DNA from: Muricoccus pecuniae
GTDB taxonomy: Bacteria; Pseudomonadota; Alphaproteobacteria; Acetobacterales; Acetobacteraceae
Reading direction: 5' to 3'
Length of the DNA: 64,000 nt
Assembly: GCF_014199205.1 (NCBI RefSeq)
Contig: NZ_JACIJD010000008.1
Span: 62,001-126,000, forward strand
The position numbers and the translations under genes are program-made. The notes under the pieces are model-generated. The model worked only from the letters and a program-made list of their open reading frames with translations. It was not told the DNA's origin and did no database searches. This document shows, in pieces, positions 1-64,000 of the stretch (position 1 is the stretch's first letter; each line of letters begins with the position of its first letter).

Positions 1-517
1 TCGTGTTCGCCCCGAGGAGGCGCAGCACCAGGGCCGAGGAGCTGGAGAGGAGCCAGACCACCGGGGCGGAGATGCGCGAGAGGGCGAGCATCGGCCGGGC
101 CACGAGGGTCGCCAGGCGCTCCGGGTCGCGCAGGGCGAGCTGCTTAGGCACCAGCTCCCCCAGGATGAGGGAGAGATAGGTGATGAGCACGACGACGACG
201 AAGAGCGCCGCCTCTGTGCCGTAGGGCGCGACGCCGGGGATCGAATCGAGCACCGGGCCGAGGGTGGCCGAGAGCCGCGCGCCGCCGAAGGTTCCGGCCA
301 CCACCCCGACGAGGGTGATGCCGACCTGCACGGTGGGCAGGAAGCGCTGGGGGTCGTCGGCCAGGGCAAGCGCCGCCCTCGCCCCGACCGAGCCGCCGCG
401 CTCCAGCGCCGTGAGCCTCGCCCGGCGGGAGGAGACGATCGCCAGTTCGCTCATGGCGAAGACGCCGTTCAGCAGCACCAGCAGGATGAGGATGCCGATC
501 TCCAGGAGCACGGACAT
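1..517 (-). CDS. CNNM/hemolysin-C-family membrane protein, N-terminal part
   Basis: The gene runs off the left edge; only its first 172 codons are present. The visible part is a DUF21/CNNM transmembrane domain: a hydrophobic helix right after the start (residues 3-20), the FAMSELAIVSSRR segment, a second helix with VGITLVGVVAGTFGG, and the GELVPKQLALRDPE segment typical of TlyC/CorC-like proteins. Full-length relatives continue into two CBS domains and a CorC/HlyC domain, which would lie outside the window. Family members sit in the inner membrane and are linked to Mg2+/Co2+ efflux or homeostasis rather than true hemolysis. The ATG is at 517, and the gene is divergent from the beta-glucan synthase gene. 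Family assignment is firm; substrate is unknown. Confidence 0.85.
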   Translation of the reverse strand, partial: MSVLLEIGILILLVLLNGVFAMSELAIVSSRRARLTALERGGSVGARAALALADDPQRFLPTVQVGITLVGVVAGTFGGARLSATLGPVLDSIPGVAPYGTEAALFVVVVLITYLSLILGELVPKQLALRDPERLATLVARPMLALSRISAPVVWLLSSSSALVLRLLGANT

Positions 518-765
518 GGTCGGGGCGGGGTTCCTTCTCGCCGGGCCCTCGGGCCCATGGGGGAGGCGCAGCATAGCGCCGGGGCGGCCAGGGCCGAAGC
601 CGCGAGGAGGGGTCGTTCCATGCTGCGCCGCAATCTTGCCCAGATTGGGCCGGAAGCGCGCCTCAGCCAGGGGTACTGATGAGGGTGAGCGCAGAGGGCG
701 CCCAGCATGCCGGACCGGATCGGCCGGACGGCGGGTGGGAGCCTTGCGCCGGAGCCCTTCACGCG
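518..765. promoter_or_regulatory. Divergent intergenic region with a small dyad
   Basis: This 248-nt gap separates two divergent genes and must hold both promoters. I see no convincing -35/-10 pair. A small perfect dyad, GCCCA-GAT-TGGGC at 638-650, overlaps a second one, CAATCT-TGCCC-AGATTG at 631-647, and could be an operator. A GGAG at 751-754 is the likely ribosome binding site for the plus-strand gene. Function is inferred from position only. Confidence 0.3.
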
Positions 766-3561
766 ATGAACGCGCACGCCGCACCGCGCCCCTCCCGCAA
801 CCCGGAGACCCTCTCCACCCCCGTTCGCCGCGGCGTGTTTGCCCGCCAGGGCACGACGCTGGCGGTGCTCGCCCTCGTCGCCCTGACCCATCTGGGCGCC
901 TGGTGGGCGCTCAACCGCCCCGCGCCGGTGCCGGACTTCCGCGGCCAGGTGAACGGCCTCGCCTTCGCCCCCTATCAGCGTGGGCAGAGCGCCGAGGGGA
1001 ATGACTGGCCCACCCCCGAGCAGATCGAGGGCGACCTTCGCCGGATCGCGCCCATCACGCGCCACATCCGCACCTATGCGGCCCATGGCGGGATCGAGCG
1101 CATCCCCGAGATCGCCTGGAACACGGGACTCGACCTGAAGGTGACGCTCGGCTCCTGGCTGGACCGGCGGCTGGACCGGAACGCGGCCGAGATCCGCCGC
1201 CTCGTCCAGGTCGCGCGCGAGAGCCGGAACGTCGAGCGCGTGCTGGTGGGCAACGAGGCCGTGCTGCGCGGCGACGTGACCCCCGCGCAGATGGTCGGCT
1301 ACATCGAGCAGGTGCGCCGCCAGGTGCGCCAGCCCGTCTCCACCGCCGAGCCCTGGCACGTCTGGATGGACCATCCCGAGCTCGGCCGGGCGGTTGACTA
1401 CATCACCATCCACCTCCTCCCCTACTGGGAGGGCCTGCCGATCGACGACGCGCTGCGCTTCATCATGGAGAAGTACGACGCCGTGCAGGCGCGCTTCCCC
1501 GGCAAGCGGATCGTGATCGGCGAGGTGGGCTGGCCGTCCGACGGCGTGGCGCAGGGCGCCGCCCGCGCCAGCCGCGTGAACCAGGCGCTGTTCATGCGCA
1601 GCTTCTTCAACATCGCCGAGCAGCGCGGCCTCGAATACTTCGTGATGGAGGCCTTCGACCAGCCGTGGAAGACCTCCTTCGAGGGCCGCGCAGCCGGCCA
1701 CTGGGGCATGTACGACCTCGACCGCCAGCCCAAGTGGTCGCTCACCGGCCCCGTGCAGGAGACGCCGGCCTGGCTCTCCTGGGCGCTGGGCGCGAGCCTC
1801 TTCGCCTCGCTCGCGAGCTTCTTCTTCCTCTCCCGCCGCCCCGACATCCGCTGGCCCGGCAAGCTGATGCTCGCCACCCTGTCCCAGGGCTTCGTGGCGC
1901 TGGGCACGGGCGTGCTGCTCGCGATGAGCGAGACCTATATGTCCAACACGGCGGGCGTCGTCTGGTCGCTGCTGGTGGCGGGGCAGGCGCTGCTCCTCGC
2001 CCTGCTCCTCTCGGACGGCTTCGAGCTGGCCGAGACGCTCTTCGGCCGCGTCAGCAAGCGCCGCTGGCCCGCCCTGCCGGCGCCCGCCGGCGCGCGGCTG
2101 CCCAAGGTCTCCATCCACCTGCCCATCTGCAACGAGCCCCCGCAGATGGTGCGCGAGACGCTCGATGCCCTCGCCGAGCTGGACTACCCCGAGTTCGAGG
2201 TGCTGGTGGTGGACAACAACACCACCGACCCCGCGCTGTGGGAGCCCGTGGCCGAGCACTGCGCGCGGCTGGGTGCCCGGTTCCGCTTCTTCCATCTCGG
2301 CCGCTGGCCCGGCTTCAAGGGCGGCGCGCTGAACTTCGCCCTCCGCGAAACCGCGCCCGACGCCGAGGTGGTCGGCGTGATCGACAGCGACTACCTCGTG
2401 CGCCCGGACTGGCTGCGCCGCATGGCGCCCTTCTTCGACCGCCCCGAGGTGGGCTTCACCCAGTCGCCCCAGGACTACCGGGACGGCAATGGCGGCCTCT
2501 TCAAGCGGCTGATGTTCTGGGAGTACGCGGGCTTCTTCAAGGCCGGGATGGTCACGCGCAACGAGCGCAACGCCATCATCCAGCACGGCACGATGACGCT
2601 GATCCGCAAGTCGGCGCTGGAAGGCGCCGGCGGCTGGGCGGAGTGGTGCATCTGCGAGGACAGCGAGCTCGGGCTGAAGCTCATGCGCCAGGGCTGGGAG
2701 GCGGTCTACGTGCCGGACTCCATGGGCCGCGGCGTGATGCCCGACGACTTCTCCGCCTATCGCAAGCAGCGCCACCGTTGGGCCTTCGGCGCGGTGCAGA
2801 TCGTGAAGCACCACTGGCGCGCGCTGCTCAACCCCTTCGACCGCAGCCTCACCCAGGGCCAGCGTTTCCACTTCGTCATGGGCTGGATGCCCTGGATGGG
2901 CGACGCGCTCGGCCTCGCCTTCGTGGTCGGCGGCCTCGTCTGGTCGCTGGGCCTGACGCTCATCCCGCTGACACGGCTCTATCCCACGGTGGACCTGTTC
3001 GGGCTTCATATCGCGACGGAGGGGCTGCGCACCGCCCTCGTCTCGGTCGGGCTGTCGGACGAGTTCCCGATCACGCTCTTCATGATCCCGAGCCTTGGCC
3101 TCTTCGCCTTCAAGCTCGCGCAGATCTGGCTGCTCTACCGCGCCCGCGTCGCCTGCGGCCCGTGGGACCGGATCGGCGCCGCGCTCGGCGGCCTCGCGCT
3201 GACGCACACCATCGGCAAGGCGGTGTGGCAGGGCTTCTTCAAGCGGCGGGCCCATTTCGCCCGCACGCCGAAGATGGAGAACGCGCCGGCCCTCGTGCAG
3301 GGGCTGATGACGGCGCGGCAGGAGGGGATGATGATGCTCCTGCTCTGGCTCGCCGCCGCCGGCATCACCGTCGCGCATCGCGGCGGCACCTGGGAGGCGA
3401 TCCTCTGGACCGTCATCCTCCTCGTGCAGTCCGTGCCCTATCTCGCGGCGGTGTCGATGGCGCTGATCGCCGCGGTGCCGGCCCGCAAGGCGATGGCGCT
3501 GCCGGGCGCGTTGCCGGCGACCTCCTCGGCGGGGCAGGCGGTGGCGAGCGAGGTCAACTGA
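766..3561 (+). CDS. Membrane GH17-GT2 beta-glucan synthase/transferase (NdvB-like)
   Basis: The 931-residue protein joins a glycoside hydrolase family 17 domain (about 62-325) to a processive GT2 glucosyltransferase domain (about 445-700). Helix 32-50 should place the GH17 domain in the periplasm. Helices near 333-354, 368-388 and 396-416 lead back to the cytosolic GT domain, and more helices follow. The GH17 part has VGNEAVLR (E164, acid/base) and IGEVGWPS (E253, nucleophile). The GT2 part has VVDNN (D483), IDSD (D540/D542), CEDSE (E631-D632) and QRHRW (668-672). NdvB-type proteins make and remodel periplasmic beta-(1,3)/(1,6)-glucans, so an osmoregulated or cyclic glucan product is expected. 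ATG 766 is chosen over an upstream in-frame ATG at 679 because it has GGAG at 751. A strong hairpin follows the stop. Confidence 0.87.
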   Translation: MNAHAAPRPSRNPETLSTPVRRGVFARQGTTLAVLALVALTHLGAWWALNRPAPVPDFRGQVNGLAFAPYQRGQSAEGNDWPTPEQIEGDLRRIAPITRHIRTYAAHGGIERIPEIAWNTGLDLKVTLGSWLDRRLDRNAAEIRRLVQVARESRNVERVLVGNEAVLRGDVTPAQMVGYIEQVRRQVRQPVSTAEPWHVWMDHPELGRAVDYITIHLLPYWEGLPIDDALRFIMEKYDAVQARFPGKRIVIGEVGWPSDGVAQGAARASRVNQALFMRSFFNIAEQRGLEYFVMEAFDQPWKTSFEGRAAGHWGMYDLDRQPKWSLTGPVQETPAWLSWALGASLFASLASFFFLSRRPDIRWPGKLMLATLSQGFVALGTGVLLAMSETYMSNTAGVVWSLLVAGQALLLALLLSDGFELAETLFGRVSKRRWPALPAPAGARLPKVSIHLPICNEPPQMVRETLDALAELDYPEFEVLVVDNNTTDPALWEPVAEHCARLGARFRFFHLGRWPGFKGGALNFALRETAPDAEVVGVIDSDYLVRPDWLRRMAPFFDRPEVGFTQSPQDYRDGNGGLFKRLMFWEYAGFFKAGMVTRNERNAIIQHGTMTLIRKSALEGAGGWAEWCICEDSELGLKLMRQGWEAVYVPDSMGRGVMPDDFSAYRKQRHRWAFGAVQIVKHHWRALLNPFDRSLTQGQRFHFVMGWMPWMGDALGLAFVVGGLVWSLGLTLIPLTRLYPTVDLFGLHIATEGLRTALVSVGLSDEFPITLFMIPSLGLFAFKLAQIWLLYRARVACGPWDRIGAALGGLALTHTIGKAVWQGFFKRRAHFARTPKMENAPALVQGLMTARQEGMMMLLLWLAAAGITVAHRGGTWEAILWTVILLVQSVPYLAAVSMALIAAVPARKAMALPGALPATSSAGQAVASEVN

Positions 3562-3582
3562 CCCGGCAACGCCGGCAACGGG

Positions 3583-3613
3583 CGGCCCGCGGGAGCGATC
3601 CCGCGGGCCGTTT
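3583..3613 (+). terminator. Intrinsic terminator after the GH17-GT2 gene
   Basis: A perfect 12-bp GC-rich stem (3583-3594 pairs with 3599-3610) closes a GCGA loop and is followed by TTTCCATTT. It lies 21 nt after the stop of the glucan synthase gene and before the next gene's start. Confidence 0.8.
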
Positions 3614-3722
3614 CCATTTCCGCCCGGCGCAAAAGAGTTGAAATTCGTTAACGCAGTTTGACGATGTGCGAGATGCCCGGCCGGCGTTAAGCAAATGCTT
3701 ACCTTTTGCCGGAGCAGAGCAC

Positions 3723-3980
3723 ATGGCCGAGATCCTTCCTCTCACCCGCGACCCGCAGGACCGCCTCCAGGCCGCGCTGCGCCTGCTGACCATCGCGCAG
3801 GACGAGCAGCGCGAGGCCGTGGCCGCCTTCCGCGAGAGCCTCTACGAGCTGCGGGACAGCACCTCCCGCCTGCAGGCCAGCGTGCACGGATGGCAGCGCC
3901 AGGTTTTCGCCACGGGCCGCGAGGTCGATGCCGCGCGCGAGGCCGTCCGCAAGCTGCAGGAAACCGCCGCCCGGATGTGA
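3723..3980 (+). CDS. Small coiled-coil protein of unknown function
   Basis: An 85-residue soluble protein that is almost entirely predicted helix with a heptad-like pattern of Leu, Ala and Val among Glu, Arg and Gln (residues 10-85). No catalytic motif, signal peptide or membrane segment is visible, and I do not recognise a family. ATG 3723 is preceded by GGAG at 3711 with good spacing. The start follows a comparatively AT-rich stretch (3638-3708) that is the likeliest promoter region, and the gene lies after a strong terminator, so it is probably transcribed on its own. It ends 34 nt before the convergent acetyltransferase gene. Confidence 0.65.
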   Translation: MAEILPLTRDPQDRLQAALRLLTIAQDEQREAVAAFRESLYELRDSTSRLQASVHGWQRQVFATGREVDAAREAVRKLQETAARM

Positions 3981-4014
3981 CCGCCTCGCTCAGAGCGAGT
4001 CGCGACCGCCCCGC

Positions 4015-4452
4015 TCAGAGAGGGCGGATATGCGTGGCCGAGCGCACCACTGCCGGCAGGAAGCCGCAGGCCTCGTAGAAGCTTCGCGCCGCCGCCGGGG
4101 AGCGAACCCGGATCAGGCGATATCCGAATTCCGTCGCCACCCCGGCCGCCGCCTCCACCAGGGCGCGGCCGAGGCCCCGCCCGCGATACCGGGGCGCGAC
4201 GTAGAGCCGCCGCAGCCGCGCGATGCCGGGCTGCTCGGCATAGGGATCGCGGCTGAGCCAGGCGATCCCTGCCAGCTCACCCTCCTCCCAGCCGGCGAGC
4301 AGCGCCTCTCCCGGAAGGTCGAAGCGGAGGACGTTGCTCTCCCAATCCTCCTCCAGCACGCGCAGCATGCGCCAGCCCTCGACCAGCGCCGTCTCCCGCA
4401 GCGCGGGGAAGCCGGGCGGGAGGGCGGTGGCGCGCTCGACCCGCCAGGTCAT
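4015..4452 (-). CDS. GNAT-family N-acetyltransferase
   Basis: A 145-residue protein with the GNAT core. The acetyl-CoA pyrophosphate loop is seen at RYRGRGLGRALVEAA (the Q/RxxGxG/A motif), preceded by the strand LRRLYVAPRY and followed by ARSFYEACGF, the usual C-terminal motif B. It would transfer an acetyl group to an amine; the acceptor cannot be read from sequence. It is the last gene of a five-gene minus-strand operon: its ATG overlaps the stop of the VOC gene as ATGA (4449-4452), implying translational coupling. Given its neighbours (deacylase, carbamoylase, MlrC peptidase), it may detoxify or modify an amino compound released by them, which is inference. Confidence 0.85.
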   Translation of the reverse strand: MTWRVERATALPPGFPALRETALVEGWRMLRVLEEDWESNVLRFDLPGEALLAGWEEGELAGIAWLSRDPYAEQPGIARLRRLYVAPRYRGRGLGRALVEAAAGVATEFGYRLIRVRSPAAARSFYEACGFLPAVVRSATHIRPL

Positions 4453-4841
4453 CCGCCGCGATGGACGATGTGGAGCTTGTTGCCCTCGGGGTCGCGCAGA
4501 TAGGCGCCGTAGTAGTCGGGCGCGTAGCGCTCCCGCAGGCCGGGCGCTCCCTCATCCCCCGCGCCGAGGGCGAGGGCCGCGGCATGGGCCGCGTCCACCG
4601 CGGCACGGCTCGGCGCGAAGAAGGCGACCATGCAGCCATTGCCCGGGCTCGGCGCGCCGCCGTCGAAGGGTTCCTGCACGTCGAAGGTCGGGTGGGTGGT
4701 GCCGGGCTGGCGGTAGCAGATGCCCCGCGGCCCGGCGACGGAATCCGGCCCCCGTTCCAGCCCGAGCGGCAGCAGCAGCGCGTCGTAGAACCGCGCCGCC
4801 GCGTCCACATCCCTCGTGCCGACCATCACATGGCTGAACAT
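4449..4841 (-). CDS. VOC/glyoxalase-fold protein
   Basis: A 130-residue single-module vicinal oxygen chelate protein. It opens with SHVMVGTRDVDAAARFYDALL, the usual first beta-alpha unit of the fold, and ends with YLRDPEGNKLHIVH, the conserved strand containing the metal-ligand Glu/His region. Proteins of this type act as glyoxalases, dioxygenases, isomerases or antibiotic-binding proteins, and nothing in the sequence decides which. The start ATG overlaps the stop of the upstream mlrC-like gene by one base (TGATG at 4839-4843), and the stop overlaps the acetyltransferase start, so this is a tightly coupled operon member. Confidence 0.83.
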   Translation of the reverse strand: MFSHVMVGTRDVDAAARFYDALLLPLGLERGPDSVAGPRGICYRQPGTTHPTFDVQEPFDGGAPSPGNGCMVAFFAPSRAAVDAAHAAALALGAGDEGAPGLRERYAPDYYGAYLRDPEGNKLHIVHRGG

Positions 4842-6364
4842 CACTCCCCTCCGCTGCTGGGCCTCTCGCCGGGGGCGAAGGCCTGGTTCGTCCCGGGGCG
4901 AAGGCGCAGGCCCGGGCGCAGGTTGCGGAAGGGCAGCGTGGCGGGGTCCGCGACCACCGGCCCCGGCGCCGCCACCACCAGCACCTGCTCCGCGATCGGG
5001 CCGAAATCGGCGCGGAAATGCACGGAGGACTTCACGGCCACGATCCGCTCCTCCGTCGGCTCCACGCCGATATGCCGGAACAGGGCGAGGTCGTAGGCCT
5101 GCATCTTCCGGCTCGTCACGATTACCTTCACGCCCCCGATCGCGACCAGGGCGGAGGGGCCGAGATCGGCCGGGTTGCCGCCGGCCATGGCGCCCGTGCA
5201 GGTGAAGCGCCCGTTGGAGAGGCGCAGCACGCGCGCGGTGGCCTCCAGCGGCACGCCGTCGCTGCGGCCGCCAAGGCGGAGGGAGAGCGGCGCCCCCTCC
5301 CCGGCCCTGTGGCAGGCGGCCGCGCTCTCGGCATCGTTGATCGAGCCGAGCACGGCGTGGCGCGCGCCCTGGCGCACGAGCTCGGCCAGCAGCCCCGTCG
5401 TGTCGCCATGGCCGCCGCCGCCGGGATTGTCCTGCGTGTCGGCCAGCACCACGGGGCGCGGGCCGGCGCTCCGCATGGCCTCGGCGACCGCGCGGCCGGC
5501 GGGCAGGATCTCGCCGGCGAAGTCGCGCTCGCGCCGGTGCAGCAGGGCGATGAACTCGTCCGCCGCCGCATCGGCCGCCGGCTGATCCGTGGCATAGGCG
5601 GCCACCGCCATGCCGCAGCCAGGGAAGTCGGCGTAGGGAAAGCCGAAGCAGAAGGCCAACTCCGCCACGCCGTGCCGGGTGGCGATGCGCTCGCGCTCGG
5701 CGAAAACCTCGCTCATCGGCGGCACCAGCGTGCACTGGCTGGTGATGGGCAGCCAGAAATCGGCCTGGCGGTAGGCGCGGGCGAAGGGCTTGCCGCGGCG
5801 CAGGCGCTCGACCAGCAGCCGCAGGGCGCGCGCCCCGGCCTGCTTCATGTCAACATGCGGGTAGGTGCGGAAGGGGGAGAGCGCGTCGGAGCGCTCCACC
5901 ATCGCCGCCGTGAGGTTGCAGTGGGGATCGAGGCTGCAGGCGATGGGAATGTCCGGCCCGGCCACCGCCCGCACCCGGCGCAGCAGCTCGCCCTCGGCAT
6001 CCGGGAACTCGTCGGCGAGCATGGCGCCGTGCAGGTCCAGGTAGATGCCGTCCAGCGGCGCCTCTGCCATGGCGGCGGAGAGGTCGGAAACGATCCAGGC
6101 GGCCACGCGCTCGAAGGCCTCGGCCGTCACGGGGCCCGCCGGGTTGGCGAAGGCCCAGGAGAGGGGCGCGATCCGCAGCCCGCTCCGTTCCGCCGCGTCG
6201 ATGGCGCCGGCCGCGGGGACGCCGGTGTGGCGCAGCCCCTCCAGCAGCCCGGCCGGGCGCTGCGGCACGGGCCATCCGCCGGGCTCGGCGAAGTCCGCCC
6301 AGCCCGTGGGCACGGGGGCGAAGGAATGGCTCTCGTGCAGGAAGCCGCCGATGGCGATGCGCAT
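4841..6364 (-). CDS. M81-family metallopeptidase (MlrC/microcystinase-C-like)
   Basis: A 507-residue protein matching the MlrC/DUF1485 family over its whole length. Diagnostic segments are MRIAIGGFLHESHSF at the start, DLHGAM, SLDPHCNLTAAMV, DTQDNPGGGGHGDT and a C-terminal DLALFRHIGVEP segment before the closing region. MlrC hydrolyses the linear tetrapeptide released from microcystin, but environmental relatives without the other mlr genes are thought to act on other small peptides or amides. Here it sits between a carbamoylase-type hydrolase and a VOC protein, with only 2 nt separating it from the gene upstream, so a small N-substituted amino-acid-like substrate is more likely than a microcystin fragment. 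Family is firm; substrate is inferred. Confidence 0.88.
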   Translation of the reverse strand: MRIAIGGFLHESHSFAPVPTGWADFAEPGGWPVPQRPAGLLEGLRHTGVPAAGAIDAAERSGLRIAPLSWAFANPAGPVTAEAFERVAAWIVSDLSAAMAEAPLDGIYLDLHGAMLADEFPDAEGELLRRVRAVAGPDIPIACSLDPHCNLTAAMVERSDALSPFRTYPHVDMKQAGARALRLLVERLRRGKPFARAYRQADFWLPITSQCTLVPPMSEVFAERERIATRHGVAELAFCFGFPYADFPGCGMAVAAYATDQPAADAAADEFIALLHRRERDFAGEILPAGRAVAEAMRSAGPRPVVLADTQDNPGGGGHGDTTGLLAELVRQGARHAVLGSINDAESAAACHRAGEGAPLSLRLGGRSDGVPLEATARVLRLSNGRFTCTGAMAGGNPADLGPSALVAIGGVKVIVTSRKMQAYDLALFRHIGVEPTEERIVAVKSSVHFRADFGPIAEQVLVVAAPGPVVADPATLPFRNLRPGLRLRPGTNQAFAPGERPSSGGE

Positions 6365-6366
6365 GG

Positions 6367-7608
6367 CTAGTCCCTCCCTATCCCGGCGGTGGCGAGCACC
6401 GCATCGGCGAGGACGAGCAGCGCCGCCTCCGCCCATTCCGGGGTGATGCTCTCCGCCTCGTTGTGGCTGATCCCGCCATGGCAGGGGCTGAAGAGCATCA
6501 CGCTCGGCACCTGTCGCGCGACATAGACGGCGTCGTGCCCGATGCCCGTCGGCATGTCGCGGAAGCTGATGCCGCGGGCCCGCGCGGCCTCGCGGAGGCG
6601 CCCGGCCAGCACGGGGTCGAAGCCCGTCTGGGGGAAGGCCCAGAAGGGCGTGACCTCGATGGTGACGCCGCGCTCCGCCGCCAGCGCCGCCGCGCGGTCC
6701 CGCAGCGCGGCCGCCATGGCGTCCAGCGCGGCCTCGTCGCCGTGGCGGAGATCCACGCTGAAGCGCGCGACGGCGGGGACGACGTTGCGGCTGGAGGGCT
6801 CCACCGCGATGCGCCCGACGGTCGCGCGCCCGTCGCCGCCGGATCGCAGCGCGATCCCTTCCAGCGACGCGACGAGGAGGGAAGCCGCGACCAGCGCGTC
6901 CCGACGGTGCGCCATGGCGCCGCCGGCATGGGATTCCACGCCCGTCACCGTCACGTCGAACCATTGCTGCGCGAGGGCGTGGGTGACGATGCCGACATCC
7001 ACCCCCTCGCGCTCCAGGATCGGCCCCTGCTCGATATGCAGCTCGAAATAGGCTTCGAGGTCGCGCAACGCCGCCGGGTCGCCCTCCCCCTTCCAGCCGA
7101 TCGACTCCAGCGCCTCGCCGAAGCCGATGCCCTCGGGGTCGCGCGCGCCGAGCACCTCAGCCTCGGTGAAGGCGCCCATGGCGGCGCCGCTGCCCATCAT
7201 GGGCGGGGAGAAGCGCGCGCCCTCCTCGTTCGTCCAGTTGATGAGCATGACGGGCGCCTCGGTCTCCGTGCCGGATTCGTGCAGCGCGCGCATCACCTCC
7301 AGCCCGGCGAGCACGCCGAGCACGCCGTCGAACTTGCCGCCCGTGGGCTGGGTGTCGAGATGGCTGCCGATCGCGACAGGCCTGCGCACAGGGTCGCGCC
7401 CGGGCCGCAGCAGCGCCATGTTGCCCAGGCGGTCGGTCGTGAGCTGAAGCCCGGCCTCCGCGCCCCAGCGCGCGAGCAGCGCGCGGCCATCGCCGTCGAG
7501 CGCGGTGAGGGCCTGCCGGTTGCAGCCGCCGCGCGTCGTGGCGCCGATCCGCGCCATCTCCATCAGCGAGTCCCAGAGCCGCGCGCCGGAGAGGGGAAGG
7601 TTGCTCAC
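6367..7608 (-). CDS. M20-type Zn hydrolase of the hydantoinase/carbamoylase family
   Basis: A 413-residue amidohydrolase of the N-carbamoyl-L-amino-acid hydrolase/allantoate amidohydrolase/beta-ureidopropionase group. Metal and catalytic motifs are visible: GSHLDT (H83, D85), KFDGVLG (D94), NEEGARF (E128-E129), ELHIEQGP and a late SPCHGGISHNE segment. The family cleaves N-carbamoyl or ureido groups to give an amino acid, CO2 and NH3. The start is GTG at 7608, chosen because it overlaps the upstream stop as GTGA (7605-7608). No ATG lies further upstream at a sensible distance. With the M20 deacylase before it and MlrC after it, it probably handles an intermediate in breakdown of an N-acyl or N-carbamoyl amino compound. 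Confidence 0.87.
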   Translation of the reverse strand: MSNLPLSGARLWDSLMEMARIGATTRGGCNRQALTALDGDGRALLARWGAEAGLQLTTDRLGNMALLRPGRDPVRRPVAIGSHLDTQPTGGKFDGVLGVLAGLEVMRALHESGTETEAPVMLINWTNEEGARFSPPMMGSGAAMGAFTEAEVLGARDPEGIGFGEALESIGWKGEGDPAALRDLEAYFELHIEQGPILEREGVDVGIVTHALAQQWFDVTVTGVESHAGGAMAHRRDALVAASLLVASLEGIALRSGGDGRATVGRIAVEPSSRNVVPAVARFSVDLRHGDEAALDAMAAALRDRAAALAAERGVTIEVTPFWAFPQTGFDPVLAGRLREAARARGISFRDMPTGIGHDAVYVARQVPSVMLFSPCHGGISHNEAESITPEWAEAALLVLADAVLATAGIGRD

Positions 7609-8897
7609 GCCGCGCGCTCCACCCCGCACCACTCCGCCATCAGCAGCGCGATGCTGCGCGTGATGTCGTGCATGGATTGTAGGCCCACGCTCTCGTCGAT
7701 GCCGTGGATCTCCTGCGCGTCCGGGCCGAAGCAGGCGACGGGCGTGTCCTGGTAGAGGGTGAAGAAGCGGCCGTCCGTCAGCCCCGTCGCGGGATAGTCG
7801 CGCAGCTCGCCGCTCGAGACCTCGGCATAGCTGCGGCGGGCGAGGCGGCAGATCTCGCTCTCCATGTCGAAGGCGCAGGGGTCGGCCATGAAGCCCTTGA
7901 ACTCGACCCTCACCTGCGTCCCGCGCAGCGCGGGATCGGCGGCGGCCTCGGCCACGATGCGCTCGATGTCGGCGCGGGTCCGGGCCGCGCTGTAGCCGAG
8001 CATCACCCCCACGCGCAGCCCGATCCGGGCGCGCGTCGGGACGGAGGAGTTCCACTCGCCGCCCTCGACCGTGCCGAGATTGACGTTCACGGGGTGGTTC
8101 ACGCCGCGGAAGGCCGCGTGGATGTTCTCCGCGCGGTTGCGCTCGTTCTCGTAGTCCTTGAAGCGGCCGGCGATGTGCATAGCCGCCTCAATGGCGTTGA
8201 TGCCGGCATGCATGTCCCGCACATGGGTCGGGCGGCCCGTGACGGTGACCCAGGCCCAGACCACGCCGACCTCGGCGGAGTACATGGCGGCCATGCCCGG
8301 TCCGGGCTCGGGGATGACGACCGCATCCGTCCTCGGCAGGGCGAGCATGGTGGCGAGCGCACCGTTGCCGCTGCACTCCTCCTCGATCACTGCCTGCATC
8401 TGCACGGTCGCGGCCGGCTGCAGCCCGGCCAGCCGCAGCGCCTGGAAGGCGGTGAGGTAGGAGACGATCCCCGCCTTCATGTCCCCCGCGCCGCGCCCGT
8501 ACATGCGGCCGTCCCGCACCGAGGGCTCGTAGGGCGGGGTGATCCAGAGATCGGCCGCCCCTTCCGGCACCACGTCCACATGGCCTTGGAGGGCAAGGCT
8601 GCGCCCGCGCCCCTCGCGCGGGGTGTGCACGGCGGCGACGTTGTCCCGCCCGGCATAGGAGATGAGCGGGGGCGAGAAGCCGGGATGGTCGCGCAGCGCC
8701 TCGGGATCCGTCGGGATGCGGCGCGGGGCGAGGCCAAGGGATTCGAAGTTGGCGGCCATGAGGTCCAGCGCGCCCGCCTCCTTCCCCAGCGTCGACTCGC
8801 AGCGCACCAGGGCGGCCAGCCGCTCGACCGCCTCCCCCTCCAGGGCCGTGACGGCGTCGAGGATGGCGCGGCGGGCACCGGGGTCGAGAGGGATCAT
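7605..8897 (-). CDS. ArgE/DapE-type M20 deacylase
   Basis: A 430-residue M20 metallopeptidase. Zinc and catalytic residues are visible in LQGHVDVVPEG (H106, D108), GRGAGDMKAG (D139), IEEECSGNGA (E172-E173) and a C-terminal EIHGIDESV histidine. These enzymes remove acyl groups from N-acyl amino acids such as acetylornithine, succinyl-diaminopimelate and related compounds. It is the first gene of a five-gene minus-strand operon, and AGGAG lies just upstream of ATG 8897. No arginine or lysine biosynthetic genes are near, so a catabolic deacylase role is more likely than argE or dapE itself. The divergent gene encodes an amidohydrolase of the acetylpolyamine type, and three 23-nt repeats sit in the shared intergenic region. 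Confidence 0.86.
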   Translation of the reverse strand: MIPLDPGARRAILDAVTALEGEAVERLAALVRCESTLGKEAGALDLMAANFESLGLAPRRIPTDPEALRDHPGFSPPLISYAGRDNVAAVHTPREGRGRSLALQGHVDVVPEGAADLWITPPYEPSVRDGRMYGRGAGDMKAGIVSYLTAFQALRLAGLQPAATVQMQAVIEEECSGNGALATMLALPRTDAVVIPEPGPGMAAMYSAEVGVVWAWVTVTGRPTHVRDMHAGINAIEAAMHIAGRFKDYENERNRAENIHAAFRGVNHPVNVNLGTVEGGEWNSSVPTRARIGLRVGVMLGYSAARTRADIERIVAEAAADPALRGTQVRVEFKGFMADPCAFDMESEICRLARRSYAEVSSGELRDYPATGLTDGRFFTLYQDTPVACFGPDAQEIHGIDESVGLQSMHDITRSIALLMAEWCGVERAA

Positions 8898-8945
8898 GCG
8901 GTCTCCTGGGGGCTGCGTGGCGCGCAGGCTACGCCTTCCGCGTCG

Positions 8946-9014
8946 CCTGTCGAGGCGCGGAATGGTCACCTGTCGAGGCGTCGATGGGTCATCTGTCGAG
9001 GCGCGTGGACAAGC
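8946..9014. repeat. Three tandem 23-nt direct repeats, probable operator array
   Basis: The core CTGTCGAGGCG recurs with its first base at 8947, 8970 and 8993, an exact 23-nt period of about two helical turns. Units one and two also share a trailing G(G)TCA; the third diverges after the core. The array fills most of the gap between the divergent deacylase (start 8897) and amidohydrolase (start 9041) genes. Repeated sites on one face of the helix in a divergent promoter suggest cooperative binding by a regulator. That role is inference. Confidence 0.6.
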
Positions 9015-9040
9015 CCCCGGCCCGCCCATAGGGTCCGCCC

Positions 9041-10072
9041 ATGCAGGCCTTCGACCATCCGCTGGAATCGGCCCACGCGCCGGGCTTCTTCCTTATGCGC
9101 GGGGTGCTGCGCCCGAATTTCGAGGTGCCCGCCCGGGCCGCCGCGCTGCGCGAGGGCCTGCGCGCGCTCGGCATCGCGCCGGAAACCTCAGCCCTGCCCG
9201 ACCGGGCGGCGCTGGAGAGCGTGCACGCCCCCGATTACCTCGACTGGCTCCGGGACGCCCATGCCGAATGGGCCGCCCTTCCCGGCTCAGGGGGGGAGGT
9301 GGTGTCCAACATCCATCCCTCGCCGGAGATGATCGCCCAGGGCGCCCGGCCCTCGACCAGGGCGGTCGGCAAGGCGGGCTGGTACACGGCCGACACGGCC
9401 TGCCCCGTCGGCCCCGGCACCTACGAGGCAGCGCGGGCCGCCGCCGGCTGCGCCCTGGCCGCCGCGGAGGTCGCGGCGCGCGGCGGGGTGGCCTATGCCC
9501 TCTGCCGCCCGCCCGGGCACCACGCCTATGCCGCCCGTGCCGGGGGGCATTGCTACATCAACAACGCCGCGCTCGCCGCCCAGGCGCTGCGCGAGGCCGG
9601 CGCCGGCAGGGTGGCGGTGCTCGACATCGACAGCCATCACGGCAACGGCACGCAGGGCGTCTTCTGGACGCGGCCGGACGTGCTGACCGTCTCCATCCAC
9701 GCCGATCCCGATGCCTACTACCCCTGGTTCGTGGGCCACGCCGCCGAGACCGGCGCGGGGGACGGGGCGGGCTTCAACCTCAACCTTCCCCAGCCCATGG
9801 GCACGGCCGACGAGGCCTGGCTGGAGGCGGTGGCCGCGGGGATCGCGCGCATCCGCGCCTTCGGGGCCGAGGCGCTCGTCGTCTCCCTCGGCTTCGATGC
9901 TTCGGAGCACGAGCCGCTCGCCGCGCTCCGCGTGACGGAGGAGGGCTTCGCCCGCGCCGGCGCCGCCATCGCCGCCCTCGGGCTGCCCTCCGCCATCATC
10001 CAGGAGGGCGGCTACAACACGGAGGTCATCGGCACCCTTCTCGCCCGCTTCCTCGGAGCTTGGCGGGGGTGA
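9041..10072 (+). CDS. Histone-deacetylase-family amidohydrolase (acetylpolyamine amidohydrolase-like)
   Basis: A 343-residue zinc deacetylase of the arginase/HDAC fold. Residues visible are PPGHH (H160, H161), DIDSHHGNGTQ (zinc ligands D197 and H199), FDASEHEP (D286) and EGGY (Y325, the transition-state tyrosine). Spacing matches Mycoplana acetylpolyamine amidohydrolase with a two-residue offset. Such enzymes remove acetyl groups from acetylputrescine, acetylspermidine or similar amines. It diverges from the deacylase operon across the 23-nt repeat array and overlaps the start of yifB as GTGA (10069-10072). Function in polyamine or acyl-amine catabolism is likely; acetoin utilisation (AcuC) is the main alternative and less likely given the motif spacing. 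Confidence 0.86.
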   Translation: MQAFDHPLESAHAPGFFLMRGVLRPNFEVPARAAALREGLRALGIAPETSALPDRAALESVHAPDYLDWLRDAHAEWAALPGSGGEVVSNIHPSPEMIAQGARPSTRAVGKAGWYTADTACPVGPGTYEAARAAAGCALAAAEVAARGGVAYALCRPPGHHAYAARAGGHCYINNAALAAQALREAGAGRVAVLDIDSHHGNGTQGVFWTRPDVLTVSIHADPDAYYPWFVGHAAETGAGDGAGFNLNLPQPMGTADEAWLEAVAAGIARIRAFGAEALVVSLGFDASEHEPLAALRVTEEGFARAGAAIAALGLPSAIIQEGGYNTEVIGTLLARFLGAWRG

Positions 10073-11580
10073 GCCTCGCCCGGGTCACCACCTTCTCCTT
10101 CCAGGGCGTCGAGGCGGTGCCGGTCGAGGTGCAGGTCCAGCTCTCGGCCGGGCTGCCCGCCTTCACCCTGGTCGGCCTGCCGAACAAGGCTGTGGGGGAG
10201 AGCCGGGAGAGGGTGCGCGCCGTCCTCTCCGGCCTCGGCCTCTCCCTGCCGCCCAAGCGCGTGCTGGTGAACCTCGCCCCGGCCGACCTGCCGAAGGAGG
10301 GCAGCCATTTCGACCTGCCCATCGCCCTCGGCCTCCTCGCGGCCATGGGGGTGATCCCGGCGGACGAACTGGCCCATTTCGCGGCCATGGGCGAGCTGGC
10401 GCTGGACGGCACGATCCAGCCCGTCGCCGGTGTGCTGCCCGCGGCGCTCGCCTGCGCGGAGCGGGAGCTCGGCCTCGTCTGCCCGGCGGCGCAGGGGGCC
10501 GAGGCCTGCTGGGCGGGCGCGACCGAGGCCGTGGCGGCGCCGGACCTCCGCGCCCTCATCGCCCATTTCCAGGGGCGGCAGCTCCTCTCGCCTCCCCTCC
10601 CCGCCGCGCCGCTGGCCGGCGAGGCGCGCGGCCCCTGCCTCTCCGAGGTCAGGGGGCAGGAGAGCGCCAAGCGCGCGCTGGAAGTGGCGGCAGCCGGATC
10701 GCACCACCTCCTGATGATCGGCCCTCCCGGCTCGGGCAAGTCGATGCTCGCCGCGCGCCTGCCCAGCCTCCTGCCCGACCTCTCGCCAATGGAGGCGCTG
10801 GAGGTGAGCCTCGTCCGCTCCGTCGCGGGCGGGCTGGAAGGCGGGCGGATCAGCGCGCGGCCGCCCTTCCGGGACCCGCACCACTCCGCCTCCCAGGCGG
10901 CGCTGACCGGCGGCGGGCCGCGCGCGCGGCCGGGTGAGATCAGCCTCGCCCACCGGGGCGTGCTGTTCCTCGACGAGCTGCCCGAGTTCCCCCGCCCCGC
11001 GCTGGAGGCGCTTCGCCAGCCGCTGGAGACGGGCCGGGTGATGGTGGCCCGGGCCTCGGCCCATGTGAGCTATCCCGCCCGCGTGCAGCTCGTGGCCGCG
11101 ATGAATCCCTGCCGCTGCGGCTATCTCGGCGATGCCTCGCGCGAGTGCGGGCAGGCGCCACGATGCGGCGAGGGCTACCAGGGCAAGCTCTCCGGCCCCC
11201 TGCTGGACCGGATCGACCTGACGATCGAGGTGCAGCCCATTCCCCCGCGCGAACTGGCCCGCGCCCCTACCGGCGAGGCGAGCGCGACGGTCGCGGCCCG
11301 CGTCGCGGCCGCGCGCGAGGCGCAGCGGGCGCGCTATGCCGGGCTCGGCATCGCGACCAATGCGGAGGCGCCGGTGGAAGCGATGCGGCAGGACTTCGCC
11401 GCGGAGGCGCTGGCCCTCGCCGAGAGCGCGGCCGAGCGCCTGGCCCTTTCCAGCCGGGGCTTCACCCGCACGCTCCGCGTCGCGCGCAGCATCGCGGATC
11501 TCGCCGCCTCGGCGGTGGTGCAGCGGGCCCATCTGGCCGAGGCGCTCGCCTTCCGGCACAGGCGGCCGGCGCCGGGCTGA
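10069..11580 (+). CDS. YifB/ComM-family Mg-chelatase-like AAA+ ATPase
   Basis: A 503-residue protein with the N-terminal ChlI-like domain (residues 1-170, opening FSFQGVEAVPVEVQV and containing LVGLPNKAVGESRERVRAVL) followed by an AAA+ core. Walker A is GPPGSGKS (218-225), Walker B is GVLFLDE (297-303), and the NPCRCGY and C-terminal LRVARSIADL regions match the family. ComM is a helicase that promotes branch migration in natural transformation, and YifB relatives are assumed to act in recombination. GTG 10069 is used because it overlaps the preceding stop as GTGA; the long open frame upstream is just read-through over the amidohydrolase gene. Confidence 0.88.
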   Translation: MSLARVTTFSFQGVEAVPVEVQVQLSAGLPAFTLVGLPNKAVGESRERVRAVLSGLGLSLPPKRVLVNLAPADLPKEGSHFDLPIALGLLAAMGVIPADELAHFAAMGELALDGTIQPVAGVLPAALACAERELGLVCPAAQGAEACWAGATEAVAAPDLRALIAHFQGRQLLSPPLPAAPLAGEARGPCLSEVRGQESAKRALEVAAAGSHHLLMIGPPGSGKSMLAARLPSLLPDLSPMEALEVSLVRSVAGGLEGGRISARPPFRDPHHSASQAALTGGGPRARPGEISLAHRGVLFLDELPEFPRPALEALRQPLETGRVMVARASAHVSYPARVQLVAAMNPCRCGYLGDASRECGQAPRCGEGYQGKLSGPLLDRIDLTIEVQPIPPRELARAPTGEASATVAARVAAAREAQRARYAGLGIATNAEAPVEAMRQDFAAEALALAESAAERLALSSRGFTRTLRVARSIADLAASAVVQRAHLAEALAFRHRRPAPG

Positions 11581-11599
11581 GTGCCGGATCGCTTTCCCG

Positions 11600-12583
11600 T
11601 CAGGGCGCCATTCTGATGGACCGCATCCAGTTCACCAGCAGCCCCGGCCATTCCGCCGCGGGCATCCCGGCGACGAGGCGGATGGAGAAACCGTGCCCGC
11701 CCTGCCGGAAGAGGTGCAGCTCCGCCGGCACGCCTGCGCGCGCTGCGGCGCCGTAGAAGGCCAGGGCGTTTGCCACGGGCACCGCGTCGTCGTCGCTGGC
11801 ACCGAAAATGAAGCTGGGCGGCAGGGCCTTGCTCACGTGCCGCTCGGGCGAGTTCGCCTCTACCAGCTCTCCCAGGGGCGTCTTGCCGAGCAGCTCCTCG
11901 CGCGAAACGGCGTGGGTGATGGCGGGGTCCATGGAGATCACGGGATAGCCGAGCGCCAGGAAGTCGGGGCGTGCCGGGAGGGCGTCGGCGGCGTCCTGCG
12001 GCTGGTAGACCCTGCGCTCGAAGCCGGTGGCCAGCTGCGCCGCGAGGTGCCCGCCGGCGGAGAAGCCGAGCATGCCGATCCGTTGGGGGTCGAGACCCCA
12101 GTCCCGGGCATTGTGGCGGATCAGGCGCATCGCGCGCTGCGCGTCCATCAGCGGCGCGTCGGTGGCCTGGCCGCCGCCCGGCAGCCTGTAGACAAGGCGA
12201 AAGACAGTGATGCCGTCGCGGTTCAGGCGACGGGCGACCTCCTCACCCTCCTTGTCGATCACCACGCGCTGGTAGGCGCCGCCGGGTGTGACGAGCAGCG
12301 CCGTGCCATTCGGGCGCTCGGGGCGGAAGATGACGAGTTGCGGCCGCGTGATGTTCAGGACGGCGCGGTCCTGGATCCCGGGGTCGCGGCTGCGCTCGAT
12401 CACCTCCTGGGCCGCGGCGAAGCGCGCGGAGCCCGGCGGGTCGGCCGGCCAGAGCGGGATCTCCTGTCCATCGGCCGGCGCGACGGCATGGGCCCCACCA
12501 GCGCCTGTCAGGCCGAGGGCCAGGAGGGCGATGGCGAGCAGCGCCGCGCGGGTGGGTGCGGGAAACAGGGTTCCAGATCTCAC
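11600..12583 (-). CDS. Secreted alpha/beta-hydrolase esterase
   Basis: A 327-residue protein with a signal peptide (about 1-33, hydrophobic core ALLAIALLALGL, AHA cleavage region) followed by an alpha/beta-hydrolase of the acetyl-esterase/xylan-esterase (BD-FAE) type. The oxyanion region is VTPGGAYQ (98-105), the nucleophile elbow is GFSAGGHLAA (S175), and the C-terminal GGHGFS holds the catalytic histidine, with an Asp in GASDDDAVP. It should deacylate carbohydrate or small-ester substrates in the periplasm. GTG 12583 is the likely start, with AGGAA about 10 nt upstream; there is no ATG in a sensible place. It is separated by 80 nt from the upstream CoA ligase gene, so co-transcription with that operon is possible. 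It converges with yifB. Confidence 0.8.
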   Translation of the reverse strand: MRSGTLFPAPTRAALLAIALLALGLTGAGGAHAVAPADGQEIPLWPADPPGSARFAAAQEVIERSRDPGIQDRAVLNITRPQLVIFRPERPNGTALLVTPGGAYQRVVIDKEGEEVARRLNRDGITVFRLVYRLPGGGQATDAPLMDAQRAMRLIRHNARDWGLDPQRIGMLGFSAGGHLAAQLATGFERRVYQPQDAADALPARPDFLALGYPVISMDPAITHAVSREELLGKTPLGELVEANSPERHVSKALPPSFIFGASDDDAVPVANALAFYGAAARAGVPAELHLFRQGGHGFSIRLVAGMPAAEWPGLLVNWMRSIRMAP

Positions 12584-12663
12584 AGCACGGTTTTCCTGAA
12601 GATGAGCCCCCGCCGACGCGGTCAGGCGTTCGATGGCCGGTGCGTGACGGCAAGCGACGCGCC

Positions 12664-13899
12664 TCACCCCGGCGCAGGGCGGGTGTCGTCGATCACCTTG
12701 CCGTCGTTCGGTAGGCTGCCCGGCGGCACCAGCGCAACCTCCCCGCGAAGCCGCGTGATAGCGTGGAGGGCGTCGGCCAGCCTGTCGCGCAGGCCCGGAA
12801 CCTCCGGCGCCTCGGCGCGCAGTTCCATCCTGTCCCGCCCCTCGGTCTCTGAGACGAGGAGGCGCAGGCGGCCGAGGCCGGGGATACCCTTCGCGATCGC
12901 CGCCACCATCTCCGGCCTGATGAAGAGGCCACGCACCTTCGCCGCCTGGTCCGCGCGGCCCATCCAGCCGCGGATGCGCGCGTTGGTCCGCCCGCAAGGG
13001 CTGCCGCCCGGCATGAACGCCGAGAGGTCTCCGGTCGCGAAGCGGATGAGCGGATAGGCCTCGTCGAAGACGGTGACGACGACCTCGCCCACCTCGCCCT
13101 CCGCCACGGGGTCGCCGGTGCCGGGGCGCACGATCTCGACGATCACCTCCTCGTCGAGGATCAGCCCCTCGCGCGCCTCGCTCTCATAGGCGATCACGCC
13201 GCACTCGGCCGTGGCGTAGGACTGCAGCACCGTCAGCCCGCGATCCCCGTAGAAGGCACGGAGGGAGGGCAGGAAGGCACCGCCCGAGACATGGCCGAGT
13301 CGGAGCGACGACACGTCGAGCCCGAGCTCGTCCGCGCGCTCCAGGATGGTGCGCAGGAAGTCCGGCGTGCCGGAATAGGCGCGCGGCCGGAGATGCGCCA
13401 TCGCGCGCGCCTGGGCCTCGGTGTTGCCGGTCCCCGCGGGGATGACGGGGCAGCCGAGCGCCCGCGCGCCCCCCTCCAGCATGAAGCCGGCCGGGGTGAA
13501 GTGATAGGAGAAGCAGTTCTGCATCACATCGCCCGCGCGCAGCCCCGTGGCGTGCAGCGCGCGGGCGAAGCGGAAGCTGTCGGTGCCCTGCCCTTGCGGC
13601 TCGTGGATCGGCCCCGGGGAGACGAAGATGCGCGCGAGCGAGGCGACCGGCACGCCGTTGAGCCCGCCGAGCGGCGGCTCCGCGGACTGCAAGGCGATCA
13701 GATCCGACTTTCGCGTGACGGGGAGCCGCGCGAGCGCCCCACGGGAGTCGACTTCCGCGGGCTCCACGCCATGCAGCACCCGCGCCGCATGCGGCGAGCC
13801 GGCCGCCGCGCGGGCGAGGAAGCCCGGAAGGCGCGACATCAGCGCCGCCTCGCGCTGTGCGGGCTCTCTCGTCTCCAGCGCGTCGTAGAAGGGGCTCAA
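12664..13899 (-). CDS. PaaK-like acyl/aryl-CoA ligase
   Basis: A 411-residue adenylate-forming enzyme of the phenylacetate-CoA ligase group. Family features are the FYDALETREPAQREAAL N-terminus, QNCFSYHFTPAGFMLEGG, the SYATAECG adenylation motif, RFATGDLS and the C-terminal RGWMGRADQAAKVRG hinge region. It would activate a carboxylic acid with ATP and CoA. The start is TTG at 13899, accepted because it overlaps the livF stop as TTGA and because the family's conserved N-terminus begins there; the next ATG, 20 codons later, would remove it. As the last gene of the ABC-importer operon, it probably activates the imported acid. Substrate is unknown. Confidence 0.82.
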   Translation of the reverse strand: MSPFYDALETREPAQREAALMSRLPGFLARAAAGSPHAARVLHGVEPAEVDSRGALARLPVTRKSDLIALQSAEPPLGGLNGVPVASLARIFVSPGPIHEPQGQGTDSFRFARALHATGLRAGDVMQNCFSYHFTPAGFMLEGGARALGCPVIPAGTGNTEAQARAMAHLRPRAYSGTPDFLRTILERADELGLDVSSLRLGHVSGGAFLPSLRAFYGDRGLTVLQSYATAECGVIAYESEAREGLILDEEVIVEIVRPGTGDPVAEGEVGEVVVTVFDEAYPLIRFATGDLSAFMPGGSPCGRTNARIRGWMGRADQAAKVRGLFIRPEMVAAIAKGIPGLGRLRLLVSETEGRDRMELRAEAPEVPGLRDRLADALHAITRLRGEVALVPPGSLPNDGKVIDDTRPAPG

Positions 13900-14735
13900 A
13901 GCCAGCGCTTCCGGCGCTTGTAGGATTTGAGGTTGCGGAAGGACTTCCGCTCCGCCCCGTGGCCGCCGAGGTAGAACTCCTTCACGTCCTCGTTGGAGGA
14001 GAGCGCCTCGGCCGTGCCGTCCAGCACCACCTTTCCCTGCTCCATCACATAGCCGTAGTCGGCGACGGAGAGCGCCATGCGCGCGTTCTGCTCGACCAGC
14101 AGGATGGTCACGCCCAGCTCGGCATTGATCCGCCGGATGATGCCGAACACCTCCCGCACCAGCAGCGGCGAGAGGCCCATGGAGGGCTCGTCCATCAGGA
14201 TGAGCTTCGGCCGGGCCATCAGCGCGCGGCCGATCGCCAGCATCTGCTGCTCCCCGCCGGAGAGATAGCCCGCCAGCCCCGTGCGCTCCTTAAGGCGCGG
14301 GAAATAGGAGTACACCATCTCGATGTCGCGCTTGATATCGCCGTCGCTCCGCGTGAAAGCGCCGAGGCGGAGATTCTCGAGGCAGGTCATGTCCGCCACG
14401 ATCCGCCGTCCTTCCATCACCTGGAAGATGCCGCGGCGGACGATCTCATGGGGATCGATGCCGTCGATGCGCTCCCCGGCGAAGCGCACCTCGCCGCGCG
14501 TGACCTGCCCTTCCTCGGTTTTCAGGAGCCCGCTGATGGCCTTGAGGGTCGTGGACTTCCCCGCGCCATTGGCCCCGAGCAGCGCGACGATGCCGCCCTT
14601 GGGAACGGAGAGGGAGAGGCCACGCAACACGAGGATGACGTCGTTGTAGACGACCTCGATGTTGGAGACCTCCAGCAAGGGCGGCGCGACGGGCGCCGCC
14701 CCCACGGGCGCGGGACGATGCGCGGCGTCGAGCAT
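13896..14735 (-). CDS. livF: Branched-chain-amino-acid-type ABC transporter ATPase (LivF)
   Basis: A 279-residue ABC ATPase of the LivF subgroup: Walker A GANGAGKST (54-62), Q-loop near VMEGRRIV, signature LSGGE (158-162), Walker B LILMDEP (178-184), and the LivF-typical NARMALSVADYGYVMEQGKV. It energises the LivH/LivM channel together with LivG. ATG 14735 overlaps the binding-protein stop by one base; GTG 14738 (GTGA overlap) or TTG 14741 are alternative starts differing by one or two codons. Its basic C-terminal tail (FRNLKSYKRRKRW) is slightly longer than usual. It couples into the PaaK-like ligase gene. Confidence 0.9.
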   Translation of the reverse strand: MLDAAHRPAPVGAAPVAPPLLEVSNIEVVYNDVILVLRGLSLSVPKGGIVALLGANGAGKSTTLKAISGLLKTEEGQVTRGEVRFAGERIDGIDPHEIVRRGIFQVMEGRRIVADMTCLENLRLGAFTRSDGDIKRDIEMVYSYFPRLKERTGLAGYLSGGEQQMLAIGRALMARPKLILMDEPSMGLSPLLVREVFGIIRRINAELGVTILLVEQNARMALSVADYGYVMEQGKVVLDGTAEALSSNEDVKEFYLGGHGAERKSFRNLKSYKRRKRWL

Positions 14736-16021
14736 CACCAACCCAGCAGCTCACGCTTGCGCTCGAGCTCCACCGTCGTCACCGGCTCGAGCCGCATCGT
14801 GCCCGCGCGCATGAGATCCCCGACGCTTCCCTGGGAGGTGTCCCCGCTCACGACCGCGCGGTAGATCGCAACCCGCATCGTTCCGCGGTGGTCGTCCGGC
14901 GTGAAGGTGGAGGGCGTGCAGACCCCCTCGAAGCCGCGCGGAACCCAGTTGCTGCGCTCGTAGAAGCCCTTCTGGATGCGCTCGCCCGTGATCTGCCCGC
15001 CATTGGCGGCGGCCGTGTCCATCGCCTCCACCATCAGCATCGCGGCGCAGGCGCCGGCGAGGTAATGGACAGGGCGATAGGTGCTGCCAGCGGGATCGGA
15101 GATGCGGCTGATCGCGCGGATCGTCTCCATTCCCGGCGCGTCCTGCCCCGTGACGACCTGGGTACGGACGGGGAAGACGACGCCGTTCGCGGCCGAGCCC
15201 GCCGCCTTCATCGCGTTCTCGTCCATGCCCCAGACATTGCCCATGAACTGCACCTGCACCCCCGCCGTCTGGCAGGCGCGCAGCACGGAGATGTTGGAGC
15301 CGGCCGTGTTGCCGAGATAGGCGTAGTTCACGCCCTGCTGCTTCAGCGTCAGGCACTGCGAGGTGTAGTCGCCCGGCGCGAGCGCGAACTGGATGGCTGG
15401 CAGGACATCGAAGCCGAGCTCGCGCGCCATCGCCTCGCCCGCCTCCTTCGGCGAGTTCGGATAGGGATGGTTGCCGCCCATATGGACGTATTTCGGCCGG
15501 CCCTGCCCGTTGCGCGCCTTCCAGTCATCGGCGGCCCAGCGCAGCATGCCGCGCAGCGCGTCCGAGTAGGACGGGCCGAAGAAGAAGTTGTAGGGCGAGG
15601 CCTCGACGCCCTGCCGCCCGGACTTGCCGCCGGCATCGGTGAGCGCCGCGGAATAGGAGCCGGAGACGAAGGGGATCCGGTCGCGGTTGACGAAGCGCAC
15701 CAGCGCCTCGGTGTCCGCCGTCCCCCAGCCCTGGATGGCGACGACGCGTTCCCGCCCCGTCCAGGCCTGGTACTGGCTCACGGCGCGCGGGGCCTGATAG
15801 CCATAGTCGAAGCCGAGCACGTTGAGCTGACGGCCGCTCACGCCGTTGCGTGTCTGGTTCACCCAGGCCAGCGTGTCCGCGACGCCCTGCCCATAGGGCA
15901 CGCCGACATCCGACGTCGCGCCGGAATTGTCCATCAGATGCCCGACCGGAATGCGCTGCTGCGCCACCGCCGGCGCGGCCGCCGCAACGCCCGCCGCGAG
16001 TACCAGGGCCACCTTCTTCAT
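14735..16021 (-). CDS. ABC importer periplasmic substrate-binding protein (LivK-like)
   Basis: A 428-residue type I periplasmic binding protein with a signal peptide (MKKVALVLAAGVAAAAPAVA-QQ). The mature part has the Leu/Ile/Val-binding fold: DNSGATSDVGVPYGQGVADTL, then VRFVNRDRIPFVSGSYSA, and a hinge before NISVLRACQTAGV. It binds the transported compound for the LivHMFG complex. Homologues of this subtype in Rhodospirillales and Burkholderiales often sit with acyl-CoA synthetases, which suggests a carboxylic or aromatic acid ligand rather than leucine; that is inference. GGAGGGAAG precedes ATG 16021. The stop overlaps livF. Confidence 0.88.
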   Translation of the reverse strand: MKKVALVLAAGVAAAAPAVAQQRIPVGHLMDNSGATSDVGVPYGQGVADTLAWVNQTRNGVSGRQLNVLGFDYGYQAPRAVSQYQAWTGRERVVAIQGWGTADTEALVRFVNRDRIPFVSGSYSAALTDAGGKSGRQGVEASPYNFFFGPSYSDALRGMLRWAADDWKARNGQGRPKYVHMGGNHPYPNSPKEAGEAMARELGFDVLPAIQFALAPGDYTSQCLTLKQQGVNYAYLGNTAGSNISVLRACQTAGVQVQFMGNVWGMDENAMKAAGSAANGVVFPVRTQVVTGQDAPGMETIRAISRISDPAGSTYRPVHYLAGACAAMLMVEAMDTAAANGGQITGERIQKGFYERSNWVPRGFEGVCTPSTFTPDDHRGTMRVAIYRAVVSGDTSQGSVGDLMRAGTMRLEPVTTVELERKRELLGW

Positions 16022-16071
16022 CCGCTTCCCTCCATCGGCCGCTTCGCGCGGCTCGGTATGTTGCGAGCTTG

Positions 16072-17139
16072 CTAGTGCGAGTACGGGTAGAGCTTCCAAT
16101 ACGACTTGATCAGCTTCCACCGGCGCGCAAGCCCGTCCGGCTCGAAGATGAGGAAGAGGATGATCGCCGCGCCGATGGCCATCTCCCGCAGGAAGGAGAT
16201 GTTGCCCCCGATCCTCAGCGCACGATCCACCGCGCTCCCCGCGATCGCATCCGCGCCAGCCTGAACCACCTCCGGCAGCGCGACCATGAAGGCCGCGCCC
16301 ATGAGGCTGCCCATGATCGAGCCCAGCCCCCCGATGATCACCATGCTGAGGAACTGGATGGAGAAGAGAATGTTGAAGGCCTCGACGCTGACGAAGAGGA
16401 GGTGGTGCGCGTAGAGCGCGCCGCCGATCCCCGCGTAGAAGCTCGCGATGCCGAAGGAGAGCGTCCGGTAGTAGGCGAGGTTGATGCCCATGATCTCGGC
16501 CGAGAGGTAATGGTCCCGCACGGCGACCAGCGCCCGCCCGTCCCGCGTTCGCATCAGGTTCGCGGCGGCCACGAACATCACGATGACGAAGGCGAGGACG
16601 AGGTAGAAGTAGCTCTCCTCGCGGTCGAAGGCGAAGCTGCCGATCCTGGGCGACTCAGTGATGCGCCCGGCGACGCCCCCGGTGAACCAGCGGGCGCGGG
16701 CGAAGAAGTCCTCCAGGATGAACTGCGCGGCGAGGGTCGCGATCGCGAGATAGAGGCCCTTGAGCCGGCCGGCCGGCGCGCCGAAAATCAGCCCGACCGC
16801 GGCGGTCAGTACCCCGGCCAGCGGGATGCAGAGCAGCACGGGAATGTGGAACGTCTCGTGCATCCAGGCCGAGGCGAAGGCACCGAAGCCGAAGAAGGCG
16901 GCATGGCCGATGCTGATCTGGCCGGTGAAGCCGACCAGGATGTTCAGCCCCAGCGCCGCGATCCCGAGCGTGCCGACATTGATGAGCAGGCCGAGGAAGT
17001 AGCGGTCGAGCACGAGCGGCGCGCAGCAGATCAGGGCGAGGCCCAGCCAGAGCGCCACCCGGCTGCCGAGCGTGGGGAAGATGGTGGTGTCGGCACGGTA
17101 GCTCGTGCGGAAGTCGCCGGCGGGGTTCATCACCGTCAT
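16072..17139 (-). CDS. livM: Branched-chain-amino-acid-type ABC permease (LivM)
   Basis: A 355-residue polytopic inner-membrane protein with about nine to ten hydrophobic segments. Family motifs are LGLNILVGFTGQISIGHAAF near the start of the second third and AYYRTLSFGIASFYAGIGGAL before the conserved IIGGLGSIMG loop, which contacts the ATPase. It forms the import channel with LivH. The start lies 4 nt after the livH stop, and 50 nt separate its stop from the binding-protein gene. Confidence 0.9.
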   Translation of the reverse strand: MTVMNPAGDFRTSYRADTTIFPTLGSRVALWLGLALICCAPLVLDRYFLGLLINVGTLGIAALGLNILVGFTGQISIGHAAFFGFGAFASAWMHETFHIPVLLCIPLAGVLTAAVGLIFGAPAGRLKGLYLAIATLAAQFILEDFFARARWFTGGVAGRITESPRIGSFAFDREESYFYLVLAFVIVMFVAAANLMRTRDGRALVAVRDHYLSAEIMGINLAYYRTLSFGIASFYAGIGGALYAHHLLFVSVEAFNILFSIQFLSMVIIGGLGSIMGSLMGAAFMVALPEVVQAGADAIAGSAVDRALRIGGNISFLREMAIGAAIILFLIFEPDGLARRWKLIKSYWKLYPYSH

Positions 17140-17143
17140 CGCG

Positions 17144-18037
17144 TCAGATCCGCTCGATGTTCTTCGTGCCGAACAGGCCGTAGGGCTTGATCAGCAGGAT
17201 CAGCAGGAGGGCATAGAAAGGGGCCACTTGGTACATGTTGCCCCAGTTCAGCCACTGGCTGTCCACGTACTGGGCCAGGTTCTCCAGCACGCCGACGATC
17301 AGCCCGCCCAGCACGGCGCCGACGATGGAATCGAGCCCGCCCAGGATCACGGCGGGAAACACCTTGATGCCGTAGATCGAGAGCGCGGAGGACACCCCGT
17401 TCACCATGCCGACCGTCACGCCGGCCACCGCGGAGACCACGGCCGAGATCGCCCAGGACATGGCGAAGACCCGCGGCACGGAGATGCCGAGCGACTGCGC
17501 CACCTGCTGGTCAAAAGCCGTGGCCCGCATGGCGAGGCCGTAGCGGGAGTAGCGGAAGAACCAGCCGAAACCCGCCATGATGGCGATCGAGATGCCGAGG
17601 GAGAGAAGATAGGCGGTCTGCACCTCGAGCCCGAGCACCGAAACCCGCTCCGCCGCAAAGACAGCGGGGAAGGGCTTGGCGAAGACGCCGAAGATCCATT
17701 TCATCAGGGCCTGGAAGAAGATCCCAAGGCCGATCGTGGCCATAATGACGCTGATGACGGGCTCACCGATCAACGGCCGCAGCACCACGACCTGAAGGAT
17801 GATGCCGAAGAGCGTCATGAAGGCGAGGGTGAGCAGGAATCCGGGAATGAAGGAAAGCTGCCAGTCTGTCAGCAGCCACCAGCACATCCAGGCACCGACG
17901 AGGAGGAACTCGCCTTGGGCGAAGTTCACGACCTGACTGGCCTTGTAGATGAGCACGAAGGACATCGCGACCACGCCGTAGAGCGCGCCGACGATGAGCC
18001 CGTTCAGAAGGAGCTGGAAGAGGAGCGCGCCGTCCAT
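17144..18037 (-). CDS. livH: Branched-chain-amino-acid-type ABC permease (LivH)
   Basis: A 297-residue polytopic membrane protein of the LivH family. The opening FQLLLNGLIVGALYGVVAMSF, the KASQVVNFAQGEF segment, YSRYGLAMRATAFDQQVAQSLGI and VFPAVILGGLDSIVGAVLGG are all typical. It pairs with LivM to form the transmembrane pathway. The start lies 2 nt after the stop of the upstream acyl-CoA synthetase, so the two are co-transcribed. Confidence 0.91.
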   Translation of the reverse strand: MDGALLFQLLLNGLIVGALYGVVAMSFVLIYKASQVVNFAQGEFLLVGAWMCWWLLTDWQLSFIPGFLLTLAFMTLFGIILQVVVLRPLIGEPVISVIMATIGLGIFFQALMKWIFGVFAKPFPAVFAAERVSVLGLEVQTAYLLSLGISIAIMAGFGWFFRYSRYGLAMRATAFDQQVAQSLGISVPRVFAMSWAISAVVSAVAGVTVGMVNGVSSALSIYGIKVFPAVILGGLDSIVGAVLGGLIVGVLENLAQYVDSQWLNWGNMYQVAPFYALLLILLIKPYGLFGTKNIERI

Positions 18038-18039
18038 GC

Positions 18040-19941
18040 CTAGGCCATCTCCCTCTGCGCCTCGGTGGAGACGACGCCCAGCACGGTGCGGATCCGCTGC
18101 TTTGTGCCGTCCTGGAAGGTGATGGTCGTGTCCACCGGGATGCTCCTCTCGCCGGCGTAGATCGCCTCGATGATCGGGCCGTACTTCTCGTTGATGACGC
18201 CGCGCCGCACCTTGCGCGTGCGCGTCAGCTCCTCGTCATCCGCGTCCAGCTCCTTGTAGAGCAGCACGAAGTCGCGGATCTGCTGGGCCGGCGGGAGGGT
18301 CGCGTTGACCTTCTCGACCTCGCCCCGGAGGAGGTCGAGAACCTGCTGCCGCGAGGAGAGATCCGAGTAGGTCGTGAAGGCGATGCGGTTCCGCTCGGCC
18401 CATTTCGAGACGATGGGGAAGCGGATGCAGATCAGGGTCGTCAGGTGCGGACGCTCATTCCCCAGCACCACGGCCTCTGCCACGTAGGGGCTGAACTTCA
18501 GCTTGTTCTCGATGAACTGCGGGCTGAACCGGTCGCCCCGCGACGTGGTCGCGATATCCTTCACGCGGTCGATGACGACGAGATGGCCCGACTTGTCGAA
18601 GTAGCCGGCATCCCCCGTATGCATCCATCCGTCCCGCAGGTCCGGAACCCCCTCCACGCCGTGGTAGCCGTGGAACATGTTGGGATGACGCGTCAGGATC
18701 TCGCCGACGCCGTTCGCGTCCGGCTCGTCGACCTTCAACTCCACGCCCTCAAAGGCGACGCCGACCGTGTCGAAGTTCACGTCCTCCGGACGGTGCAGGG
18801 TATAGGCGCCGAGCAGCTCCGTCTGGCCATAGAGCTGGCGCAGCGGCACGCCCATGGCCTGGAAGAAGCGGAAGGTGTCCGGCCCCATTGCAGCCCCGCC
18901 CGTCGCGGCCGAGGTGAGGCGCGTGAAGCCCAGCCGGTCGCGGAGCGCGCGGAACAGGATGAGGTCGGCCAGCCGCGAGCGCCGCCCCTTGGCCTGCGCC
19001 GCCAGGCCGAGCTTCATCCCCCAGTCGAAGGCGCGGCGCTTGAGGGGGGAGGAGTCCATCACGCGCGCGCGCACATCGGCGGCGAGCGATTCCCACACGC
19101 GCGGCGCGAAGAGCACAAAGCTCGGCCCGATCTCGCGGAAATCGGCCATCATCGTCTCGGGCTCCTCGACGAAGGAGACCCGCATGCGCGCGACCAGCCC
19201 GAAGCCGAGGACGTAGATCTGCTCCATGATCCAGGGCAGCGGAAGAACAGACACATACTCGTCGCCGGGGCCCTTCGGGTCAGCCGCGAGATAGGTCTCG
19301 GCGTGGCGGACCATCGCGCGGCCGCAGAGCATAGCGAGCTTCGGCCGCGCCGTGGTGCCCGATGTGGTGCAGAGGATGGCGGTGCGCTCGCCGTCGGTCG
19401 CGTCCACGAGCGCGTCCCAGGCGGCGGGATCGGCGGCGTGGGCGGCCTCTCCGCGCGCCACGAGCTCGGCCATGGGGAGCAGCCGGGGATCGGCGTATTT
19501 CCGCATCCCGCGCGGGTCGGAATAGATGATGTGGCGAAGCCCCGGCACGGCTTCCGCGATGTTGAGGAGCTTATCGACCTGCTCCTCATCCTCGGCGATC
19601 ACCACGGTCGCGCCGGCATAGGCGAGGAGATAGGCGACCTCCTCCTCCAGCCCGTCGCGGTAGAGGCCGAGCGAGCGGGCCCCGAGCGCGTGGGCCGCGA
19701 TCTCGCCCATGATCCAGTCCGGCCGGTTGTCGCCGAGCAGCGCGATCACCTCGCCCTCGCCGATGCCGAGATTGCGCAAGCCGAGCGCGATGGCGCGGGT
19801 GCGCGCCTCGTACTCGGCCCAGGTGATGCTCCGCCAGATGCCGAGGTCCTTCTCCCGCAGCGCGACCTCCGCGCCATGGCCCCGCGCGTTGCGGCGGAGC
19901 AGGCGGGGAAGTGTGTCCTCGGGCGCCATCGCGGCGCTCAT
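18040..19941 (-). CDS. Long-chain-type acyl-CoA synthetase (AMP-forming)
   Basis: A 633-residue ANL-superfamily enzyme of the FadD15/long-chain subgroup. The P-loop-like motif is TSGTTARPK, followed by SVLPLPWIMEQIY, LYGQTELLGAYT (adenylate binding) and DGWMHTGDAGYFD with DRVKDI. The catalytic Lys region comes late. It ligates CoA to a carboxylic acid at the membrane face. The family's usual SGTTGxPK reads SGTTARPK here, a minor variant. ATG 19941 overlaps the livG stop as ATGA. Finding it between livG and livH implies vectorial import and activation of the same acid. A second, PaaK-like ligase ends the operon, so two acids or two steps may be involved. Confidence 0.88.
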   Translation of the reverse strand: MSAAMAPEDTLPRLLRRNARGHGAEVALREKDLGIWRSITWAEYEARTRAIALGLRNLGIGEGEVIALLGDNRPDWIMGEIAAHALGARSLGLYRDGLEEEVAYLLAYAGATVVIAEDEEQVDKLLNIAEAVPGLRHIIYSDPRGMRKYADPRLLPMAELVARGEAAHAADPAAWDALVDATDGERTAILCTTSGTTARPKLAMLCGRAMVRHAETYLAADPKGPGDEYVSVLPLPWIMEQIYVLGFGLVARMRVSFVEEPETMMADFREIGPSFVLFAPRVWESLAADVRARVMDSSPLKRRAFDWGMKLGLAAQAKGRRSRLADLILFRALRDRLGFTRLTSAATGGAAMGPDTFRFFQAMGVPLRQLYGQTELLGAYTLHRPEDVNFDTVGVAFEGVELKVDEPDANGVGEILTRHPNMFHGYHGVEGVPDLRDGWMHTGDAGYFDKSGHLVVIDRVKDIATTSRGDRFSPQFIENKLKFSPYVAEAVVLGNERPHLTTLICIRFPIVSKWAERNRIAFTTYSDLSSRQQVLDLLRGEVEKVNATLPPAQQIRDFVLLYKELDADDEELTRTRKVRRGVINEKYGPIIEAIYAGERSIPVDTTITFQDGTKQRIRTVLGVVSTEAQREMA

Positions 19942-20744
19942 GCCGGCATCGCCTCGGCCGGCGCCTCTTCCGCCTCGCCGAGATAGGCGCGGCGCACCTC
20001 GGGATGGGCGAGCACCTCCTCCGGCCGTCCCTCCACGAGCTTGCGCCCGAAATCGAGGACCATGACGCGGTGGGAGATGTCCATCACCACGCCCATGTCG
20101 TGCTCGATCATCAGGATGGTCATGCCCCATTCCTCGTTCAGATCGAGGATGGTGCGCGCCATGTCCTCCTTCTCCTCAAGGTTCATGCCGGCCATCGGCT
20201 CGTCGAGAAGGATGAGCTTCGGCCGCAGCGCGACGGCGCGCGCCAGCTCGACGCGCTTGCGCAATCCGTAGGAGAGCGTGCCCGCCTGGGCCTTCCGGAT
20301 GTGCTGGATCTGGAGGAAGTCGATGATCTCCTCGACCTCGCGCCGATGCGCCAGCTCTTCCTTCTGAGCGCCGCCGATCCAGTAGGCCATGCCTGAGAGG
20401 AAGCCGGACTTCAGGAGGTGGTGGCGGCCCACCATGATGTTGTCGAGCACGCTCATATGCCCGAACAGCGCGAGGTTCTGGAAGGTGCGGCCGAGGCCGA
20501 GAGCCGCGCGGCGATTGGGGCGCAACCGCGTGATGTCCTGCCCGTCGAACAGCACGCGCCCCTCGGTCGGGCGGTAGCGGCCGGAGACGCAGTTGACCAT
20601 CGAGGTCTTGCCCGCGCCGTTCGGCCCTATGATCGAGAACACCTCGCCGCGCCCGACGGCGAAGGAAACATCCGTCAGCGCCCTGATCCCGCCGAAGCGG
20701 AGGGACACGGAATCAACCTGCAGGATTGGCGCATGCTCGCCCAC
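19938..20744 (-). CDS. livG: Branched-chain-amino-acid-type ABC transporter ATPase (LivG)
   Basis: A 268-residue ABC ATPase: Walker A GPNGAGKT, the LivG-typical RTFQNLALFGHMSVLDNIMVG insertion, signature LSYGLRK (in place of LSGGQ, as is common in LivG proteins of this subgroup), Walker B LILLDEP and MIEHDMGVVMDIS. GTG 20744 is the start, with GGGAG about 10 nt upstream; no ATG lies between it and the conserved domain. It is the first gene of the seven-gene importer and ligase operon, so the promoter should lie between 20745 and 20854. Confidence 0.89.
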   Translation of the reverse strand: MGEHAPILQVDSVSLRFGGIRALTDVSFAVGRGEVFSIIGPNGAGKTSMVNCVSGRYRPTEGRVLFDGQDITRLRPNRRAALGLGRTFQNLALFGHMSVLDNIMVGRHHLLKSGFLSGMAYWIGGAQKEELAHRREVEEIIDFLQIQHIRKAQAGTLSYGLRKRVELARAVALRPKLILLDEPMAGMNLEEKEDMARTILDLNEEWGMTILMIEHDMGVVMDISHRVMVLDFGRKLVEGRPEEVLAHPEVRRAYLGEAEEAPAEAMPA

Positions 20745-20854
20745 CCAGACGCTCCCTCGAATTCTTTGTTGAGGGAAGCATGAGGGCCGCGGGCGGCCTC
20801 GGCAAGCACCTTGTGCGCCGGGAGGGCCGGCGCCACCGTGGGTTGTGAAGCGCG

Positions 20855-21586
20855 CTAGCGCCGGCGGAGCCACAAGGCGAGGACGGGATCGTCGGTGGCG
20901 ACGGCGTCCAGCCCCAGATCCAGCATGCGCGCGATCGCCGGCTCGCGGTTCGCCCCCCAGGCGCCGACGCGCAGCCCGGCACCGCGGAGCGTGGCGAGGA
21001 CGTCCGCATTCACCGCCGACTCGTGGGTCTCGACCATGCTCGCGCCGGTACGGCGGGCGATCGCCACCACCCCCTCCAGCCCGAGATGGCGGATCATCGC
21101 GGGGGCGAAGAGCCAGGCGACGTTCCGCAAACCGCCGGCCTGGACCGCCGCGGCCGCGATTTCGGCCTCGAAGACGATGATCTCGGTGCGGGCCCGCAGC
21201 CCGAAGCGGTCCAGCTCCGTCAGGACCCGTGCCAGCAGCCGCGGATCGGGGCGCCCCTGCGCATTCGCCTTCACCTCCACCTGGAGGCCCGTCCGCCCCT
21301 GCGCCACCAGGCCGAGAAGGTCGGAGAGGCGCGGCACGCCTTCCCCGCCCGCCGAGACGAGCTTCAGCCCGGCCAGCTCATCCGCGCTCCGCGCCGCGAG
21401 CGGCCCCTGGCCGTTGCTCGTCCGCTCCAGCGTGGCGTCGTGCATGACCATCGGCTCGCCGTCGGCGGAGAGGTGGACGTCGCACTCCACCGCGTCCACG
21501 CCCGCCGCGATGGCGTTGCGGAAGGCCGACATGCTGTTTTCCGGCCACAGGATGGCGCCCCCGCGATGGGCTATGATCTCTGTCAT
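20855..21586 (-). CDS. Glycerophosphodiester phosphodiesterase (UgpQ-like)
   Basis: A 243-residue TIM-barrel GDPD. The catalytic and metal residues are in AHRGG (H7, R8), PENS (E16, N17), VECDVH (E34, D36, H38) and VMHD (H49). It hydrolyses deacylated phospholipids such as glycerophosphocholine to glycerol-3-phosphate and an alcohol. No signal peptide is visible, so it is cytosolic like UgpQ. A complete ugpBAEC-type importer lies about 20 kb away (42154-46418) without its own ugpQ, and this gene could supply the activity. It lies 110 nt upstream of livG on the same strand but probably has an independent role. Confidence 0.88.
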   Translation of the reverse strand: MTEIIAHRGGAILWPENSMSAFRNAIAAGVDAVECDVHLSADGEPMVMHDATLERTSNGQGPLAARSADELAGLKLVSAGGEGVPRLSDLLGLVAQGRTGLQVEVKANAQGRPDPRLLARVLTELDRFGLRARTEIIVFEAEIAAAAVQAGGLRNVAWLFAPAMIRHLGLEGVVAIARRTGASMVETHESAVNADVLATLRGAGLRVGAWGANREPAIARMLDLGLDAVATDDPVLALWLRRR

Positions 21587-21710
21587 TCTGAATCCGGTTG
21601 ATCTGCGTGGCCTGCCCTGTGATCCTGGCCTGGATCAGGCGAGAGGGGGATTTGTAAACCTCGCCCGACCCCCCGGGAAGGGACCGGGAACACTCAGCCG
21701 GATCAGCAAG

Positions 21711-21998
21711 ATGCCCCTCTGTCTCGTGCTCCACGACCTGCCGCCGGGCGGCACGGAGGTCCTGGAAGCCGCCGTCTGGGAGTTGAGCGAGAGCCACTCG
21801 ATGTTCGGCTGCGGCATGCTCGTGGATACGAGCGTCTCGGCCGGCTACCTCCTCTCCCATCTCCGCGGGGCCCTCATCCGCGCGGGGCTGGCGGGGAGGC
21901 TCATCATCGCCCCGGCCACCTCGCAGCTCCGCAGCTGGGGCGTGGAGCCGGAGGTCGAGGCCTGGATCGCGGAGAGCCTCTGCGAGACGGCCGAGTGA
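21711..21998 (+). CDS. Small protein of unknown function
   Basis: A 95-residue protein opening MPLCLVLHDLPPGGTEVLEA and ending with an acidic tail. It is mixed alpha/beta by eye, with three cysteines (C4, C34 and one near the C-terminus), no membrane helix and no signal peptide. I do not recognise the family. The ATG at 21711 lacks a strong Shine-Dalgarno (only GGA about 10 nt upstream), though the coding quality looks good. It stands alone between two minus-strand genes and converges with the nucleoside hydrolase gene 15 nt away. Confidence 0.6.
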   Translation: MPLCLVLHDLPPGGTEVLEAAVWELSESHSMFGCGMLVDTSVSAGYLLSHLRGALIRAGLAGRLIIAPATSQLRSWGVEPEVEAWIAESLCETAE

Positions 21999-22013
21999 AA
22001 GGCCCCACGCGGC

Positions 22014-22958
22014 TCAGGGCAGCCGGGCGAGTCTTCCGCCGAGCAGCTGGAAGAAGCCGTCCGCCCGGAGCGTCTCGGGAAGGGTGATCCGGGCGCCGGT
22101 GGGCATCTTGCCCCAGCGATCGATGTAGGTTCGCCCGCGGCCCGGCCCCTCCCCGCACTCGATGCGAAGCCCTGCGCTCCTCGCCCCGAACAGCTCGGGT
22201 GCGACCAGCCAGGCGACGGCGCAGGGATCGTGCAGCGGGTGCCCCTCCCCGCCCAGGCGGCGCGAGGGAGGAACGGCCGACATGATGTCGCAGGCCGCAC
22301 GGAGGCAGGCGCCCGTGCCGAGGCGGCGCATGGCCGCGATCCTCGCGGGCGTGACCAGCGCCTGGGCCGTCAGCTCGAGCGTGACCAGCGTCGTCGGCAC
22401 GCCGGAAGCGAGAAGGATGTCCAGCGCCTCCGGGTCGCTCGCGGCGTTGAACTCGGCGGCCGGGGTCAGGTTCCCCTCGCCCCAGGCACCGGCCATCAGC
22501 ACGATCTCCGCCACGCGGTCCGCCAGGGCGGGCTCGGTCGCCAGGGCGAGGGCGAGATTCGTCGCCGGGCCGATCCCGACCAACGTGTAGGCCCCGGCGG
22601 GCGCCGCGCGCAGCAACTCGCGGATCGCGTCCGCCGCCACGGCCTGCACAGGGGGCGGCCCAGGGGGCAGGACGATGCCGGCCAGCCCGTCCTCGCCATG
22701 CACCGCGCGCTCCCCGGCGAAGGCACCGCGGAGCGGCCGGTCCGCCCCCGGCACCACCGGCACGACGGAGCCGGCCAGCCCTACCACCGCGGCGGCGTTC
22801 GGCAGGGTCCGGGCGAGCCCCGCATTGCCGCCCGCGACCGTGACGATCCGCAGGTCCAGCTCCGGCGAGGCGAGGGCGAGCCAGAGGGCGAGGGCGTCGT
22901 CGGTGCCGGGATCGCAGTCGAGGATGACGGCGCGGCGCGGGGCGGCGGGCCCGCTCAT
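22014..22958 (-). CDS. Inosine-uridine-preferring nucleoside hydrolase family protein
   Basis: A 314-residue protein with the IUNH fold. The Ca2+-binding DCDPGTDDALAL motif lies at 14-25, the GPATNLALAL segment is in the middle, and GAWGEGNLTPAAEFNAASDPEA matches the family's substrate loop (the usual G.G N.TP.AEFN). The late HDPCAVAW holds the catalytic-region His and Asp. It should cleave the N-glycosidic bond of ribonucleosides for salvage, or a related N-riboside. Length is normal. The gene stands alone, with no nucleoside transporter next to it. Confidence 0.88.
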   Translation of the reverse strand: MSGPAAPRRAVILDCDPGTDDALALWLALASPELDLRIVTVAGGNAGLARTLPNAAAVVGLAGSVVPVVPGADRPLRGAFAGERAVHGEDGLAGIVLPPGPPPVQAVAADAIRELLRAAPAGAYTLVGIGPATNLALALATEPALADRVAEIVLMAGAWGEGNLTPAAEFNAASDPEALDILLASGVPTTLVTLELTAQALVTPARIAAMRRLGTGACLRAACDIMSAVPPSRRLGGEGHPLHDPCAVAWLVAPELFGARSAGLRIECGEGPGRGRTYIDRWGKMPTGARITLPETLRADGFFQLLGGRLARLP

Positions 22959-23336
22959 CCCCCCGGCTCCGCCGCGGCGGCGCCGAGGGAGAAAGCCTCG
23001 TCACGCGCACCAGAAGTGTCATTCAGCCCGAGCCGCGGGTCGTATTGCCGACCTTCGGGACGCGCTGCCCCTCCGATGCGGGGCGGTGCGAGGACGTCGG
23101 GGGCTGGCATGGGGCGTCTCCGTCCGTGGCGGCGCGGCCAGGATGCCAGCCCTGGCCGCCCGCTACCACGCCGGCCCCGGAACGACGGCAAACAGCACGG
23201 AATCACATGGGGCTGCCCGGGGTGGCACGCTGGCCCATGCGTCGCCCCCAAGCCTCAAACGCGGCTCTCGGGCCGCGCCACGCGCAGCCGGGTCGGTCCG
23301 GCGCTGCTGCTCCCGGCCCCTGGCCGGGAGTAGCGC
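22959..23336. other. 378-nt region without a recognisable gene
   Basis: No convincing coding sequence is visible on either strand. Short open frames exist, but their composition looks random and none has a ribosome binding site with a recognisable product. The region must hold the promoter of the nucleoside hydrolase (start 22958). At its right end it carries a strong hairpin serving the glycosyltransferase gene. It could be decayed coding sequence. Confidence 0.5.
23310..23330 (-). terminator. Terminator-like hairpin after the GT4 gene
   Basis: A perfect 9-bp stem, CTCCCGGCC/GGCCGGGAG, with a 3-nt loop lies 7 nt beyond the stop of the minus-strand glycosyltransferase. No T-run follows on either strand, so it may be a 3' stabiliser or a Rho-assisted stop rather than a classic intrinsic terminator. 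Confidence 0.45.
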
Positions 23337-24602
23337 TCAGGCCGCCCGGGCGGCCCGCCGCGGCGCCGGGCGGTAGATGTCCCGAAGGGTGGAGATGAAC
23401 TCCTCGCGCCCGATCACGTCCCGCAAGCTGGCTGAGAGGCGAGCATGGGTCTCCGGCACGGCCCCTTCCAGCATCGCGCGGGTGAGGTCGGGCGCGGAGC
23501 CGGCGCGGAAGTGCAGGCCGTCCACCCCGTCCTGCACCTTCTCGGCCATGCCGCCGATTCCGGAGACGAGCAGCGGCGTTCCCGCGCGCCGGGCCTCCTG
23601 GATGACCACGGGCGAGTTCTCCCACCAGACGGAGGGCATCACCACCCAGCCCACCGAGCCCATGAGGTCCAGCACGTCCGCGGCGTCGTAGCGGCCGGCG
23701 AAGGTGATCCGGTCCGTCGCCGCGGCGATGGGGCGCTCCAGCTGGGGGAAGAAGCGCAGCGCCTCGGCCTCCGTCGCACCGTAGATCGTCAGCCCGAGGC
23801 CGGCATCCTCGGCCAGCGCCGCCGCGAAGGCGGGGATGAGCACGTCGAGGCCCTTGAACTCCGTTGGCTGGCCGAAGAAGGCGAAGCGCCCGGACAGGCG
23901 CTCGCTGTCCCGCCGCCTGCGCGGGAGGGCGAGGAGGTCGTCCCCGAGATAGTTCTCCAGCACCGTCCCCGTATCGGGCGAGAGGCCCCAGGCGCGGTAG
24001 CGCTCGGCGATGAAGTGGCTGGGATAGAGGTGGTGGTCGAAGCGGCGGAGCCCGGCCATCATCAGCGCCTTGCGCAGCCGGAGCCGCTCAAGGGTCCCGT
24101 CCGGGAAGCAGGTGAGGCAGCGCTGCGCCGTCTCCTTCCTGCACAGCTCGCGGGAGCGGGTGCGGACCATCTGGCCGTGATGGCTGCAGATGGCCAGCAT
24201 CTCGTGGAGGGTGACCACCATCCGCGCATCCGGCCGCGCCTCCGCCAGCTCGGCCACGAGGTCGAGCCCGACGCGCCAGTAGTGGTGGAAGTGATAGACC
24301 TCCGAGCCTAGCCCCGCGAGTAGGCGCACCAGGGCACGCCGCTCCTCCGGGTTGCGCCACCACAGGCGGTCCTCCTCCATGCCGCCCACGCCGTAGAGGT
24401 ACTCGGCCTCCCCGTAGCGGGCCACCGCCTCCCCCCGGTCGGAGGGCGACTGGCCGCCCGGAAGCTCGACGGCGCTGACGAAGCGCGCGTCCCAGCCCTC
24501 CCCCGCCAGGGTCTGGAACTGGCGGTAGGCCGCCGTCTCCCCCCCGCCCTTCGAGAAGTCCGGATGCGCGTGGGCGATGATGCAGACGGAAGGGTTCCTC
24601 AT
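23337..24602 (-). CDS. Family 4 glycosyltransferase
   Basis: A 421-residue GT-B enzyme. The N-terminal donor loop region KGGGETAAYRQFQTLA, the inter-domain segment LENYLGDD, the second-domain opening FAFFGQPTEFKGLDVLIPAF and the nucleotide-sugar E-x7-E motif in ENSPVVIQEA are visible. It contains CSHHGQMVRTRSRELCRKETAQRCLTC, a Cys/His-rich loop seen in a GT4 subgroup. It transfers a sugar from an NDP-sugar during assembly of a surface glycan. The ATG overlaps the upstream stop as ATGA, so it is coupled to the unknown-function gene before it. It lies at the left end of the glycan island. Confidence 0.85.
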   Translation of the reverse strand: MRNPSVCIIAHAHPDFSKGGGETAAYRQFQTLAGEGWDARFVSAVELPGGQSPSDRGEAVARYGEAEYLYGVGGMEEDRLWWRNPEERRALVRLLAGLGSEVYHFHHYWRVGLDLVAELAEARPDARMVVTLHEMLAICSHHGQMVRTRSRELCRKETAQRCLTCFPDGTLERLRLRKALMMAGLRRFDHHLYPSHFIAERYRAWGLSPDTGTVLENYLGDDLLALPRRRRDSERLSGRFAFFGQPTEFKGLDVLIPAFAAALAEDAGLGLTIYGATEAEALRFFPQLERPIAAATDRITFAGRYDAADVLDLMGSVGWVVMPSVWWENSPVVIQEARRAGTPLLVSGIGGMAEKVQDGVDGLHFRAGSAPDLTRAMLEGAVPETHARLSASLRDVIGREEFISTLRDIYRPAPRRAARAA

Positions 24603-26083
24603 CGCGCCACGCCCCTCACCGGCACCATTTCCCACAATTCGCGAAGATGCTCGGCCGCGACCTCCCCGAGCGCGTCGGACCGCCCGGCCGGTACCGTGAG
24701 CGCCCCCGCCTCCGCCCCGGCCATCAGGGCCACCACGCGGCGCAGCGTGCTCTCCATCCCGCCCGTCCCGGCCATCCCGTGCAGCGCGTCCAGCTCGGCC
24801 AGTCGGTCGGCGGGGAGCGCTCTCGCGGCCAGCCGCCCCGCATCCCCCTCGATCGCGGCGTCGATGAGCGCGGCCGTGTCGATCGCGGCGACCGGTCCCG
24901 GCCCGCGGGCGGCCGAGGCGAGGGCCTCCTCCGCATCGGCCTCGACCGACACCTCCACCCGGCCCCGGCGCATCAGCGCCGCCCCGGCCTTCCCGGCGGC
25001 GGCGCCGCTCAGCACGACGCGCCCGAAGCGAGCCTCGATCACCGGCGCGAGAAGGGTCAGGACGCGCCCGGCGAAGTCGTCATCGAGGTCGAAGAACAGG
25101 GCCGTCCCGCCGGGCTGGGAGGGAACGCCGGCGAGGGACAGGGCGGAGAGCCGGCCCCGCAGCGCCTCGCTCCGCTCGGCCAGCACCCCGCGCATCCAGC
25201 CCTGCAGCGCGGCCGCGTCGGGTCCCGCCGCCCCGCCGCCCGCGAGCGAGAGCGCGTCGAGGAAGTCGGGCAGCGCGGCCATCGCGGGTTCCGCGCGGAA
25301 CCACCAGCCCTGCCCGCCGCGCCGGACCTGCACCACCAGCTCGACCGAGGCATCGGGCGGGACCTCCGCCCGGCCGGACAGGGCGAAGCCGCCGGAGAGC
25401 GGCGCGTGCCGTTCCTCAGGGAGCGGGCGCATCTCCTCCCTTCCCGGCCACCTCACGAGAAGGCAGGCGGCGGTCTGCACCCTCTCCCCGGCCTCGGGCT
25501 GGGAGAGGCGGCCGGAGACGGCCAGCTCGCCAGTCGGGAGCAGCACGGCCGAGACCCGCTGGAAATCCAGGAACCACTCCGCCCCGCCCGCCAGCCGCGG
25601 CAGGCGGTCGAGCCACCCGCCGAAGATGCCGAGCGAGCCTTCCTCGGCCGCAAGGGTCCGGAGGCGCTGTGGGGCCAGGGCCGAGGCGTGCAGGAGGTTG
25701 AAGTTCGCGCCCCATTCCCGGTTGTGGGTCGCCGCTCGCACGTCGGAGGGAAGGTCGTAGGCGAGGAGGTCGATCGCGACCTCCCTGGCCGTCTCCGCCG
25801 GGCCCGCGCCCAACACCAGCAACCGTCCGCGGCCGCGGGGCGGAAGGTCGTGGATCAGGCTGAAGCCCGCCACCGCCATTCCCTCGGGGCAGTCGATGTC
25901 CTGCCTGGGATGGAGGTCCAGCAGGAGGGTCTCGACCGGCCCTCCTGAGGCCTGCTCCACCCTGATCCGGAGCGCAGCGCCCGCGGGATAGCGTACCCAG
26001 CCGAAAAAGGCTCCCTGCCCGGGCGTCACCTCGCCCGCGCAGTCCAGCCCGGCCTGGAGCCCCTGTCCGAACTCGAAGTACAT
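24599..26083 (-). CDS. Unknown protein of the glycan island
   Basis: A 494-residue protein I cannot assign. Residues 1-110 look like beta strands (GAFFGWVRYPAGAALRIRVE, then VAIDLLAYDLP), residues 110-270 contain THNREWGANFNLLHASAL and more beta-rich sequence, and the last 200 residues are Ala/Leu/Glu-rich helix. There is no signal peptide or membrane segment. It is co-translated with a GT4 gene (ATGA overlap) and divergent from the tandem GT4 gene across a promoter region with a 14-bp dyad. A role as a partner, scaffold or acceptor-recognition factor for the glycosyltransferases is possible; the sequence alone does not show it. Confidence 0.65.
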   Translation of the reverse strand: MYFEFGQGLQAGLDCAGEVTPGQGAFFGWVRYPAGAALRIRVEQASGGPVETLLLDLHPRQDIDCPEGMAVAGFSLIHDLPPRGRGRLLVLGAGPAETAREVAIDLLAYDLPSDVRAATHNREWGANFNLLHASALAPQRLRTLAAEEGSLGIFGGWLDRLPRLAGGAEWFLDFQRVSAVLLPTGELAVSGRLSQPEAGERVQTAACLLVRWPGREEMRPLPEERHAPLSGGFALSGRAEVPPDASVELVVQVRRGGQGWWFRAEPAMAALPDFLDALSLAGGGAAGPDAAALQGWMRGVLAERSEALRGRLSALSLAGVPSQPGGTALFFDLDDDFAGRVLTLLAPVIEARFGRVVLSGAAAGKAGAALMRRGRVEVSVEADAEEALASAARGPGPVAAIDTAALIDAAIEGDAGRLAARALPADRLAELDALHGMAGTGGMESTLRRVVALMAGAEAGALTVPAGRSDALGEVAAEHLRELWEMVPVRGVAR

Positions 26084-26100
26084 TCAGCCGCCGCTACTGT

Positions 26101-26114
26101 TCACTTGCATGTGA
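26101..26114. promoter_or_regulatory. 14-bp imperfect palindrome in divergent promoter region
   Basis: TCACTTGCATGTGA reads as TCAC-W-TGCA-W-GTGA, palindromic at 12 of 14 positions. It sits in the unusually AT-rich part of the 174-nt gap between two divergent glycan-island genes (starts 26083 and 26258). A small CACCC-TTC-GGGTG hairpin follows at 26119-26131. It is a good operator candidate for coordinating both arms; binding is not proven. Confidence 0.4.
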
Positions 26115-26257
26115 TTAACACCCTTCGGGTGCCCGGGTGCAAGCGCGACGACGCACGCGGCGGTTGCGGTCTTGACCGCCCGCCCCCCGCCTCCGGTATC
26201 CTGGGCGCCTACCGGGAGCCTCCCCGGCCGGAATGCCCGGGACCGATCCCTGAACCG

Positions 26258-28606
26258 ATGCGCTGCCTCGTTATCTCGCCGACGCCGACCCATCCCCAGG
26301 ATGCCGGCAACCGACAGCGCATCCACGGCCTCGTCTCGGCCCTGCGCGGCTTCGGGCACCGCGTGGAATTCGCCTTCATCCGGCGCGAGGCCGTCGAGGA
26401 GGAGGCGATCGAGGCCATGCGCGCCGCCTGGGACGCGCTGCACCTCATCCCCTACGACCGGAGGGCGGAGCGGCCCGGCCTCGGCGAGACCTTCGCGCTG
26501 GACGACTGGTTCCCGCCCGAGGTGGAGGCCGCCGTCGCGGAGATCGCCGCCTCCGCCCCCTACGACCTCGTCCTCGTCGAGTACGTCTTCCTCAGCCGCG
26601 CGCTGGACCTCTTCCCCCCCGGCACGCTCCGGGTGCTCGACACGCACGACGTCTTCGCCGACCGCCATCGCCGGCTGCAGGCGCTCGGCCTGCCCGTCGG
26701 CTTCTTCCACACCACGCCCGAGGAGGAGGCGCGCGGCCTTGGCCGGGCCGACCTCGTCCTCGCCATCCAGGACGACGAGCGGCAGCTCTTCGAGGAGGTC
26801 ACGGAGGCCCCGGTCGTGACCCTGGGCTTCATGCCGGAGGTGGCCCCGCTCGACCGCAGGGCCCGGGACGGGCTGCAGATCGGCTATCTCGGCAGCGGCA
26901 ATCCCCTGAACGGCCACGCCCTCACGCGCTTCCTGGAGGCGGTGGAGCCGGAGAGCCTGGAGGCCACGGTGCAGGTGGCCGGCGGCGCCTCGCGCTACGC
27001 CGAACCCGCCCGACCCGGCCTCCTCCCGGTCGGGGCGGTGGAGCGGCCGGCCGACTTCCTCGCCGGGCTCGACCTCGTGGTGAACCCGCATGAGGGCGGC
27101 ACGGGGCTGAAGATCAAGACCGTCGAGGCCCTCGCCCACGGGCTGCCAGTGATCGGCACGGCGGAGGCCTTCCTCGGCCTCGGCGCCCGCGCGCCCTTCC
27201 ACGCCGCGGCCGATGCCGTGGCCACGGCGGGCTTCGTGCGCCGCTGGGCCCGCGATCCCGGGTTCCGCATCGAGGTCGCGCGGGAGAGCGCGGCCCTGGC
27301 GCGGCGCTATGCGCGCGAGGTGCGCCGGCAGATCGCCCCCTTCCGCTCCCGCGCGGCGCTCTCGGCCCTCGTCTCCCGGCCGCGCGCCCTGCTCGTCACC
27401 GACATCCCCTTCTGGCGCGAGAGCCTGGGGAACCAGGCCCGCATCGCCGCCATGCTGCGCGTCCTGCGCGGCGAGATGGACGTGGACACCCTGTTCCTCG
27501 GCCGGCTGGAGCCGGAGGACATCGGCAGGGCGTCCCGCGTCCTCGGCCGTCGCGGGCGGCTGCTCTCCTCCCCCGCCGACGCGGCCGGCCGCCGCGCCGG
27601 GCCCGTGCCGCCCCATGCGCGCCTCACCGGCTTCGAGCGCGGGCAGTTCGACGCCGGCCACTTCGCCGCGCTGGAGGCCGTGCTGGAGGAGCGCGGGCAC
27701 CAGCTCCTCATCCTGGAATACATCCGCCTCTCCTATCTCCGGCACGCCCGCCCCACGCCGCCGCTGCGCGTGCTGGACACCCATGACGTGATGTCGCTGC
27801 GCACCCGCAACTTCGAGCATTTCGGCCGCGAGCACTTCATCCGGCTGAGCGTGCTGGAGGAGCTGGGCATCATGAGCGGCTTCGAGGCGGTCCTCGCCAT
27901 CCAGGAATCCGAGCAGGCGCTGCTCGACGGCGCCCTTCCCGGCCGCTCCATCCTCCTGCCGCACACGGTGGCCGAGCTGCCGGCGCCCCGCATCGCGCGG
28001 AAGGTCCGGCGCATCGCCTTCATCGGGGGGGACAGCCCGATGAACCGGGACGGGCTGCGCTGGTTCATCGACCAGGTCTGGCCGGCCGTCTCCGATCTCG
28101 GGGCGGAGCTGCACGTGGCCGGGCGGGTCTGCGACGCGCTGGCCGGCTCCGCCGTGCCGGGGCTGATCCTCCACGGCGAGGTGGATGACACCGCCGATTT
28201 CCTCGACACCGCCGACATCGGCATTAACCCCGTCTTCTACGGCGGCGGGCTGAAGATCAAGACGGTGGAGTATCTCTGCCGCGGCCTGCCCTCGGTGCTG
28301 ACGGAAGAGGGCGCCTTCGGCATGCATGGGGGCGAGGGATCGGCCTATCTCGTCGCGCGCTCCCGCGCGGAGTTCGTGGCCCATCTGCGCGGCCTCATCC
28401 GCGACCCGCAGCGCCGCCAGATCCTCGGCGAAGGCGCTTTCCGCTTCGGCCGCGCCCGCTATGCCCCGCCCGCGTCGCGCCCGGCCTGCCGCACCCTCGC
28501 CGCCCTCGCGCTCACCTTCCACGCCCCCTCCGTCACGCGGGAGGGCGAGGCCGGCGGGATGCCGGCCCTCCCCGCCCCGACCAGCCCCGAGGCGCGCGCG
28601 GCCTGA
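26258..28606 (+). CDS. Tandem double GT4 glycosyltransferase
   Basis: A 782-residue protein made of two homologous GT-B glycosyltransferase halves. The same motifs recur about 380 residues apart: RVLDTHDV at 125-132 and 504-511, AIQDDE/AIQESE at 169-174 and 548-553, and GLKIKTVE at 283-290 and 664-671, each followed by a GLP turn. The two N-terminal regions also align (GNRQRIHGL and GNQARIAAM). The halves are far from identical, so the duplication is old. The arrangement suggests two sequential sugar transfers by one polypeptide, or one catalytic and one regulatory half. ATG 26258 is the first start that begins the fold directly (MRCLVISPTP). The next gene starts 29 nt later. Confidence 0.83.
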   Translation: MRCLVISPTPTHPQDAGNRQRIHGLVSALRGFGHRVEFAFIRREAVEEEAIEAMRAAWDALHLIPYDRRAERPGLGETFALDDWFPPEVEAAVAEIAASAPYDLVLVEYVFLSRALDLFPPGTLRVLDTHDVFADRHRRLQALGLPVGFFHTTPEEEARGLGRADLVLAIQDDERQLFEEVTEAPVVTLGFMPEVAPLDRRARDGLQIGYLGSGNPLNGHALTRFLEAVEPESLEATVQVAGGASRYAEPARPGLLPVGAVERPADFLAGLDLVVNPHEGGTGLKIKTVEALAHGLPVIGTAEAFLGLGARAPFHAAADAVATAGFVRRWARDPGFRIEVARESAALARRYAREVRRQIAPFRSRAALSALVSRPRALLVTDIPFWRESLGNQARIAAMLRVLRGEMDVDTLFLGRLEPEDIGRASRVLGRRGRLLSSPADAAGRRAGPVPPHARLTGFERGQFDAGHFAALEAVLEERGHQLLILEYIRLSYLRHARPTPPLRVLDTHDVMSLRTRNFEHFGREHFIRLSVLEELGIMSGFEAVLAIQESEQALLDGALPGRSILLPHTVAELPAPRIARKVRRIAFIGGDSPMNRDGLRWFIDQVWPAVSDLGAELHVAGRVCDALAGSAVPGLILHGEVDDTADFLDTADIGINPVFYGGGLKIKTVEYLCRGLPSVLTEEGAFGMHGGEGSAYLVARSRAEFVAHLRGLIRDPQRRQILGEGAFRFGRARYAPPASRPACRTLAALALTFHAPSVTREGEAGGMPALPAPTSPEARAA

Positions 28607-28635
28607 GCCGCGACGCCCAGGAGAACCTCTCCCCG

Positions 28636-29379
28636 ATGCCGATTGAGACCCCGAGCGACGGACTGGACCTGCTCGCCATGCGCGAGGCCGAGACCGCCCT
28701 CACCGACGCCGCGGCCCGGCTGCGCGCGGAGGCGATCCTGGCACGCCTCGCCCCGTCGCTCGCCCCGCTGCCGCCTGCCCTGCGGCAGGCCATGGAGCAG
28801 CTGGTGCAGGAACTGGGAGCCGTTTCCGCCGCCGCCGAGGCGGCCCGGCAGGGCGCGATGGAGAACCGGCGGGACCGGGGGGACTGGCTCCAGATCGACC
28901 CGCTTCGGCACATCCCGGAGGACCGGTCCGCGCCGCCCCCGCCGCGTCCCGGGGCCGTTGAGATCCACGCGGCCGATCCTGGCTTCATCGGCTATGGCTG
29001 GCACTCTGCCGAGGGACATGGGCGGGAGAGTTGGCGCTGGAGTGGTCTCGCGCCCGCCGCCTCCGTCGTGCTGCCCGATCTCGGCTCCGGGCGGGTGGAG
29101 CTGGAGTTCGACCTGCAGTTGCCCTTCCGCCAGCCCTTGAACGAGGGGGCCGTCACCATCCTCGCCAATGGCGAGCCGCTGGAGCTCGCCATGGCCCTGC
29201 GCAACGGCCATCGCGGCAGCTTCTCCGCCATCTGGGAAGGGGCCGAGGCTCCCGGCGCGAGCCTCGGGCTGGTCCTGCTCGGGCCGCTGGTGACGGACCC
29301 CACGGGGCGCGACACGCGCAAGCTCGGCATCGGCTTCCGCAGCCTCTCCGCCCGGCCGGCGGGGCGGCGCCGGGGCTGA
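28636..29379 (+). CDS. Unknown protein with a sugar-enzyme-associated beta domain
   Basis: A 247-residue protein. Residues 10-75 are predicted helix (Ala/Leu/Glu-rich, possible coiled coil); residues 105-240 are a beta-rich domain opening GYGWHSAEGHGRESWRW and continuing with alternating hydrophobic strands. A similar layout (GW followed by EG, then a Gly turn and repeated L-x-L strands) appears in the last 150 residues of the TPR-GT4 protein at 46480. No enzyme motif, signal peptide or membrane segment is seen. It lies 29 nt after the double-GT4 gene and is probably co-transcribed. A carbohydrate-recognition or GT-partner role is inference. Confidence 0.62.
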   Translation: MPIETPSDGLDLLAMREAETALTDAAARLRAEAILARLAPSLAPLPPALRQAMEQLVQELGAVSAAAEAARQGAMENRRDRGDWLQIDPLRHIPEDRSAPPPPRPGAVEIHAADPGFIGYGWHSAEGHGRESWRWSGLAPAASVVLPDLGSGRVELEFDLQLPFRQPLNEGAVTILANGEPLELAMALRNGHRGSFSAIWEGAEAPGASLGLVLLGPLVTDPTGRDTRKLGIGFRSLSARPAGRRRG

Positions 29380-29397
29380 GCCGGCAAGGCCAGGGCG

Positions 29398-29420
29398 GCG
29401 GGGCTGCCCCCTAGCCCCGC
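29398..29420. terminator. Bidirectional terminator-like hairpin between convergent genes
   Basis: A perfect 8-bp stem (29398-29405 with 29413-29420, GCGGGGCT/AGCCCCGC) closes a 7-nt loop between two converging genes. The stem includes part of the minus-strand stop codon. No flanking T-run is seen, so confidence is moderate. Confidence 0.4.
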
Positions 29421-30562
29421 GCGATCGCGACCTGGAAGTCGGTCGACAGCTCGTTGAAGCCCCAGAAATTGCGCAGCGAGGTCCGGAGCGCGTTGGGCGG
29501 GCGGCGGAAGCGCTCGCCATCGGGGCGCGTCACGGGGGTCAACGGCGCGAGGGCGCGGCGCCAGAAGTCCGTGTCTCCCCAGCTCTCGACGATGCTGAGA
29601 TGCTGGCCCGGCACCGCATCCGCCCGGCGGTCCGGGATATCGAAGGGCGACTGGTGGAGGACGCGCGCCTCCTGCCCGAAGAAGCGGGCCTCCATCAGGG
29701 CGGAGGAGCTGACGCCCACCACCTGCCGGATCTCCTCCGAGGCCATCAGCGCGTAGATATTCTCATAGGTCACGTGCAGGGCGCGCAGCGGGAACCCCGC
29801 GGCGATCGCGCCGAAGTCGCTGTTCGCGTAGGGATGCGGCTTGAAGGTGATGCCGCCCTCCCCGACCGCCGCGCGCAGCTCCGGCGCGAAGTCCGAGAGG
29901 TCCACCACGCGCCCGTCGCGGACGAGCGAGCGATCGATCCGGGTCTGCCCCACCAGCAGCGTCTCGCCGGGCACCTGCAGACGCGGGCGGAACTTGAGGG
30001 CGGAGGCCGCGAGCAGCCCCGCCGGGCCGAGGAAGGCGCTGTCCTCCGCGTGGTCGGGCAGCAGGGCCTCGAAGACGGCGGCGTCGTTCGTCTGCACGGC
30101 GAAGAAGACGTCGTCGAGGAAGCGGATGGGGTGGATGCCGAAATCGACGAAGGGAATGCCCAGGAGGCTGAGGATCCGCTTCATCGATTCCGCCAGTTCG
30201 AAGCCGATGACGACGGAGCCGCCATAGGCCCGCTCCATCTCCGTCATCACCCCCTCCGGAGCGAAGCCGGCGTCGAAGATGCGGGCCCAGCCGCGCCAGC
30301 TCTTCTCGACTTCCCAGAACTCGTAAAGGCGCGGCGTATCGATGCCCCGGCCCCAAGCGACCACCTCGACCGGGAGGCGCGACGCCGCGGCGACCTGGCC
30401 GCGGACGAGGCGATGGAACCAGAGGATGTTCTCGGTCTGGGAGGGGCGGAAGCCCGCATCGGCGGGCCGCAGCACGTCCCCGGTGAAGACGATGCGGCCC
30501 GGGCGCGCCTCCGTGCCCGAGAGCGCTGCCCCTGAGAGCCCTGCTCCTGAGAGCTTCGACAT
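29411..30562 (-). CDS. GT-B-like protein of unknown function, capsule-enzyme-like
   Basis: A 383-residue protein. FKPHPYANSDFG (near residue 245) resembles the K-P-H-P motif of GT-B capsule enzymes such as KpsC/KpsS-type and glycerophosphotransferase-type transferases, and VVGVSSSALMEARFFGQEARVL fits the nucleotide-binding half of that fold. I cannot name the reaction. The N-terminus is odd: residues 4-16 are a degenerate LSGAGLSGAALSG repeat, and the ATG at 30562 has no Shine-Dalgarno, so translation may start later. It ends a three-gene minus-strand set after galE and a GT4 gene, lying 5 nt after the GT4 stop. Confidence 0.65.
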   Translation of the reverse strand: MSKLSGAGLSGAALSGTEARPGRIVFTGDVLRPADAGFRPSQTENILWFHRLVRGQVAAASRLPVEVVAWGRGIDTPRLYEFWEVEKSWRGWARIFDAGFAPEGVMTEMERAYGGSVVIGFELAESMKRILSLLGIPFVDFGIHPIRFLDDVFFAVQTNDAAVFEALLPDHAEDSAFLGPAGLLAASALKFRPRLQVPGETLLVGQTRIDRSLVRDGRVVDLSDFAPELRAAVGEGGITFKPHPYANSDFGAIAAGFPLRALHVTYENIYALMASEEIRQVVGVSSSALMEARFFGQEARVLHQSPFDIPDRRADAVPGQHLSIVESWGDTDFWRRALAPLTPVTRPDGERFRRPPNALRTSLRNFWGFNELSTDFQVAIARG

Positions 30563-30567
30563 GGGAG

Positions 30568-31638
30568 CTAGCCCGCCACCCCGGCCGCGACCGGCACATG
30601 CGGCTGGCCGCGGAGGAAGCCGAGGAAGGCATCGGCCGCACGCGCCAGCGCCGGCAGCCCGTGGCTCGCCTCGACATGGCGGCGCGCGCGGCGGCCCATA
30701 ACCCGGCGCAGCCCTTCCTCGCGCAGCAGCAGCTCGACCGCGGGGCGGAGGGAGTCCGGCCCGACCATGAAGCCGTGCTGCCCCTCCACGAAGCCGCCAT
30801 AGACCGTGTCGCGGTAGACGATCACGGGGAGCCCGCAGGCCATGGCCTCCACCACCGCGCGCGGCAGGCCGTCCATGCGGGAGGGATGCACCATGATCCG
30901 GGAGCGCCTGAGGAGGGAGATCACCTCGGGCTGCGGCAGGCGCCCGGCGAGTGTCAGCCGGGAGGGATCGGCCACCGCGGCCTTCACCTCCGGCCGCGGC
31001 ACCCCGCCGCCGACGAGCACCACGCGCCAGGAATCCGTGAAGGGAACGACCTCCTCCTGGTTCTTCCGCTTCTCGTGCAGGCCGCCGACATTGATGATGT
31101 CGTGCAGCGGCTCCACCGGCCGCGGGGCCGGGCGCGTGGCGTCCAGGTCCACGTATTTCGGCATGACGAAGGCGCGCCCCTCCGCCGCGAAGCGGGGGAA
31201 GTGGCGGCGAAGCTGCTCGGGATACTCGCCGAAGACGAAATCGGCGGCGTCCAGCACGGGGTCGGTCACGCTGCCGCCGACGACGAAGCCGAAGCGCGGG
31301 GCGCCGCCGGGCATGTCCGCCAGCCCCTCGCGTAGGGCGGCGTTCACCCGGTAGCTCAGCCCCTTCATCAGGATTGCGTCCGGCGCGAAGTCCCTGACGG
31401 CCCCGACGAGCGCCGCCGAGACCTGCCGGTGCGGGATCTCGCCGGGATTGTCGGAGGGGGCGAAGGTGACGGGCACCTCCCCCTCCAGGTAGCTCTCGCG
31501 CTCCACCTCCGGCCCGGGATGGAGGCGGAAGACGGCGATCTCCGCCCCCGCCCGGGCGAGGAAGCGCATGAAGTGCATGTCGCGCATCGCGCCCGCCATG
31601 GACCGGTCCGCGTGGCTCATGAGGAGCGCGAGGCGCAT
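30568..31638 (-). CDS. Family 4 glycosyltransferase
   Basis: A 356-residue GT-B enzyme. The second domain shows NVGGLHEKRKNQEEVV, then VVLVGGGVPRPE, LAGRLPQPEVISLLRRSR and the donor-binding SRMDGLPRAVVEAMACGLPVI with the E-x7-E arrangement. It has no membrane helix and would act at the cytosolic face. It begins 2 nt after galE, so a UDP-galactose-type donor is a reasonable guess for this enzyme, but that is inference from context. ATG 31638 is the only start that gives a complete N-terminal Rossmann-like half. Confidence 0.84.
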   Translation of the reverse strand: MRLALLMSHADRSMAGAMRDMHFMRFLARAGAEIAVFRLHPGPEVERESYLEGEVPVTFAPSDNPGEIPHRQVSAALVGAVRDFAPDAILMKGLSYRVNAALREGLADMPGGAPRFGFVVGGSVTDPVLDAADFVFGEYPEQLRRHFPRFAAEGRAFVMPKYVDLDATRPAPRPVEPLHDIINVGGLHEKRKNQEEVVPFTDSWRVVLVGGGVPRPEVKAAVADPSRLTLAGRLPQPEVISLLRRSRIMVHPSRMDGLPRAVVEAMACGLPVIVYRDTVYGGFVEGQHGFMVGPDSLRPAVELLLREEGLRRVMGRRARRHVEASHGLPALARAADAFLGFLRGQPHVPVAAGVAG

Positions 31639-31640
31639 GG

Positions 31641-32651
31641 TCAGGCAGCCGTCTCCGCTGCCAGGCCGCGGTAGCCCTTCAGGTTGCGCGCCCGCCAGGC
31701 ATAGGCGGTGCCCACGATGTCGTCGAGCGAGCCGAGCTTTGGCTCCCAGCCCGTCTCCCGCCGCAGCTTCGCGTTGGAGGCGACGAGCACCGCCGGGTCG
31801 CCCGCGCGGCGCGGCCCGAGGCTGTAGGGAACCGGCTTGCCCGCCGCGCGCTCCACCGCCGCGATCACCTCCAGCACCGAGGCGCCCGTGCCGCTGCCAA
31901 CATTGTAACGGCAGGAGGGGCCGTCCTTCAGCTTGTCGAGCACGCGCAGATGGGCGTCGGCGAGGTCGGTCACGTGGACGTAGTCGCGGATCGCGGTGCC
32001 ATCGGGCGTGTCGTAATCCGTGCCGAAGACCGTCAGCGGCGGGCCGAGGCCGAGCACGGCGTTCACCGCGTTCGGGATGAGATGCGTCTCGGGGTCGTGG
32101 TCCTCGCCCAGCCGCCCGCCGGGATCGGCGCCGGCCGCGTTGAAGTAGCGCAGGCAGGCGGAGCGGAGCCCGTGCGCGCCGTCGGCCCATTCCAGCCCGC
32201 GCTCGGCCATCAGCTTCGAATCGCCATAGGCCGAGACAGGCTTCATCGCCTCCGTCTCGTCGATGGGGATGCGGTCGGGCAGGCCGAAGAGCGCCGCGGT
32301 GGAGGAGAGGACGAAGCGCATCACCCCCGCGCGCACCGCCGCCTCGGCCAGGCCGAGCGTGTTGCCCACGTTCTCCGTGATATAGCGCAGCGGCTCGCGC
32401 ATGCTCTCGCCCACGAGGGAGAGGGCGGCGAAGTGGAGGATGCCGTCGAAGCGCCAGCCGGCCAGCACCTCCTCGACCGTCTTGCGGTTGCCCAGCTCCC
32501 CCACGACCAGCTCCGCGCCGGGGGGCACCGCGCCGCGATGGCCCTGGCGCAGGCTGTCCAGCACCACCACCTCATCGCCGCGCTCCAGCAGCGCGAGGAC
32601 GATGTGGCTGCCCACATAACCCGCGCCGCCCGTCACCAGGTATCTTGCCAT
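31641..32651 (-). CDS. galE: UDP-glucose 4-epimerase
   Basis: A 336-residue extended short-chain dehydrogenase. It has the N-terminal NAD-binding GGAGYVGSH motif (residues 8-16), the LHFAALSLVGES segment, SSTAALFG, the catalytic YGDSK (Y-x3-K) and LRYFNAAGADP, all typical of GalE. It interconverts UDP-glucose and UDP-galactose. It is the first gene of a minus-strand set with two transferase-like genes and is divergent from another GT4 gene, so it probably supplies UDP-galactose for the glycan built by the island. Confidence 0.92.
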   Translation of the reverse strand: MARYLVTGGAGYVGSHIVLALLERGDEVVVLDSLRQGHRGAVPPGAELVVGELGNRKTVEEVLAGWRFDGILHFAALSLVGESMREPLRYITENVGNTLGLAEAAVRAGVMRFVLSSTAALFGLPDRIPIDETEAMKPVSAYGDSKLMAERGLEWADGAHGLRSACLRYFNAAGADPGGRLGEDHDPETHLIPNAVNAVLGLGPPLTVFGTDYDTPDGTAIRDYVHVTDLADAHLRVLDKLKDGPSCRYNVGSGTGASVLEVIAAVERAAGKPVPYSLGPRRAGDPAVLVASNAKLRRETGWEPKLGSLDDIVGTAYAWRARNLKGYRGLAAETAA

Positions 32652-32801
32652 CCGTCATCCTCGGCCAGGTTCACGCCCGGCCGGCGCGACGGGGGCAGTA
32701 TAGCCCATTTCCGCGCGCCGCCGAAGCCGGTCCCCGCATGACCGTCCACGCCCCCCGCGCGCAAGGGTTGTCCCGATCACCTGTCCGTTGGAAGAAGGCG
32801 C

Positions 32802-33959
32802 ATGGCAAGGACCTTGCGGACGGCGCGCCTGCTCGTCCTCTTTCCAGGGGAGCGGTTCGGCGGGGCCGAGGCCCACACGCTGCGGGTCACCGATGCGGCG
32901 CGAGCCCTGGGGATGGAGGTCACCCTGGCCGCGTCAGGGGCGCTCCACCCCGCCCTGGCCGGCCCGGGCCGGGTGCTGCTGGACCTGCCGCTCGCCTGGC
33001 GCCGGGGCCTGCCCCACACGGCCCGCCGCGCCCAGGCCGAGGCGGCGCGCGCCGCCCTCGACGCCGCCTATCCCGATGTGGTCCTGCTCCCCCTGCCCTG
33101 GCCGGACCAGGCCGGGGGCGCGATGGAGGCGCTGGCGGAGCTGGGCACCCCCACCCTCGTCGTCTGCCATCTCGCGCCGCACGGCGAGGAGCGCCCGCTT
33201 GGGCTGGACGGGGAGGCCCTGCGCGCGGCCTCGGCCATGTGGGCGGACTGGGTGGCCGTCTCCGAGCCCACCGCCGCCCGCGTCTCGCGCTTCCTCGACC
33301 TGCCGCCCGGGCGGGTGGACACGATCCCGAACGGGGTGGATCCGCCCGTGCCAGGGGACCGAGCCGGCCGCCGGGCGGCGCTCCGCGCCCGGCTCGGCCT
33401 CGATGCCGATGCGCCCGTCGCCCTGTTCCTCGGCCGGCTGGACCGGGCGAAGGGCGCCGATCACCTGCCCCTCCTCGCCGAGGCCTTCGCCTGCCGCACC
33501 GGAGGCGTGATCGCCTGCGCCGGCACGGGCAGCCTGGGGGAGGAACTCGCCCGCGCCTCCCCGCCCGGCCATCCGCTCCGGCTGCTCGGCCAGCATCCCA
33601 GGCCGGCGGAGCTGCTGGCCGCCGTGGACGCGCTGGTCATGCCCTCCCGGCTGGAGGGAGCGCCGCTCGCCTTCCTGGAGGCCGCCACCCACGACCTCCC
33701 CGTCGCCGCGAGCCCCGCGGCGCTGGAGGCGCTCGGACCGGCGGCGGGGGATTTCGCGGCCATCGCCGATGCCGAGGATGTCGGTGCCATGGCCGATGCC
33801 CTGGCCGGCTGCCTGGACGCCCACGGCCCCGCGCCGGCGCGGGCGGCGCGGGCCTGGCGCATGGCCACGGCCTGGGACGCGACGGCCATGACCGCGCGCT
33901 ACCTCGCCCGGTTGCGCCGCCTGACCCTTCCACCACTTCACGGAGTCGTGCGCGAGTGA
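32802..33959 (+). CDS. Family 4 glycosyltransferase
   Basis: A 385-residue GT-B enzyme. Motifs in order: FGGAEAHTLRV (donor-proximal glycine loop), VAVSEPTAARVSRFL, the inter-domain IPNGVDPP, LFLGRLDRAKGADHLPLL and SRLEGAPLAFLEAATHDLPV (E-x7-E). It is divergent from galE and is followed 47 nt later by the GT2-GT4 fusion, so it is the first gene of the right-hand arm of the island. Acceptor and donor are unknown. Confidence 0.85.
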   Translation: MARTLRTARLLVLFPGERFGGAEAHTLRVTDAARALGMEVTLAASGALHPALAGPGRVLLDLPLAWRRGLPHTARRAQAEAARAALDAAYPDVVLLPLPWPDQAGGAMEALAELGTPTLVVCHLAPHGEERPLGLDGEALRAASAMWADWVAVSEPTAARVSRFLDLPPGRVDTIPNGVDPPVPGDRAGRRAALRARLGLDADAPVALFLGRLDRAKGADHLPLLAEAFACRTGGVIACAGTGSLGEELARASPPGHPLRLLGQHPRPAELLAAVDALVMPSRLEGAPLAFLEAATHDLPVAASPAALEALGPAAGDFAAIADAEDVGAMADALAGCLDAHGPAPARAARAWRMATAWDATAMTARYLARLRRLTLPPLHGVVRE

Positions 33960-34006
33960 GATAATGGGCCGCGCAGGCGGGGCGGCAAAAGGGGCGCGTG
34001 GACGGC

Positions 34007-36601
34007 ATGGGCTGGCAATCGACGCCGGGCGGAGGCGCAGCGGCACCGGCGGGCGCAACAGCGCCGGCGGGCGCAGGGGCGCCCGAAGTGGCAGTGATCG
34101 TGCCGGCCTGGCAGCAGCCCGCGCTGCTGGCCGAGGCCGTCGAGTCCGTCCTCGCCAGCTGCGGCCGCCGGCGCGTCGCTGCCGTGGTGGTGGATGATGG
34201 CTGCCCGATGGAGGAGACGCGGCGGACGGGGCTGCGCCTCGCCCGTGCCCATCCCGGCAAGGTCCACTTGCTACGCCGCGCCAATGGCGGGCTCTCGGCC
34301 GCGCGCAACACGGGCATCGACTTCGCCCTCCGCGCCTGGCCGGGCTGCCGCTCCCTCTTCTTCCTCGATGCCGACAACCGCCTGGGCCCGCGGCTGATCG
34401 AGCGGGCGGCGGAGTTGCTGGAGGCGTCCGGGCCGGAGACGGGCTGGGTCTATCCCGATTTCGACTTCTTCGGCGTCCCGGAGAGCGCCTCCGCGGCCGG
34501 CGACTACTCCCGCTTCATGCACCTGCTGGAGAATACGAGCGACGCGGGCAGCCTCGTTTCCCGCGCCGTCTTCGAGGCCGGGCTGCGCTTCGACGAGACG
34601 ATGCGGGACGGCTTCGAGGACTGGGATTTCTGGCTCCGCGCCGCCGCCGCGGGCTTCCGGGGCCGGCACCTTCCCATGGGCGGCTTCCGTTACCGCCGGC
34701 GCGCGGGCGGGATGCGACAGGAGGCCGAGCGGCAGAGGCCCGCCATCCTGGCCGGGATGCGCCGCCGCCTCGGGCCGGCGCTCCGCCCGCGCAACCTCCT
34801 GCGGCTGGAGGCGGGGGAGGTGCCGCGCTTCCTCCTGCTCCGCGCGGGATCCTCGGGGGCCGAGCTCGTGGTGGACCCCCTCCGCCCCGCCCTTCCCGCC
34901 CTTCCGCGCGAGGCCGCCCGTCGCCGGCTGGTGGAGGCGAGCCGCCATCCCCAGGCCGTCCATGCGCCGCCCTTCCTCCTCTTCGCCTCCGGCGCGGCGC
35001 TCGATGCCCTCGCGGCGGGGCGGCTGCTGCACAACACGCTCTGGCAGGCCGAGATCCTGCTGCGCGAGGCGGAGGTAGTGTCCGTCACCCTCGCCCCGTC
35101 CGAGGGGGGACGCCTCTCGGTCGAGCGCGGGGAGGGCACGCCGGGCGAGCAGGCGGCGCTCATCCTCTTCCGCAGCCAGCCCTTCGCCGAGGCGGCGGCG
35201 CTCGGCTCCGCCCTCGCCTCCGCGACGCGGCGGGGCGCCACCCTGCGGGTCACCCTTCCCCTGGAAGCCGGAACAGCCATCCCGCCCGCCCTGCCCGAGG
35301 CCGCCGCCGAGTTCGCGGCCCTGGCCGAAGCCTTCGCCACGCGCCATCCCGAGCACGGCGAGTGGCGCGGCGACTGGCGCCGCCCGCGGAGCCGGGCGCA
35401 TCAGGGCTATGGCGAGCTGATCGGGGCCGGGGCGGTGCTGCCCTGGCTCGCACCGGAAAGGGGGCGCGACATCGCCCTCGCCGTCCCCGTCTTCGAGATG
35501 GGCGGGGTGGAGCGCGTGGTGACCAATCTCGCCGCGGTGCTGCGGGAGCGCGGCTGGCGCCCGCATCTCGTCGTCACCGGCGCCGATACCGCCACCCTGC
35601 CGCCCGACGCCCTCGCCGCCTTCGAGACCGTCCAATTCCCGCAGCGCGGGGGGATCGAGGGGAACGACCCCGAGGCCGCGCATCTCGGCGCGCCGCTTCC
35701 AGGCGCGACGTCCCTGCGCGACGCGCTCGGCCAGCTCGCGCCGATGGAGGCGGTGCTCGCCACGCATTCCCAGGGTGTGCACGCCCTGGCGGGGGTGTTG
35801 CGGGGCCTCGGCGTCCTCACCATCGCCGGGCTGCATGTGGTGGAGCGCGATTCCGCCGGAGCGCCCCTGGGCAATCCGCACGCACTCCTCGCCCACGAGG
35901 CGAGCTACGACGCCGTAGCCGTTGTTTCTGAAGGATTACGGGACTGGTGCATCGCCCAGGGCATCCCCGCCTCCAAGGTGCTTCTCGTCCCCAATGGCCC
36001 GGGTCACCCCGCCTTGCCCGGCGCGGCCGAGGCCGCGATGGAGGGCCGGATCGGGCGCGAGGGGCCGCTGCGCGCCCTCTTCCTCGGCCGGCTGGATCCT
36101 CAGAAGGGCCTCACCCGGCTGCGCGACATCGTTGCCCTGACGCCCGGGGTGGAGTGGCGAGCGGCCGGCCGCGCGGTGCTGGACCGCGCGCCCGAACCGA
36201 TCCCGGGCCTGGCCGTCGAGCCGCCCGCCGAGGGCGCGGCGCTGGAAGCCCTGTTCGCCTGGGCGGACGTGCTCGTCCTTCCCTCCCTCTTCGAGGGCTC
36301 GCCGCTCACCATCCCCGAGGCGCAGCGGATGGGCTGCGTCCCCCTCGTCACCCGCACGGGCGCGGTCGCCGAGATGATCGCGGACGGGGTGGACGGATTC
36401 CTCATCCCCGCCCGGCCGAACGGGCGGGACGACCTCCGGGTAGCCTCCGACTTCGCCTCGCGCCTCGCCGCCCTCGCCGCCGACCGCCCGGCCCTGCTCG
36501 CCGCCGCCCGTGCCGCCCATGCCCGCGCCGCCGCCCTGCCCGGCTGGGCGGCGCGGATGGAGCCCCTCCTCGCCCGCCTGGACAAGGTTTCCGCCCCGTG
36601 A
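34007..36601 (+). CDS. GT2-GT4 fusion glycosyltransferase
   Basis: A 864-residue protein with two unrelated glycosyltransferase folds. Residues about 27-250 are a GT2 (GT-A) domain: VIVPAWQQPAL, VVVDDG, ANGGLSAARNTGID and the metal-binding FLDADN. Residues about 488-860 are a GT4 (GT-B) domain: EMGGVERVVTNLA, FLGRLDPQKGL and LFEGSPLTIPEAQRMG. The intervening 220 residues match nothing I know. One chain could add two different sugars in sequence. ATG 34007 is preferred to GTG 33998, since the AGGGG at 33990-33994 is only 3 nt from the GTG; the choice changes three residues. The stop overlaps the next gene as GTGA. Confidence 0.83.
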   Translation: MGWQSTPGGGAAAPAGATAPAGAGAPEVAVIVPAWQQPALLAEAVESVLASCGRRRVAAVVVDDGCPMEETRRTGLRLARAHPGKVHLLRRANGGLSAARNTGIDFALRAWPGCRSLFFLDADNRLGPRLIERAAELLEASGPETGWVYPDFDFFGVPESASAAGDYSRFMHLLENTSDAGSLVSRAVFEAGLRFDETMRDGFEDWDFWLRAAAAGFRGRHLPMGGFRYRRRAGGMRQEAERQRPAILAGMRRRLGPALRPRNLLRLEAGEVPRFLLLRAGSSGAELVVDPLRPALPALPREAARRRLVEASRHPQAVHAPPFLLFASGAALDALAAGRLLHNTLWQAEILLREAEVVSVTLAPSEGGRLSVERGEGTPGEQAALILFRSQPFAEAAALGSALASATRRGATLRVTLPLEAGTAIPPALPEAAAEFAALAEAFATRHPEHGEWRGDWRRPRSRAHQGYGELIGAGAVLPWLAPERGRDIALAVPVFEMGGVERVVTNLAAVLRERGWRPHLVVTGADTATLPPDALAAFETVQFPQRGGIEGNDPEAAHLGAPLPGATSLRDALGQLAPMEAVLATHSQGVHALAGVLRGLGVLTIAGLHVVERDSAGAPLGNPHALLAHEASYDAVAVVSEGLRDWCIAQGIPASKVLLVPNGPGHPALPGAAEAAMEGRIGREGPLRALFLGRLDPQKGLTRLRDIVALTPGVEWRAAGRAVLDRAPEPIPGLAVEPPAEGAALEALFAWADVLVLPSLFEGSPLTIPEAQRMGCVPLVTRTGAVAEMIADGVDGFLIPARPNGRDDLRVASDFASRLAALAADRPALLAAARAAHARAAALPGWAARMEPLLARLDKVSAP

Positions 36602-38910
36602 CCCTGCGCGCCGATCCCGCCCATCTCGCCGCCCTCGCCGGCGGCCGCCCAGCTGTCCTCGTGGCTGAGGGGGTGATGGACCCCTCCCCGCTCGCCGTGC
36701 CGGGGCTGGAGGTCTGGAGCATCGCCGCCCGCGGCGGCGCGCTGCTGCTGCATCCCCAGGGCACGCGCGCGCCGGATCCCGAGACGGCGATCCCGCTGGC
36801 CACGCCGCCGATGGGGGGCCTCGCCCTCATCGCCAGTGACCGCGCGCGGATCGCGCCGGTCGCGCGCTGGTGGGTGGAGGCGGCCGGGCTGCCGGCGCCG
36901 CCCTTCGTGCCGGCCGCGACGGGACAGGCGGCGCTGCCCGGCCTGCTCGCGATCCTCGCCGCGGAGCTGGCGGCGGCCCAGGCACGGGAGAACGAGGCCT
37001 GCCGCGCGCTGGTGGCGGCCCGGCAGGAGATGGAGGAGACGCGGGAGGCCATGGCGGACACGGCCCGCCTCCTCGCCCACCGCCCGCCCGTCGCGCCGCG
37101 GCTCATCCTCTCGGGCGAGGCCGGGGCGGCGACCCTGCCCCATGGGCGCCACGCACTCGGCACGGGGCTCGCGGGGCTGGCCGCCATCGCCGTCCACCTC
37201 GCCGGGGCGGCGGAGGGCGACGGGCTGCTGCGCTTTCGCCTTATCGGCGGGGAGAGCGACCGCGTCCTCGGCGCCTGGTCCGTGCCCGCCGCCGAACTCG
37301 CCCCGGGCTGGCTCACCCTCGAGCTTCCCACGCCGCTCGGTCCCTTCCGCGAGACGGCGGTGCTGGAGGTGCTGGCCGAGGGTGAAGGCCTTCCGCCCCT
37401 CTCGGCCGAGCTTCGCTGGGCCGGGACGGAGGGGGAGCACCCCCTCGCGATCCGTGCCTGGGCCGGCGCCCCGGGCAGCCGCTACCTTGCCCCGGCGCAC
37501 TGGGTGCCGGAGGAGGTCGGGCTCGGCCTGCCCGGCGCCGATGTCCCTCTCGCCCTGCCGGCCCCGGCCTGGGCCGCTGCACGGGTGATCGAGGGGGCGG
37601 TGAGCAGCATCGCCCTGGGCGACGAGCCGCCGCGCCCACTGTTGCGCGCGCCTGCCGGGGAGCGGGCGCTCCTGCTCCTGCCCCTTATCCACGCGCCGGG
37701 CTTCGACCGCCTGCGGATCGCCTTCGCGAACGGAACGGGTGCCGGGGCCTCAGTTGCCACTTGGCTCCGCCCCGCCGATCCAGCGCCCGCCGGAGCGGCG
37801 GATCTCGACGGGCCGGCCGCCGGGGCCGCGGAGAGCGGATGGCGTGCCCTGCCGGAAGAGGGGCTGGAGCTCACCCTGCCCCTCTCCGCCCTGCTGGGTG
37901 GCCGCGCGGCCCTCGCGATCGCCCTGCGGGCGGGAGAGGCGGAAGCCTCCGTCGAGGTCGAGGGCGTGGCCCTCTCGGCCCAGCGCACGGGGGCACTCCC
38001 CGCGCCACAGCGCCCGGCCGCCGCGCCGGAGGAGGCCAGGGAGACGCTCCTCGGCACGCCCCCGCAGCCCGCGGAGGTGCCCGTCGCCGCGGTGCCCGAC
38101 GAGGAGGCGGAAGCGGCCGCCGTGAAGCCTCCGGAGGCCTCGCCCCTCCCCGAGGAAGGGGTGGAGGAGGCCGGGGAGCCGGCCGGGCCCAGTGAAGTAC
38201 CGGCAGCCGGCCCGGATGAGGACGTTGCCGCGGCGCCCGAGGCCGCGCCTTCCCCTATCGTCACCTCGCCCGCCCCTGCGCCGGCGACGCCCCCCCCATC
38301 ATCGCCCGGCCTGGAGGAGTACCGGCCGATCGTGCTCCCCTTGCCCGTCCCGGTGGAGATGCCGGCGGGGCCCGCGCCCTCGGCGGAGCAGCCCGCGCCG
38401 CTGGCCGCCCTGCCCCGCCCGGTGGCGCCCGCGGTCCGCACGGGTCCGATCAACCCCCTGCCCGGGCGAGCCCCCGCGCGCTTCGAGGCCGTCCGGCTCC
38501 ATCAGCACATGCCCGGCGACTCCTATCGCCATCTCGACATGACGGTGGCCAGCCTCGCCAGCGGCCCGATGCGCTGGGCCGCCGTGAGGGTGAAGCTCGT
38601 GAGCAAGGACGGCGAGCCGCGGCTCGAATTCCGCCGCGCGACCGGCTGGCCGCAGGTCTTCCGCGACTGGCTCGGCCGGTCGAGCGACAAGTTCGGGCCC
38701 TTCCTCCGGATCGCCCTGCCGGAGCTGCGCGACTTCCTCGAATCCATCACGGACGAGCGCGACGCCGCGATGATGCAGGCGCTCTTCGCCGTGCTGCCGC
38801 GCGCCGCCGAGGATGCCTGCCGCCAGGCCGGCCTCTCCGTCGCCGACACGGCGGCATGGGTGGAGCGCGCGCGGGAGTTGCAGGAGACCGGAATCCGCGC
38901 CGCCGCATGA
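36598..38910 (+). CDS. Large unknown protein of the glycan island
   Basis: A 770-residue protein without a family I can name. Residues 1-110 look like a small alpha/beta domain, 115-165 a helical segment, and 170-460 a run of beta-rich modules. Residues about 465-615 are a low-complexity Pro/Ala/Glu linker. The compact C-terminal domain (about 620-770) contains HQHMPGDSYRHLDMTVASL and ends in helices. There is no signal peptide or membrane segment. It is coupled to the GT2-GT4 gene by a GTGA overlap (GTG start at 36598). The modular, linker-tethered plan suggests a scaffold or glycan-length or acceptor-recognition protein; that is inference. Confidence 0.68.
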   Translation: MTLRADPAHLAALAGGRPAVLVAEGVMDPSPLAVPGLEVWSIAARGGALLLHPQGTRAPDPETAIPLATPPMGGLALIASDRARIAPVARWWVEAAGLPAPPFVPAATGQAALPGLLAILAAELAAAQARENEACRALVAARQEMEETREAMADTARLLAHRPPVAPRLILSGEAGAATLPHGRHALGTGLAGLAAIAVHLAGAAEGDGLLRFRLIGGESDRVLGAWSVPAAELAPGWLTLELPTPLGPFRETAVLEVLAEGEGLPPLSAELRWAGTEGEHPLAIRAWAGAPGSRYLAPAHWVPEEVGLGLPGADVPLALPAPAWAAARVIEGAVSSIALGDEPPRPLLRAPAGERALLLLPLIHAPGFDRLRIAFANGTGAGASVATWLRPADPAPAGAADLDGPAAGAAESGWRALPEEGLELTLPLSALLGGRAALAIALRAGEAEASVEVEGVALSAQRTGALPAPQRPAAAPEEARETLLGTPPQPAEVPVAAVPDEEAEAAAVKPPEASPLPEEGVEEAGEPAGPSEVPAAGPDEDVAAAPEAAPSPIVTSPAPAPATPPPSSPGLEEYRPIVLPLPVPVEMPAGPAPSAEQPAPLAALPRPVAPAVRTGPINPLPGRAPARFEAVRLHQHMPGDSYRHLDMTVASLASGPMRWAAVRVKLVSKDGEPRLEFRRATGWPQVFRDWLGRSSDKFGPFLRIALPELRDFLESITDERDAAMMQALFAVLPRAAEDACRQAGLSVADTAAWVERARELQETGIRAAA

Positions 38911-38929
38911 GGCGGCGCGGGCGGGAGGC

Positions 38930-40138
38930 TCAGACCCGCTCGATCACCATGGCGATGCCCTGGCCGACGCCGATGCACATGGTGCAGAGGGCATAGCGCC
39001 CCCCGCGCCGGTGCAGCTCGTGGACGGCGGTCTGGACCAGCCGCGCGCCGCTCATCCCGAGGGGATGGCCGAGCGCGATGGCGCCGCCATTGGGGTTCAC
39101 GTGCTCGGCATCATCGGGCAGGCCGAGGTCGCGCGTGACGGCGAGCGCCTGGGCGGCGAAGGCCTCGTTCAGCTCGATCACGTCCATGTCCGAGAGCTTC
39201 AGCCCCGCCCGCTCCAGCACCTTGCGCGTGGCGGGGGCGGGACCGAAGCCCATGATCCGCGGGGGGACGCCGGCGGTTGCGGTGGCGACCACGCGCGCCC
39301 GCGGGGTAAGCCCGTGGCGCGCGGCGGCCGCCTCGTCGGCGACGATGATGGCGCAGGCGCCGTCATTCACGCCCGAGGCGTTCCCCGCCGTCACGCTCCC
39401 GCCCTCCTTGCGGAACGGGGTGGGCAGCTTCGCCAGCGCCTCGGCCGTGGTGTCGGGGCGGAGGTGCTCGTCCTGCGAGAAGACCACCGGGTCGCCCTTG
39501 CGGCGGGGGATGGTGACGGGGACGATCTCCTCGGCGAAGCGCCCGGCCTTCTGGGCGGCACCGGCGCGCTGCTGGCTGCGGAGGGCGAAGGCATCCTGGT
39601 CCGCGCGGCTCACCCCGAAGTCCTGCGCCACATTCTCCGCCGTCTCGGGCATGGAATCAACGCCATGGCCCTTCTTCATCAGCGGGTTCACGAAGCGCCA
39701 GCCGATGGTGGTGTCGTAGATCTCGGCCACGCGGCCGAAGGCCTCGGCGCTCTTGCCCTGCACGAAAGGCGCGCGCGTCATGCTCTCCACGCCGCCGGCC
39801 AGCATGAAGGAGGCCTCGCCCGCCTTGATGGCCCGCGCCGCGATGCCGACCGCATCCATGCCCGAGCCGCAGAGGCGGTTCACCGTGCTGCCGCCCACCG
39901 TCTCGGGCAGGCCGGCCAGGAGAAGCGCCATGCGCGCGACGTTGCGGTTGTCCTCGCCCGCCTGGTTGGCGCAGCCGAAGACCACGTCGTCCAGTGCGGC
40001 CCAGTCCACGCCGGGGTTGCGGGCCATCAGCGCCTTGAGCGGCACCGCGCCCAGGTCGTCCGCCCGCACGGCGGAGAGCCCGCCGGCATAGCGGCCGATC
40101 GCGGTTCGGGCAGCGTCGCAGATAAGGGCCTCGGCCAT
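38930..40138 (-). CDS. pcaF: 3-oxoadipyl-CoA thiolase / acetyl-CoA acyltransferase
   Basis: A 402-residue type II thiolase. The acyl-accepting cysteine is in [12 protein letters not shown] (C90), the catalytic His in [11 protein letters not shown] (H358) and the proton-donor Cys in [10 protein letters not shown] (C388). Segments such as [35 protein letters not shown] and [13 protein letters not shown] match the PcaF/PaaJ subgroup, which cleaves 3-oxoadipyl-CoA to succinyl-CoA and acetyl-CoA in aromatic degradation. No other pca or paa genes are next to it, so a general beta-ketothiolase role cannot be excluded. ATG 40138 begins the conserved fold. It converges with the unknown island protein. 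Confidence 0.87.
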
Positions 40139-40210
40139 GGCGTCCTCCGGTTCCGTCCTGCCATCGCAGGAAGCCCATCCGGCAGCCGGCGGCAAGGGGC
40201 CGGCGGGCGA

Positions 40211-41407
40211 CTATCCCGGCCGGCGCAGCGCCATCAGGGCAAGAAGCGAGATCAGCCCGACGCCCGCATAGAGCCAGAGCGCCCCCAGCCCCACCCGCTC
40301 CAGCGCGAGGCCGAAAGCGAGCGGCGCCAGGGCCTGCAGCAGCCGCATGGGAGCGAGCAGGATCCCCTGCCGGGCGCCGTAGCCCTGGGCGCCGAACAGC
40401 GCGAGGGGCAGTGTCCCCCGCACGATGGTCAGCATGCCGTTCCCCGCGCCGTGGATGACGGCGAAGGCGGCCGGTGCCAGCGCGCCGCCGCTCCCCAGCC
40501 CCAGCGCCGCGGCGGCCAGCGGGTGGGCCGCGGTGGCGAGCCGCGCCGAGACGAGGGGCGGGACGCGCCGCAGCAGGGAGGCGTCAAGCACGCGGGAGAG
40601 CACCTGCATGGGCCCGACGAGGCTCGCAGCGACCAGCGCCGCCTCGGGCGCCACCCCGGCGCGCGCCAGCACGCCCGGCAGGTGCGCGGCCATCGCCGCG
40701 ATGTTGAATCCCGTGCCGGTGAGGGCAAGGGCGAGCAGGGCCAGCTGCCCCCAGCCCGCGGCCCCCTCCGGATCCTCGGCACTGGCGGGGCCCGGGACAG
40801 GCGGCGGTGCCGGCGGGATGAGCAGCAGGTGCAGCGGCAGGGCCAGGCCGAGATGAAGGACCGCCCAGGCGAGGCAGGCGCCCCGCCAGCCGAAGGAGGT
40901 TTCGAGCCAGGCCGTGAGCGGCCAGCCGATGGTGCTGGCGAAGCCCGCCATCACCGTGATCCCCGTGATCGCGCCGCGCGCCTCCCGGCCATAGAGGCCG
41001 GCCACGGTCGCGAAGGCGGAGTCGTAGAGGCCGAGCGCCATGCCGAGCCCGAGCATCCCCCAGCCGAGGAACAGGACGGACACCCAGCCAGCAGGCGCGG
41101 CGAACAGCAGCAGGAGCCCCGATGCGAAAGCGAGGTTGGAGGCGGCGAGCACGCCGCGGCCGCCCTTGCGGTCGATCAGCCTCCCCACCCACGGGCCGAG
41201 CACCGCGGTCAGCAGCAGGGAGGCGGAGAAGGCAGCGAAGATGGCACTTGCGGGCAGTGAGAAATCGGCCGCCATCGGAGCTGCGAGGATGGCGGGCAGG
41301 TAATAGGAAGAGGCCCAGGCGATCGTCTGGGCGACTCCCAGCGCCCCTACGATCCGTCGGCGTCCTGGCTTCGGCGGATCGCGCCGCCCTGCATCTGGCT
41401 CTTGCAC
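40211..41407 (-). CDS. MFS transporter
   Basis: A 398-residue membrane protein with about twelve hydrophobic helices. The motif-A-like loop between helices 2 and 3 is LGPWVGRLIDRKGGRGV, and a charged cytoplasmic stretch separates the two halves (near PGPASAEDPEGAAGWG). It resembles the OxlT-like/monocarboxylate-like MFS group, so a small organic anion is possible; substrate is not shown. The start is uncertain: GTG 41407 gives a normal short N-terminal tail, whereas an upstream TTG at 41527 would overlap the preceding gene and add 40 residues unlike a transporter N-terminus. It lies 72 nt upstream of the thiolase gene on the same strand. Confidence 0.8.
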   Translation of the reverse strand: MQEPDAGRRDPPKPGRRRIVGALGVAQTIAWASSYYLPAILAAPMAADFSLPASAIFAAFSASLLLTAVLGPWVGRLIDRKGGRGVLAASNLAFASGLLLLFAAPAGWVSVLFLGWGMLGLGMALGLYDSAFATVAGLYGREARGAITGITVMAGFASTIGWPLTAWLETSFGWRGACLAWAVLHLGLALPLHLLLIPPAPPPVPGPASAEDPEGAAGWGQLALLALALTGTGFNIAAMAAHLPGVLARAGVAPEAALVAASLVGPMQVLSRVLDASLLRRVPPLVSARLATAAHPLAAAALGLGSGGALAPAAFAVIHGAGNGMLTIVRGTLPLALFGAQGYGARQGILLAPMRLLQALAPLAFGLALERVGLGALWLYAGVGLISLLALMALRRPG

Positions 41408-41453
41408 GCGCCGATGAAGCGGGATGCCGAGCCTCTCCGCAAGGGCCCGGCCC

Positions 41454-41996
41454 TCACTCCATAGCGGGCCGGGATGGGATGCAGGGGCCGGTGGCGACAA
41501 GCGCCGCGCCGGCCGGTACCGGGCCAAGCTGCGCGATCTCCACCTCGTGCAGTCGCAGCGCGCTGAGCAACCGGTCCACCGCGTAGTCCGGCGGGCGGGG
41601 CGCCCCGTGGGCAGACTTCGCGGAGGGCGTCGAGATTACCGGGACTTGCTGGCCGGTGACGGGCGGGCGCCGAGCGCCGCTCAGGGCAGGAAGCTCAGGC
41701 CTGAGGCGCGCTTCCACCACGCGGCGCGCCACGGCGGAAGCCGAGCCCCCGCCGGCCCCGGCCAGTACCCGCAGCGCCATGTCCAGCGCTGCTTCCCGCG
41801 CGATGAGCCAGGCCCGGACTTCAGCGATCTCGTCGAAGCCGACCGCTTCCGGCAGGCGCAGGGCCAGCGCCGGGAGGCTCCGGTGGCGCGGGCCGCCGGC
41901 CAGCAGCCCCGTCACGCGCCGCGCGCGCACGGCGCCGAAGCCCGGTGTCCCGTGACGTGCGACACCGAGCAGGAGAAAGGGCGTCTCGCTTACCAT
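41454..41996 (-). CDS. Hypothetical protein
   Basis: A 180-residue protein I do not recognise. Residues 1-75 carry a plausible alpha/beta pattern (FLLLGVARHGTPGFGAVRAR, then a helix DEIAEVRAWLIAREAALDMALRVL). The rest is Pro/Ala/Arg-rich and less structured until a short VDRLLSALRLHEVEIAQLG segment. There is no signal peptide, membrane helix or metal motif. It lies upstream of the MFS gene on the same strand and divergent from ugpB. Coding potential is moderate, and in DNA this GC-rich a spurious frame of this length is possible. Confidence 0.45.
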   Translation of the reverse strand: MVSETPFLLLGVARHGTPGFGAVRARRVTGLLAGGPRHRSLPALALRLPEAVGFDEIAEVRAWLIAREAALDMALRVLAGAGGGSASAVARRVVEARLRPELPALSGARRPPVTGQQVPVISTPSAKSAHGAPRPPDYAVDRLLSALRLHEVEIAQLGPVPAGAALVATGPCIPSRPAME

Positions 41997-42153
41997 TCCG
42001 GCGATCCTGCGCCGCCGAGGTCAAGTCGCGGTTAACACCGATGCCGAAAACGAGAGGGCCGCCGGCCTTCCACGAACCCGTCATACGACTGTAGTCTCAC
42101 TGCAACATGGGGAGAATAACCCCGGCGCCATCGACCTCAGGGAAGGAATCAGT

Positions 42154-43503
42154 ATGCGGCGTCGCCACCTCGCCGCCGGCGCACTCGCGCTGGCAACGCT
42201 CGTCTCCGTGCCCCTCGCCGTCCGCGCCCAGCAGCCGGTCGAGCTTCAATTCTGGCACGGGCTGAACCAGCCGCTCGGGGGGATGCTCGAACAGCTCGCC
42301 ACCGACTTCAACGCGACGCAGTCCACCTACAAGGTGGTGCCGAGCTTCCGCGGCAGCTATGCCGAGACGGTCGTGGCCGCCATCGCCGCCTTCCGGTCCA
42401 GCACCGCGCCGCACATCGTGCAGATGTTCGAGGTCGGCACGGGCACGATGATGTCCGCGGGCCGGGCGGTGAAGCCGCTCCACGAGATCCTGGCCGAGAC
42501 CGGCGTGGCCATCGACCCCCGCGACTTCATCGGCCCCGTCGCCGGCTACTACGCCGCGGCGGACGGGCGCATGATGGCCATGCCCTTCAACAGCAGCACG
42601 GCCATTGCCTACTACAACAAGGACATGTTCCAGCGCGCCGGGCTGGACCCCAATGCCTTCCCCGCCACCTGGCAGGGCGTGGAGGATGCCGCCCGCAAGC
42701 TCAAGGCGGCCGGAATCGCATGCCCCATGACGACCTCCTGGCCGTCCTGGATCATGGTGGAGCAGCTCCTGGCCATCCACGACGTCCCGCTGGCCAGCCG
42801 CAGCAACGGCTTCGAGGGGCTCAACACCGAGCTGAACCTCGCCAACCCCGTCCTCACGCGGCACCTCACGAATCTCGTCAACTGGCAGAAGGACGGGCTG
42901 TTCCGCTACGGCGGGCGCGACACCGCGGCCGAGGCGCTCTTTCCCACGGGCGAGTGCGCCATCTCCTTCATGTCCTCCGGGTCCCGCGCGCGCGTGACCC
43001 GCGAGGCGCGCTTCAACTGGGGCGTCGCCATGCTGCCCTACTACCAGGGCGCGGAGGGCGCGCCGCGCAACTCCATCATCGGCGGCGCGGCCCTCTGGAC
43101 CATGAACCGCGGGCCGAACGCCCAGCGCAGCCCGCAGGAGTTGCGCGGCGTGGCGGAGTTCTTCCGCTACATCTCCAGCCCCGCCGTGATGGCCAAGTGG
43201 CACCAGGACACCGGCTACGTCCCCGTCACCCGCTCGGCCTATGAGGTGACGAAGGCGGCGGGCTACTACCAGCAGAACGCCGGGGCTGACGTGCCGATCG
43301 AGCAGATGCTGCGCGGCGGCGATCCCACCGCGAACAGCCGCGGCATCCGCCTCGGCGGCTTCATCGAGATCCGCAACATCATCCAGGAAGAGATGGAGCG
43401 GGCCTTCCAGGGAGGGGCGACGCCCGAGGCCGCCCTCGCCAACGCCAACACGCGCGGCAACCAGGTGCTGCGTAACTTCGAGCGCACCAACCGCAACAAC
43501 TGA
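42154..43503 (+). CDS. ugpB: sn-Glycerol-3-phosphate-type ABC binding protein (UgpB-like)
   Basis: A 449-residue family 1 extracellular solute-binding protein. It has a Sec or Tat-like signal peptide ([27 protein letters not shown]). The mature part opens [25 protein letters not shown], as in UgpB, with [36 protein letters not shown] and [12 protein letters not shown], all close to the E. coli UgpB pattern. It binds glycerol-3-phosphate or glycerophosphodiesters in the periplasm. AGGGAAGGA (42139-42147) precedes the ATG. It is the first of four consecutive genes encoding a full importer. Confidence 0.9.
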
Positions 43504-43552
43504 CCGCCCTGCGCCGGGCGGCCAGTGCCGCCCGGCGCCTCCGAAGGATGCT

Positions 43553-44434
43553 ATGCAGAAAAAAGTCTTCTTCCGCGGGCGTCTCCTCCCGCTCGTCCTG
43601 CTGGCGCCGCAGCTCGCGGTGACGGTCGTGTTCTTCTTCTGGCCGGCGGGGCAGGCGATCCTGCAGTCCACCATGCGGGAGGATGCCTTCGGCTTCTCCC
43701 GCGAGTTCGTGGGGCTGGAGAACTTCCGCGAGGTGCTGGAGGACCCGGCCTGGGTGAACGCCGCCCTCAACAGCTTCGTCTTCTCCGCCCTCGTTGCCGG
43801 CCTCGCCCTCGGCCTCGCGCTCTTCCTGGCGGTGCAGGCGGACAAGTCGCTGCGCGGCGCGACGGTCTACCGCAGCCTGCTGATCTGGCCCTACGCGGTC
43901 GCCCCCGCCGTGGCGGCCGTGCTCTGGCTCTTCCTCTTCCAGCCCCAGGTCGGGTTGATCGGGCGGGGGCTGAACGCGATCGGCATCGCCTGGGACTACC
44001 GGCTGAACGGTGGCCAGGCGATGACGCTGATCGTGATCGCCGCTGCCTGGAAGCAGCTCGCCTACAACTTCATCTTCTTCCTCGCGGGGCTGCAATCCAT
44101 CCCGGCCAGCGTGCTCGAGGCGGCTGCGATCGATGGCGCCCGTCCGACCCGCCGCTTCTGGACCGTCATCTTCCCCCTCCTGTCGCCGACGACCTTCTTC
44201 CTGCTCGTCGTGAACCTCACCTATGCCTTCTTCGAGACCTTCGGCATCATCCACGCCCTCACCGGCGGCGGGCCGGCGAAGGCGACGGAGACGCTGATCT
44301 ACAAGGTCTATGTGGACGGGGTGGAGAACCTGAACCTCGGCCAGTCCTCGGCCCAGAGCGTGATTCTCATGATCATCGTCATCGCCCTCACCGCCATCCA
44401 GTTCCGCGCGGTCGAGAAGAAGGTCCATTACTGA
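43553..44434 (+). CDS. ugpA: Glycerol-3-phosphate-type ABC permease (UgpA)
   Basis: A 293-residue inner-membrane permease with six hydrophobic segments. The cytoplasmic EAA loop reads [15 protein letters not shown] and is followed by the [12 protein letters not shown] helix, typical of UgpA. It forms the channel with UgpE. The gene starts 49 nt after ugpB and its stop overlaps the ugpE start by one base (TGATG). Confidence 0.91.
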
Positions 44435-45339
44435 TGGACGGCAGCCTCGCCACCCCCGCGCCGGTCCGCGACGACGCCCTGCTGCGCGCCACCCGCCGCC
44501 GGCGGCTTGCCTCGCGGCTCCTCGCCCACGCGGCCCTTCTCCTCGGGGTCGCCATCGTCGCCTTTCCGATCTGGATGACCCTCGTCGGCTCCACCCACGA
44601 TGCCGGGACCATTGGACGGGGCGATGTTCCCCTCCTGCCCGGTTCGCACGCGGCGGAGAACTACGCGACCGCCTGGAACGAGGGCGGCGGGCGCACGCGC
44701 ACCACCCCGGCCTCGGTGATGCTGTGGAACAGCCTACTGATGGCGGTGCTGATCGCGGTGGGGAAGATCACCATCTCCATCCTCTCGGCCTATGCCGTGG
44801 TGTTCTTCCGCTTCCCCGGGCGCATGATCGCTTTCTGGGCGATCTTCATCACCCTCATGCTGCCGGTGGAGGTGCGGATCATCCCGACCTTCCAGGTGAT
44901 CGTGGACCTGAACCTCGGCAACAGCTGGACGGGGCTGGTCGTGCCGCTCATCGCCTCGGCGACGGCGACGCTGCTGTTCCGCCAGTTCTTCCTCACCATC
45001 CCTGACGAGTTCGTCGAGGCCGCGAAGATGGACGGCGCCGGGCCGCTGCGCTTCCTGCGCGACGTCGTGCTGCCCCTGTCGCTGACGAATATCGCAGCCC
45101 TCTTCGTCATCCTCTTCATCTATGGCTGGAACCAGTATCTCTGGCCCCTGCTGATCATCAACGACCGCTCGATGGAGACGATCGTCGTCGGCCTCTCCAA
45201 GATGATCGGGCGCGGGGATTCGCAGAACGACTGGAACACGATCATGGCGACCGCCGTGCTCGCCCTGTTGCCCCCCGTGCTCGTGGTCGCGCTCATGCAG
45301 CGCTGGTTCGTGCGCGGGCTGACCGAGACCGAGAAGTAG
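44434..45339 (+). CDS. ugpE: Glycerol-3-phosphate-type ABC permease (UgpE)
   Basis: A 301-residue permease with six hydrophobic segments. The EAA loop is [14 protein letters not shown], followed by [30 protein letters not shown], a typical UgpE C-terminal region. The N-terminal 30 residues are basic and cytosolic. ATG 44434 overlaps the ugpA stop. UgpC starts 5 nt after its stop. Confidence 0.91.
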
Positions 45340-45344
45340 ACGAG

Positions 45345-46418
45345 ATGGCCACCCTTTCCCTCCACGGCGTCCGCAAGTCCTTCAACAACACCGCTGTCCT
45401 GCACGGGATCGACCTGGAGGTCGCGGATGGCGAGCTCGTCGTCATCGTCGGCGCCTCCGGCTGTGGCAAGTCCACCCTGCTGCGCATCGTGGCCGGGCTG
45501 GAGACCCCGAGCGACGGCCAGGTGGTGATCAATGGCCGCGACGTGACGGGCCTCGAGCCCGCGGACCGCGACATCGCCATGGTGTTCCAGAACTACGCGC
45601 TCTATCCCCACATGTCCGTCTTCGGGAACATGGCCTACGGGCTGAAGATCCGCGGGCTGCCGCGTGCAGAGATCGACCGGCGGGTGCGGGACGCCGCCGG
45701 CATCCTCGGGATCGAGCCGCTGCTGGACCGAAAGCCGAAGCAGCTCTCCGGCGGGCAGCGGCAGCGCGTGGCCATGGGCCGCGCCATCGTGCGCGAGCCC
45801 GCGCTCTTCCTTTTCGACGAGCCGCTCTCGAATCTCGACGCCAAGCTCCGGGTGCAGATGCGCGCCGAGATCCGCCGGCTGCAGCGCCGCCTCGGCGTCA
45901 CCTCCCTCTTCGTCACCCACGACCAGGTGGAGGCGATGACGCTCGGGGACCGGCTGGTGGTGATGAATGCCGGCCGCCCGGCGCAGGTCGCGCCGCCGAT
46001 GGAGATCTTCGCCCGCCCCGCCGACACCTATGTCGCGGGCTTCATCGGCAGCCCGTCCATGAACTTCATCCCCGCCGCCCTCGACCAGGGCAACGCCTCG
46101 GCCCGGCTGGCCGACGGCACGCTCGTGCCCTTCCCCGAGGGGCACCGGCCGGGCAGCGCGGGCCAGCCCATCACCCTCGGCGTCCGGCCGGAGCACCTTC
46201 TCCCCGGCGAGGGCGAGGGCGAGGGCGCGATCCCGCTCGCCGTGGAGCTGATCGAGCCGCTGGGCTCGGAGACGGTGGTGCATGGCCGCGCGCCCGGCGG
46301 CCTTGCCATCACGGCCCGGCTGCCCGGGACCTTCTCTGGCTCGGTGCTGCCCGTGCGCCTGCCGGGCGCGCATCTGCACGTCTTCGACGCGGAGACGGGC
46401 CGGCGCCTCGATCCATGA
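45345..46418 (+). CDS. ugpC: Glycerol-3-phosphate-type ABC ATPase (UgpC)
   Basis: A 357-residue MalK/UgpC-type ATPase: Walker [10 protein letters not shown] (36-44), Q-loop [13 protein letters not shown], signature LSGGQRQR, Walker [17 protein letters not shown] and H-loop [14 protein letters not shown]. The C-terminal third is the TOBE/OB regulatory domain (from about 240), with [11 protein letters not shown]. It powers the UgpAE channel and completes a four-gene importer. A glycerophosphodiesterase (ugpQ) does not follow; the nearest candidate is at 20855-21586. Confidence 0.91.
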
Positions 46419-46479
46419 TTCGCGGCACTCCCCGGTATCCTCTTCCGGCCGGGCCCGGCGCCCGCTACCCATCGCGGTG

Positions 46480-48798
46480 ATGGACGCCCGGCCCAACGAA
46501 AACCCCGCCCTCTCCGCCCTTCGCGCCGATGCCGACCGGCTCTGGCACGAGGGCCGCTTCGAGGAAGCCGCGCGCCGCTACGGCGAGGCCGCGGCGCAGT
46601 CCGCGGACCCCGCGCCATTCCTCGCCTGGCAGGGCCACGCGCTCCGCGCGGCGGGAGAGACGGAGGCCGCCCTGGAGGCCTATGCGCGCGCCGGCGCCGC
46701 CTCGCCGGCCGATGCCTCCATGCACCGGCACCGCGGGCACGCGCTGCGCGCGACGGGGCGGCACCGGGAGGCGCTGCAGGCCTATGCCTTCGCCGTAGCC
46801 CTGGAGACGGGCGCGACGCAGGGCGCGGCGGCCGAGGCCGCCATCCGCGCCCTCGAGTCGGAGAGCCCGGATTTTCCCGAACCCCCGCCGCCTCCGGCAC
46901 CCGTGGTGCGGGCCCCGCAGCCCGCGCCGGAGCAGCCTCCTCTGGTGGCGGCCGCCCCGCCGCGCCCCGCAGTGCCTCGGCTCGCCACCCGCCTGGCCCC
47001 TCCACCCCGGCCGCGCATCGCGATGCTGCGCGCGGGCGGGAACGCCCTTCCGCGCGCCGCCCATGCGGCCGGGACCGGCATCGCCTTCGACGTCAGCGAC
47101 CTCCTGCTGCATTTCAGGGGCCGCCGCACCCTCACGGGGATCCAGCGCGTGCAGGCCGGCATCGTCGGCGCGGCGCTCGGCACGGGGCTGGAGGCCTCCT
47201 ACCTCGCCTTCGACAGCGACCGGGCGATCTGGCGGGCGGTGGAGCCGGACGGCCTTTCCCGCCTTCTCTCCCTGTCCGCCGCCGGCTCGGACACGGGCGA
47301 GCCGGCCTGGGTAGCGGCGCGGGACGAGGTGCTCGGCGCAGCGGCGAGCGGCCCGGCCCACGGCTTCGCCCCCGCCGCGACCCTGGTCAACCTCGGTAAC
47401 TCTTGGGGCATCCCCGACTACTTCCGCGGACTGCGGAACGCGCGGCGCGGCGCGGACCTCCGCTACATCCCCTTCCTGCACGACTGCGTGCCGCTGGTGA
47501 TGCCGGAGCACTGCGTGCGGATCCTCGTGCAGGACTACGCCCGCTGGTTCTCCTCCCTCGGGGTCCATGCACAAGGCGTGCTCTGCAATTCCGAGGCGAC
47601 GCGAGCGGACGGGCGGCGCTTCCTACACGATCTTCTCCCTGGCCTCGACATCCCCATGGCGGTGGTCCCGCTCGATGCCGATCCCCGCGGCGGGGCCGCG
47701 CCGGACCCCACCGCGCTGGAGGGCACGCGGGCGCCGCGCCCGCCCGAGCCCTATGTCCTCTTCGTCGCGACGATCGAGAGCCGGAAGGACCACCTCACGG
47801 TGTTCCGCGCCTGGCTCGCCCTGCTGCGCCGGCACGGCCCGGCCCGCATCCCGCGCCTCGTCTGCGTCGGCACGCAGGGCTGGCACGCGGAGGCCGCGAT
47901 GAACCTGCTGGAGGGGAGCGCGGAGCTGGCCCGCCACGTCGTGCTCCTGCACGACATCTCCGATGGCGGGCTGGCCGCGCTCTACAGGGACTGTCTCTTC
48001 ACGATCTACAACTCCCACCACGAGGGCTGGGGGCTGCCGGTCACGGAGAGCATCGCCTGGGGCAAGGTGCCGCTCCTGCCCCGCCACTCCGCCCTGCTGG
48101 AATCGGGAGCGGGCGCGGCCGTCTATGTCGAGCCGCAAAGCGAGTCGGACATGGCCACCGCCGTCGAGCGCCTGCTCTTCGAGCCCGGTGCGCTGGCCAG
48201 GGCCGAGCGGGCCGTCGCCGATCACGGCCCCGGGCGCCGCTGGGAAGCCGTGCTGGCCGATGTGCTCGGTGCGCTGGAACGTTTCGAGGGGGAGGGCTCG
48301 CCCTCTCTGACCGAGAGGCTGGCCCTGCCTCTCGGCCAGCGCCTGCCGCTGTCCCGCTCGGACGCGACCGTGCCGAGCCTCGCCCTGGCGCTCTCCGACA
48401 CCGTGCGCGACGGGCCGGGCTGGCGGCCGCAGGAGGGTTGGGGAACGCCCCTGGCCGGTGGCATCCCTGCACGGCTGAGGCTGGTGCTGCCGCCCGGCAC
48501 GGCCGGGCCGCTGCGGCTCCACCTGGAGCTGCGCGCGGGAGGGGGGCGGCCGATCCGCTTCGCCCTCTTTGCCGACTCGGCGCCTGCCGGCGCCGCCAGC
48601 ATCCCCGCCCCGCCCGGGGGCGACTTCGCGACCGCCCTTTCCCTGGAGGTGGCGGAGGGGACGGAGGTGCTGGAACTGGAAGTGGACGCGCCGGAGGGCA
48701 CGGGGCTGCGGGCCCTGATGCTCTGCCGGGAGGATGACCTGATCGCGCGCCTGGATTTCCTCGAAGCCCAGCGGCTGCCGGCGGTCCGGGCGGGCTGA
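46480..48798 (+). CDS. TPR-containing family 4 glycosyltransferase with C-terminal beta domain
   Basis: A 772-residue modular protein. Residues 17-125 are TPR-like helical repeats (WHEGRFEEAARRYGEA, ALRAAGETEAALEAYARA, ALRATGRHREALQAYA). Residues 130-180 are a Pro/Ala linker. Residues about 200-600 are a GT4 GT-B enzyme with TGIQRVQAGIV, VALD-like hinge sequence, VATIESRKDHLTVFRAW and SHHEGWGLPVTESIAWG. Residues about 620-772 are a beta-rich domain opening GWRPQEGWGTPL. This last domain resembles that of the unknown protein at 28636, linking the gene to the glycan island 8 kb away. ATG 46480 begins the TPR region; GTG 46477 is an in-frame alternative. Confidence 0.83.
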   Translation: MDARPNENPALSALRADADRLWHEGRFEEAARRYGEAAAQSADPAPFLAWQGHALRAAGETEAALEAYARAGAASPADASMHRHRGHALRATGRHREALQAYAFAVALETGATQGAAAEAAIRALESESPDFPEPPPPPAPVVRAPQPAPEQPPLVAAAPPRPAVPRLATRLAPPPRPRIAMLRAGGNALPRAAHAAGTGIAFDVSDLLLHFRGRRTLTGIQRVQAGIVGAALGTGLEASYLAFDSDRAIWRAVEPDGLSRLLSLSAAGSDTGEPAWVAARDEVLGAAASGPAHGFAPAATLVNLGNSWGIPDYFRGLRNARRGADLRYIPFLHDCVPLVMPEHCVRILVQDYARWFSSLGVHAQGVLCNSEATRADGRRFLHDLLPGLDIPMAVVPLDADPRGGAAPDPTALEGTRAPRPPEPYVLFVATIESRKDHLTVFRAWLALLRRHGPARIPRLVCVGTQGWHAEAAMNLLEGSAELARHVVLLHDISDGGLAALYRDCLFTIYNSHHEGWGLPVTESIAWGKVPLLPRHSALLESGAGAAVYVEPQSESDMATAVERLLFEPGALARAERAVADHGPGRRWEAVLADVLGALERFEGEGSPSLTERLALPLGQRLPLSRSDATVPSLALALSDTVRDGPGWRPQEGWGTPLAGGIPARLRLVLPPGTAGPLRLHLELRAGGGRPIRFALFADSAPAGAASIPAPPGGDFATALSLEVAEGTEVLELEVDAPEGTGLRALMLCREDDLIARLDFLEAQRLPAVRAG

Positions 48799-48928
48799 CC
48801 GCCACGAATACAGCCATTGGTTGCTGGAAGGTTAACGGCAGGGCCGGCGAGGCTGGGGCATGCGAACCGCCCCCCTCCGCCGGACCCGATTTACTTCCGA
48901 TTCACATCTCTCCGGCACGATCCTGCGC

Positions 48929-49129
48929 ATGATCAGCACCAATGCTCTGGCCGCCTTCACGCAGGACGTGTCGCGGGCCGCGGGGATCAGCGGGGTTCAG
49001 CCCGTGCGCGCCGCCCCGGGCGGCGGAGGCGGCAATGCGGCGGCACCGGCGCAGCGCCTGCTCGAATCGGTCCCGGCCGCGCCGGCCACCCCGCTCCCCC
49101 GGGGCTCCCTGCTCGACCTCCGGGTCTGA
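48929..49129 (+). CDS. Small hypothetical protein
   Basis: A 66-residue candidate opening MISTNALAAFTQDVSRAAG and ending SLLDLRV, with a Gly/Ala/Pro-rich middle. There is no membrane helix or known motif. ATG 48929 is chosen because the upstream 23 codons (from 48860) look like non-coding leader; no strong Shine-Dalgarno is seen. A comparatively AT-rich stretch upstream (48805-48910) could be its promoter, and a CCCC-GAAA-GGGG-TT hairpin (49135-49148) follows the stop, which supports an independent short transcript. Confidence 0.45.
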   Translation: MISTNALAAFTQDVSRAAGISGVQPVRAAPGGGGGNAAAPAQRLLESVPAAPATPLPRGSLLDLRV

Positions 49130-49181
49130 ACCCGCCCCGAAAGGGGTTGTGAGGCGGCCGGGCGCGGCTCATTCTTCGCCG

Positions 49182-49757
49182 ATGCCCGGACGGTTCGAGA
49201 GAATTCGGCAGGAGGGAGACGACAGGGATCGGCTGACCTGCCGCGACTGCGGCTATGTCGCTTATGAGAACCCGAAAGTCGTGGTCGGCTCCGTCGTTGC
49301 CGTCGAGGATCCCTCGGGCGAGGATGCCGTGCTGCTCTGCCGGCGCGCCATCGAGCCCCGCAGCGGCTTCTGGACCCTGCCCGCGGGCTATCTCGAGATG
49401 CACGAGACCGTGGAGGAAGGCGCCCGCCGCGAGGCGTGGGAGGAGGCCTGTGCGCGTATCCGCACCGAAGGCGTCCTCGCCGTCTACTCCATCGCGCGAC
49501 TCGGCCAGGTGCAGGTAATGTTCCGCGCGCGGCTGGAGGAGCCCGGCTATGCCGCGGGGCCCGAGAGCCTGGAGGTCCGCGCCTTTCCCTGGGCCAGCAT
49601 TCCCTGGGACGAGATCGCCTTTCCGACCGTGCGCTGGGCGCTGAATGCCTGGCGCGAGGGGGCCGGCCATCCCGGCCCGGCCGTTCTCAACCCGCCCGAG
49701 GACCAGCGCGGCACGCGCCCGCTCCCCGGGCACATCCTGGCGGGAGATGCCGGATGA
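49182..49757 (+). CDS. Nudix hydrolase with N-terminal zinc-ribbon-like motif
   Basis: A 191-residue protein with a complete Nudix box: G69, E75, then RREAWEE (R83, E84, E87, E88), matching G-x5-E-x7-RE-x2-EE. A CRDCGYVAYENPKVVVG segment (C20, C23) precedes it, the half zinc ribbon common in ADP-ribose/NADH-type Nudix enzymes of this subgroup. It should hydrolyse a nucleoside diphosphate linked to another moiety; the substrate is not determined. Its stop overlaps the next start as ATGA, coupling it to the Pro-rich exported protein. Confidence 0.87.
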   Translation: MPGRFERIRQEGDDRDRLTCRDCGYVAYENPKVVVGSVVAVEDPSGEDAVLLCRRAIEPRSGFWTLPAGYLEMHETVEEGARREAWEEACARIRTEGVLAVYSIARLGQVQVMFRARLEEPGYAAGPESLEVRAFPWASIPWDEIAFPTVRWALNAWREGAGHPGPAVLNPPEDQRGTRPLPGHILAGDAG

Positions 49758-50191
49758 TCGCCAGCCTCGCCCTATCGGCCCTGCTTCTCGGTGCCACGCC
49801 GGCCGGCGATGGGCAGGCGCCGGGGGCCGGCGCCATCCATCTCGTGCAGGACGCGCCCGCTCCCCCGGTCGCGACCACGCCGCGCTCCCGGCGCCCCGCC
49901 CAGCGTCGCGCGGCCCGGCGCCGAGCGCCGCCTCCTGTGGCCGAGGCGCCCCCGCCTCCGCCTCCCGCGCCCGCCCCGCAGGCGGACATCGCCCCCATGC
50001 CGAACCGCTCGGTCGAGGCGCCGCGGCCGCCGCCGACGCGGGAGGCGGCGCGGCTCCGCCCGGACCTGATCGAGCCGCGCAACCTGCCGGACAGCCGGGT
50101 GCAGTCCGGCAACAACTACACCGAGCGGCAGGACAGGCTGTTCCGGGATCCCGCCGCCGGGGCGCGGCTGGAGATCCCCTTCTCCTACTAA
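49754..50191 (+). CDS. Exported proline-rich protein of unknown function
   Basis: A 145-residue protein with a short hydrophobic N-terminus (IASLALSALLLGATPA) that looks like a signal peptide, then a strongly Pro/Ala/Arg-rich stretch (about 35-80) and a compact tail (NLPDSRVQSGNNYTERQDRLFRD) ending LEIPFSY. No lipobox cysteine is present. I know no family for it. It is coupled to the Nudix gene by an ATGA overlap and its stop overlaps that of the convergent creatininase-family gene by 3 bases. Confidence 0.65.
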   Translation: MIASLALSALLLGATPAGDGQAPGAGAIHLVQDAPAPPVATTPRSRRPAQRRAARRRAPPPVAEAPPPPPPAPAPQADIAPMPNRSVEAPRPPPTREAARLRPDLIEPRNLPDSRVQSGNNYTERQDRLFRDPAAGARLEIPFSY

Positions 50192-50991
50192 GAAGGAGAG
50201 CGCTGCGCGCGGCCGGGCGACCAGACGTCGTCGGGACGCGCCCAGAGGGCGGGGTCGCGCAGCCCCCGCGCCAGGGCCTCGGCAATCGCCGCCAGGATGA
50301 GCTCGCCCTTCTCCGCCGTCGCGGCACGGGGGTCGCCTCGCACGCCGGTGCCGGGCGCGCGCTCGGCGAAGGACCAGAAGCGCTGGAAGGCGCTGCCGCC
50401 GACGGATGGCCCGCCATTCGACAGCGCGCCCTCGATCCTCTCCCGCCGGACCTGGGCGGGGTCCAGCGCCAGCCAGAGGCTCGTCTCCGCCTCGCAGGCG
50501 TGCTGCGTCCCGCTCTGCGTCTCCAGGATGCCGGCGATGGCCGCGGCGGCGGCCTGATGCACCGTGGCGGTGACGACCGGGATGCCCATCTCCGCGCCCA
50601 GCTCCCGCGCGATCACCACCAGCGGCTCGATGTTCCCGCCATGGGAGTTGGCGAGGAAGAGCTTGCGGAACCCGCAGGCGAGGACCGATCGCGCCACGCA
50701 GGCGATCACGGCCTGCATCGTGCGGAAGTCGAGGCTGATCGTGCCGCCGAAGGGCAGGTGGTGCTCGCTGATCCCCTGCCACATCGGCGGCAGGACGATT
50801 GCGGGCGCGTCCCCCTCCACCAGCTCGGCCGCTCGGATGCAGGCGGCGTGGCCGATGAGGCTGTCCGTCCAGACCGGCAGGTGCGGCCCGTGCTGCTCCA
50901 GCGCGGCCACGGGCAGGATCACGGTGGCGTCCCGCGCCGCCCATTCCCCGATCTCGGGGGCAGTGAGCCTTTCCCAGCGGACCTCAGGCAT
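50188..50991 (-). CDS. Creatininase-family amidohydrolase
   Basis: A 267-residue protein with the creatininase/ArfB metal site: LEQHGPHLPVWTD (E32, H34, D43), NSHGGN (H117) and a later CEAETS glutamate. The family hydrolyses cyclic or linear amides such as creatinine and formamidopyrimidines, and members also occur in cofactor biosynthesis (MftE). The sequence does not decide among these. ATG 50991 overlaps the ftsY stop by one base (TGATG), so it is the last gene of the dapF-ftsY operon. Confidence 0.86.
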   Translation of the reverse strand: MPEVRWERLTAPEIGEWAARDATVILPVAALEQHGPHLPVWTDSLIGHAACIRAAELVEGDAPAIVLPPMWQGISEHHLPFGGTISLDFRTMQAVIACVARSVLACGFRKLFLANSHGGNIEPLVVIARELGAEMGIPVVTATVHQAAAAAIAGILETQSGTQHACEAETSLWLALDPAQVRRERIEGALSNGGPSVGGSAFQRFWSFAERAPGTGVRGDPRAATAEKGELILAAIAEALARGLRDPALWARPDDVWSPGRAQRSPS

Positions 50992-52418
50992 CAGGACAAG
51001 CCCAGGAGGGAGCGGGCGTAGTCGCGCGCCTCGAAGGGGCGGAGGTCGGCTGCCGTCTCGCCCACGCCGACGGCGTGGACGGGCAGGCCGAACTCCTCGG
51101 CCAGGGCGACGACGACGCCGCCCTTGGCCGAGCCGTCGAGCTTGGTGACAATCAGGCCGGTCACGTCCACCATCTCGCGGAACACCTTGCACTGCTGCAC
51201 GGCATTCTGGCCGGTGGTGGCGTCCAGCACCAGCAGCACGGCGTGCGGCACCTCGGGGTCGAGCTTGCGGAGCACGCGCACGACCTTGCGCAGCTCCTCC
51301 ATCAGCCCGGCCTTGTTGTGCAGCCGCCCGGCGGTGTCGATGAGGAGGATGTCGGCGCCCTCGGCGCGTGCGCGCTGCAGCGCCTCATGGGCGAGGCCCG
51401 CCGCATCCGCACCCTCCTTGGCCGGGGCGACGACCGTGCTGCCCGTGCGCTCGCCCCAGATCTGGAGCTGCTCCACCGCGGCGGCGCGGAAGGTGTCGCC
51501 GGCGGCCATCATCACGCGCCGGCCCTCGGCGCGGTAGTTCTGCGCCAGCTTGGCGATGGTGGTCGTCTTGCCCGTGCCGTTCACCCCGACCACGAGCACG
51601 ACATAGGGCTTCACGCCCCAGTCGGGCCGAAGGGGCTGCGCGACGGGGGCCAGGATCTCTGCCACCTCATCGGCCAGGGCGGCCTTCACCTCCTCGTCCG
51701 TCACCTCCTTGCCGAAGCGGGTGCGGCGGAAGCTGCCGACGATGCGCCGGGCGGCGGGCAGGCCGAGATCGGCGAGGATGAGGGTCTCCTCCAACTCCTC
51801 CAGCGCCTCCTCGTCCAGCCGGCGCTTGCGGAAGAGGCCGGTCAGGTTCTCCGTCAGCCGCGCGGTGGAGCGGGAAAGGCCCGCCTTGAGCCGGGAGAAG
51901 AAGCCCCCCTGGGGCGCGGCATGCCCGGCGGCGGGTGCCGGCTGCGGCGCCGGCGGCGCATCGGGCGCGGCCGGCGCCGCAGCCTGCACCTCGGCAGCCT
52001 GCACCTCGTACGCCTCCTCCACCGGCTCCGCGGCCGGGGCGGGGCCGGAATCCGTGCTCAGCCCGGGCACCACGGGCAGGGTCGGCATGGTCGGGCGGAA
52101 GGCCTGCGGGATCTCGCCGCCATCCGTGGACACCTCCGCCGGGGCCGGGGTGGCGAAGCCGGGGATGCCGGAGACCGGGGGAAGAAGGTGGCCGGGTCCC
52201 CGGGCCTGCATCGGGGCGGGCGCGTCGGGCGGGTCGCCGATGCCGGGCTCCGGCTCCGGCACCTGGTCCGGGGCATCCGGCTCGCGGAGCGGGGGCGGCT
52301 CCTCGGCGGGCGGAGGCGGGATCGTCGGCGCGTCCGGTTCCCCCGCGGGCGGCTTCGGCTCGCCCTCGGGGGTCGTGGCCCAGGTAGCGAGCCGCCCCCA
52401 GAGATCCTTCAGCGCCAT
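50991..52418 (-). CDS. ftsY: Signal recognition particle receptor FtsY
   Basis: A 475-residue SRP receptor GTPase. Residues 15-165 form an acidic, Pro-rich A domain. The NG domain follows, with the helical N part (LSRSTARLTENLTGLF onward) and the G motifs VGVNGTGKTTTIAKLA (G1), DTFRAAA (G2), DTAGR (G3), TKLDGSAKGG (G4) and GVGETAADLRPF (G5). It docks SRP-ribosome complexes at the membrane. The A domain is longer and more proline-rich than in E. coli, and membrane targeting may rely on the MALKDLWGRLATWA N-terminal helix. ATG 52418 has GGAG 8 nt upstream; GTG 52427 is an alternative. Confidence 0.93.
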   Translation of the reverse strand: MALKDLWGRLATWATTPEGEPKPPAGEPDAPTIPPPPAEEPPPLREPDAPDQVPEPEPGIGDPPDAPAPMQARGPGHLLPPVSGIPGFATPAPAEVSTDGGEIPQAFRPTMPTLPVVPGLSTDSGPAPAAEPVEEAYEVQAAEVQAAAPAAPDAPPAPQPAPAAGHAAPQGGFFSRLKAGLSRSTARLTENLTGLFRKRRLDEEALEELEETLILADLGLPAARRIVGSFRRTRFGKEVTDEEVKAALADEVAEILAPVAQPLRPDWGVKPYVVLVVGVNGTGKTTTIAKLAQNYRAEGRRVMMAAGDTFRAAAVEQLQIWGERTGSTVVAPAKEGADAAGLAHEALQRARAEGADILLIDTAGRLHNKAGLMEELRKVVRVLRKLDPEVPHAVLLVLDATTGQNAVQQCKVFREMVDVTGLIVTKLDGSAKGGVVVALAEEFGLPVHAVGVGETAADLRPFEARDYARSLLGLS

Positions 52419-52443
52419 GCGTTCCACTCCATCAGGGGGCGTC

Positions 52444-53274
52444 TCACGACGCGTAGGCGTCGAGGTCGATCATGCCGGTGAAGGCGGTCGCGGTGGGGCC
52501 GGCCATCATCACATGCCCGTCCTCCCGCCACTCGATGAACAGGTCCCCGCCGGGCAGGGAAACCGTCGCGGCCCGTGCCGAGAGGCCCCGCCGCGCCGCG
52601 TTCACCAGCGCCGCGCAGGCGCCGGAGCCGCAGGCGAGCGTCAGCCCCGCCCCCCGCTCCCAGACCGCGAGGCGGAGATGGTCGGGCGCGAGGACCTGCA
52701 CGAAGCCGATATTCGCGCGGTCGGGGAAGAGCGGGTCGCGCTCCAGCGCGGGGCCGATGCGGGGGAGGTCCAGCGCATCGAGATCGGGCACGAAGAAGGT
52801 CGCGTGCGGGTTGCCCATGGAGCAGGCGGCGGGGTCGGAGACGCCCTCCGCCGCCAGCGGTAGGTGCAGCGTGTCGGCCTCCCGCGCGAGGGGCACCTCC
52901 CTCCAGCCCAGCCGGGCCGGGCCCATATCTACGCGGATGCGGCCATCCGGCAGGCGGTCGGCGGGGAGGAGGCCGGCGATCGTGCGGATGGCGACCGCGT
53001 CGCTCCCGGCCTCGGCCATGGCCAGCTCGGCCACGCAGCGGGTGGCGTTGCCGCAGGCCCCGGCCTCGGAGCCGTCGGGGTTGCGGATGCGCATGAACAC
53101 CTCCGCCCCCTCCCCGCCCGGCTCCATGACGATGAACTGGTCGCAGCCGATGCCCCGGTGCCGGTCGGCGATGGCGGCCGCGCGGGCGGGGGTGATGGGC
53201 AGGGGGGCGCGGCGCGCGTCGAGCACGACGAAGTCGTTGCCGAGGCCGTGCATCTTGCGGAAGGAGATCATCAT
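52444..53274 (-). CDS. dapF: Diaminopimelate epimerase
   Basis: A 276-residue two-domain epimerase. It has the catalytic cysteine pair in GACGNATRC (C74) and LACGSGAC (C215), and the opening [13 protein letters not shown]. It converts LL- to meso-diaminopimelate for lysine and peptidoglycan synthesis. It lies 25 nt before ftsY. In many alphaproteobacteria a MiaB-like methylthiotransferase gene sits between dapF and ftsY; here it is absent. Confidence 0.94.
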
Positions 53275-53322
53275 CGCGCGGCCGATATAGGGGGCGCCGG
53301 CCCGCGCCGGAAGCGCCGTGCC

Positions 53323-53862
53323 CTAGCCCGTGGGGGTCGGGGTGGGGTCGAGCGTCGCCGCGCCCCCCGCCTCCCCCGGCAACAGCGCGGCGAGCACCTC
53401 CTCCGGCACGGCGTCGAAGCGGAGCCCGGCCTCGGCGAAGAGCCTGGCCGATATGTGGCCCCGCCGGTCCCATTCGGAGCGGGTGCCGAGCCGCGGCGCG
53501 GAGGCCACCACGCGCCGGATGCCGGACTGGATCGAGAGCACGGCGCAGTGGTTGCAGACCGGCTTGCCCACGACATAGAGCGTGCAGCCCCTCGCCTCGC
53601 GCCCGGCGAAGAGAAGGGCGGACTGCTCGGCATGCACCATCATGTCGAGCTTCGTCGGCTTGTCCGAGAGCCGGTCCATGTCGTCCTCGATGCGGGTGGG
53701 GAAGCCGTTGAAGCCGGTGGCGACGATGCGGTTCAGCTCGGGCGCGACGATCACGGCGCCCACGCGCCCCCGGGGGTCCTTCGACCATCCCCGGATGTGG
53801 GCGGCCAGGCCGAGATAGCGCCGGTCCCAGCGCGTCAGCGCCGTCTCTCCCTCCTGCGTCAC
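53323..53862 (-). CDS. dCMP-deaminase-like cytidine deaminase
   Basis: A 179-residue zinc deaminase: HAE (H77, E79) and PVCNHC (C103, C106) provide the zinc site and general acid. DPRGRVGAVIV and TGFNGFPT match the dCMP deaminase/ComEB group, which makes dUMP from dCMP. The C-terminal 50 residues extend past the core. GTG 53862 is the start because it overlaps the kinase stop as GTGA. Coupling of this enzyme to a Ser/Thr kinase gene is unusual. Confidence 0.85.
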   Translation of the reverse strand: MTQEGETALTRWDRRYLGLAAHIRGWSKDPRGRVGAVIVAPELNRIVATGFNGFPTRIEDDMDRLSDKPTKLDMMVHAEQSALLFAGREARGCTLYVVGKPVCNHCAVLSIQSGIRRVVASAPRLGTRSEWDRRGHISARLFAEAGLRFDAVPEEVLAALLPGEAGGAATLDPTPTPTG

Positions 53863-55271
53863 GGCGCGGCCTCCCTCGGCCGCACGACGGTGACGGAGCA
53901 GGGCGCGCGCGCGGCCACCTCCCCCGAGACCGAGCCCAGAACGCTCCGCAGCACCGAATTCGCCCGCGCGCCCATCACGACGTGATCCACTCCGTTCGCC
54001 ACGGCGTATTCGAGCAGGGCCTCGGCCGCCGAGGAACCCTCCAGCACGTGGAAGGTGATGCGCCCCTCCTCCAGCCCGAGCGGCGCAGCCCAGTGGCGCA
54101 GCTCGGCCAGGCGCTGCACGCGGGAGGAGCGGCCCTCGTCGTCGTGCTGCGCGTCCCCGGTGATGTAGCCGTCCAGCAGCACGTTGAGGCAGGCCACGCG
54201 CGCGCCGGGCATGGTGCGGAGGACGTTCCCCACACTCGCCCGCAGCGCATCGGCCAGGGCGACGGACCCTTCCCGCAGGTCCACGGCCACGGCGACGATC
54301 GGCGCGGCATGGGCCGTCACCGCCGGGCGACCGGTGCGGGGGGCGCGGTCGCGGTTGAAGCGGCGCTCCAGCACGGCGAGCCAGCCATCCCGCCGCAGGC
54401 GCTCGGCGCGTGGCGTCAGCCGCACGGATTCGGGGTTGCGGAGGTCGAAGGCGAGCCCGGTCGCCGTGGGATAGCGGCTGCCCGGCTCCACCTCCAGGCA
54501 GCGCAGGATCACCTCCTGCAGCCAGGACGGGATCTCCGGGCGCAGCTTGCGGGGCGGCACGGGGTCGCGCCAGAGGCGCTTGCGGACGGCGCGGAGGTGC
54601 TGCGGCTCTCCGAAGGGAAGGATCCCCGTCGCGAGCTGGTAGAGCAGGACGCCGAGGGAGAAGATGTCGCTCCGGGGCTCGTTCCGTTGCCCCATCGCCT
54701 GCTCCGGCGCCATGTAGGGGGCGGTGCCGTAGGGAATGCGAAACTCCTCCTCGATGAGGTCGGGGAGCTGGCCGTGGTGGGAGAGGCCGAAATCTACCAG
54801 CACGGCATCGCCCCGCAGCCCGTCCGGTGTCGGGCGGAAGAGGATGTTGGCGGGCTTGATGTCGAGATGTGAGACCCGCTGGCGATGCAGGGCCGCGATG
54901 GCCAGCGCCGCCTTCGCCCCGATCGCGGCCACCTCGTCCAGGGATAGGGGAAGGTCCCGCAGCCTCGCCAGGAGGGAGGGGCCGGGGATGCGCTCCATCG
55001 CGAGATAGGGATGCGGCGTGTCGAACCCCCCGGCCGCCACGTAGCGCGGGACATGCGGGCCGGTGAGCCGGGGCAGGATCATCTGCTCCATCTCGAAGGA
55101 GACGATATGGGCAGCGTCCACCCCGTCGAGATGTGGCAGCTTCATCAGCACGGGGAAGTCGTGCGCGGGATGCGTCGCCTCGAAGATGGAGGCCATGCCT
55201 CCCTGGTGGAGCGGCGGGCCGAGGGTGAAGCCGTCGATCACCTGTCCTTCCCGCGGCCGGCGCTGGGGCAT
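53859..55271 (-). CDS. Ser/Thr protein kinase fused to a UspA domain
   Basis: A 470-residue protein. Residues 14-285 are a Hanks-type kinase: the glycine loop is degenerate (LHQGGMAS), K44 sits in VLMKLPH, the catalytic loop is HLDIKPAN (D137), DFG is at 160-162 and APE at 188-190. Residues about 322-466 are a universal stress protein domain, with MGARANSVLRSVLGSVS and APCSVTVVRP, the nucleotide-binding end of UspA. No transmembrane helix is present, so it is cytosolic. The HRD motif reads HLD, which still keeps the catalytic Asp. The gene lies 2 nt after a metallophosphoesterase gene, which could be its opposing phosphatase, and overlaps the deaminase gene. Confidence 0.87.
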   Translation of the reverse strand: MPQRRPREGQVIDGFTLGPPLHQGGMASIFEATHPAHDFPVLMKLPHLDGVDAAHIVSFEMEQMILPRLTGPHVPRYVAAGGFDTPHPYLAMERIPGPSLLARLRDLPLSLDEVAAIGAKAALAIAALHRQRVSHLDIKPANILFRPTPDGLRGDAVLVDFGLSHHGQLPDLIEEEFRIPYGTAPYMAPEQAMGQRNEPRSDIFSLGVLLYQLATGILPFGEPQHLRAVRKRLWRDPVPPRKLRPEIPSWLQEVILRCLEVEPGSRYPTATGLAFDLRNPESVRLTPRAERLRRDGWLAVLERRFNRDRAPRTGRPAVTAHAAPIVAVAVDLREGSVALADALRASVGNVLRTMPGARVACLNVLLDGYITGDAQHDDEGRSSRVQRLAELRHWAAPLGLEEGRITFHVLEGSSAAEALLEYAVANGVDHVVMGARANSVLRSVLGSVSGEVAARAPCSVTVVRPREAAP

Positions 55272-55273
55272 CG

Positions 55274-56011
55274 TCAGCGCCCGAGGAAGAGGCGGTCGGC
55301 GAGGCTCTCCGGCAGGCCGGCCCCCCGGATCTTCGCGGCCGCCATCTCCACGTCGTAGGGCACGCGCATCCAGCGCAGCTCGGCGGCCGCGGGGTCCAGC
55401 AGCCCGTAGCAGGCGGCGGGGTCCCCATCCCGGGGCTGACCGACCGCTCCCATCACCGCCAGCCAGCGCCGGGGGCGGGGGAGAGGGACGGGAACGCCGG
55501 GCGCGGGCGAGAAGGCGGTGCACTTGTCCGTCGCGGTGAGGCCGAAGAGCCGGGGGACATGGACGTGGCCGCAGACGGTGACCCGCGCCGGGCTCGCGTC
55601 GAGGCTGCGCCGGGCCTCCTCGGCGCCGAGGACGTAGCGCCACTCCTCCGGGGCGGAGGCGTCGGAATGGACGAAGAGAACGTCTCCCTCCACGTGCTCG
55701 AGCGGGAGCGTCCGGAGGAAACCGGCTGCATCGGGGCTGAGCTGGGCGCGGGTCCAGTCGATGGCCGCGGCGGCGCGGCCGTTCATGCGGGTGCCCCGGG
55801 CGAAGACGGCCTGGTCGTGGTTCCCGAGGATGGCGACCGCCCCGTGGGCGATCCGGTCCATGACGGTGCGGAGGCACCAGGCGGGGTCCGCCCCGTAGCC
55901 GACGATGTCGCCGAGGAAGACGAATCGCGTGGCGCCCGCGCGGTCGGCGTGGTCGAGGCAGGCCGAGAGGGCCTCGCGGTTGGCGTGAATGTCGGAGAGG
56001 ATGGCGATCAT
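55274..56011 (-). CDS. Metallophosphoesterase
   Basis: A 245-residue calcineurin-like phosphoesterase: SDIHAN (D7, H9), [19 protein letters not shown] and [10 protein letters not shown] form the dimetal site. It resembles the PrpE/YfcE-type phosphatases, some of which dephosphorylate proteins or nucleotides. It is first in a three-gene operon with the kinase-UspA and the deaminase, and only 2 nt separate it from the kinase, so a kinase/phosphatase partnership is plausible. Divergent from rpmI. Confidence 0.87.
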
Positions 56012-56165
56012 CGCCCCGCTATCCTTATCCTGTCCGGCCGGATGCGCCAGGACCGCAACGGGTCTTGCCGCACCCCCGGGCTTCCCTTATACCCCGCCCT
56101 CCCACGCGCCCCGGGCTTCTCTGGGCTGCCCGGCCGTGGTCCCGGCCCCCGCCGCATGGTGCGGC

Positions 56166-56196
56166 CCGCCCCCCACCCGAAAGGCGAAGGGGGCGG
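56166..56196 (+). promoter_or_regulatory. Leader hairpin upstream of rpmI
   Basis: CCGCCCCC (56166-56173) pairs with GGGGGCGG (56189-56196) across a 15-nt loop, 44 nt before the rpmI start. In other bacteria the rpmI-rplT mRNA leader is bound by L20 for autoregulation. Whether this hairpin plays that part is unknown; it may also be a simple stem in GC-rich DNA. Confidence 0.35.
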
Positions 56197-56240
56197 CGCA
56201 AGGTGGGGCCGTCCATCCCCCTGCCATGAGGAGGACCCAA

Positions 56241-56447
56241 ATGCCCAAGATGAAGACGACGTCTTCTGCCAAGAAGCGCTTCAAGATCACGGCGACCGGC
56301 AAGGTTCTGGCTGGCCCGGGCAAGAAGCGCCACAACCTCTCCGCCCGCTCGCAGAAGGTGAAGCGCCAGAACCGCGGCAACCAGGTGCTGCGCGACCAGG
56401 ACGCGAAGACCGTGATGACCTGGCTGCCCTACGGCCTGCCCCGGTAA
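56241..56447 (+). CDS. rpmI: 50S ribosomal protein L35
   Basis: A 68-residue basic protein, normal for L35: [20 protein letters not shown] at the start and a Lys/Arg-rich middle. GAGGAGG lies 6 nt upstream of the ATG. It is followed 18 nt later by rplT, the conserved order. InfC, which precedes rpmI in many bacteria, is not here; the upstream neighbour is on the other strand. Confidence 0.95.
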
Positions 56448-56465
56448 GCGAGAGAGGATAGACAC

Positions 56466-56837
56466 ATGGCTCGTGTAAAGCGCGGCGTCACCGCCCACGC
56501 CCGTCACAAGAAGGTCCTCAAGCTCGCCAAGGGCTATGTCGGCCGGTCCTCCACCGCCTACCGCCCCGCGCTGGAGCGGGTCGAGAAGGCGCTGCAGTAC
56601 GCCTATCGCGACCGCCGCAACAAGAAGCGCGACTTCCGCGGCCTCTGGATCCAGCGCATCAACGCCGCCTGCCGCGAGAACGGGATCGTCTACTCCCGCT
56701 TCATCGCCGGGCTGAAGGCCGCGGGGATCGAGCTGGACCGCAAGGTGCTGGCCGCCATCGCCTATGACGACGCGGCCTCCTTCGCCACGCTCGTCGAGAA
56801 GGCCAAGGCGTCCCTCCCGGCTCAGCAGACCGCCTGA
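56466..56837 (+). CDS. rplT: 50S ribosomal protein L20
   Basis: A 123-residue protein of normal length with the L20 pattern: [20 protein letters not shown], then [22 protein letters not shown], and a C-terminal globular part. It binds 23S rRNA early in 50S assembly and can repress its own operon. A strong hairpin follows before pheS. Confidence 0.95.
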
Positions 56838-56842
56838 GCCCC

Positions 56843-56868
56843 GGTGCCCCGCCGCAGGGCGGGGCGCC
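56843..56868 (+). terminator. Terminator/attenuator-like hairpin between rplT and pheS
   Basis: An 11-bp stem (56843-56853 with 56858-56868, one G-U pair) closes a GCAG loop and is followed by AATCCAGTTGATCGTT. It lies just after rplT and about 100 nt before pheS. It could partly terminate transcription or act as a pheST attenuator; no clear Phe-rich leader peptide is visible. Confidence 0.5.
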
Positions 56869-56971
56869 AATCCAGTTGATCGTTCGAGGGCCGCGATGGC
56901 CGGGAGGTTTCCCGGCGGCGCGGCCCTTGGCATATGGGGCGCCCGCCGGGTGGCCAGGGATGGGTTCGGGA

Positions 56972-58057
56972 ATGGTTGACGATCTCGACATGCTGCGCGC
57001 CTCGATCGAGGCCGCCATCGCGGAGGCCGCCGACCTCCGCGCGCTAGACGCGGTGCGCGTCTCGGCGCTGGGCAAGAGCGGCGAGGTGACGGGGCTGCTC
57101 AAGACCCTCGGCGCCCTCCCGCCGGAGGAGCGCCGCGCGCGTGGGGCGCAGGTGAACGCGCTCAAGCTCGAGGTGGAGCGCGCGCTGGATAGCCGCCGCA
57201 CGACGCTGGAGGCCTTCGCACTGGACGCGAAGCTGGCGGCGGAGCGGATGGACGTCACCCTCCCCCCGCGCCCGCACCCGCCGACGGGGCCGGAATCCGG
57301 CAGCATCCACCCGATCTCCCGCACCATGGAGGAGCTGATCGCCCTCTTCGGCGCGATGGGCTTCAGGGTGGCCGAGGGGCCGGACATCGAGGGCGACTGG
57401 CACAACTTCTCCGCCCTCAACATCCCGGACCATCACCCCGCCCGGCAGGACCACGACACCTTCTATCTCACCCCTCCCGAGCCCGGCGGGCGGCGCCCGG
57501 TGCTGCGGACCCACACGAGCCCCGTGCAGATCCGCACGATGCTGGAGGAGGAGCCGCCGATCCGCGTGATCGTCCCCGGCCGCACCTGGCGCGCGGACCA
57601 CGACGCAACGCACTCGCCCATGTTCCATCAGGTCGAGGGGCTGGTGATCGGGCGCGACATCCACATGGGGCACCTGAAGGGCACGCTCGTCGACTTCCTT
57701 CGCGCCTTCTTCGGCATCGCGGACCTGCCCGTGCGCTTCCGCAGCAGCTACTTCCCCTTCACCGAGCCCTCGATGGAGGTGGATATCGGCTGGAGCCGCA
57801 GGACGGGCGAGCTGGGCCAGGGCGGTGACTGGCTGGAGATCCTGGGCAGCGGCATGGTGCATCCGAAGGTGCTGGCCAATGCCGGCATCGACCCGAAGGT
57901 GTGGCAGGGCTTCGCCTTCGGCATGGGGATCGAGCGCATCACCATGCTGAAGCACGGCATCCCCGACCTGCGCCCCTTCTACGAGGCGGATCTTCGCTGG
58001 CTGCGCCACTACGCGACCTCGCCGCTCTCGCCCTTCACGCTCCACGACGCCGCCTGA
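56972..58057 (+). CDS. pheS: Phenylalanine-tRNA ligase alpha subunit
   Basis: A 361-residue class II synthetase subunit: N-terminal coiled coil (about 1-85), motif 1 in [22 protein letters not shown], motif 2 near [24 protein letters not shown], and motif 3 in [17 protein letters not shown]. It forms the alpha2beta2 enzyme with PheT. ATG 56972 gives MVDDLDMLR, matching the family start; ATG 56960 would add four residues. PheT follows 10 nt later. Confidence 0.94.
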
Positions 58058-58067
58058 GAGACAGACG

Positions 58068-60563
58068 ATGAAGTTCACCCTCTCCTGGCTGCGCGACCAT
58101 CTGGAGACGGATGCGTCGCTGGACCGGATCCTCGCGACCCTCAACACCATCGGGCTGGAGGTCGAGGGCGTGGAGGACCGCGCCGCCGCCCTCGCCCCCT
58201 TCCGCATCGCCCATGTGGTCGAGGCGGAGCAGCACCCGAACGCCGATCGCCTGCGCGCGCTGAAGGTGGATGTGGGCGACGGCACCCTCCGTTCCGTCGT
58301 CTGCGGCGCGCCCAATGCGCGCGCGGGAATGAGGGGCGTGGCGGCGCTGCCCGGCGCCTTCGTGCCCGGCACCGGCATCACGCTGAAGGCCGGCGAGATC
58401 CGCGGCGTGAAGAGCGAGGCGATGATGCTCTCCTCGCGCGAGATGGGGCTGGGCGACGACCACAGCGGCATCGTGGAGCTGCCGGAGGACGCGCCGGTGG
58501 GCACGCCCTATGCCGACTATGCCGGGCTGGGCGATCCCGTGATCGAGATCAGCGTCACCCCCAACCGCGGCGACGCGCTGGCCGTGCGCGGCGTGGCGCG
58601 TGACCTCGCCGCGGCGGGGCTCGGCACGCTGAAGCCCTGGAACCCGGAGCCGGTCGCGCCCGCCTATCCCACGCCGCTGGAATGGCTGATCGACGATCCC
58701 CGCGCCTGCATCCAGGTGCTCGGCCGCGCCGTGCGGGGCGTGACCAACGGCCCCTCGCCCAAGTGGATGCAGGACCGGCTGACCGCCATCGGCCTGCGCC
58801 CGATCAACGCGCTGGTGGACGTCACCAACTTCTTCACCTTCGATCTCGGCCGCCCGCTGCACGTCTTCGACGTGGCAAAGGTGAAGGGGCGAACCCTCAC
58901 CATGCGCCTCGGCCGCGAGGGCGACGAGTACCTTGCGCTGAACGGCAAGACCTACCGCCCGACGCCCGAGGATATCGTCATCGCCGACGAGGCCGGGGTG
59001 GAGAGCCTCGCCGCTATTGTCGGCGGCGAGTCCACGGGCTGCGACGAGGGGACGCGAGAGGTCTTCATCGAGTGCGCGCTCTTCGACCCCGTGCGCATCG
59101 CCCTCACCGGCCGCCGCCACGGGGTGCACAGCGACGCCCGCGCGCGCAACGAGCGCGGCCTCGACCCCGCCGCGCAGCGCGCGATGCTGGAGGCGGCGAC
59201 GCGGATGATCGTCGATCTCTGCGGCGGCGAGGCGAGCACGATCACCGAGGCCGGGGCGGAGCCGCAGTGGCGTCGCGACGCGACGCTGCGTTTCGAGCGG
59301 ATCGCGGGCCTCGGCGGCTCCTCCATCCCGGCCGAGCGCGCCGTGGCCTCGCTGGAGCGGCTGGGCTTCGCGGTGGGGGCTCAGGACGCGGCCTCCGTCA
59401 CCGTCGCCGTGCCGTCCTGGCGCAACGACGTCGCCTCCTCCCGCTCCACCTATCGCGCGGGCGGCACGGAGCTGACGCAGGAGCCGAACCTCGATCCCGC
59501 CCGCGCCGCCGCGGCGGCCGAGGGGGTCGAGGATGTCGAGGCCGAGTGCGACCTGCTGGAGGAAGTGCTGCGGCTGGAGGGGCTGGACGCCATCCCCGCC
59601 GTCTCCCTGCCCGCCGAGGGGCGGCTGCCCCTTCCCGCCCTCACCCCGCGCCAGTCCCGCGCCGGCCTTGCCCGCCGCGTGCTGGCCTCGCGCGGGCTCG
59701 CCGAGGCCGTGACCTTCGGCTTCACCGGCCGCGGCACGGCCCTCCTGTTCGGGGAGGCACCGGAGTCGCTCCGTGTGGAGAACCCGATCGCCGCCGATCT
59801 CGACCAGATGCGGCCCACGCCGCTCGCCACCCTGCTCGGTGCCGCCGGGCGCAACGCGGCGCGCGGCTTCCCGGACGTGGCGCTCTTTGAGATCGGCGCC
59901 TCCTACGCCGTGCCCTCGCCGGAAGGGCAGCTCGCCACCGCGGCCGGGCTTCGCCTGGGGCGGACGCCGCGCCATCCGCTGGAGCCCTCCCGCCCCGTGG
60001 ACGCGCTGGACGCGAAGGGGGACGCGCTGGCCGTGCTGCTCGCCCTCGGCCTCTCGCCCGCGGCGCTGAGCGTCACCGCCGATGCGCCCGGGCACTACCA
60101 TCCCGGCCGTTCCGGCGTGCTGCGCAGCGGCCCGAAGCTGCCGCTCGCGCGCTTCGGGGAGCTGCATCCCCGCCTGCTCTCGGCGCTGGGCATCGACGGG
60201 CCGGCGGTGGCCTTCGAGGTGCTGCTGGATTCGGTTCCCGAGCCGAAGCGCCGGAAGAAGGCCGCGCCTGATCTCCCGGCTTTCCAGCCCCTCCGCCGAG
60301 ACCTGGCCTTCCTGGTGGACGAGACGGTGGGCGCCGAGGCGCTGATCCGTGCCGCCCGCAACGCGGAGCGGAACCTGCTGGCCGATGTGTCGCTCTTCGA
60401 CCGCTATGCCGGTGACCGGCTTCCCGAGGGGAAGGTGTCCCTCGCCCTGGAGATCACGCTCCAGCCGCGGGAGCGGACGCTGACGGATGCGGAGATCGAG
60501 GCGATCACCGGGCGCATCGTCGCCGCCGTCACCAAGGCGACGGGCGCGGTGCTGCGGGGCTGA
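58068..60563 (+). CDS. pheT: Phenylalanine-tRNA ligase beta subunit
   Basis: A 831-residue PheT with all usual parts: an EMAP/OB-like tRNA-binding domain (about 40-150, GAPNARAGMRGVAALPG), the B3/B4 editing region (about 210-400, with ESTGCDEGTREVFIE and RNERGLDP), B5, the catalytic-like core and a C-terminal ferredoxin-like anticodon domain (FQPLRRDLAFLVDE onward). Between PSWRNDV and the LLEEVLRLEGLDAIP segment of B5 there is an insertion of about 40 residues, Ala/Glu-rich, that E. coli PheT lacks. Confidence 0.94.
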   Translation: MKFTLSWLRDHLETDASLDRILATLNTIGLEVEGVEDRAAALAPFRIAHVVEAEQHPNADRLRALKVDVGDGTLRSVVCGAPNARAGMRGVAALPGAFVPGTGITLKAGEIRGVKSEAMMLSSREMGLGDDHSGIVELPEDAPVGTPYADYAGLGDPVIEISVTPNRGDALAVRGVARDLAAAGLGTLKPWNPEPVAPAYPTPLEWLIDDPRACIQVLGRAVRGVTNGPSPKWMQDRLTAIGLRPINALVDVTNFFTFDLGRPLHVFDVAKVKGRTLTMRLGREGDEYLALNGKTYRPTPEDIVIADEAGVESLAAIVGGESTGCDEGTREVFIECALFDPVRIALTGRRHGVHSDARARNERGLDPAAQRAMLEAATRMIVDLCGGEASTITEAGAEPQWRRDATLRFERIAGLGGSSIPAERAVASLERLGFAVGAQDAASVTVAVPSWRNDVASSRSTYRAGGTELTQEPNLDPARAAAAAEGVEDVEAECDLLEEVLRLEGLDAIPAVSLPAEGRLPLPALTPRQSRAGLARRVLASRGLAEAVTFGFTGRGTALLFGEAPESLRVENPIAADLDQMRPTPLATLLGAAGRNAARGFPDVALFEIGASYAVPSPEGQLATAAGLRLGRTPRHPLEPSRPVDALDAKGDALAVLLALGLSPAALSVTADAPGHYHPGRSGVLRSGPKLPLARFGELHPRLLSALGIDGPAVAFEVLLDSVPEPKRRKKAAPDLPAFQPLRRDLAFLVDETVGAEALIRAARNAERNLLADVSLFDRYAGDRLPEGKVSLALEITLQPRERTLTDAEIEAITGRIVAAVTKATGAVLRG

Positions 60564-60633
60564 CCGCAGGGCGCGTCGGGTCTAGCGTGGCGCGGCGCCC
60601 GCCCCGGCGGGTGCCCACAAGACGGAAACGACC

Positions 60634-61212
60634 ATGGCCAGCGAAGCCCCTCGCCCCTTCCGCCTCCCCGTTCCCGAACTGGGCGACCTGCCCCAGGACA
60701 TCCGCGAGAAGATCCTGGCCGTGCAGGAGAAGGCGGGCTTCGTGCCCAATGTCTTCCTCCTCCTCGCCCGGCGCCCGGAGGAGTTCCGCGCCTTCGTCGC
60801 CTACCACGACGCCCTCATGGAGAAGCGCGAGGGGCTGACGGCGGCCGAGCGGGAGATGATCGTCATCGCCGTCTCCTCCGCCCATTCCTGCCTCTACTGC
60901 GTGGTGGCGCACGGGGCGATCCTGCGGGTCCGGGCGAAGGACTCCGTCATCGCCGACCTCGTGGCGACGAACTACCGCAAGGCCGGGCTGCCACCCCGCC
61001 AGCGCGCCATGCTGGACCATGCGCTGAAGGTGGCCACCGCCTCGCATCTCGTGGGCGAGGAGGACCACCGGGCGCTGGCCGAGGCCGGCTTCTCCGAGGA
61101 CGAGGCCTGGGACATCGCGGCCATCGCCGCCTTCTTCTCCATGTCCAACCGCCTGGCCAACGCGATGGATCTCCGGCCGAATCCGGAGTTCCACACCCTC
61201 GGGCGGCGATGA
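60634..61212 (+). CDS. AhpD-like/carboxymuconolactone-decarboxylase-family peroxidase-related protein
   Basis: A 192-residue helical protein of the AhpD fold: the CLYC-x3-H motif (C86, C89, H93) is the peroxidatic/thiol-disulfide site, preceded by an AEREMIVIAVSS helix. Members reduce peroxides or serve as peroxidase partners; a carboxymuconolactone decarboxylase reaction is less likely because of the CxxC. It is coupled to the next gene by an ATGA overlap (61209-61212), linking a redox enzyme with an ion-channel-like protein. Confidence 0.86.
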   Translation: MASEAPRPFRLPVPELGDLPQDIREKILAVQEKAGFVPNVFLLLARRPEEFRAFVAYHDALMEKREGLTAAEREMIVIAVSSAHSCLYCVVAHGAILRVRAKDSVIADLVATNYRKAGLPPRQRAMLDHALKVATASHLVGEEDHRALAEAGFSEDEAWDIAAIAAFFSMSNRLANAMDLRPNPEFHTLGRR

Positions 61213-62021
61213 AGCTCCCGGCGCATGGCCGGAACGGGCGGGGCAGCGCGGCCCTTCCCGCGGACCGGCAGTTTTTCCGAGAGCTCTACTATCGCGACAC
61301 GCCCCGCGCGGTCCGCTACCGCTACGGCCTGCTCCTGCTGGACGCGGTCACCCTCGTCTTCATCATCGCCACCTCCTTCATCGCGCGGACCACCGCGGTG
61401 GAGGTGGCGGACACGGCCCTCGGCCTCGTCCTGCTGGCCGAGTTCGGCGCCCGGCTCCGCGCCAGCCCCCGGCCGTGGCGCGAGCTGATGCATCCGGCCA
61501 CCCTCGCCGATGCGGTGGCGATCCTTTGCTTCCTCATCCCCAGGCTGGGGGCGGCGGCGGGCTTCCTGCGGGCCCTGCGGGTCATCAGGCTCCTCCGCTC
61601 CCCGCGGCTGCTGAACCGCCTGCGCCGGGACTTCCCCGCCTTCCAGCGGAACGAGGACTCGATCGTCGCCGCCACCGACCTCGTCGTCTTCATCTTCATC
61701 ATGACGGGGCTGGTCTACGAGACCCAGTACCGGTTCAACGAGGAGATCCGGGACTACGCGGACGCCCTCTACTTCACGGTCACCGCCCTGACGACGACGG
61801 GCTTCGGGGACATCACCCTGCCCGGGCGCACGGGCCGGCTGCTGACCGTCCTCATCATGTTCGCCGGCGTGACCCTCTTCCTGCGCCTGGCCCAGTCCCT
61901 GTTCCGGCCGAACAAGGTCCGCTTCCCCTGCCCCAATTGCGGGCTCCAGCGGCACGAGCCGGACGCCGTCCACTGCAAGGCCTGCGGCCAGACCCTGAAC
62001 ATCCCGGACGAGGGCAGCTGA
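61209..62021 (+). CDS. K+-channel-like protein with C-terminal zinc ribbon
   Basis: A 270-residue membrane protein. Helices near 40-60, 65-80 and 100-120 are followed by a basic S4-like segment, RALRVIRLLRSPRLLNRLRR (121-140), then a pore region: helix 153-170, a pore loop with TTTGFGDI (195-202; the K+ filter signature is TVGYGD) and a final helix 210-230. Residues 241-259 are a four-cysteine zinc ribbon (C241, C244, C256, C259). It looks like a small voltage-gated-type channel of the inner membrane; the cytosolic ribbon is unusual. ATG 61209 overlaps the preceding stop. Confidence 0.82.
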   Translation: MKLPAHGRNGRGSAALPADRQFFRELYYRDTPRAVRYRYGLLLLDAVTLVFIIATSFIARTTAVEVADTALGLVLLAEFGARLRASPRPWRELMHPATLADAVAILCFLIPRLGAAAGFLRALRVIRLLRSPRLLNRLRRDFPAFQRNEDSIVAATDLVVFIFIMTGLVYETQYRFNEEIRDYADALYFTVTALTTTGFGDITLPGRTGRLLTVLIMFAGVTLFLRLAQSLFRPNKVRFPCPNCGLQRHEPDAVHCKACGQTLNIPDEGS

Positions 62022-62153
62022 GCCCCCCTGCCGCTCCCCCCGGCACGCCGCGCTTGGCCCCGGGCGCGGCCTGCCCTATCTGATGCCCTGAACGCCCCAG
62101 ATTGGCCCCTGAATCAGGCCGGGGGGCCATGCCCGCCCACGGCCCGGAACCAG

Positions 62154-63959
62154 ATGACCGACACCCCGCTCGACCGCATCCGCAACTTCTCGATCATCGC
62201 CCATATCGACCACGGCAAGTCCACCCTGGCCGACCGGCTGATCCAGAACACCGGCGCCCTCACCTCCCGCGAGATGACGGAGCAGGTGCTGGACAACATG
62301 GACATCGAGAAGGAGCGCGGCATCACCATCAAGGCGCAGACCGTGCGCCTGAACTACCGCGCGCAGGACGGGCAGGACTATGTCCTGAACCTCATGGACA
62401 CGCCGGGCCATGTGGACTTCGCCTATGAGGTCTCGCGCAGCCTCGCGGCCTGCGAGGGCTCCCTCCTGGTGGTGGACGCCTCCCAGGGCGTGGAGGCGCA
62501 GACCCTGGCCAATGTCTACCAGGCCATCGATGCGGGCCACGAGATCGTCCCCATCCTCAACAAGGTCGATCTCCCCGCCGCCGAGCCGGAGCGGGTGAAG
62601 CAGCAGATCGAGGACGTGGTCGGCCTGCCCGCCGACGACGCCGTGATGATCTCCGCCAAGACCGGGCTGAACATCGAGGGGGTGCTGGAGGCCATCGTCA
62701 CCCGCCTCCCCCCGCCCAAGGGCGACGCCTCTACTGCCACCAAGGCCCTTCTCGTCGATAGCTGGTACGACCCGTATCTCGGGGTCGTCATCCTCGTCCG
62801 CGTGAAGGACGGGCACCTCCGCAAGGGGCAGAAGATCCGCATGATGGCGGAGGGCTCGACGCATGTGGTCGAGCAGGTCGGCGTCTTCCGGCCGAAGATG
62901 CAGGCGGTGGAGAGCCTCGGGCCGGGCGAGATGGGCTACATCACCGCCGCCATCAAGACGGTCGCCGACACGAATGTCGGCGACACCATCACGGACGACC
63001 GCAACCCCGCGGCCGAGGCGCTGCCGGGCTTCAAGCCCTCCATCCCCGTGGTCTGGTGCGGCCTCTACCCCGTGGATGCCGACGACTTCGAGAAGCTGCG
63101 CGACAGTCTCGCCAAGCTGCGGCTGAACGACGCTTCCTTCCACTACGAGGCGGAGAGCAGCGCGGCGCTCGGCTTCGGCTACCGCTGCGGCTTCCTCGGC
63201 CTGCTGCACCTCGAGATCATCCAGGAGCGCCTCTCGCGCGAGTTCGACCTCGATCTCATCGCGACGGCGCCGAGCGTTGTCTACAAGCTCAAGATGACGA
63301 ACGGCACGGAGCGGGAGCTGCACAACCCCGCCGACATGCCCGACATCGTCACGATCGACAGCATCCAGGAACCCTGGATCAAGGCGACGATCTTCGTGCC
63401 GGACGAGTATCTCGGCAACATCCTCACGCTCTGCAGCGAGCGCCGCGGGCAGCAGGTGGAGCTGACCTATGTCGGCGCCCGCGCCATGGCCGTGTACCGC
63501 CTGCCGCTGAACGAGGTGGTCTTCGACTTCTACGACCGCCTCAAGTCCATCTCCCGCGGCTATGCCAGCTTCGACTACGCGATGGACAGCTACGAGGAGG
63601 GCGACCTCGTGAAGATCGGCATCCTCGTGAACAACGAACCGGTGGACGCCCTCTCCTTCATGGCCCACCGTTCCCAGGCCGAGCGCCGTGGCCGCCAGAT
63701 CTGCGAGAAGCTGAAGGACCTCATCCCCCGCCAGCTCTTCAAGATCCCCATCCAGGCCGCGATCGGCGGCCGCGTCATCGCGCGCGAGACGATCGGCGCC
63801 ATGTCCAAGGACGTCACCGCCAAGTGCTATGGCGGCGACATCAGCCGCAAGCGCAAGCTCCTGGAGAAGCAGAAGGAGGGCAAGAAGCGCATGCGGCAGT
63901 TCGGCAAGGTGGAGATCCCGCAGAGCGCCTTCATCGCCGCGCTCAAGATGGATTCCTGA
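62154..63959 (+). CDS. lepA: Elongation factor 4 (LepA)
   Basis: A 601-residue translational GTPase. P-loop AHIDHGKST (16-24), the switch region [18 protein letters not shown], then domains II, III, V and the LepA-specific C-terminal domain ending [22 protein letters not shown]. Length and content are normal. It back-translocates ribosomes and helps under ionic stress or in initiation. A hairpin follows its stop. Confidence 0.95.
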
Positions 63960-63965
63960 GCCCCG

Positions 63966-63991
63966 GCGGGGGCGCGCCGTTGCGCCCCCGC
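63966..63991 (+). terminator. Terminator-like hairpin after lepA
   Basis: A perfect 10-bp stem (63966-63975 with 63982-63991) with a 6-nt loop lies 6 nt after the lepA stop. The window ends 9 nt later (AACCCGCTT), so a T-run cannot be judged. Confidence 0.55.
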
Positions 63992-64000
63992 AACCCGCTT

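Follow-up and report, generated by a model that had tools for sequence, protein, structure and literature searches.

We have found that three genes of a ten-gene island in Muricoccus pecuniae encode proteins homologous to those at the WgeG, WgaB and WgaA positions of the Sinorhizobium meliloti EPS II (galactoglucan) cluster, and that a fourth encodes a homologue of GT140 retaining Kdo transferases in which the catalytic residues checked are kept; both assignments come from sequence comparison. The island genes are inherited as a set. Together, the ten genes probably build a cell-surface sugar polymer with EPS II-related machinery and an added Kdo-transferring enzyme. In our reading, to which we assign a probability of about 0.6, the island is an EPS II-type locus in rearranged form, and its product is an exopolysaccharide that contains Gal and Kdo and is exported in trans.

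Gene content of the island

Coordinates are positions in the window, a 64,000-nt stretch of contig NZ_JACIJD010000008.1 of M. pecuniae, a Roseomonas-like bacterium. The genus sample consisted of 15 genomes, including its own. The island (23337-38910) contains ten intact genes, designated A-J, which encode eight glycosyltransferase (GT) domains, GalE and three partner proteins (B, D and J):

A, 23337..24602, minus strand: GT4 glycosyltransferase, WgeG (ExpE7)-like (Pfam Glyco_trans_1_4/Glyco_transf_4)
B, 24599..26083, minus strand: 494-aa protein, function unassigned, without a Pfam, NCBIfam or PDB match
C, 26258..28606, plus strand: tandem GT4-GT4 (Pfam, two stretches)
D, 28636..29379, plus strand: 247-aa protein, no family over cut-off
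E, 29411..30562, minus strand: GT140 retaining Kdo transferase homologue (match to PDB 9yfx, KrkA)
F, 30568..31638, minus strand: GT4 glycosyltransferase (Pfam)
G, 31641..32651, minus strand: UDP-glucose 4-epimerase GalE (TIGR01179)
H, 32802..33959, plus strand: GT4 glycosyltransferase, opens H-I-J (Pfam)
I, 33998..36601, plus strand: GT2-GT4 fusion, WgaB (ExpA2)-like (Pfam and EPS II comparison)
J, 36598..38910, plus strand: DUF6212 protein, WgaA (ExpA1)-like (Pfam PF19717)

The genes fall into two divergent sets, A-B/C-D and E-F-G/H-I-J, as the initial annotation had described, although it counted nine genes rather than ten. Its assignment of GT4, GT4-GT4, GT2-GT4 and GalE content was borne out by Pfam and by NCBIfam TIGR01179 (374.8 bits for G against a cut-off of 262.3). 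For gene I, a second gene caller preferred a start at 34094 over 33998. Three of the proteins had been called unknown and free of membrane segments. Both descriptions hold for B and D, which match no family over cut-off and have no segments in a crude hydropathy count; J, in contrast, belongs to Pfam DUF6212 (211.1 bits, cut-off 26.4) and has three segments at the loose threshold used. The same count gave two segments in I and none in the remaining genes.

The claim that the island lacks Wzx, Wzy, an ABC exporter and a priming gene was upheld by Pfam scans of its ten proteins and 20 flanking proteins. Among the flanking genes scanned are those for nucleoside hydrolase, GDPD and branched-chain uptake to the left of the island, and for thiolase, an MFS protein and a sugar ABC importer to its right.

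Profile searches against the PDB returned no match for B and two for J, neither of them significant (E 1.4 and 2). A common ancestry of B, D and J was considered and discarded, as there was no profile match among the three. Residues 21-109 of B gave a weak profile match to the WgeE-position protein (43%; 28% with a single sequence), and B matched neither the WgeF- and WgeH-position proteins nor a 519-aa protein of P. yeei.

Relation to the EPS II cluster

Protein A and the WgeG-position protein (QND29202) are reciprocal best matches among the EPS II cluster proteins compared (39% over 425 aa), and in a search of whole non-chromosomal S. meliloti replicons, the best place of A on CP050512 was the WgeG-position gene. 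Protein I and the WgaB-position protein are likewise reciprocal best within the EPS II cluster, with 35% over nearly the full length. For J, hhalign gave 99.5% (E 3.6e-23 over 414 columns) against a four-sequence alignment of the WgaA-position protein with DUF6212 proteins of Phyllobacterium, Paracoccus and genome G556; pairwise BLAST of J with the WgaA-position protein gave only 33% over 115 aa. No reciprocal counterpart of C, D, E, F or H was found in the S. meliloti EPS II cluster, and H resembles only the GT4 half of the WgaB-position protein. At E<=1e-40, the window's protein I retrieved two S. americanum records and no S. meliloti records. Because A, I and J are homologous to EPS II proteins, the term "undescribed system" in the initial annotation is too strong.

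The island shares with the EPS II cluster (wga/wgc/wgg/wgd/wge, exp) a WgaB-like GT2-GT4 gene adjoining that of a WgaA/DUF6212 protein, a WgeG-like GT4 and, in the stretches read, the lack of annotated Wzx/Wzy. The genes for the secreted, calcium-binding RTX protein (WgeA), the type I transporter WgdAB, the MarR regulator and pyruvyltransferase, and the dTDP-sugar (rml) genes, belong to the EPS II cluster only, whereas GT140, GT4-GT4, the other GT4s, B and D belong to the island only; WgeA, WgdAB, rml and pyruvyltransferase genes were absent from the Pfam scans of the island and its 20 flanking proteins. The gene order also differs, being I-J in the island and A1-A2 in the cluster.

On plasmids of Phyllobacterium and Paracoccus, an annotated DUF6212 gene stands next to a homologue of I, beside GalE and pyruvyl- or sulfotransferase genes, and P. 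yeei has the run DUF6212-I-x-x-A-pyruvyltransferase. No Wzx/Wzy is annotated in these stretches, for which the gene table is incomplete. The idea that DUF6212 is confined to the Acetobacteraceae was rejected in view of such loci. EPS II-type gene sets without annotated Wzx/Wzy thus span Sinorhizobium, Phyllobacterium, Paracoccus and the Roseomonas group, a spread that sharpens the question of how EPS II-type polymers are primed, polymerised and exported. DUF6212, which has no function assigned in Pfam and whose name was not found in a full-text literature search, is now tied to EPS II; wgaA of S. meliloti, an alfalfa symbiont that is tractable in the laboratory, is therefore the place to find its function.

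A GT140 homologue outside any kps locus

Protein E matched KrkA (PDB 9yfx) with an E-value of 4.9e-24 and had no Pfam match at E<=10. GT140 features that KrkA of the E. coli K13 capsule carries are all present in E: the nucleophile motif QXXXD, the Glu that acts as general base, the Arg and the HP motif. Our check of catalytic residues covered five positions, E122, R147, Q206, D210 and H243, which align with E102, R127, Q189, D193 and H227 of PMC12887879; N21, K71 and R170 lay outside it. The five are kept in the 23 loci that cover each position, out of 24 homologous loci including its own. Unlike KrkA, E is a stand-alone protein of 383 aa that lacks the ribosyltransferase half and is unlinked to kps genes. 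The presence of such a homologue away from every kps locus bears directly on whether Kdo occurs in other exopolysaccharides.

Conservation in relatives

The ten-gene order is kept in five congeners, and nine genes in two more. Nine of the ten genes also occur together, with an annotated pyruvyltransferase, on plasmid pL11-A of Pseudoroseomonas cervicalis. Gene B is present in 8 of the 15 genus genomes and lies immediately upstream of A in all the maps; the B-A pair persists outside the genus, where B shows 28-35% identity and A 54-60%. Other parts are re-sorted: C adjoins H-J in F. bella and AR75 and D-E(-F) in G012 and G244, and D adjoins E on pL11-A and, across three other genera, in seven genomes (G052, G143, G006, G118, G189; G012; G244). 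Gene F was not found in G253 and G197. Since the order is kept in congeners and re-sorted in other genera, the island is more than a chance grouping. Of ten sampled genomes that encode E at 45% identity or more, nine also have J, compared with 26 of 249 genomes, 22 of them above the cut-off, in the sample searched for J; these are raw genome counts in which kinship is ignored.

In the loci seen, the island homologues of relatives do not always stand inside a Wzx/Wzy or ABC-exported polysaccharide locus, the arrangement that would have spoken against a separate system. At 12 of the 26 named loci, H-I-J directly follow a block that looks rluB-rsmD-like. At loci outside the genus, 45 entries for membrane genes with multiple segments lay no more than 8 kb from island homologues, often the same gene in more than one genome, and ten of the proteins were scanned by Pfam. 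These comprised MFS, PepSY, MurJ (over the TIGR01695 cut-off), CTP_transf_1, two importer permeases, DUF1275, an SbmA-like protein, an MsbA-like ABC protein and one 11-segment protein without a family. A standard export locus in relatives was rejected, as none of the ten was Wzx, Wzy or KpsM. The protein without a family, which has 361 aa and could be anything, is encoded 7.8 kb from I-J in F. tokyonensis.

Export route and alternative products

The initial annotation had offered the borrowing of exporters encoded elsewhere, and this is possible. The genome has a Kps-type export and initiation locus on contig C1, the island being on C8, with Wzy_C and priming genes elsewhere on other contigs. 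The Kps locus comprises KpsC/KpsS, KpsM-like, ABC ATPase, KpsE-family and Poly_export genes, and adjoins genes for a 2465-aa PKS-like and a BioF-like protein. We consider it unlikely that the KpsMTE/KpsCS locus on C1 exports a K-antigen capsule with Kdo for which the island serves as a serotype region at a distance ('region 2' or rkp-3-like). In favour, KrkA, a group 2 capsule enzyme, is the only setting in which GT140 has been characterised, the set of GTs differs among congeners at one site, and the separate Kps locus recalls Sinorhizobium, where the rkp regions are split and where alpha-Gal/beta-Kdo polymers are among the K antigens (PMC4881576). Possible hexose-Kdo chemistry and assembly genes placed apart from the lipid-carrier/export locus are shared with the rkp-1/2/3 system; unlike that system the island has no export gene. 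Nor do the island GTs lie between or beside kps export genes, the kps locus being on a different contig. Against a capsule, PF05159 genes are present in 26 of 27 genomes whether or not these carry the island, and no island homologue was seen in the six Kps loci read, out of eleven fetched. A Kps-linked region 2 was at first our leading reading, and it was lowered because later comparisons, those of A, I and J, pointed to EPS II.

It is improbable that the island genes finish an LPS outer core or other lipid-linked oligosaccharide, which MsbA or a similar protein would flip without need of a dedicated exporter. LPS core genes stand beside housekeeping genes, H-I-J often stand beside housekeeping-like ones (the 12 of 26 loci above), and LPS contains Kdo. 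An ABC half-exporter (cluster c17) is also found ~1-4.4 kb from I-J in the three Roseicella loci, the Dankookia locus and that of Paracraurococcus LOR1-02. It is, however, on the other strand; the R. frigidaeris copy, the one scanned for families, scored 399.7 bits where the MsbA cut-off is 602; and cluster c17 is not represented at the loci of Belnapia and Siccirubricoccus. Moreover, eight GT domains are many for a core, and the homology of A, I and J is again to EPS II proteins.

Small WgeA-like RTX proteins stand beside DUF6212 outside the Acetobacteraceae, in the cluster at all five loci fetched there, four of which are from one genus. DUF6212-WgaB-WgeG sets might thus be a family of Wzx/Wzy-less systems in which the chain is built in the cytosol on or with such a protein and exits by type I secretion, protein-primed or protein-escorted, with the RTX partner encoded elsewhere in Roseomonas. 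We regard this as highly improbable. It would account for the RTX genes at the five DUF6212-WgaB loci, for the absence of Wzx, Wzy and a priming gene, and for the published block of EPS II in expD1/expD2 mutants and its need for ExpE1 (PMC1403797 and a title cited there). The number of RTX repeats was rejected as a signal, as they are too common in those genomes (44-191 PF00353 matches each). M. pecuniae itself has 56 such matches; the small C15 RTX ORF, the sole one of these read, has an end unlike that of WgeA by eye.

It is likewise highly improbable that a protein, either cytosolic or secreted by a type I system, is what the GTs glycosylate. The missing export and priming genes and the RTX neighbours just described would fit, but the cytosolic acceptor suggested initially is not supported: no RTX ORF was found in the window or the Acetobacteraceae loci fetched, no acceptor candidate (flagellin, autotransporter, RTX) is among the proteins of the island and the 20 scanned beside it, and flagellin is present in 15 of 15 genus genomes, its own included, with or without the island. 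RTX repeats are common in the genomes with RTX neighbours, and the sequence relatives make exopolysaccharide.

Proposed pathway and the acetylation module of congeners

For the EPS II-type exopolysaccharide that we favour, the GT2-GT4, GT4 and GT4-GT4 enzymes would build a Gal-containing chain in the cytosol, with B, D and J as partners that would hold or select the GTs. E would put Kdo into the chain from the CMP-Kdo of LPS synthesis, and the Kdo would give the polymer acidity, as pyruvylation does for EPS II, a Gal-Glc polymer that is pyruvylated and acetylated. The chain would then exit by machinery encoded elsewhere, which would be either of the Kps type or similar to the type I route that has been proposed for EPS II.

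In congeners, an adjacent AlgI/AlgX-type module would O-acetylate the chain. This module, a counterpart of that for alginate/cellulose O-acetylation (AlgI/AlgJ/AlgX/AlgF), consists of MBOAT, two ALGX-type, AlgF-like (below cut-off) and GDSL genes; it adjoins the island in congeners and is missing at the same place in the window genome. Its value as proof of the island product is weakened by the presence of cellulose synthase genes (BcsB in 15 of 15 genus genomes), and the module may serve cellulose. In G250 it is still beside J-, H- and GalE-like genes, and in G254 it is beside GalE and H, where the stretch ends.

Results

Gene content and conservation of the island

The M. pecuniae genome (4.92 Mb, 92 contigs) carries ten intact genes between window positions 23337 and 38910, not the nine of the initial annotation, whose glycosyltransferase (GT) and GalE assignments were upheld by Pfam and NCBIfam. 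In order, the island genes are:

A: GT4
B: protein without assigned function
C: GT4-GT4
D: protein without assigned function
E: "GT-B-like", homologue of the Kdo transferase KrkA
F: GT4
G: GalE
H: GT4
I: GT2-GT4
J, 36598-38910: Pfam DUF6212 protein

Island GC content (0.72-0.78 in 2-kb steps) falls inside the window range of 0.65-0.78, and no tRNA or Rfam matches were found within the window. The site is exporter-free: as had been proposed, a Pfam scan of the ten island proteins and of 20 flanking ones detected no exporter, polymerase or priming gene. The DUF6212 match covers residues 82-444 of J; outside it lies a well-kept C-terminal domain of ~140 residues, preceded by a Pro/Ala-rich linker that varies and runs long within the genus but is short outside it. 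A full-text search by name found no paper mentioning DUF6212 and one mentioning GT140.

The island is a conserved, co-inherited gene set. Its ten-gene order is identical in five congeners (G022, G251, G252, G256 and G258), and nine genes, F not being found, occur in G253 and G197, the latter with the set spread over two contigs. Apparent frameshifts, which may reflect sequencing error or gene decay, split A, C, E and J in the G253/R. harenae assembly. B is present in 8 of 15 genus genomes, our own included. Between the thiolase gene and an acetylation module, G250 has only J-, H- and GalE-like genes; G254 has GalE and H at that site, where the fetched stretch ends. B and D diverge faster than the island GTs and GalE, with median best-piece identities over seven relatives (J left out) of 59% for each of B and D, 70-82% for the GTs and 86% for GalE.

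Gene E resembles a Kdo transferase

Zero Pfam matches were obtained for E at E<=10, and the protein matches PDB 9yfx (KrkA) at E 4.9e-24. KrkA, which acts in synthesis of the E. coli K13 capsule, is described as the first member of GT140, a family of retaining Kdo transferases, with E102 as general base, D193 as nucleophile, and R127, Q189 and H227 (PMC12887879). KrkA E102, R127, Q189, D193 and H227 align with E122, R147, Q206, D210 and H243 of E, each of which is kept in all loci that cover the position (23 of 24 homologous loci, own included); 22 of 23 also retain the P of the HP motif. At the residues compared, E has the GT140 sequence features. From this we infer that E would use CMP-Kdo.

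Three island proteins have homologues in the EPS II cluster

DUF6212 occurs in 7 of 385 class genomes (own included; one of the seven below cut-off). Five loci were fetched from outside Acetobacteraceae: G653, G314, G556 and G729, which belong to a single genus, and G622, from another family. In all five DUF6212 lies next to an I homologue, and each cluster also contains one or two small RTX proteins. One such I homologue matched 113 plasmid records, of which 69 were from Sinorhizobium. The S. meliloti CP050512 site begins with genes for a GT4, a methyltransferase, a GT2, a calcium-binding protein, HlyD and a type I permease, continues with a MarR regulator, a GT, a 494-aa hypothetical protein, the I homologue, two pyruvyltransferases and rfb genes, and carries 234-aa, 738-aa and another GT4 gene beyond rfb. 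This arrangement fits the reviewed layout of the cluster for EPS II, a galactoglucan: the operons wga, wgcA, wggR (MarR), wgd and wge; six GTs (WgaB, WgeB, WgaC, WgcA, WgeD and WgeG); a secreted, calcium-binding ExpE1; and the transporter ExpD1/D2, mutants of which are blocked in EPS II (PMC3233446, PMC1403797). The CP050512 record carries no such names, and Wg- letters were given to its proteins by gene order.

Within the cluster, two pairs are reciprocal best matches: A with the WgeG-position protein (39% over 425 aa) and I with the WgaB-position protein (35%). The WgeG-position gene is also the best place of A on the CP050512 replicon. A weaker result came from the window's own I at E<=1e-40, with two S. 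americanum records and zero from S. meliloti among the matches listed. J and the WgaA-position protein share just 115 aa by BLAST, but their profiles align over 414 columns (E 3.6e-23). B has a doubtful counterpart only, and none of C, D, E, F and H is matched reciprocally in the S. meliloti cluster.

Related runs were seen in Phyllobacterium (RTX, GT2, A-like GT4, GalE, DUF6212, I, pyruvyltransferase), Paracoccus versutus (DUF6212, I, sulfotransferase, pyruvyltransferase) and P. yeei (DUF6212, I, two other genes, A, pyruvyltransferase); no Wzx or Wzy is annotated in the stretches shown, for which the gene table is incomplete. Small, almost pure RTX-repeat proteins of five loci (L158-L162) have a C-terminal stretch resembling, by eye, the WgeA-position protein.

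Judged by sequence, the island is related to an EPS II cluster, with which it shares the homologous proteins A, I and J, and it probably works like one. RTX/WgdAB, rml and pyruvyltransferase genes, all features of EPS II, are absent from the island and the flanks scanned, and for lack of them we withhold the name EPS II cluster from the island.

Island pieces are re-sorted in other genera

H-I-J directly follows a block of peptidase-, rluB- and rsmD-like genes in 12 of 26 named loci, from Belnapia, Roseicella, Siccirubricoccus, Dankookia (without a called rsmD), Paracraurococcus and Crenalkalicoccus. Four genomes (G052, G143, G006 and G189) have C-H-J, with B-A-(F) and E-D at other places; G118 has I-J plus D-E/F-A-B; and D-E-F-C in G012 and C-D-E in G244 are separate from H-I-J. 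Nine of the ten genes are together on Pseudoroseomonas cervicalis plasmid pL11-A, GalE not being among the genes listed. In raw counts that ignore kinship, nine of the ten sampled genomes whose E reaches 45% identity or more also have J; in the J sample used for comparison the figure is 26 of 249, 22 of them over cut-off. Relatives' genes were called by a codon-usage script, and starts may be misplaced and lower-GC genes missed.

In three loci (L163, L165 and L065), island pieces adjoin genes for DNA polymerase III alpha, DUF1501/DUF1800, or a sulfotransferase with CysNC-like proteins; given such neighbors, the pieces travel on their own, apart from any polysaccharide locus observed.

Proposed function, acetylation and export

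We consider it somewhat probable (about 0.6) that I, A, C, F, H and E would assemble a galactose- and Kdo-containing chain in the cytosol, partnered by B, D and J, and that the chain would be exported in trans and, in congeners, acetylated.

The acetylation module adjoining the island in congeners comprises MBOAT, ALGX, TPR, AlgF-like (below cut-off), ALGX and GDSL genes, assigned by Pfam in G251 and by BLAST elsewhere. It is complete in G251, G252, G256 and G258, lacks the second ALGX in G022 and is partial in G253 and G197; none lies in window 22958-23337, where the gap to the nucleoside hydrolase gene is ~380 bases. The module may instead belong to cellulose, since BcsB occurs in 15/15 genus genomes (two matches in 10, one in 5). 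The M. pecuniae BcsB genes lie at G000:C8:23870-25708, ~36 kb left of the window, and C14:64731-66560.

Elsewhere, the genome encodes two priming transferases and two Wzy_C proteins, one pair on contig C13 beside a Wzz-like protein (below cut-off), and has a Kps-type locus on contig C1 (about 198700-221500; L181, L182) with:

Poly_export
KpsE-family protein (265 bits, below cut-off 437.5)
ABC ATPase
KpsM-like protein (130.6, below cut-off 300)
KpsC and KpsS (PF05159)
polyketide synthase-type protein (2465 aa)
BioF-like enzyme (350.9, below cut-off 426.45)

With its 2465-aa and BioF-like proteins, this locus is reminiscent of the rhizobial rkp-1 lipid-carrier genes. That the island is a capsule serotype region served by this Kps locus is an unlikely alternative, though the strongest; PF05159 is found in 26 of 27 genomes, island present or not. 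Less likely still, the island could serve an LPS-core-type glycolipid, and protein glycosylation is very improbable.

Exporter absence near island homologues was judged by Pfam of 10 chosen from 45 membrane-gene entries plus annotation tables. One of the ten, a 361-aa protein of Falsiroseomonas tokyonensis (L100:19731-20816) encoded 7.8 kb from I-J, has 11 membrane segments by a crude count and belongs to no Pfam family. A TPR-GT4 fusion gene (window 46282-48798) lies 7 kb right of the island, past a sugar ABC importer, and at the same site in R. rosea, P. indoligenes, R. harenae, P. baculiformis and R. populi; its relatives (26-44% identity) sit inside Kps loci of M. pecuniae itself and of G022, G139, G012 and G256.
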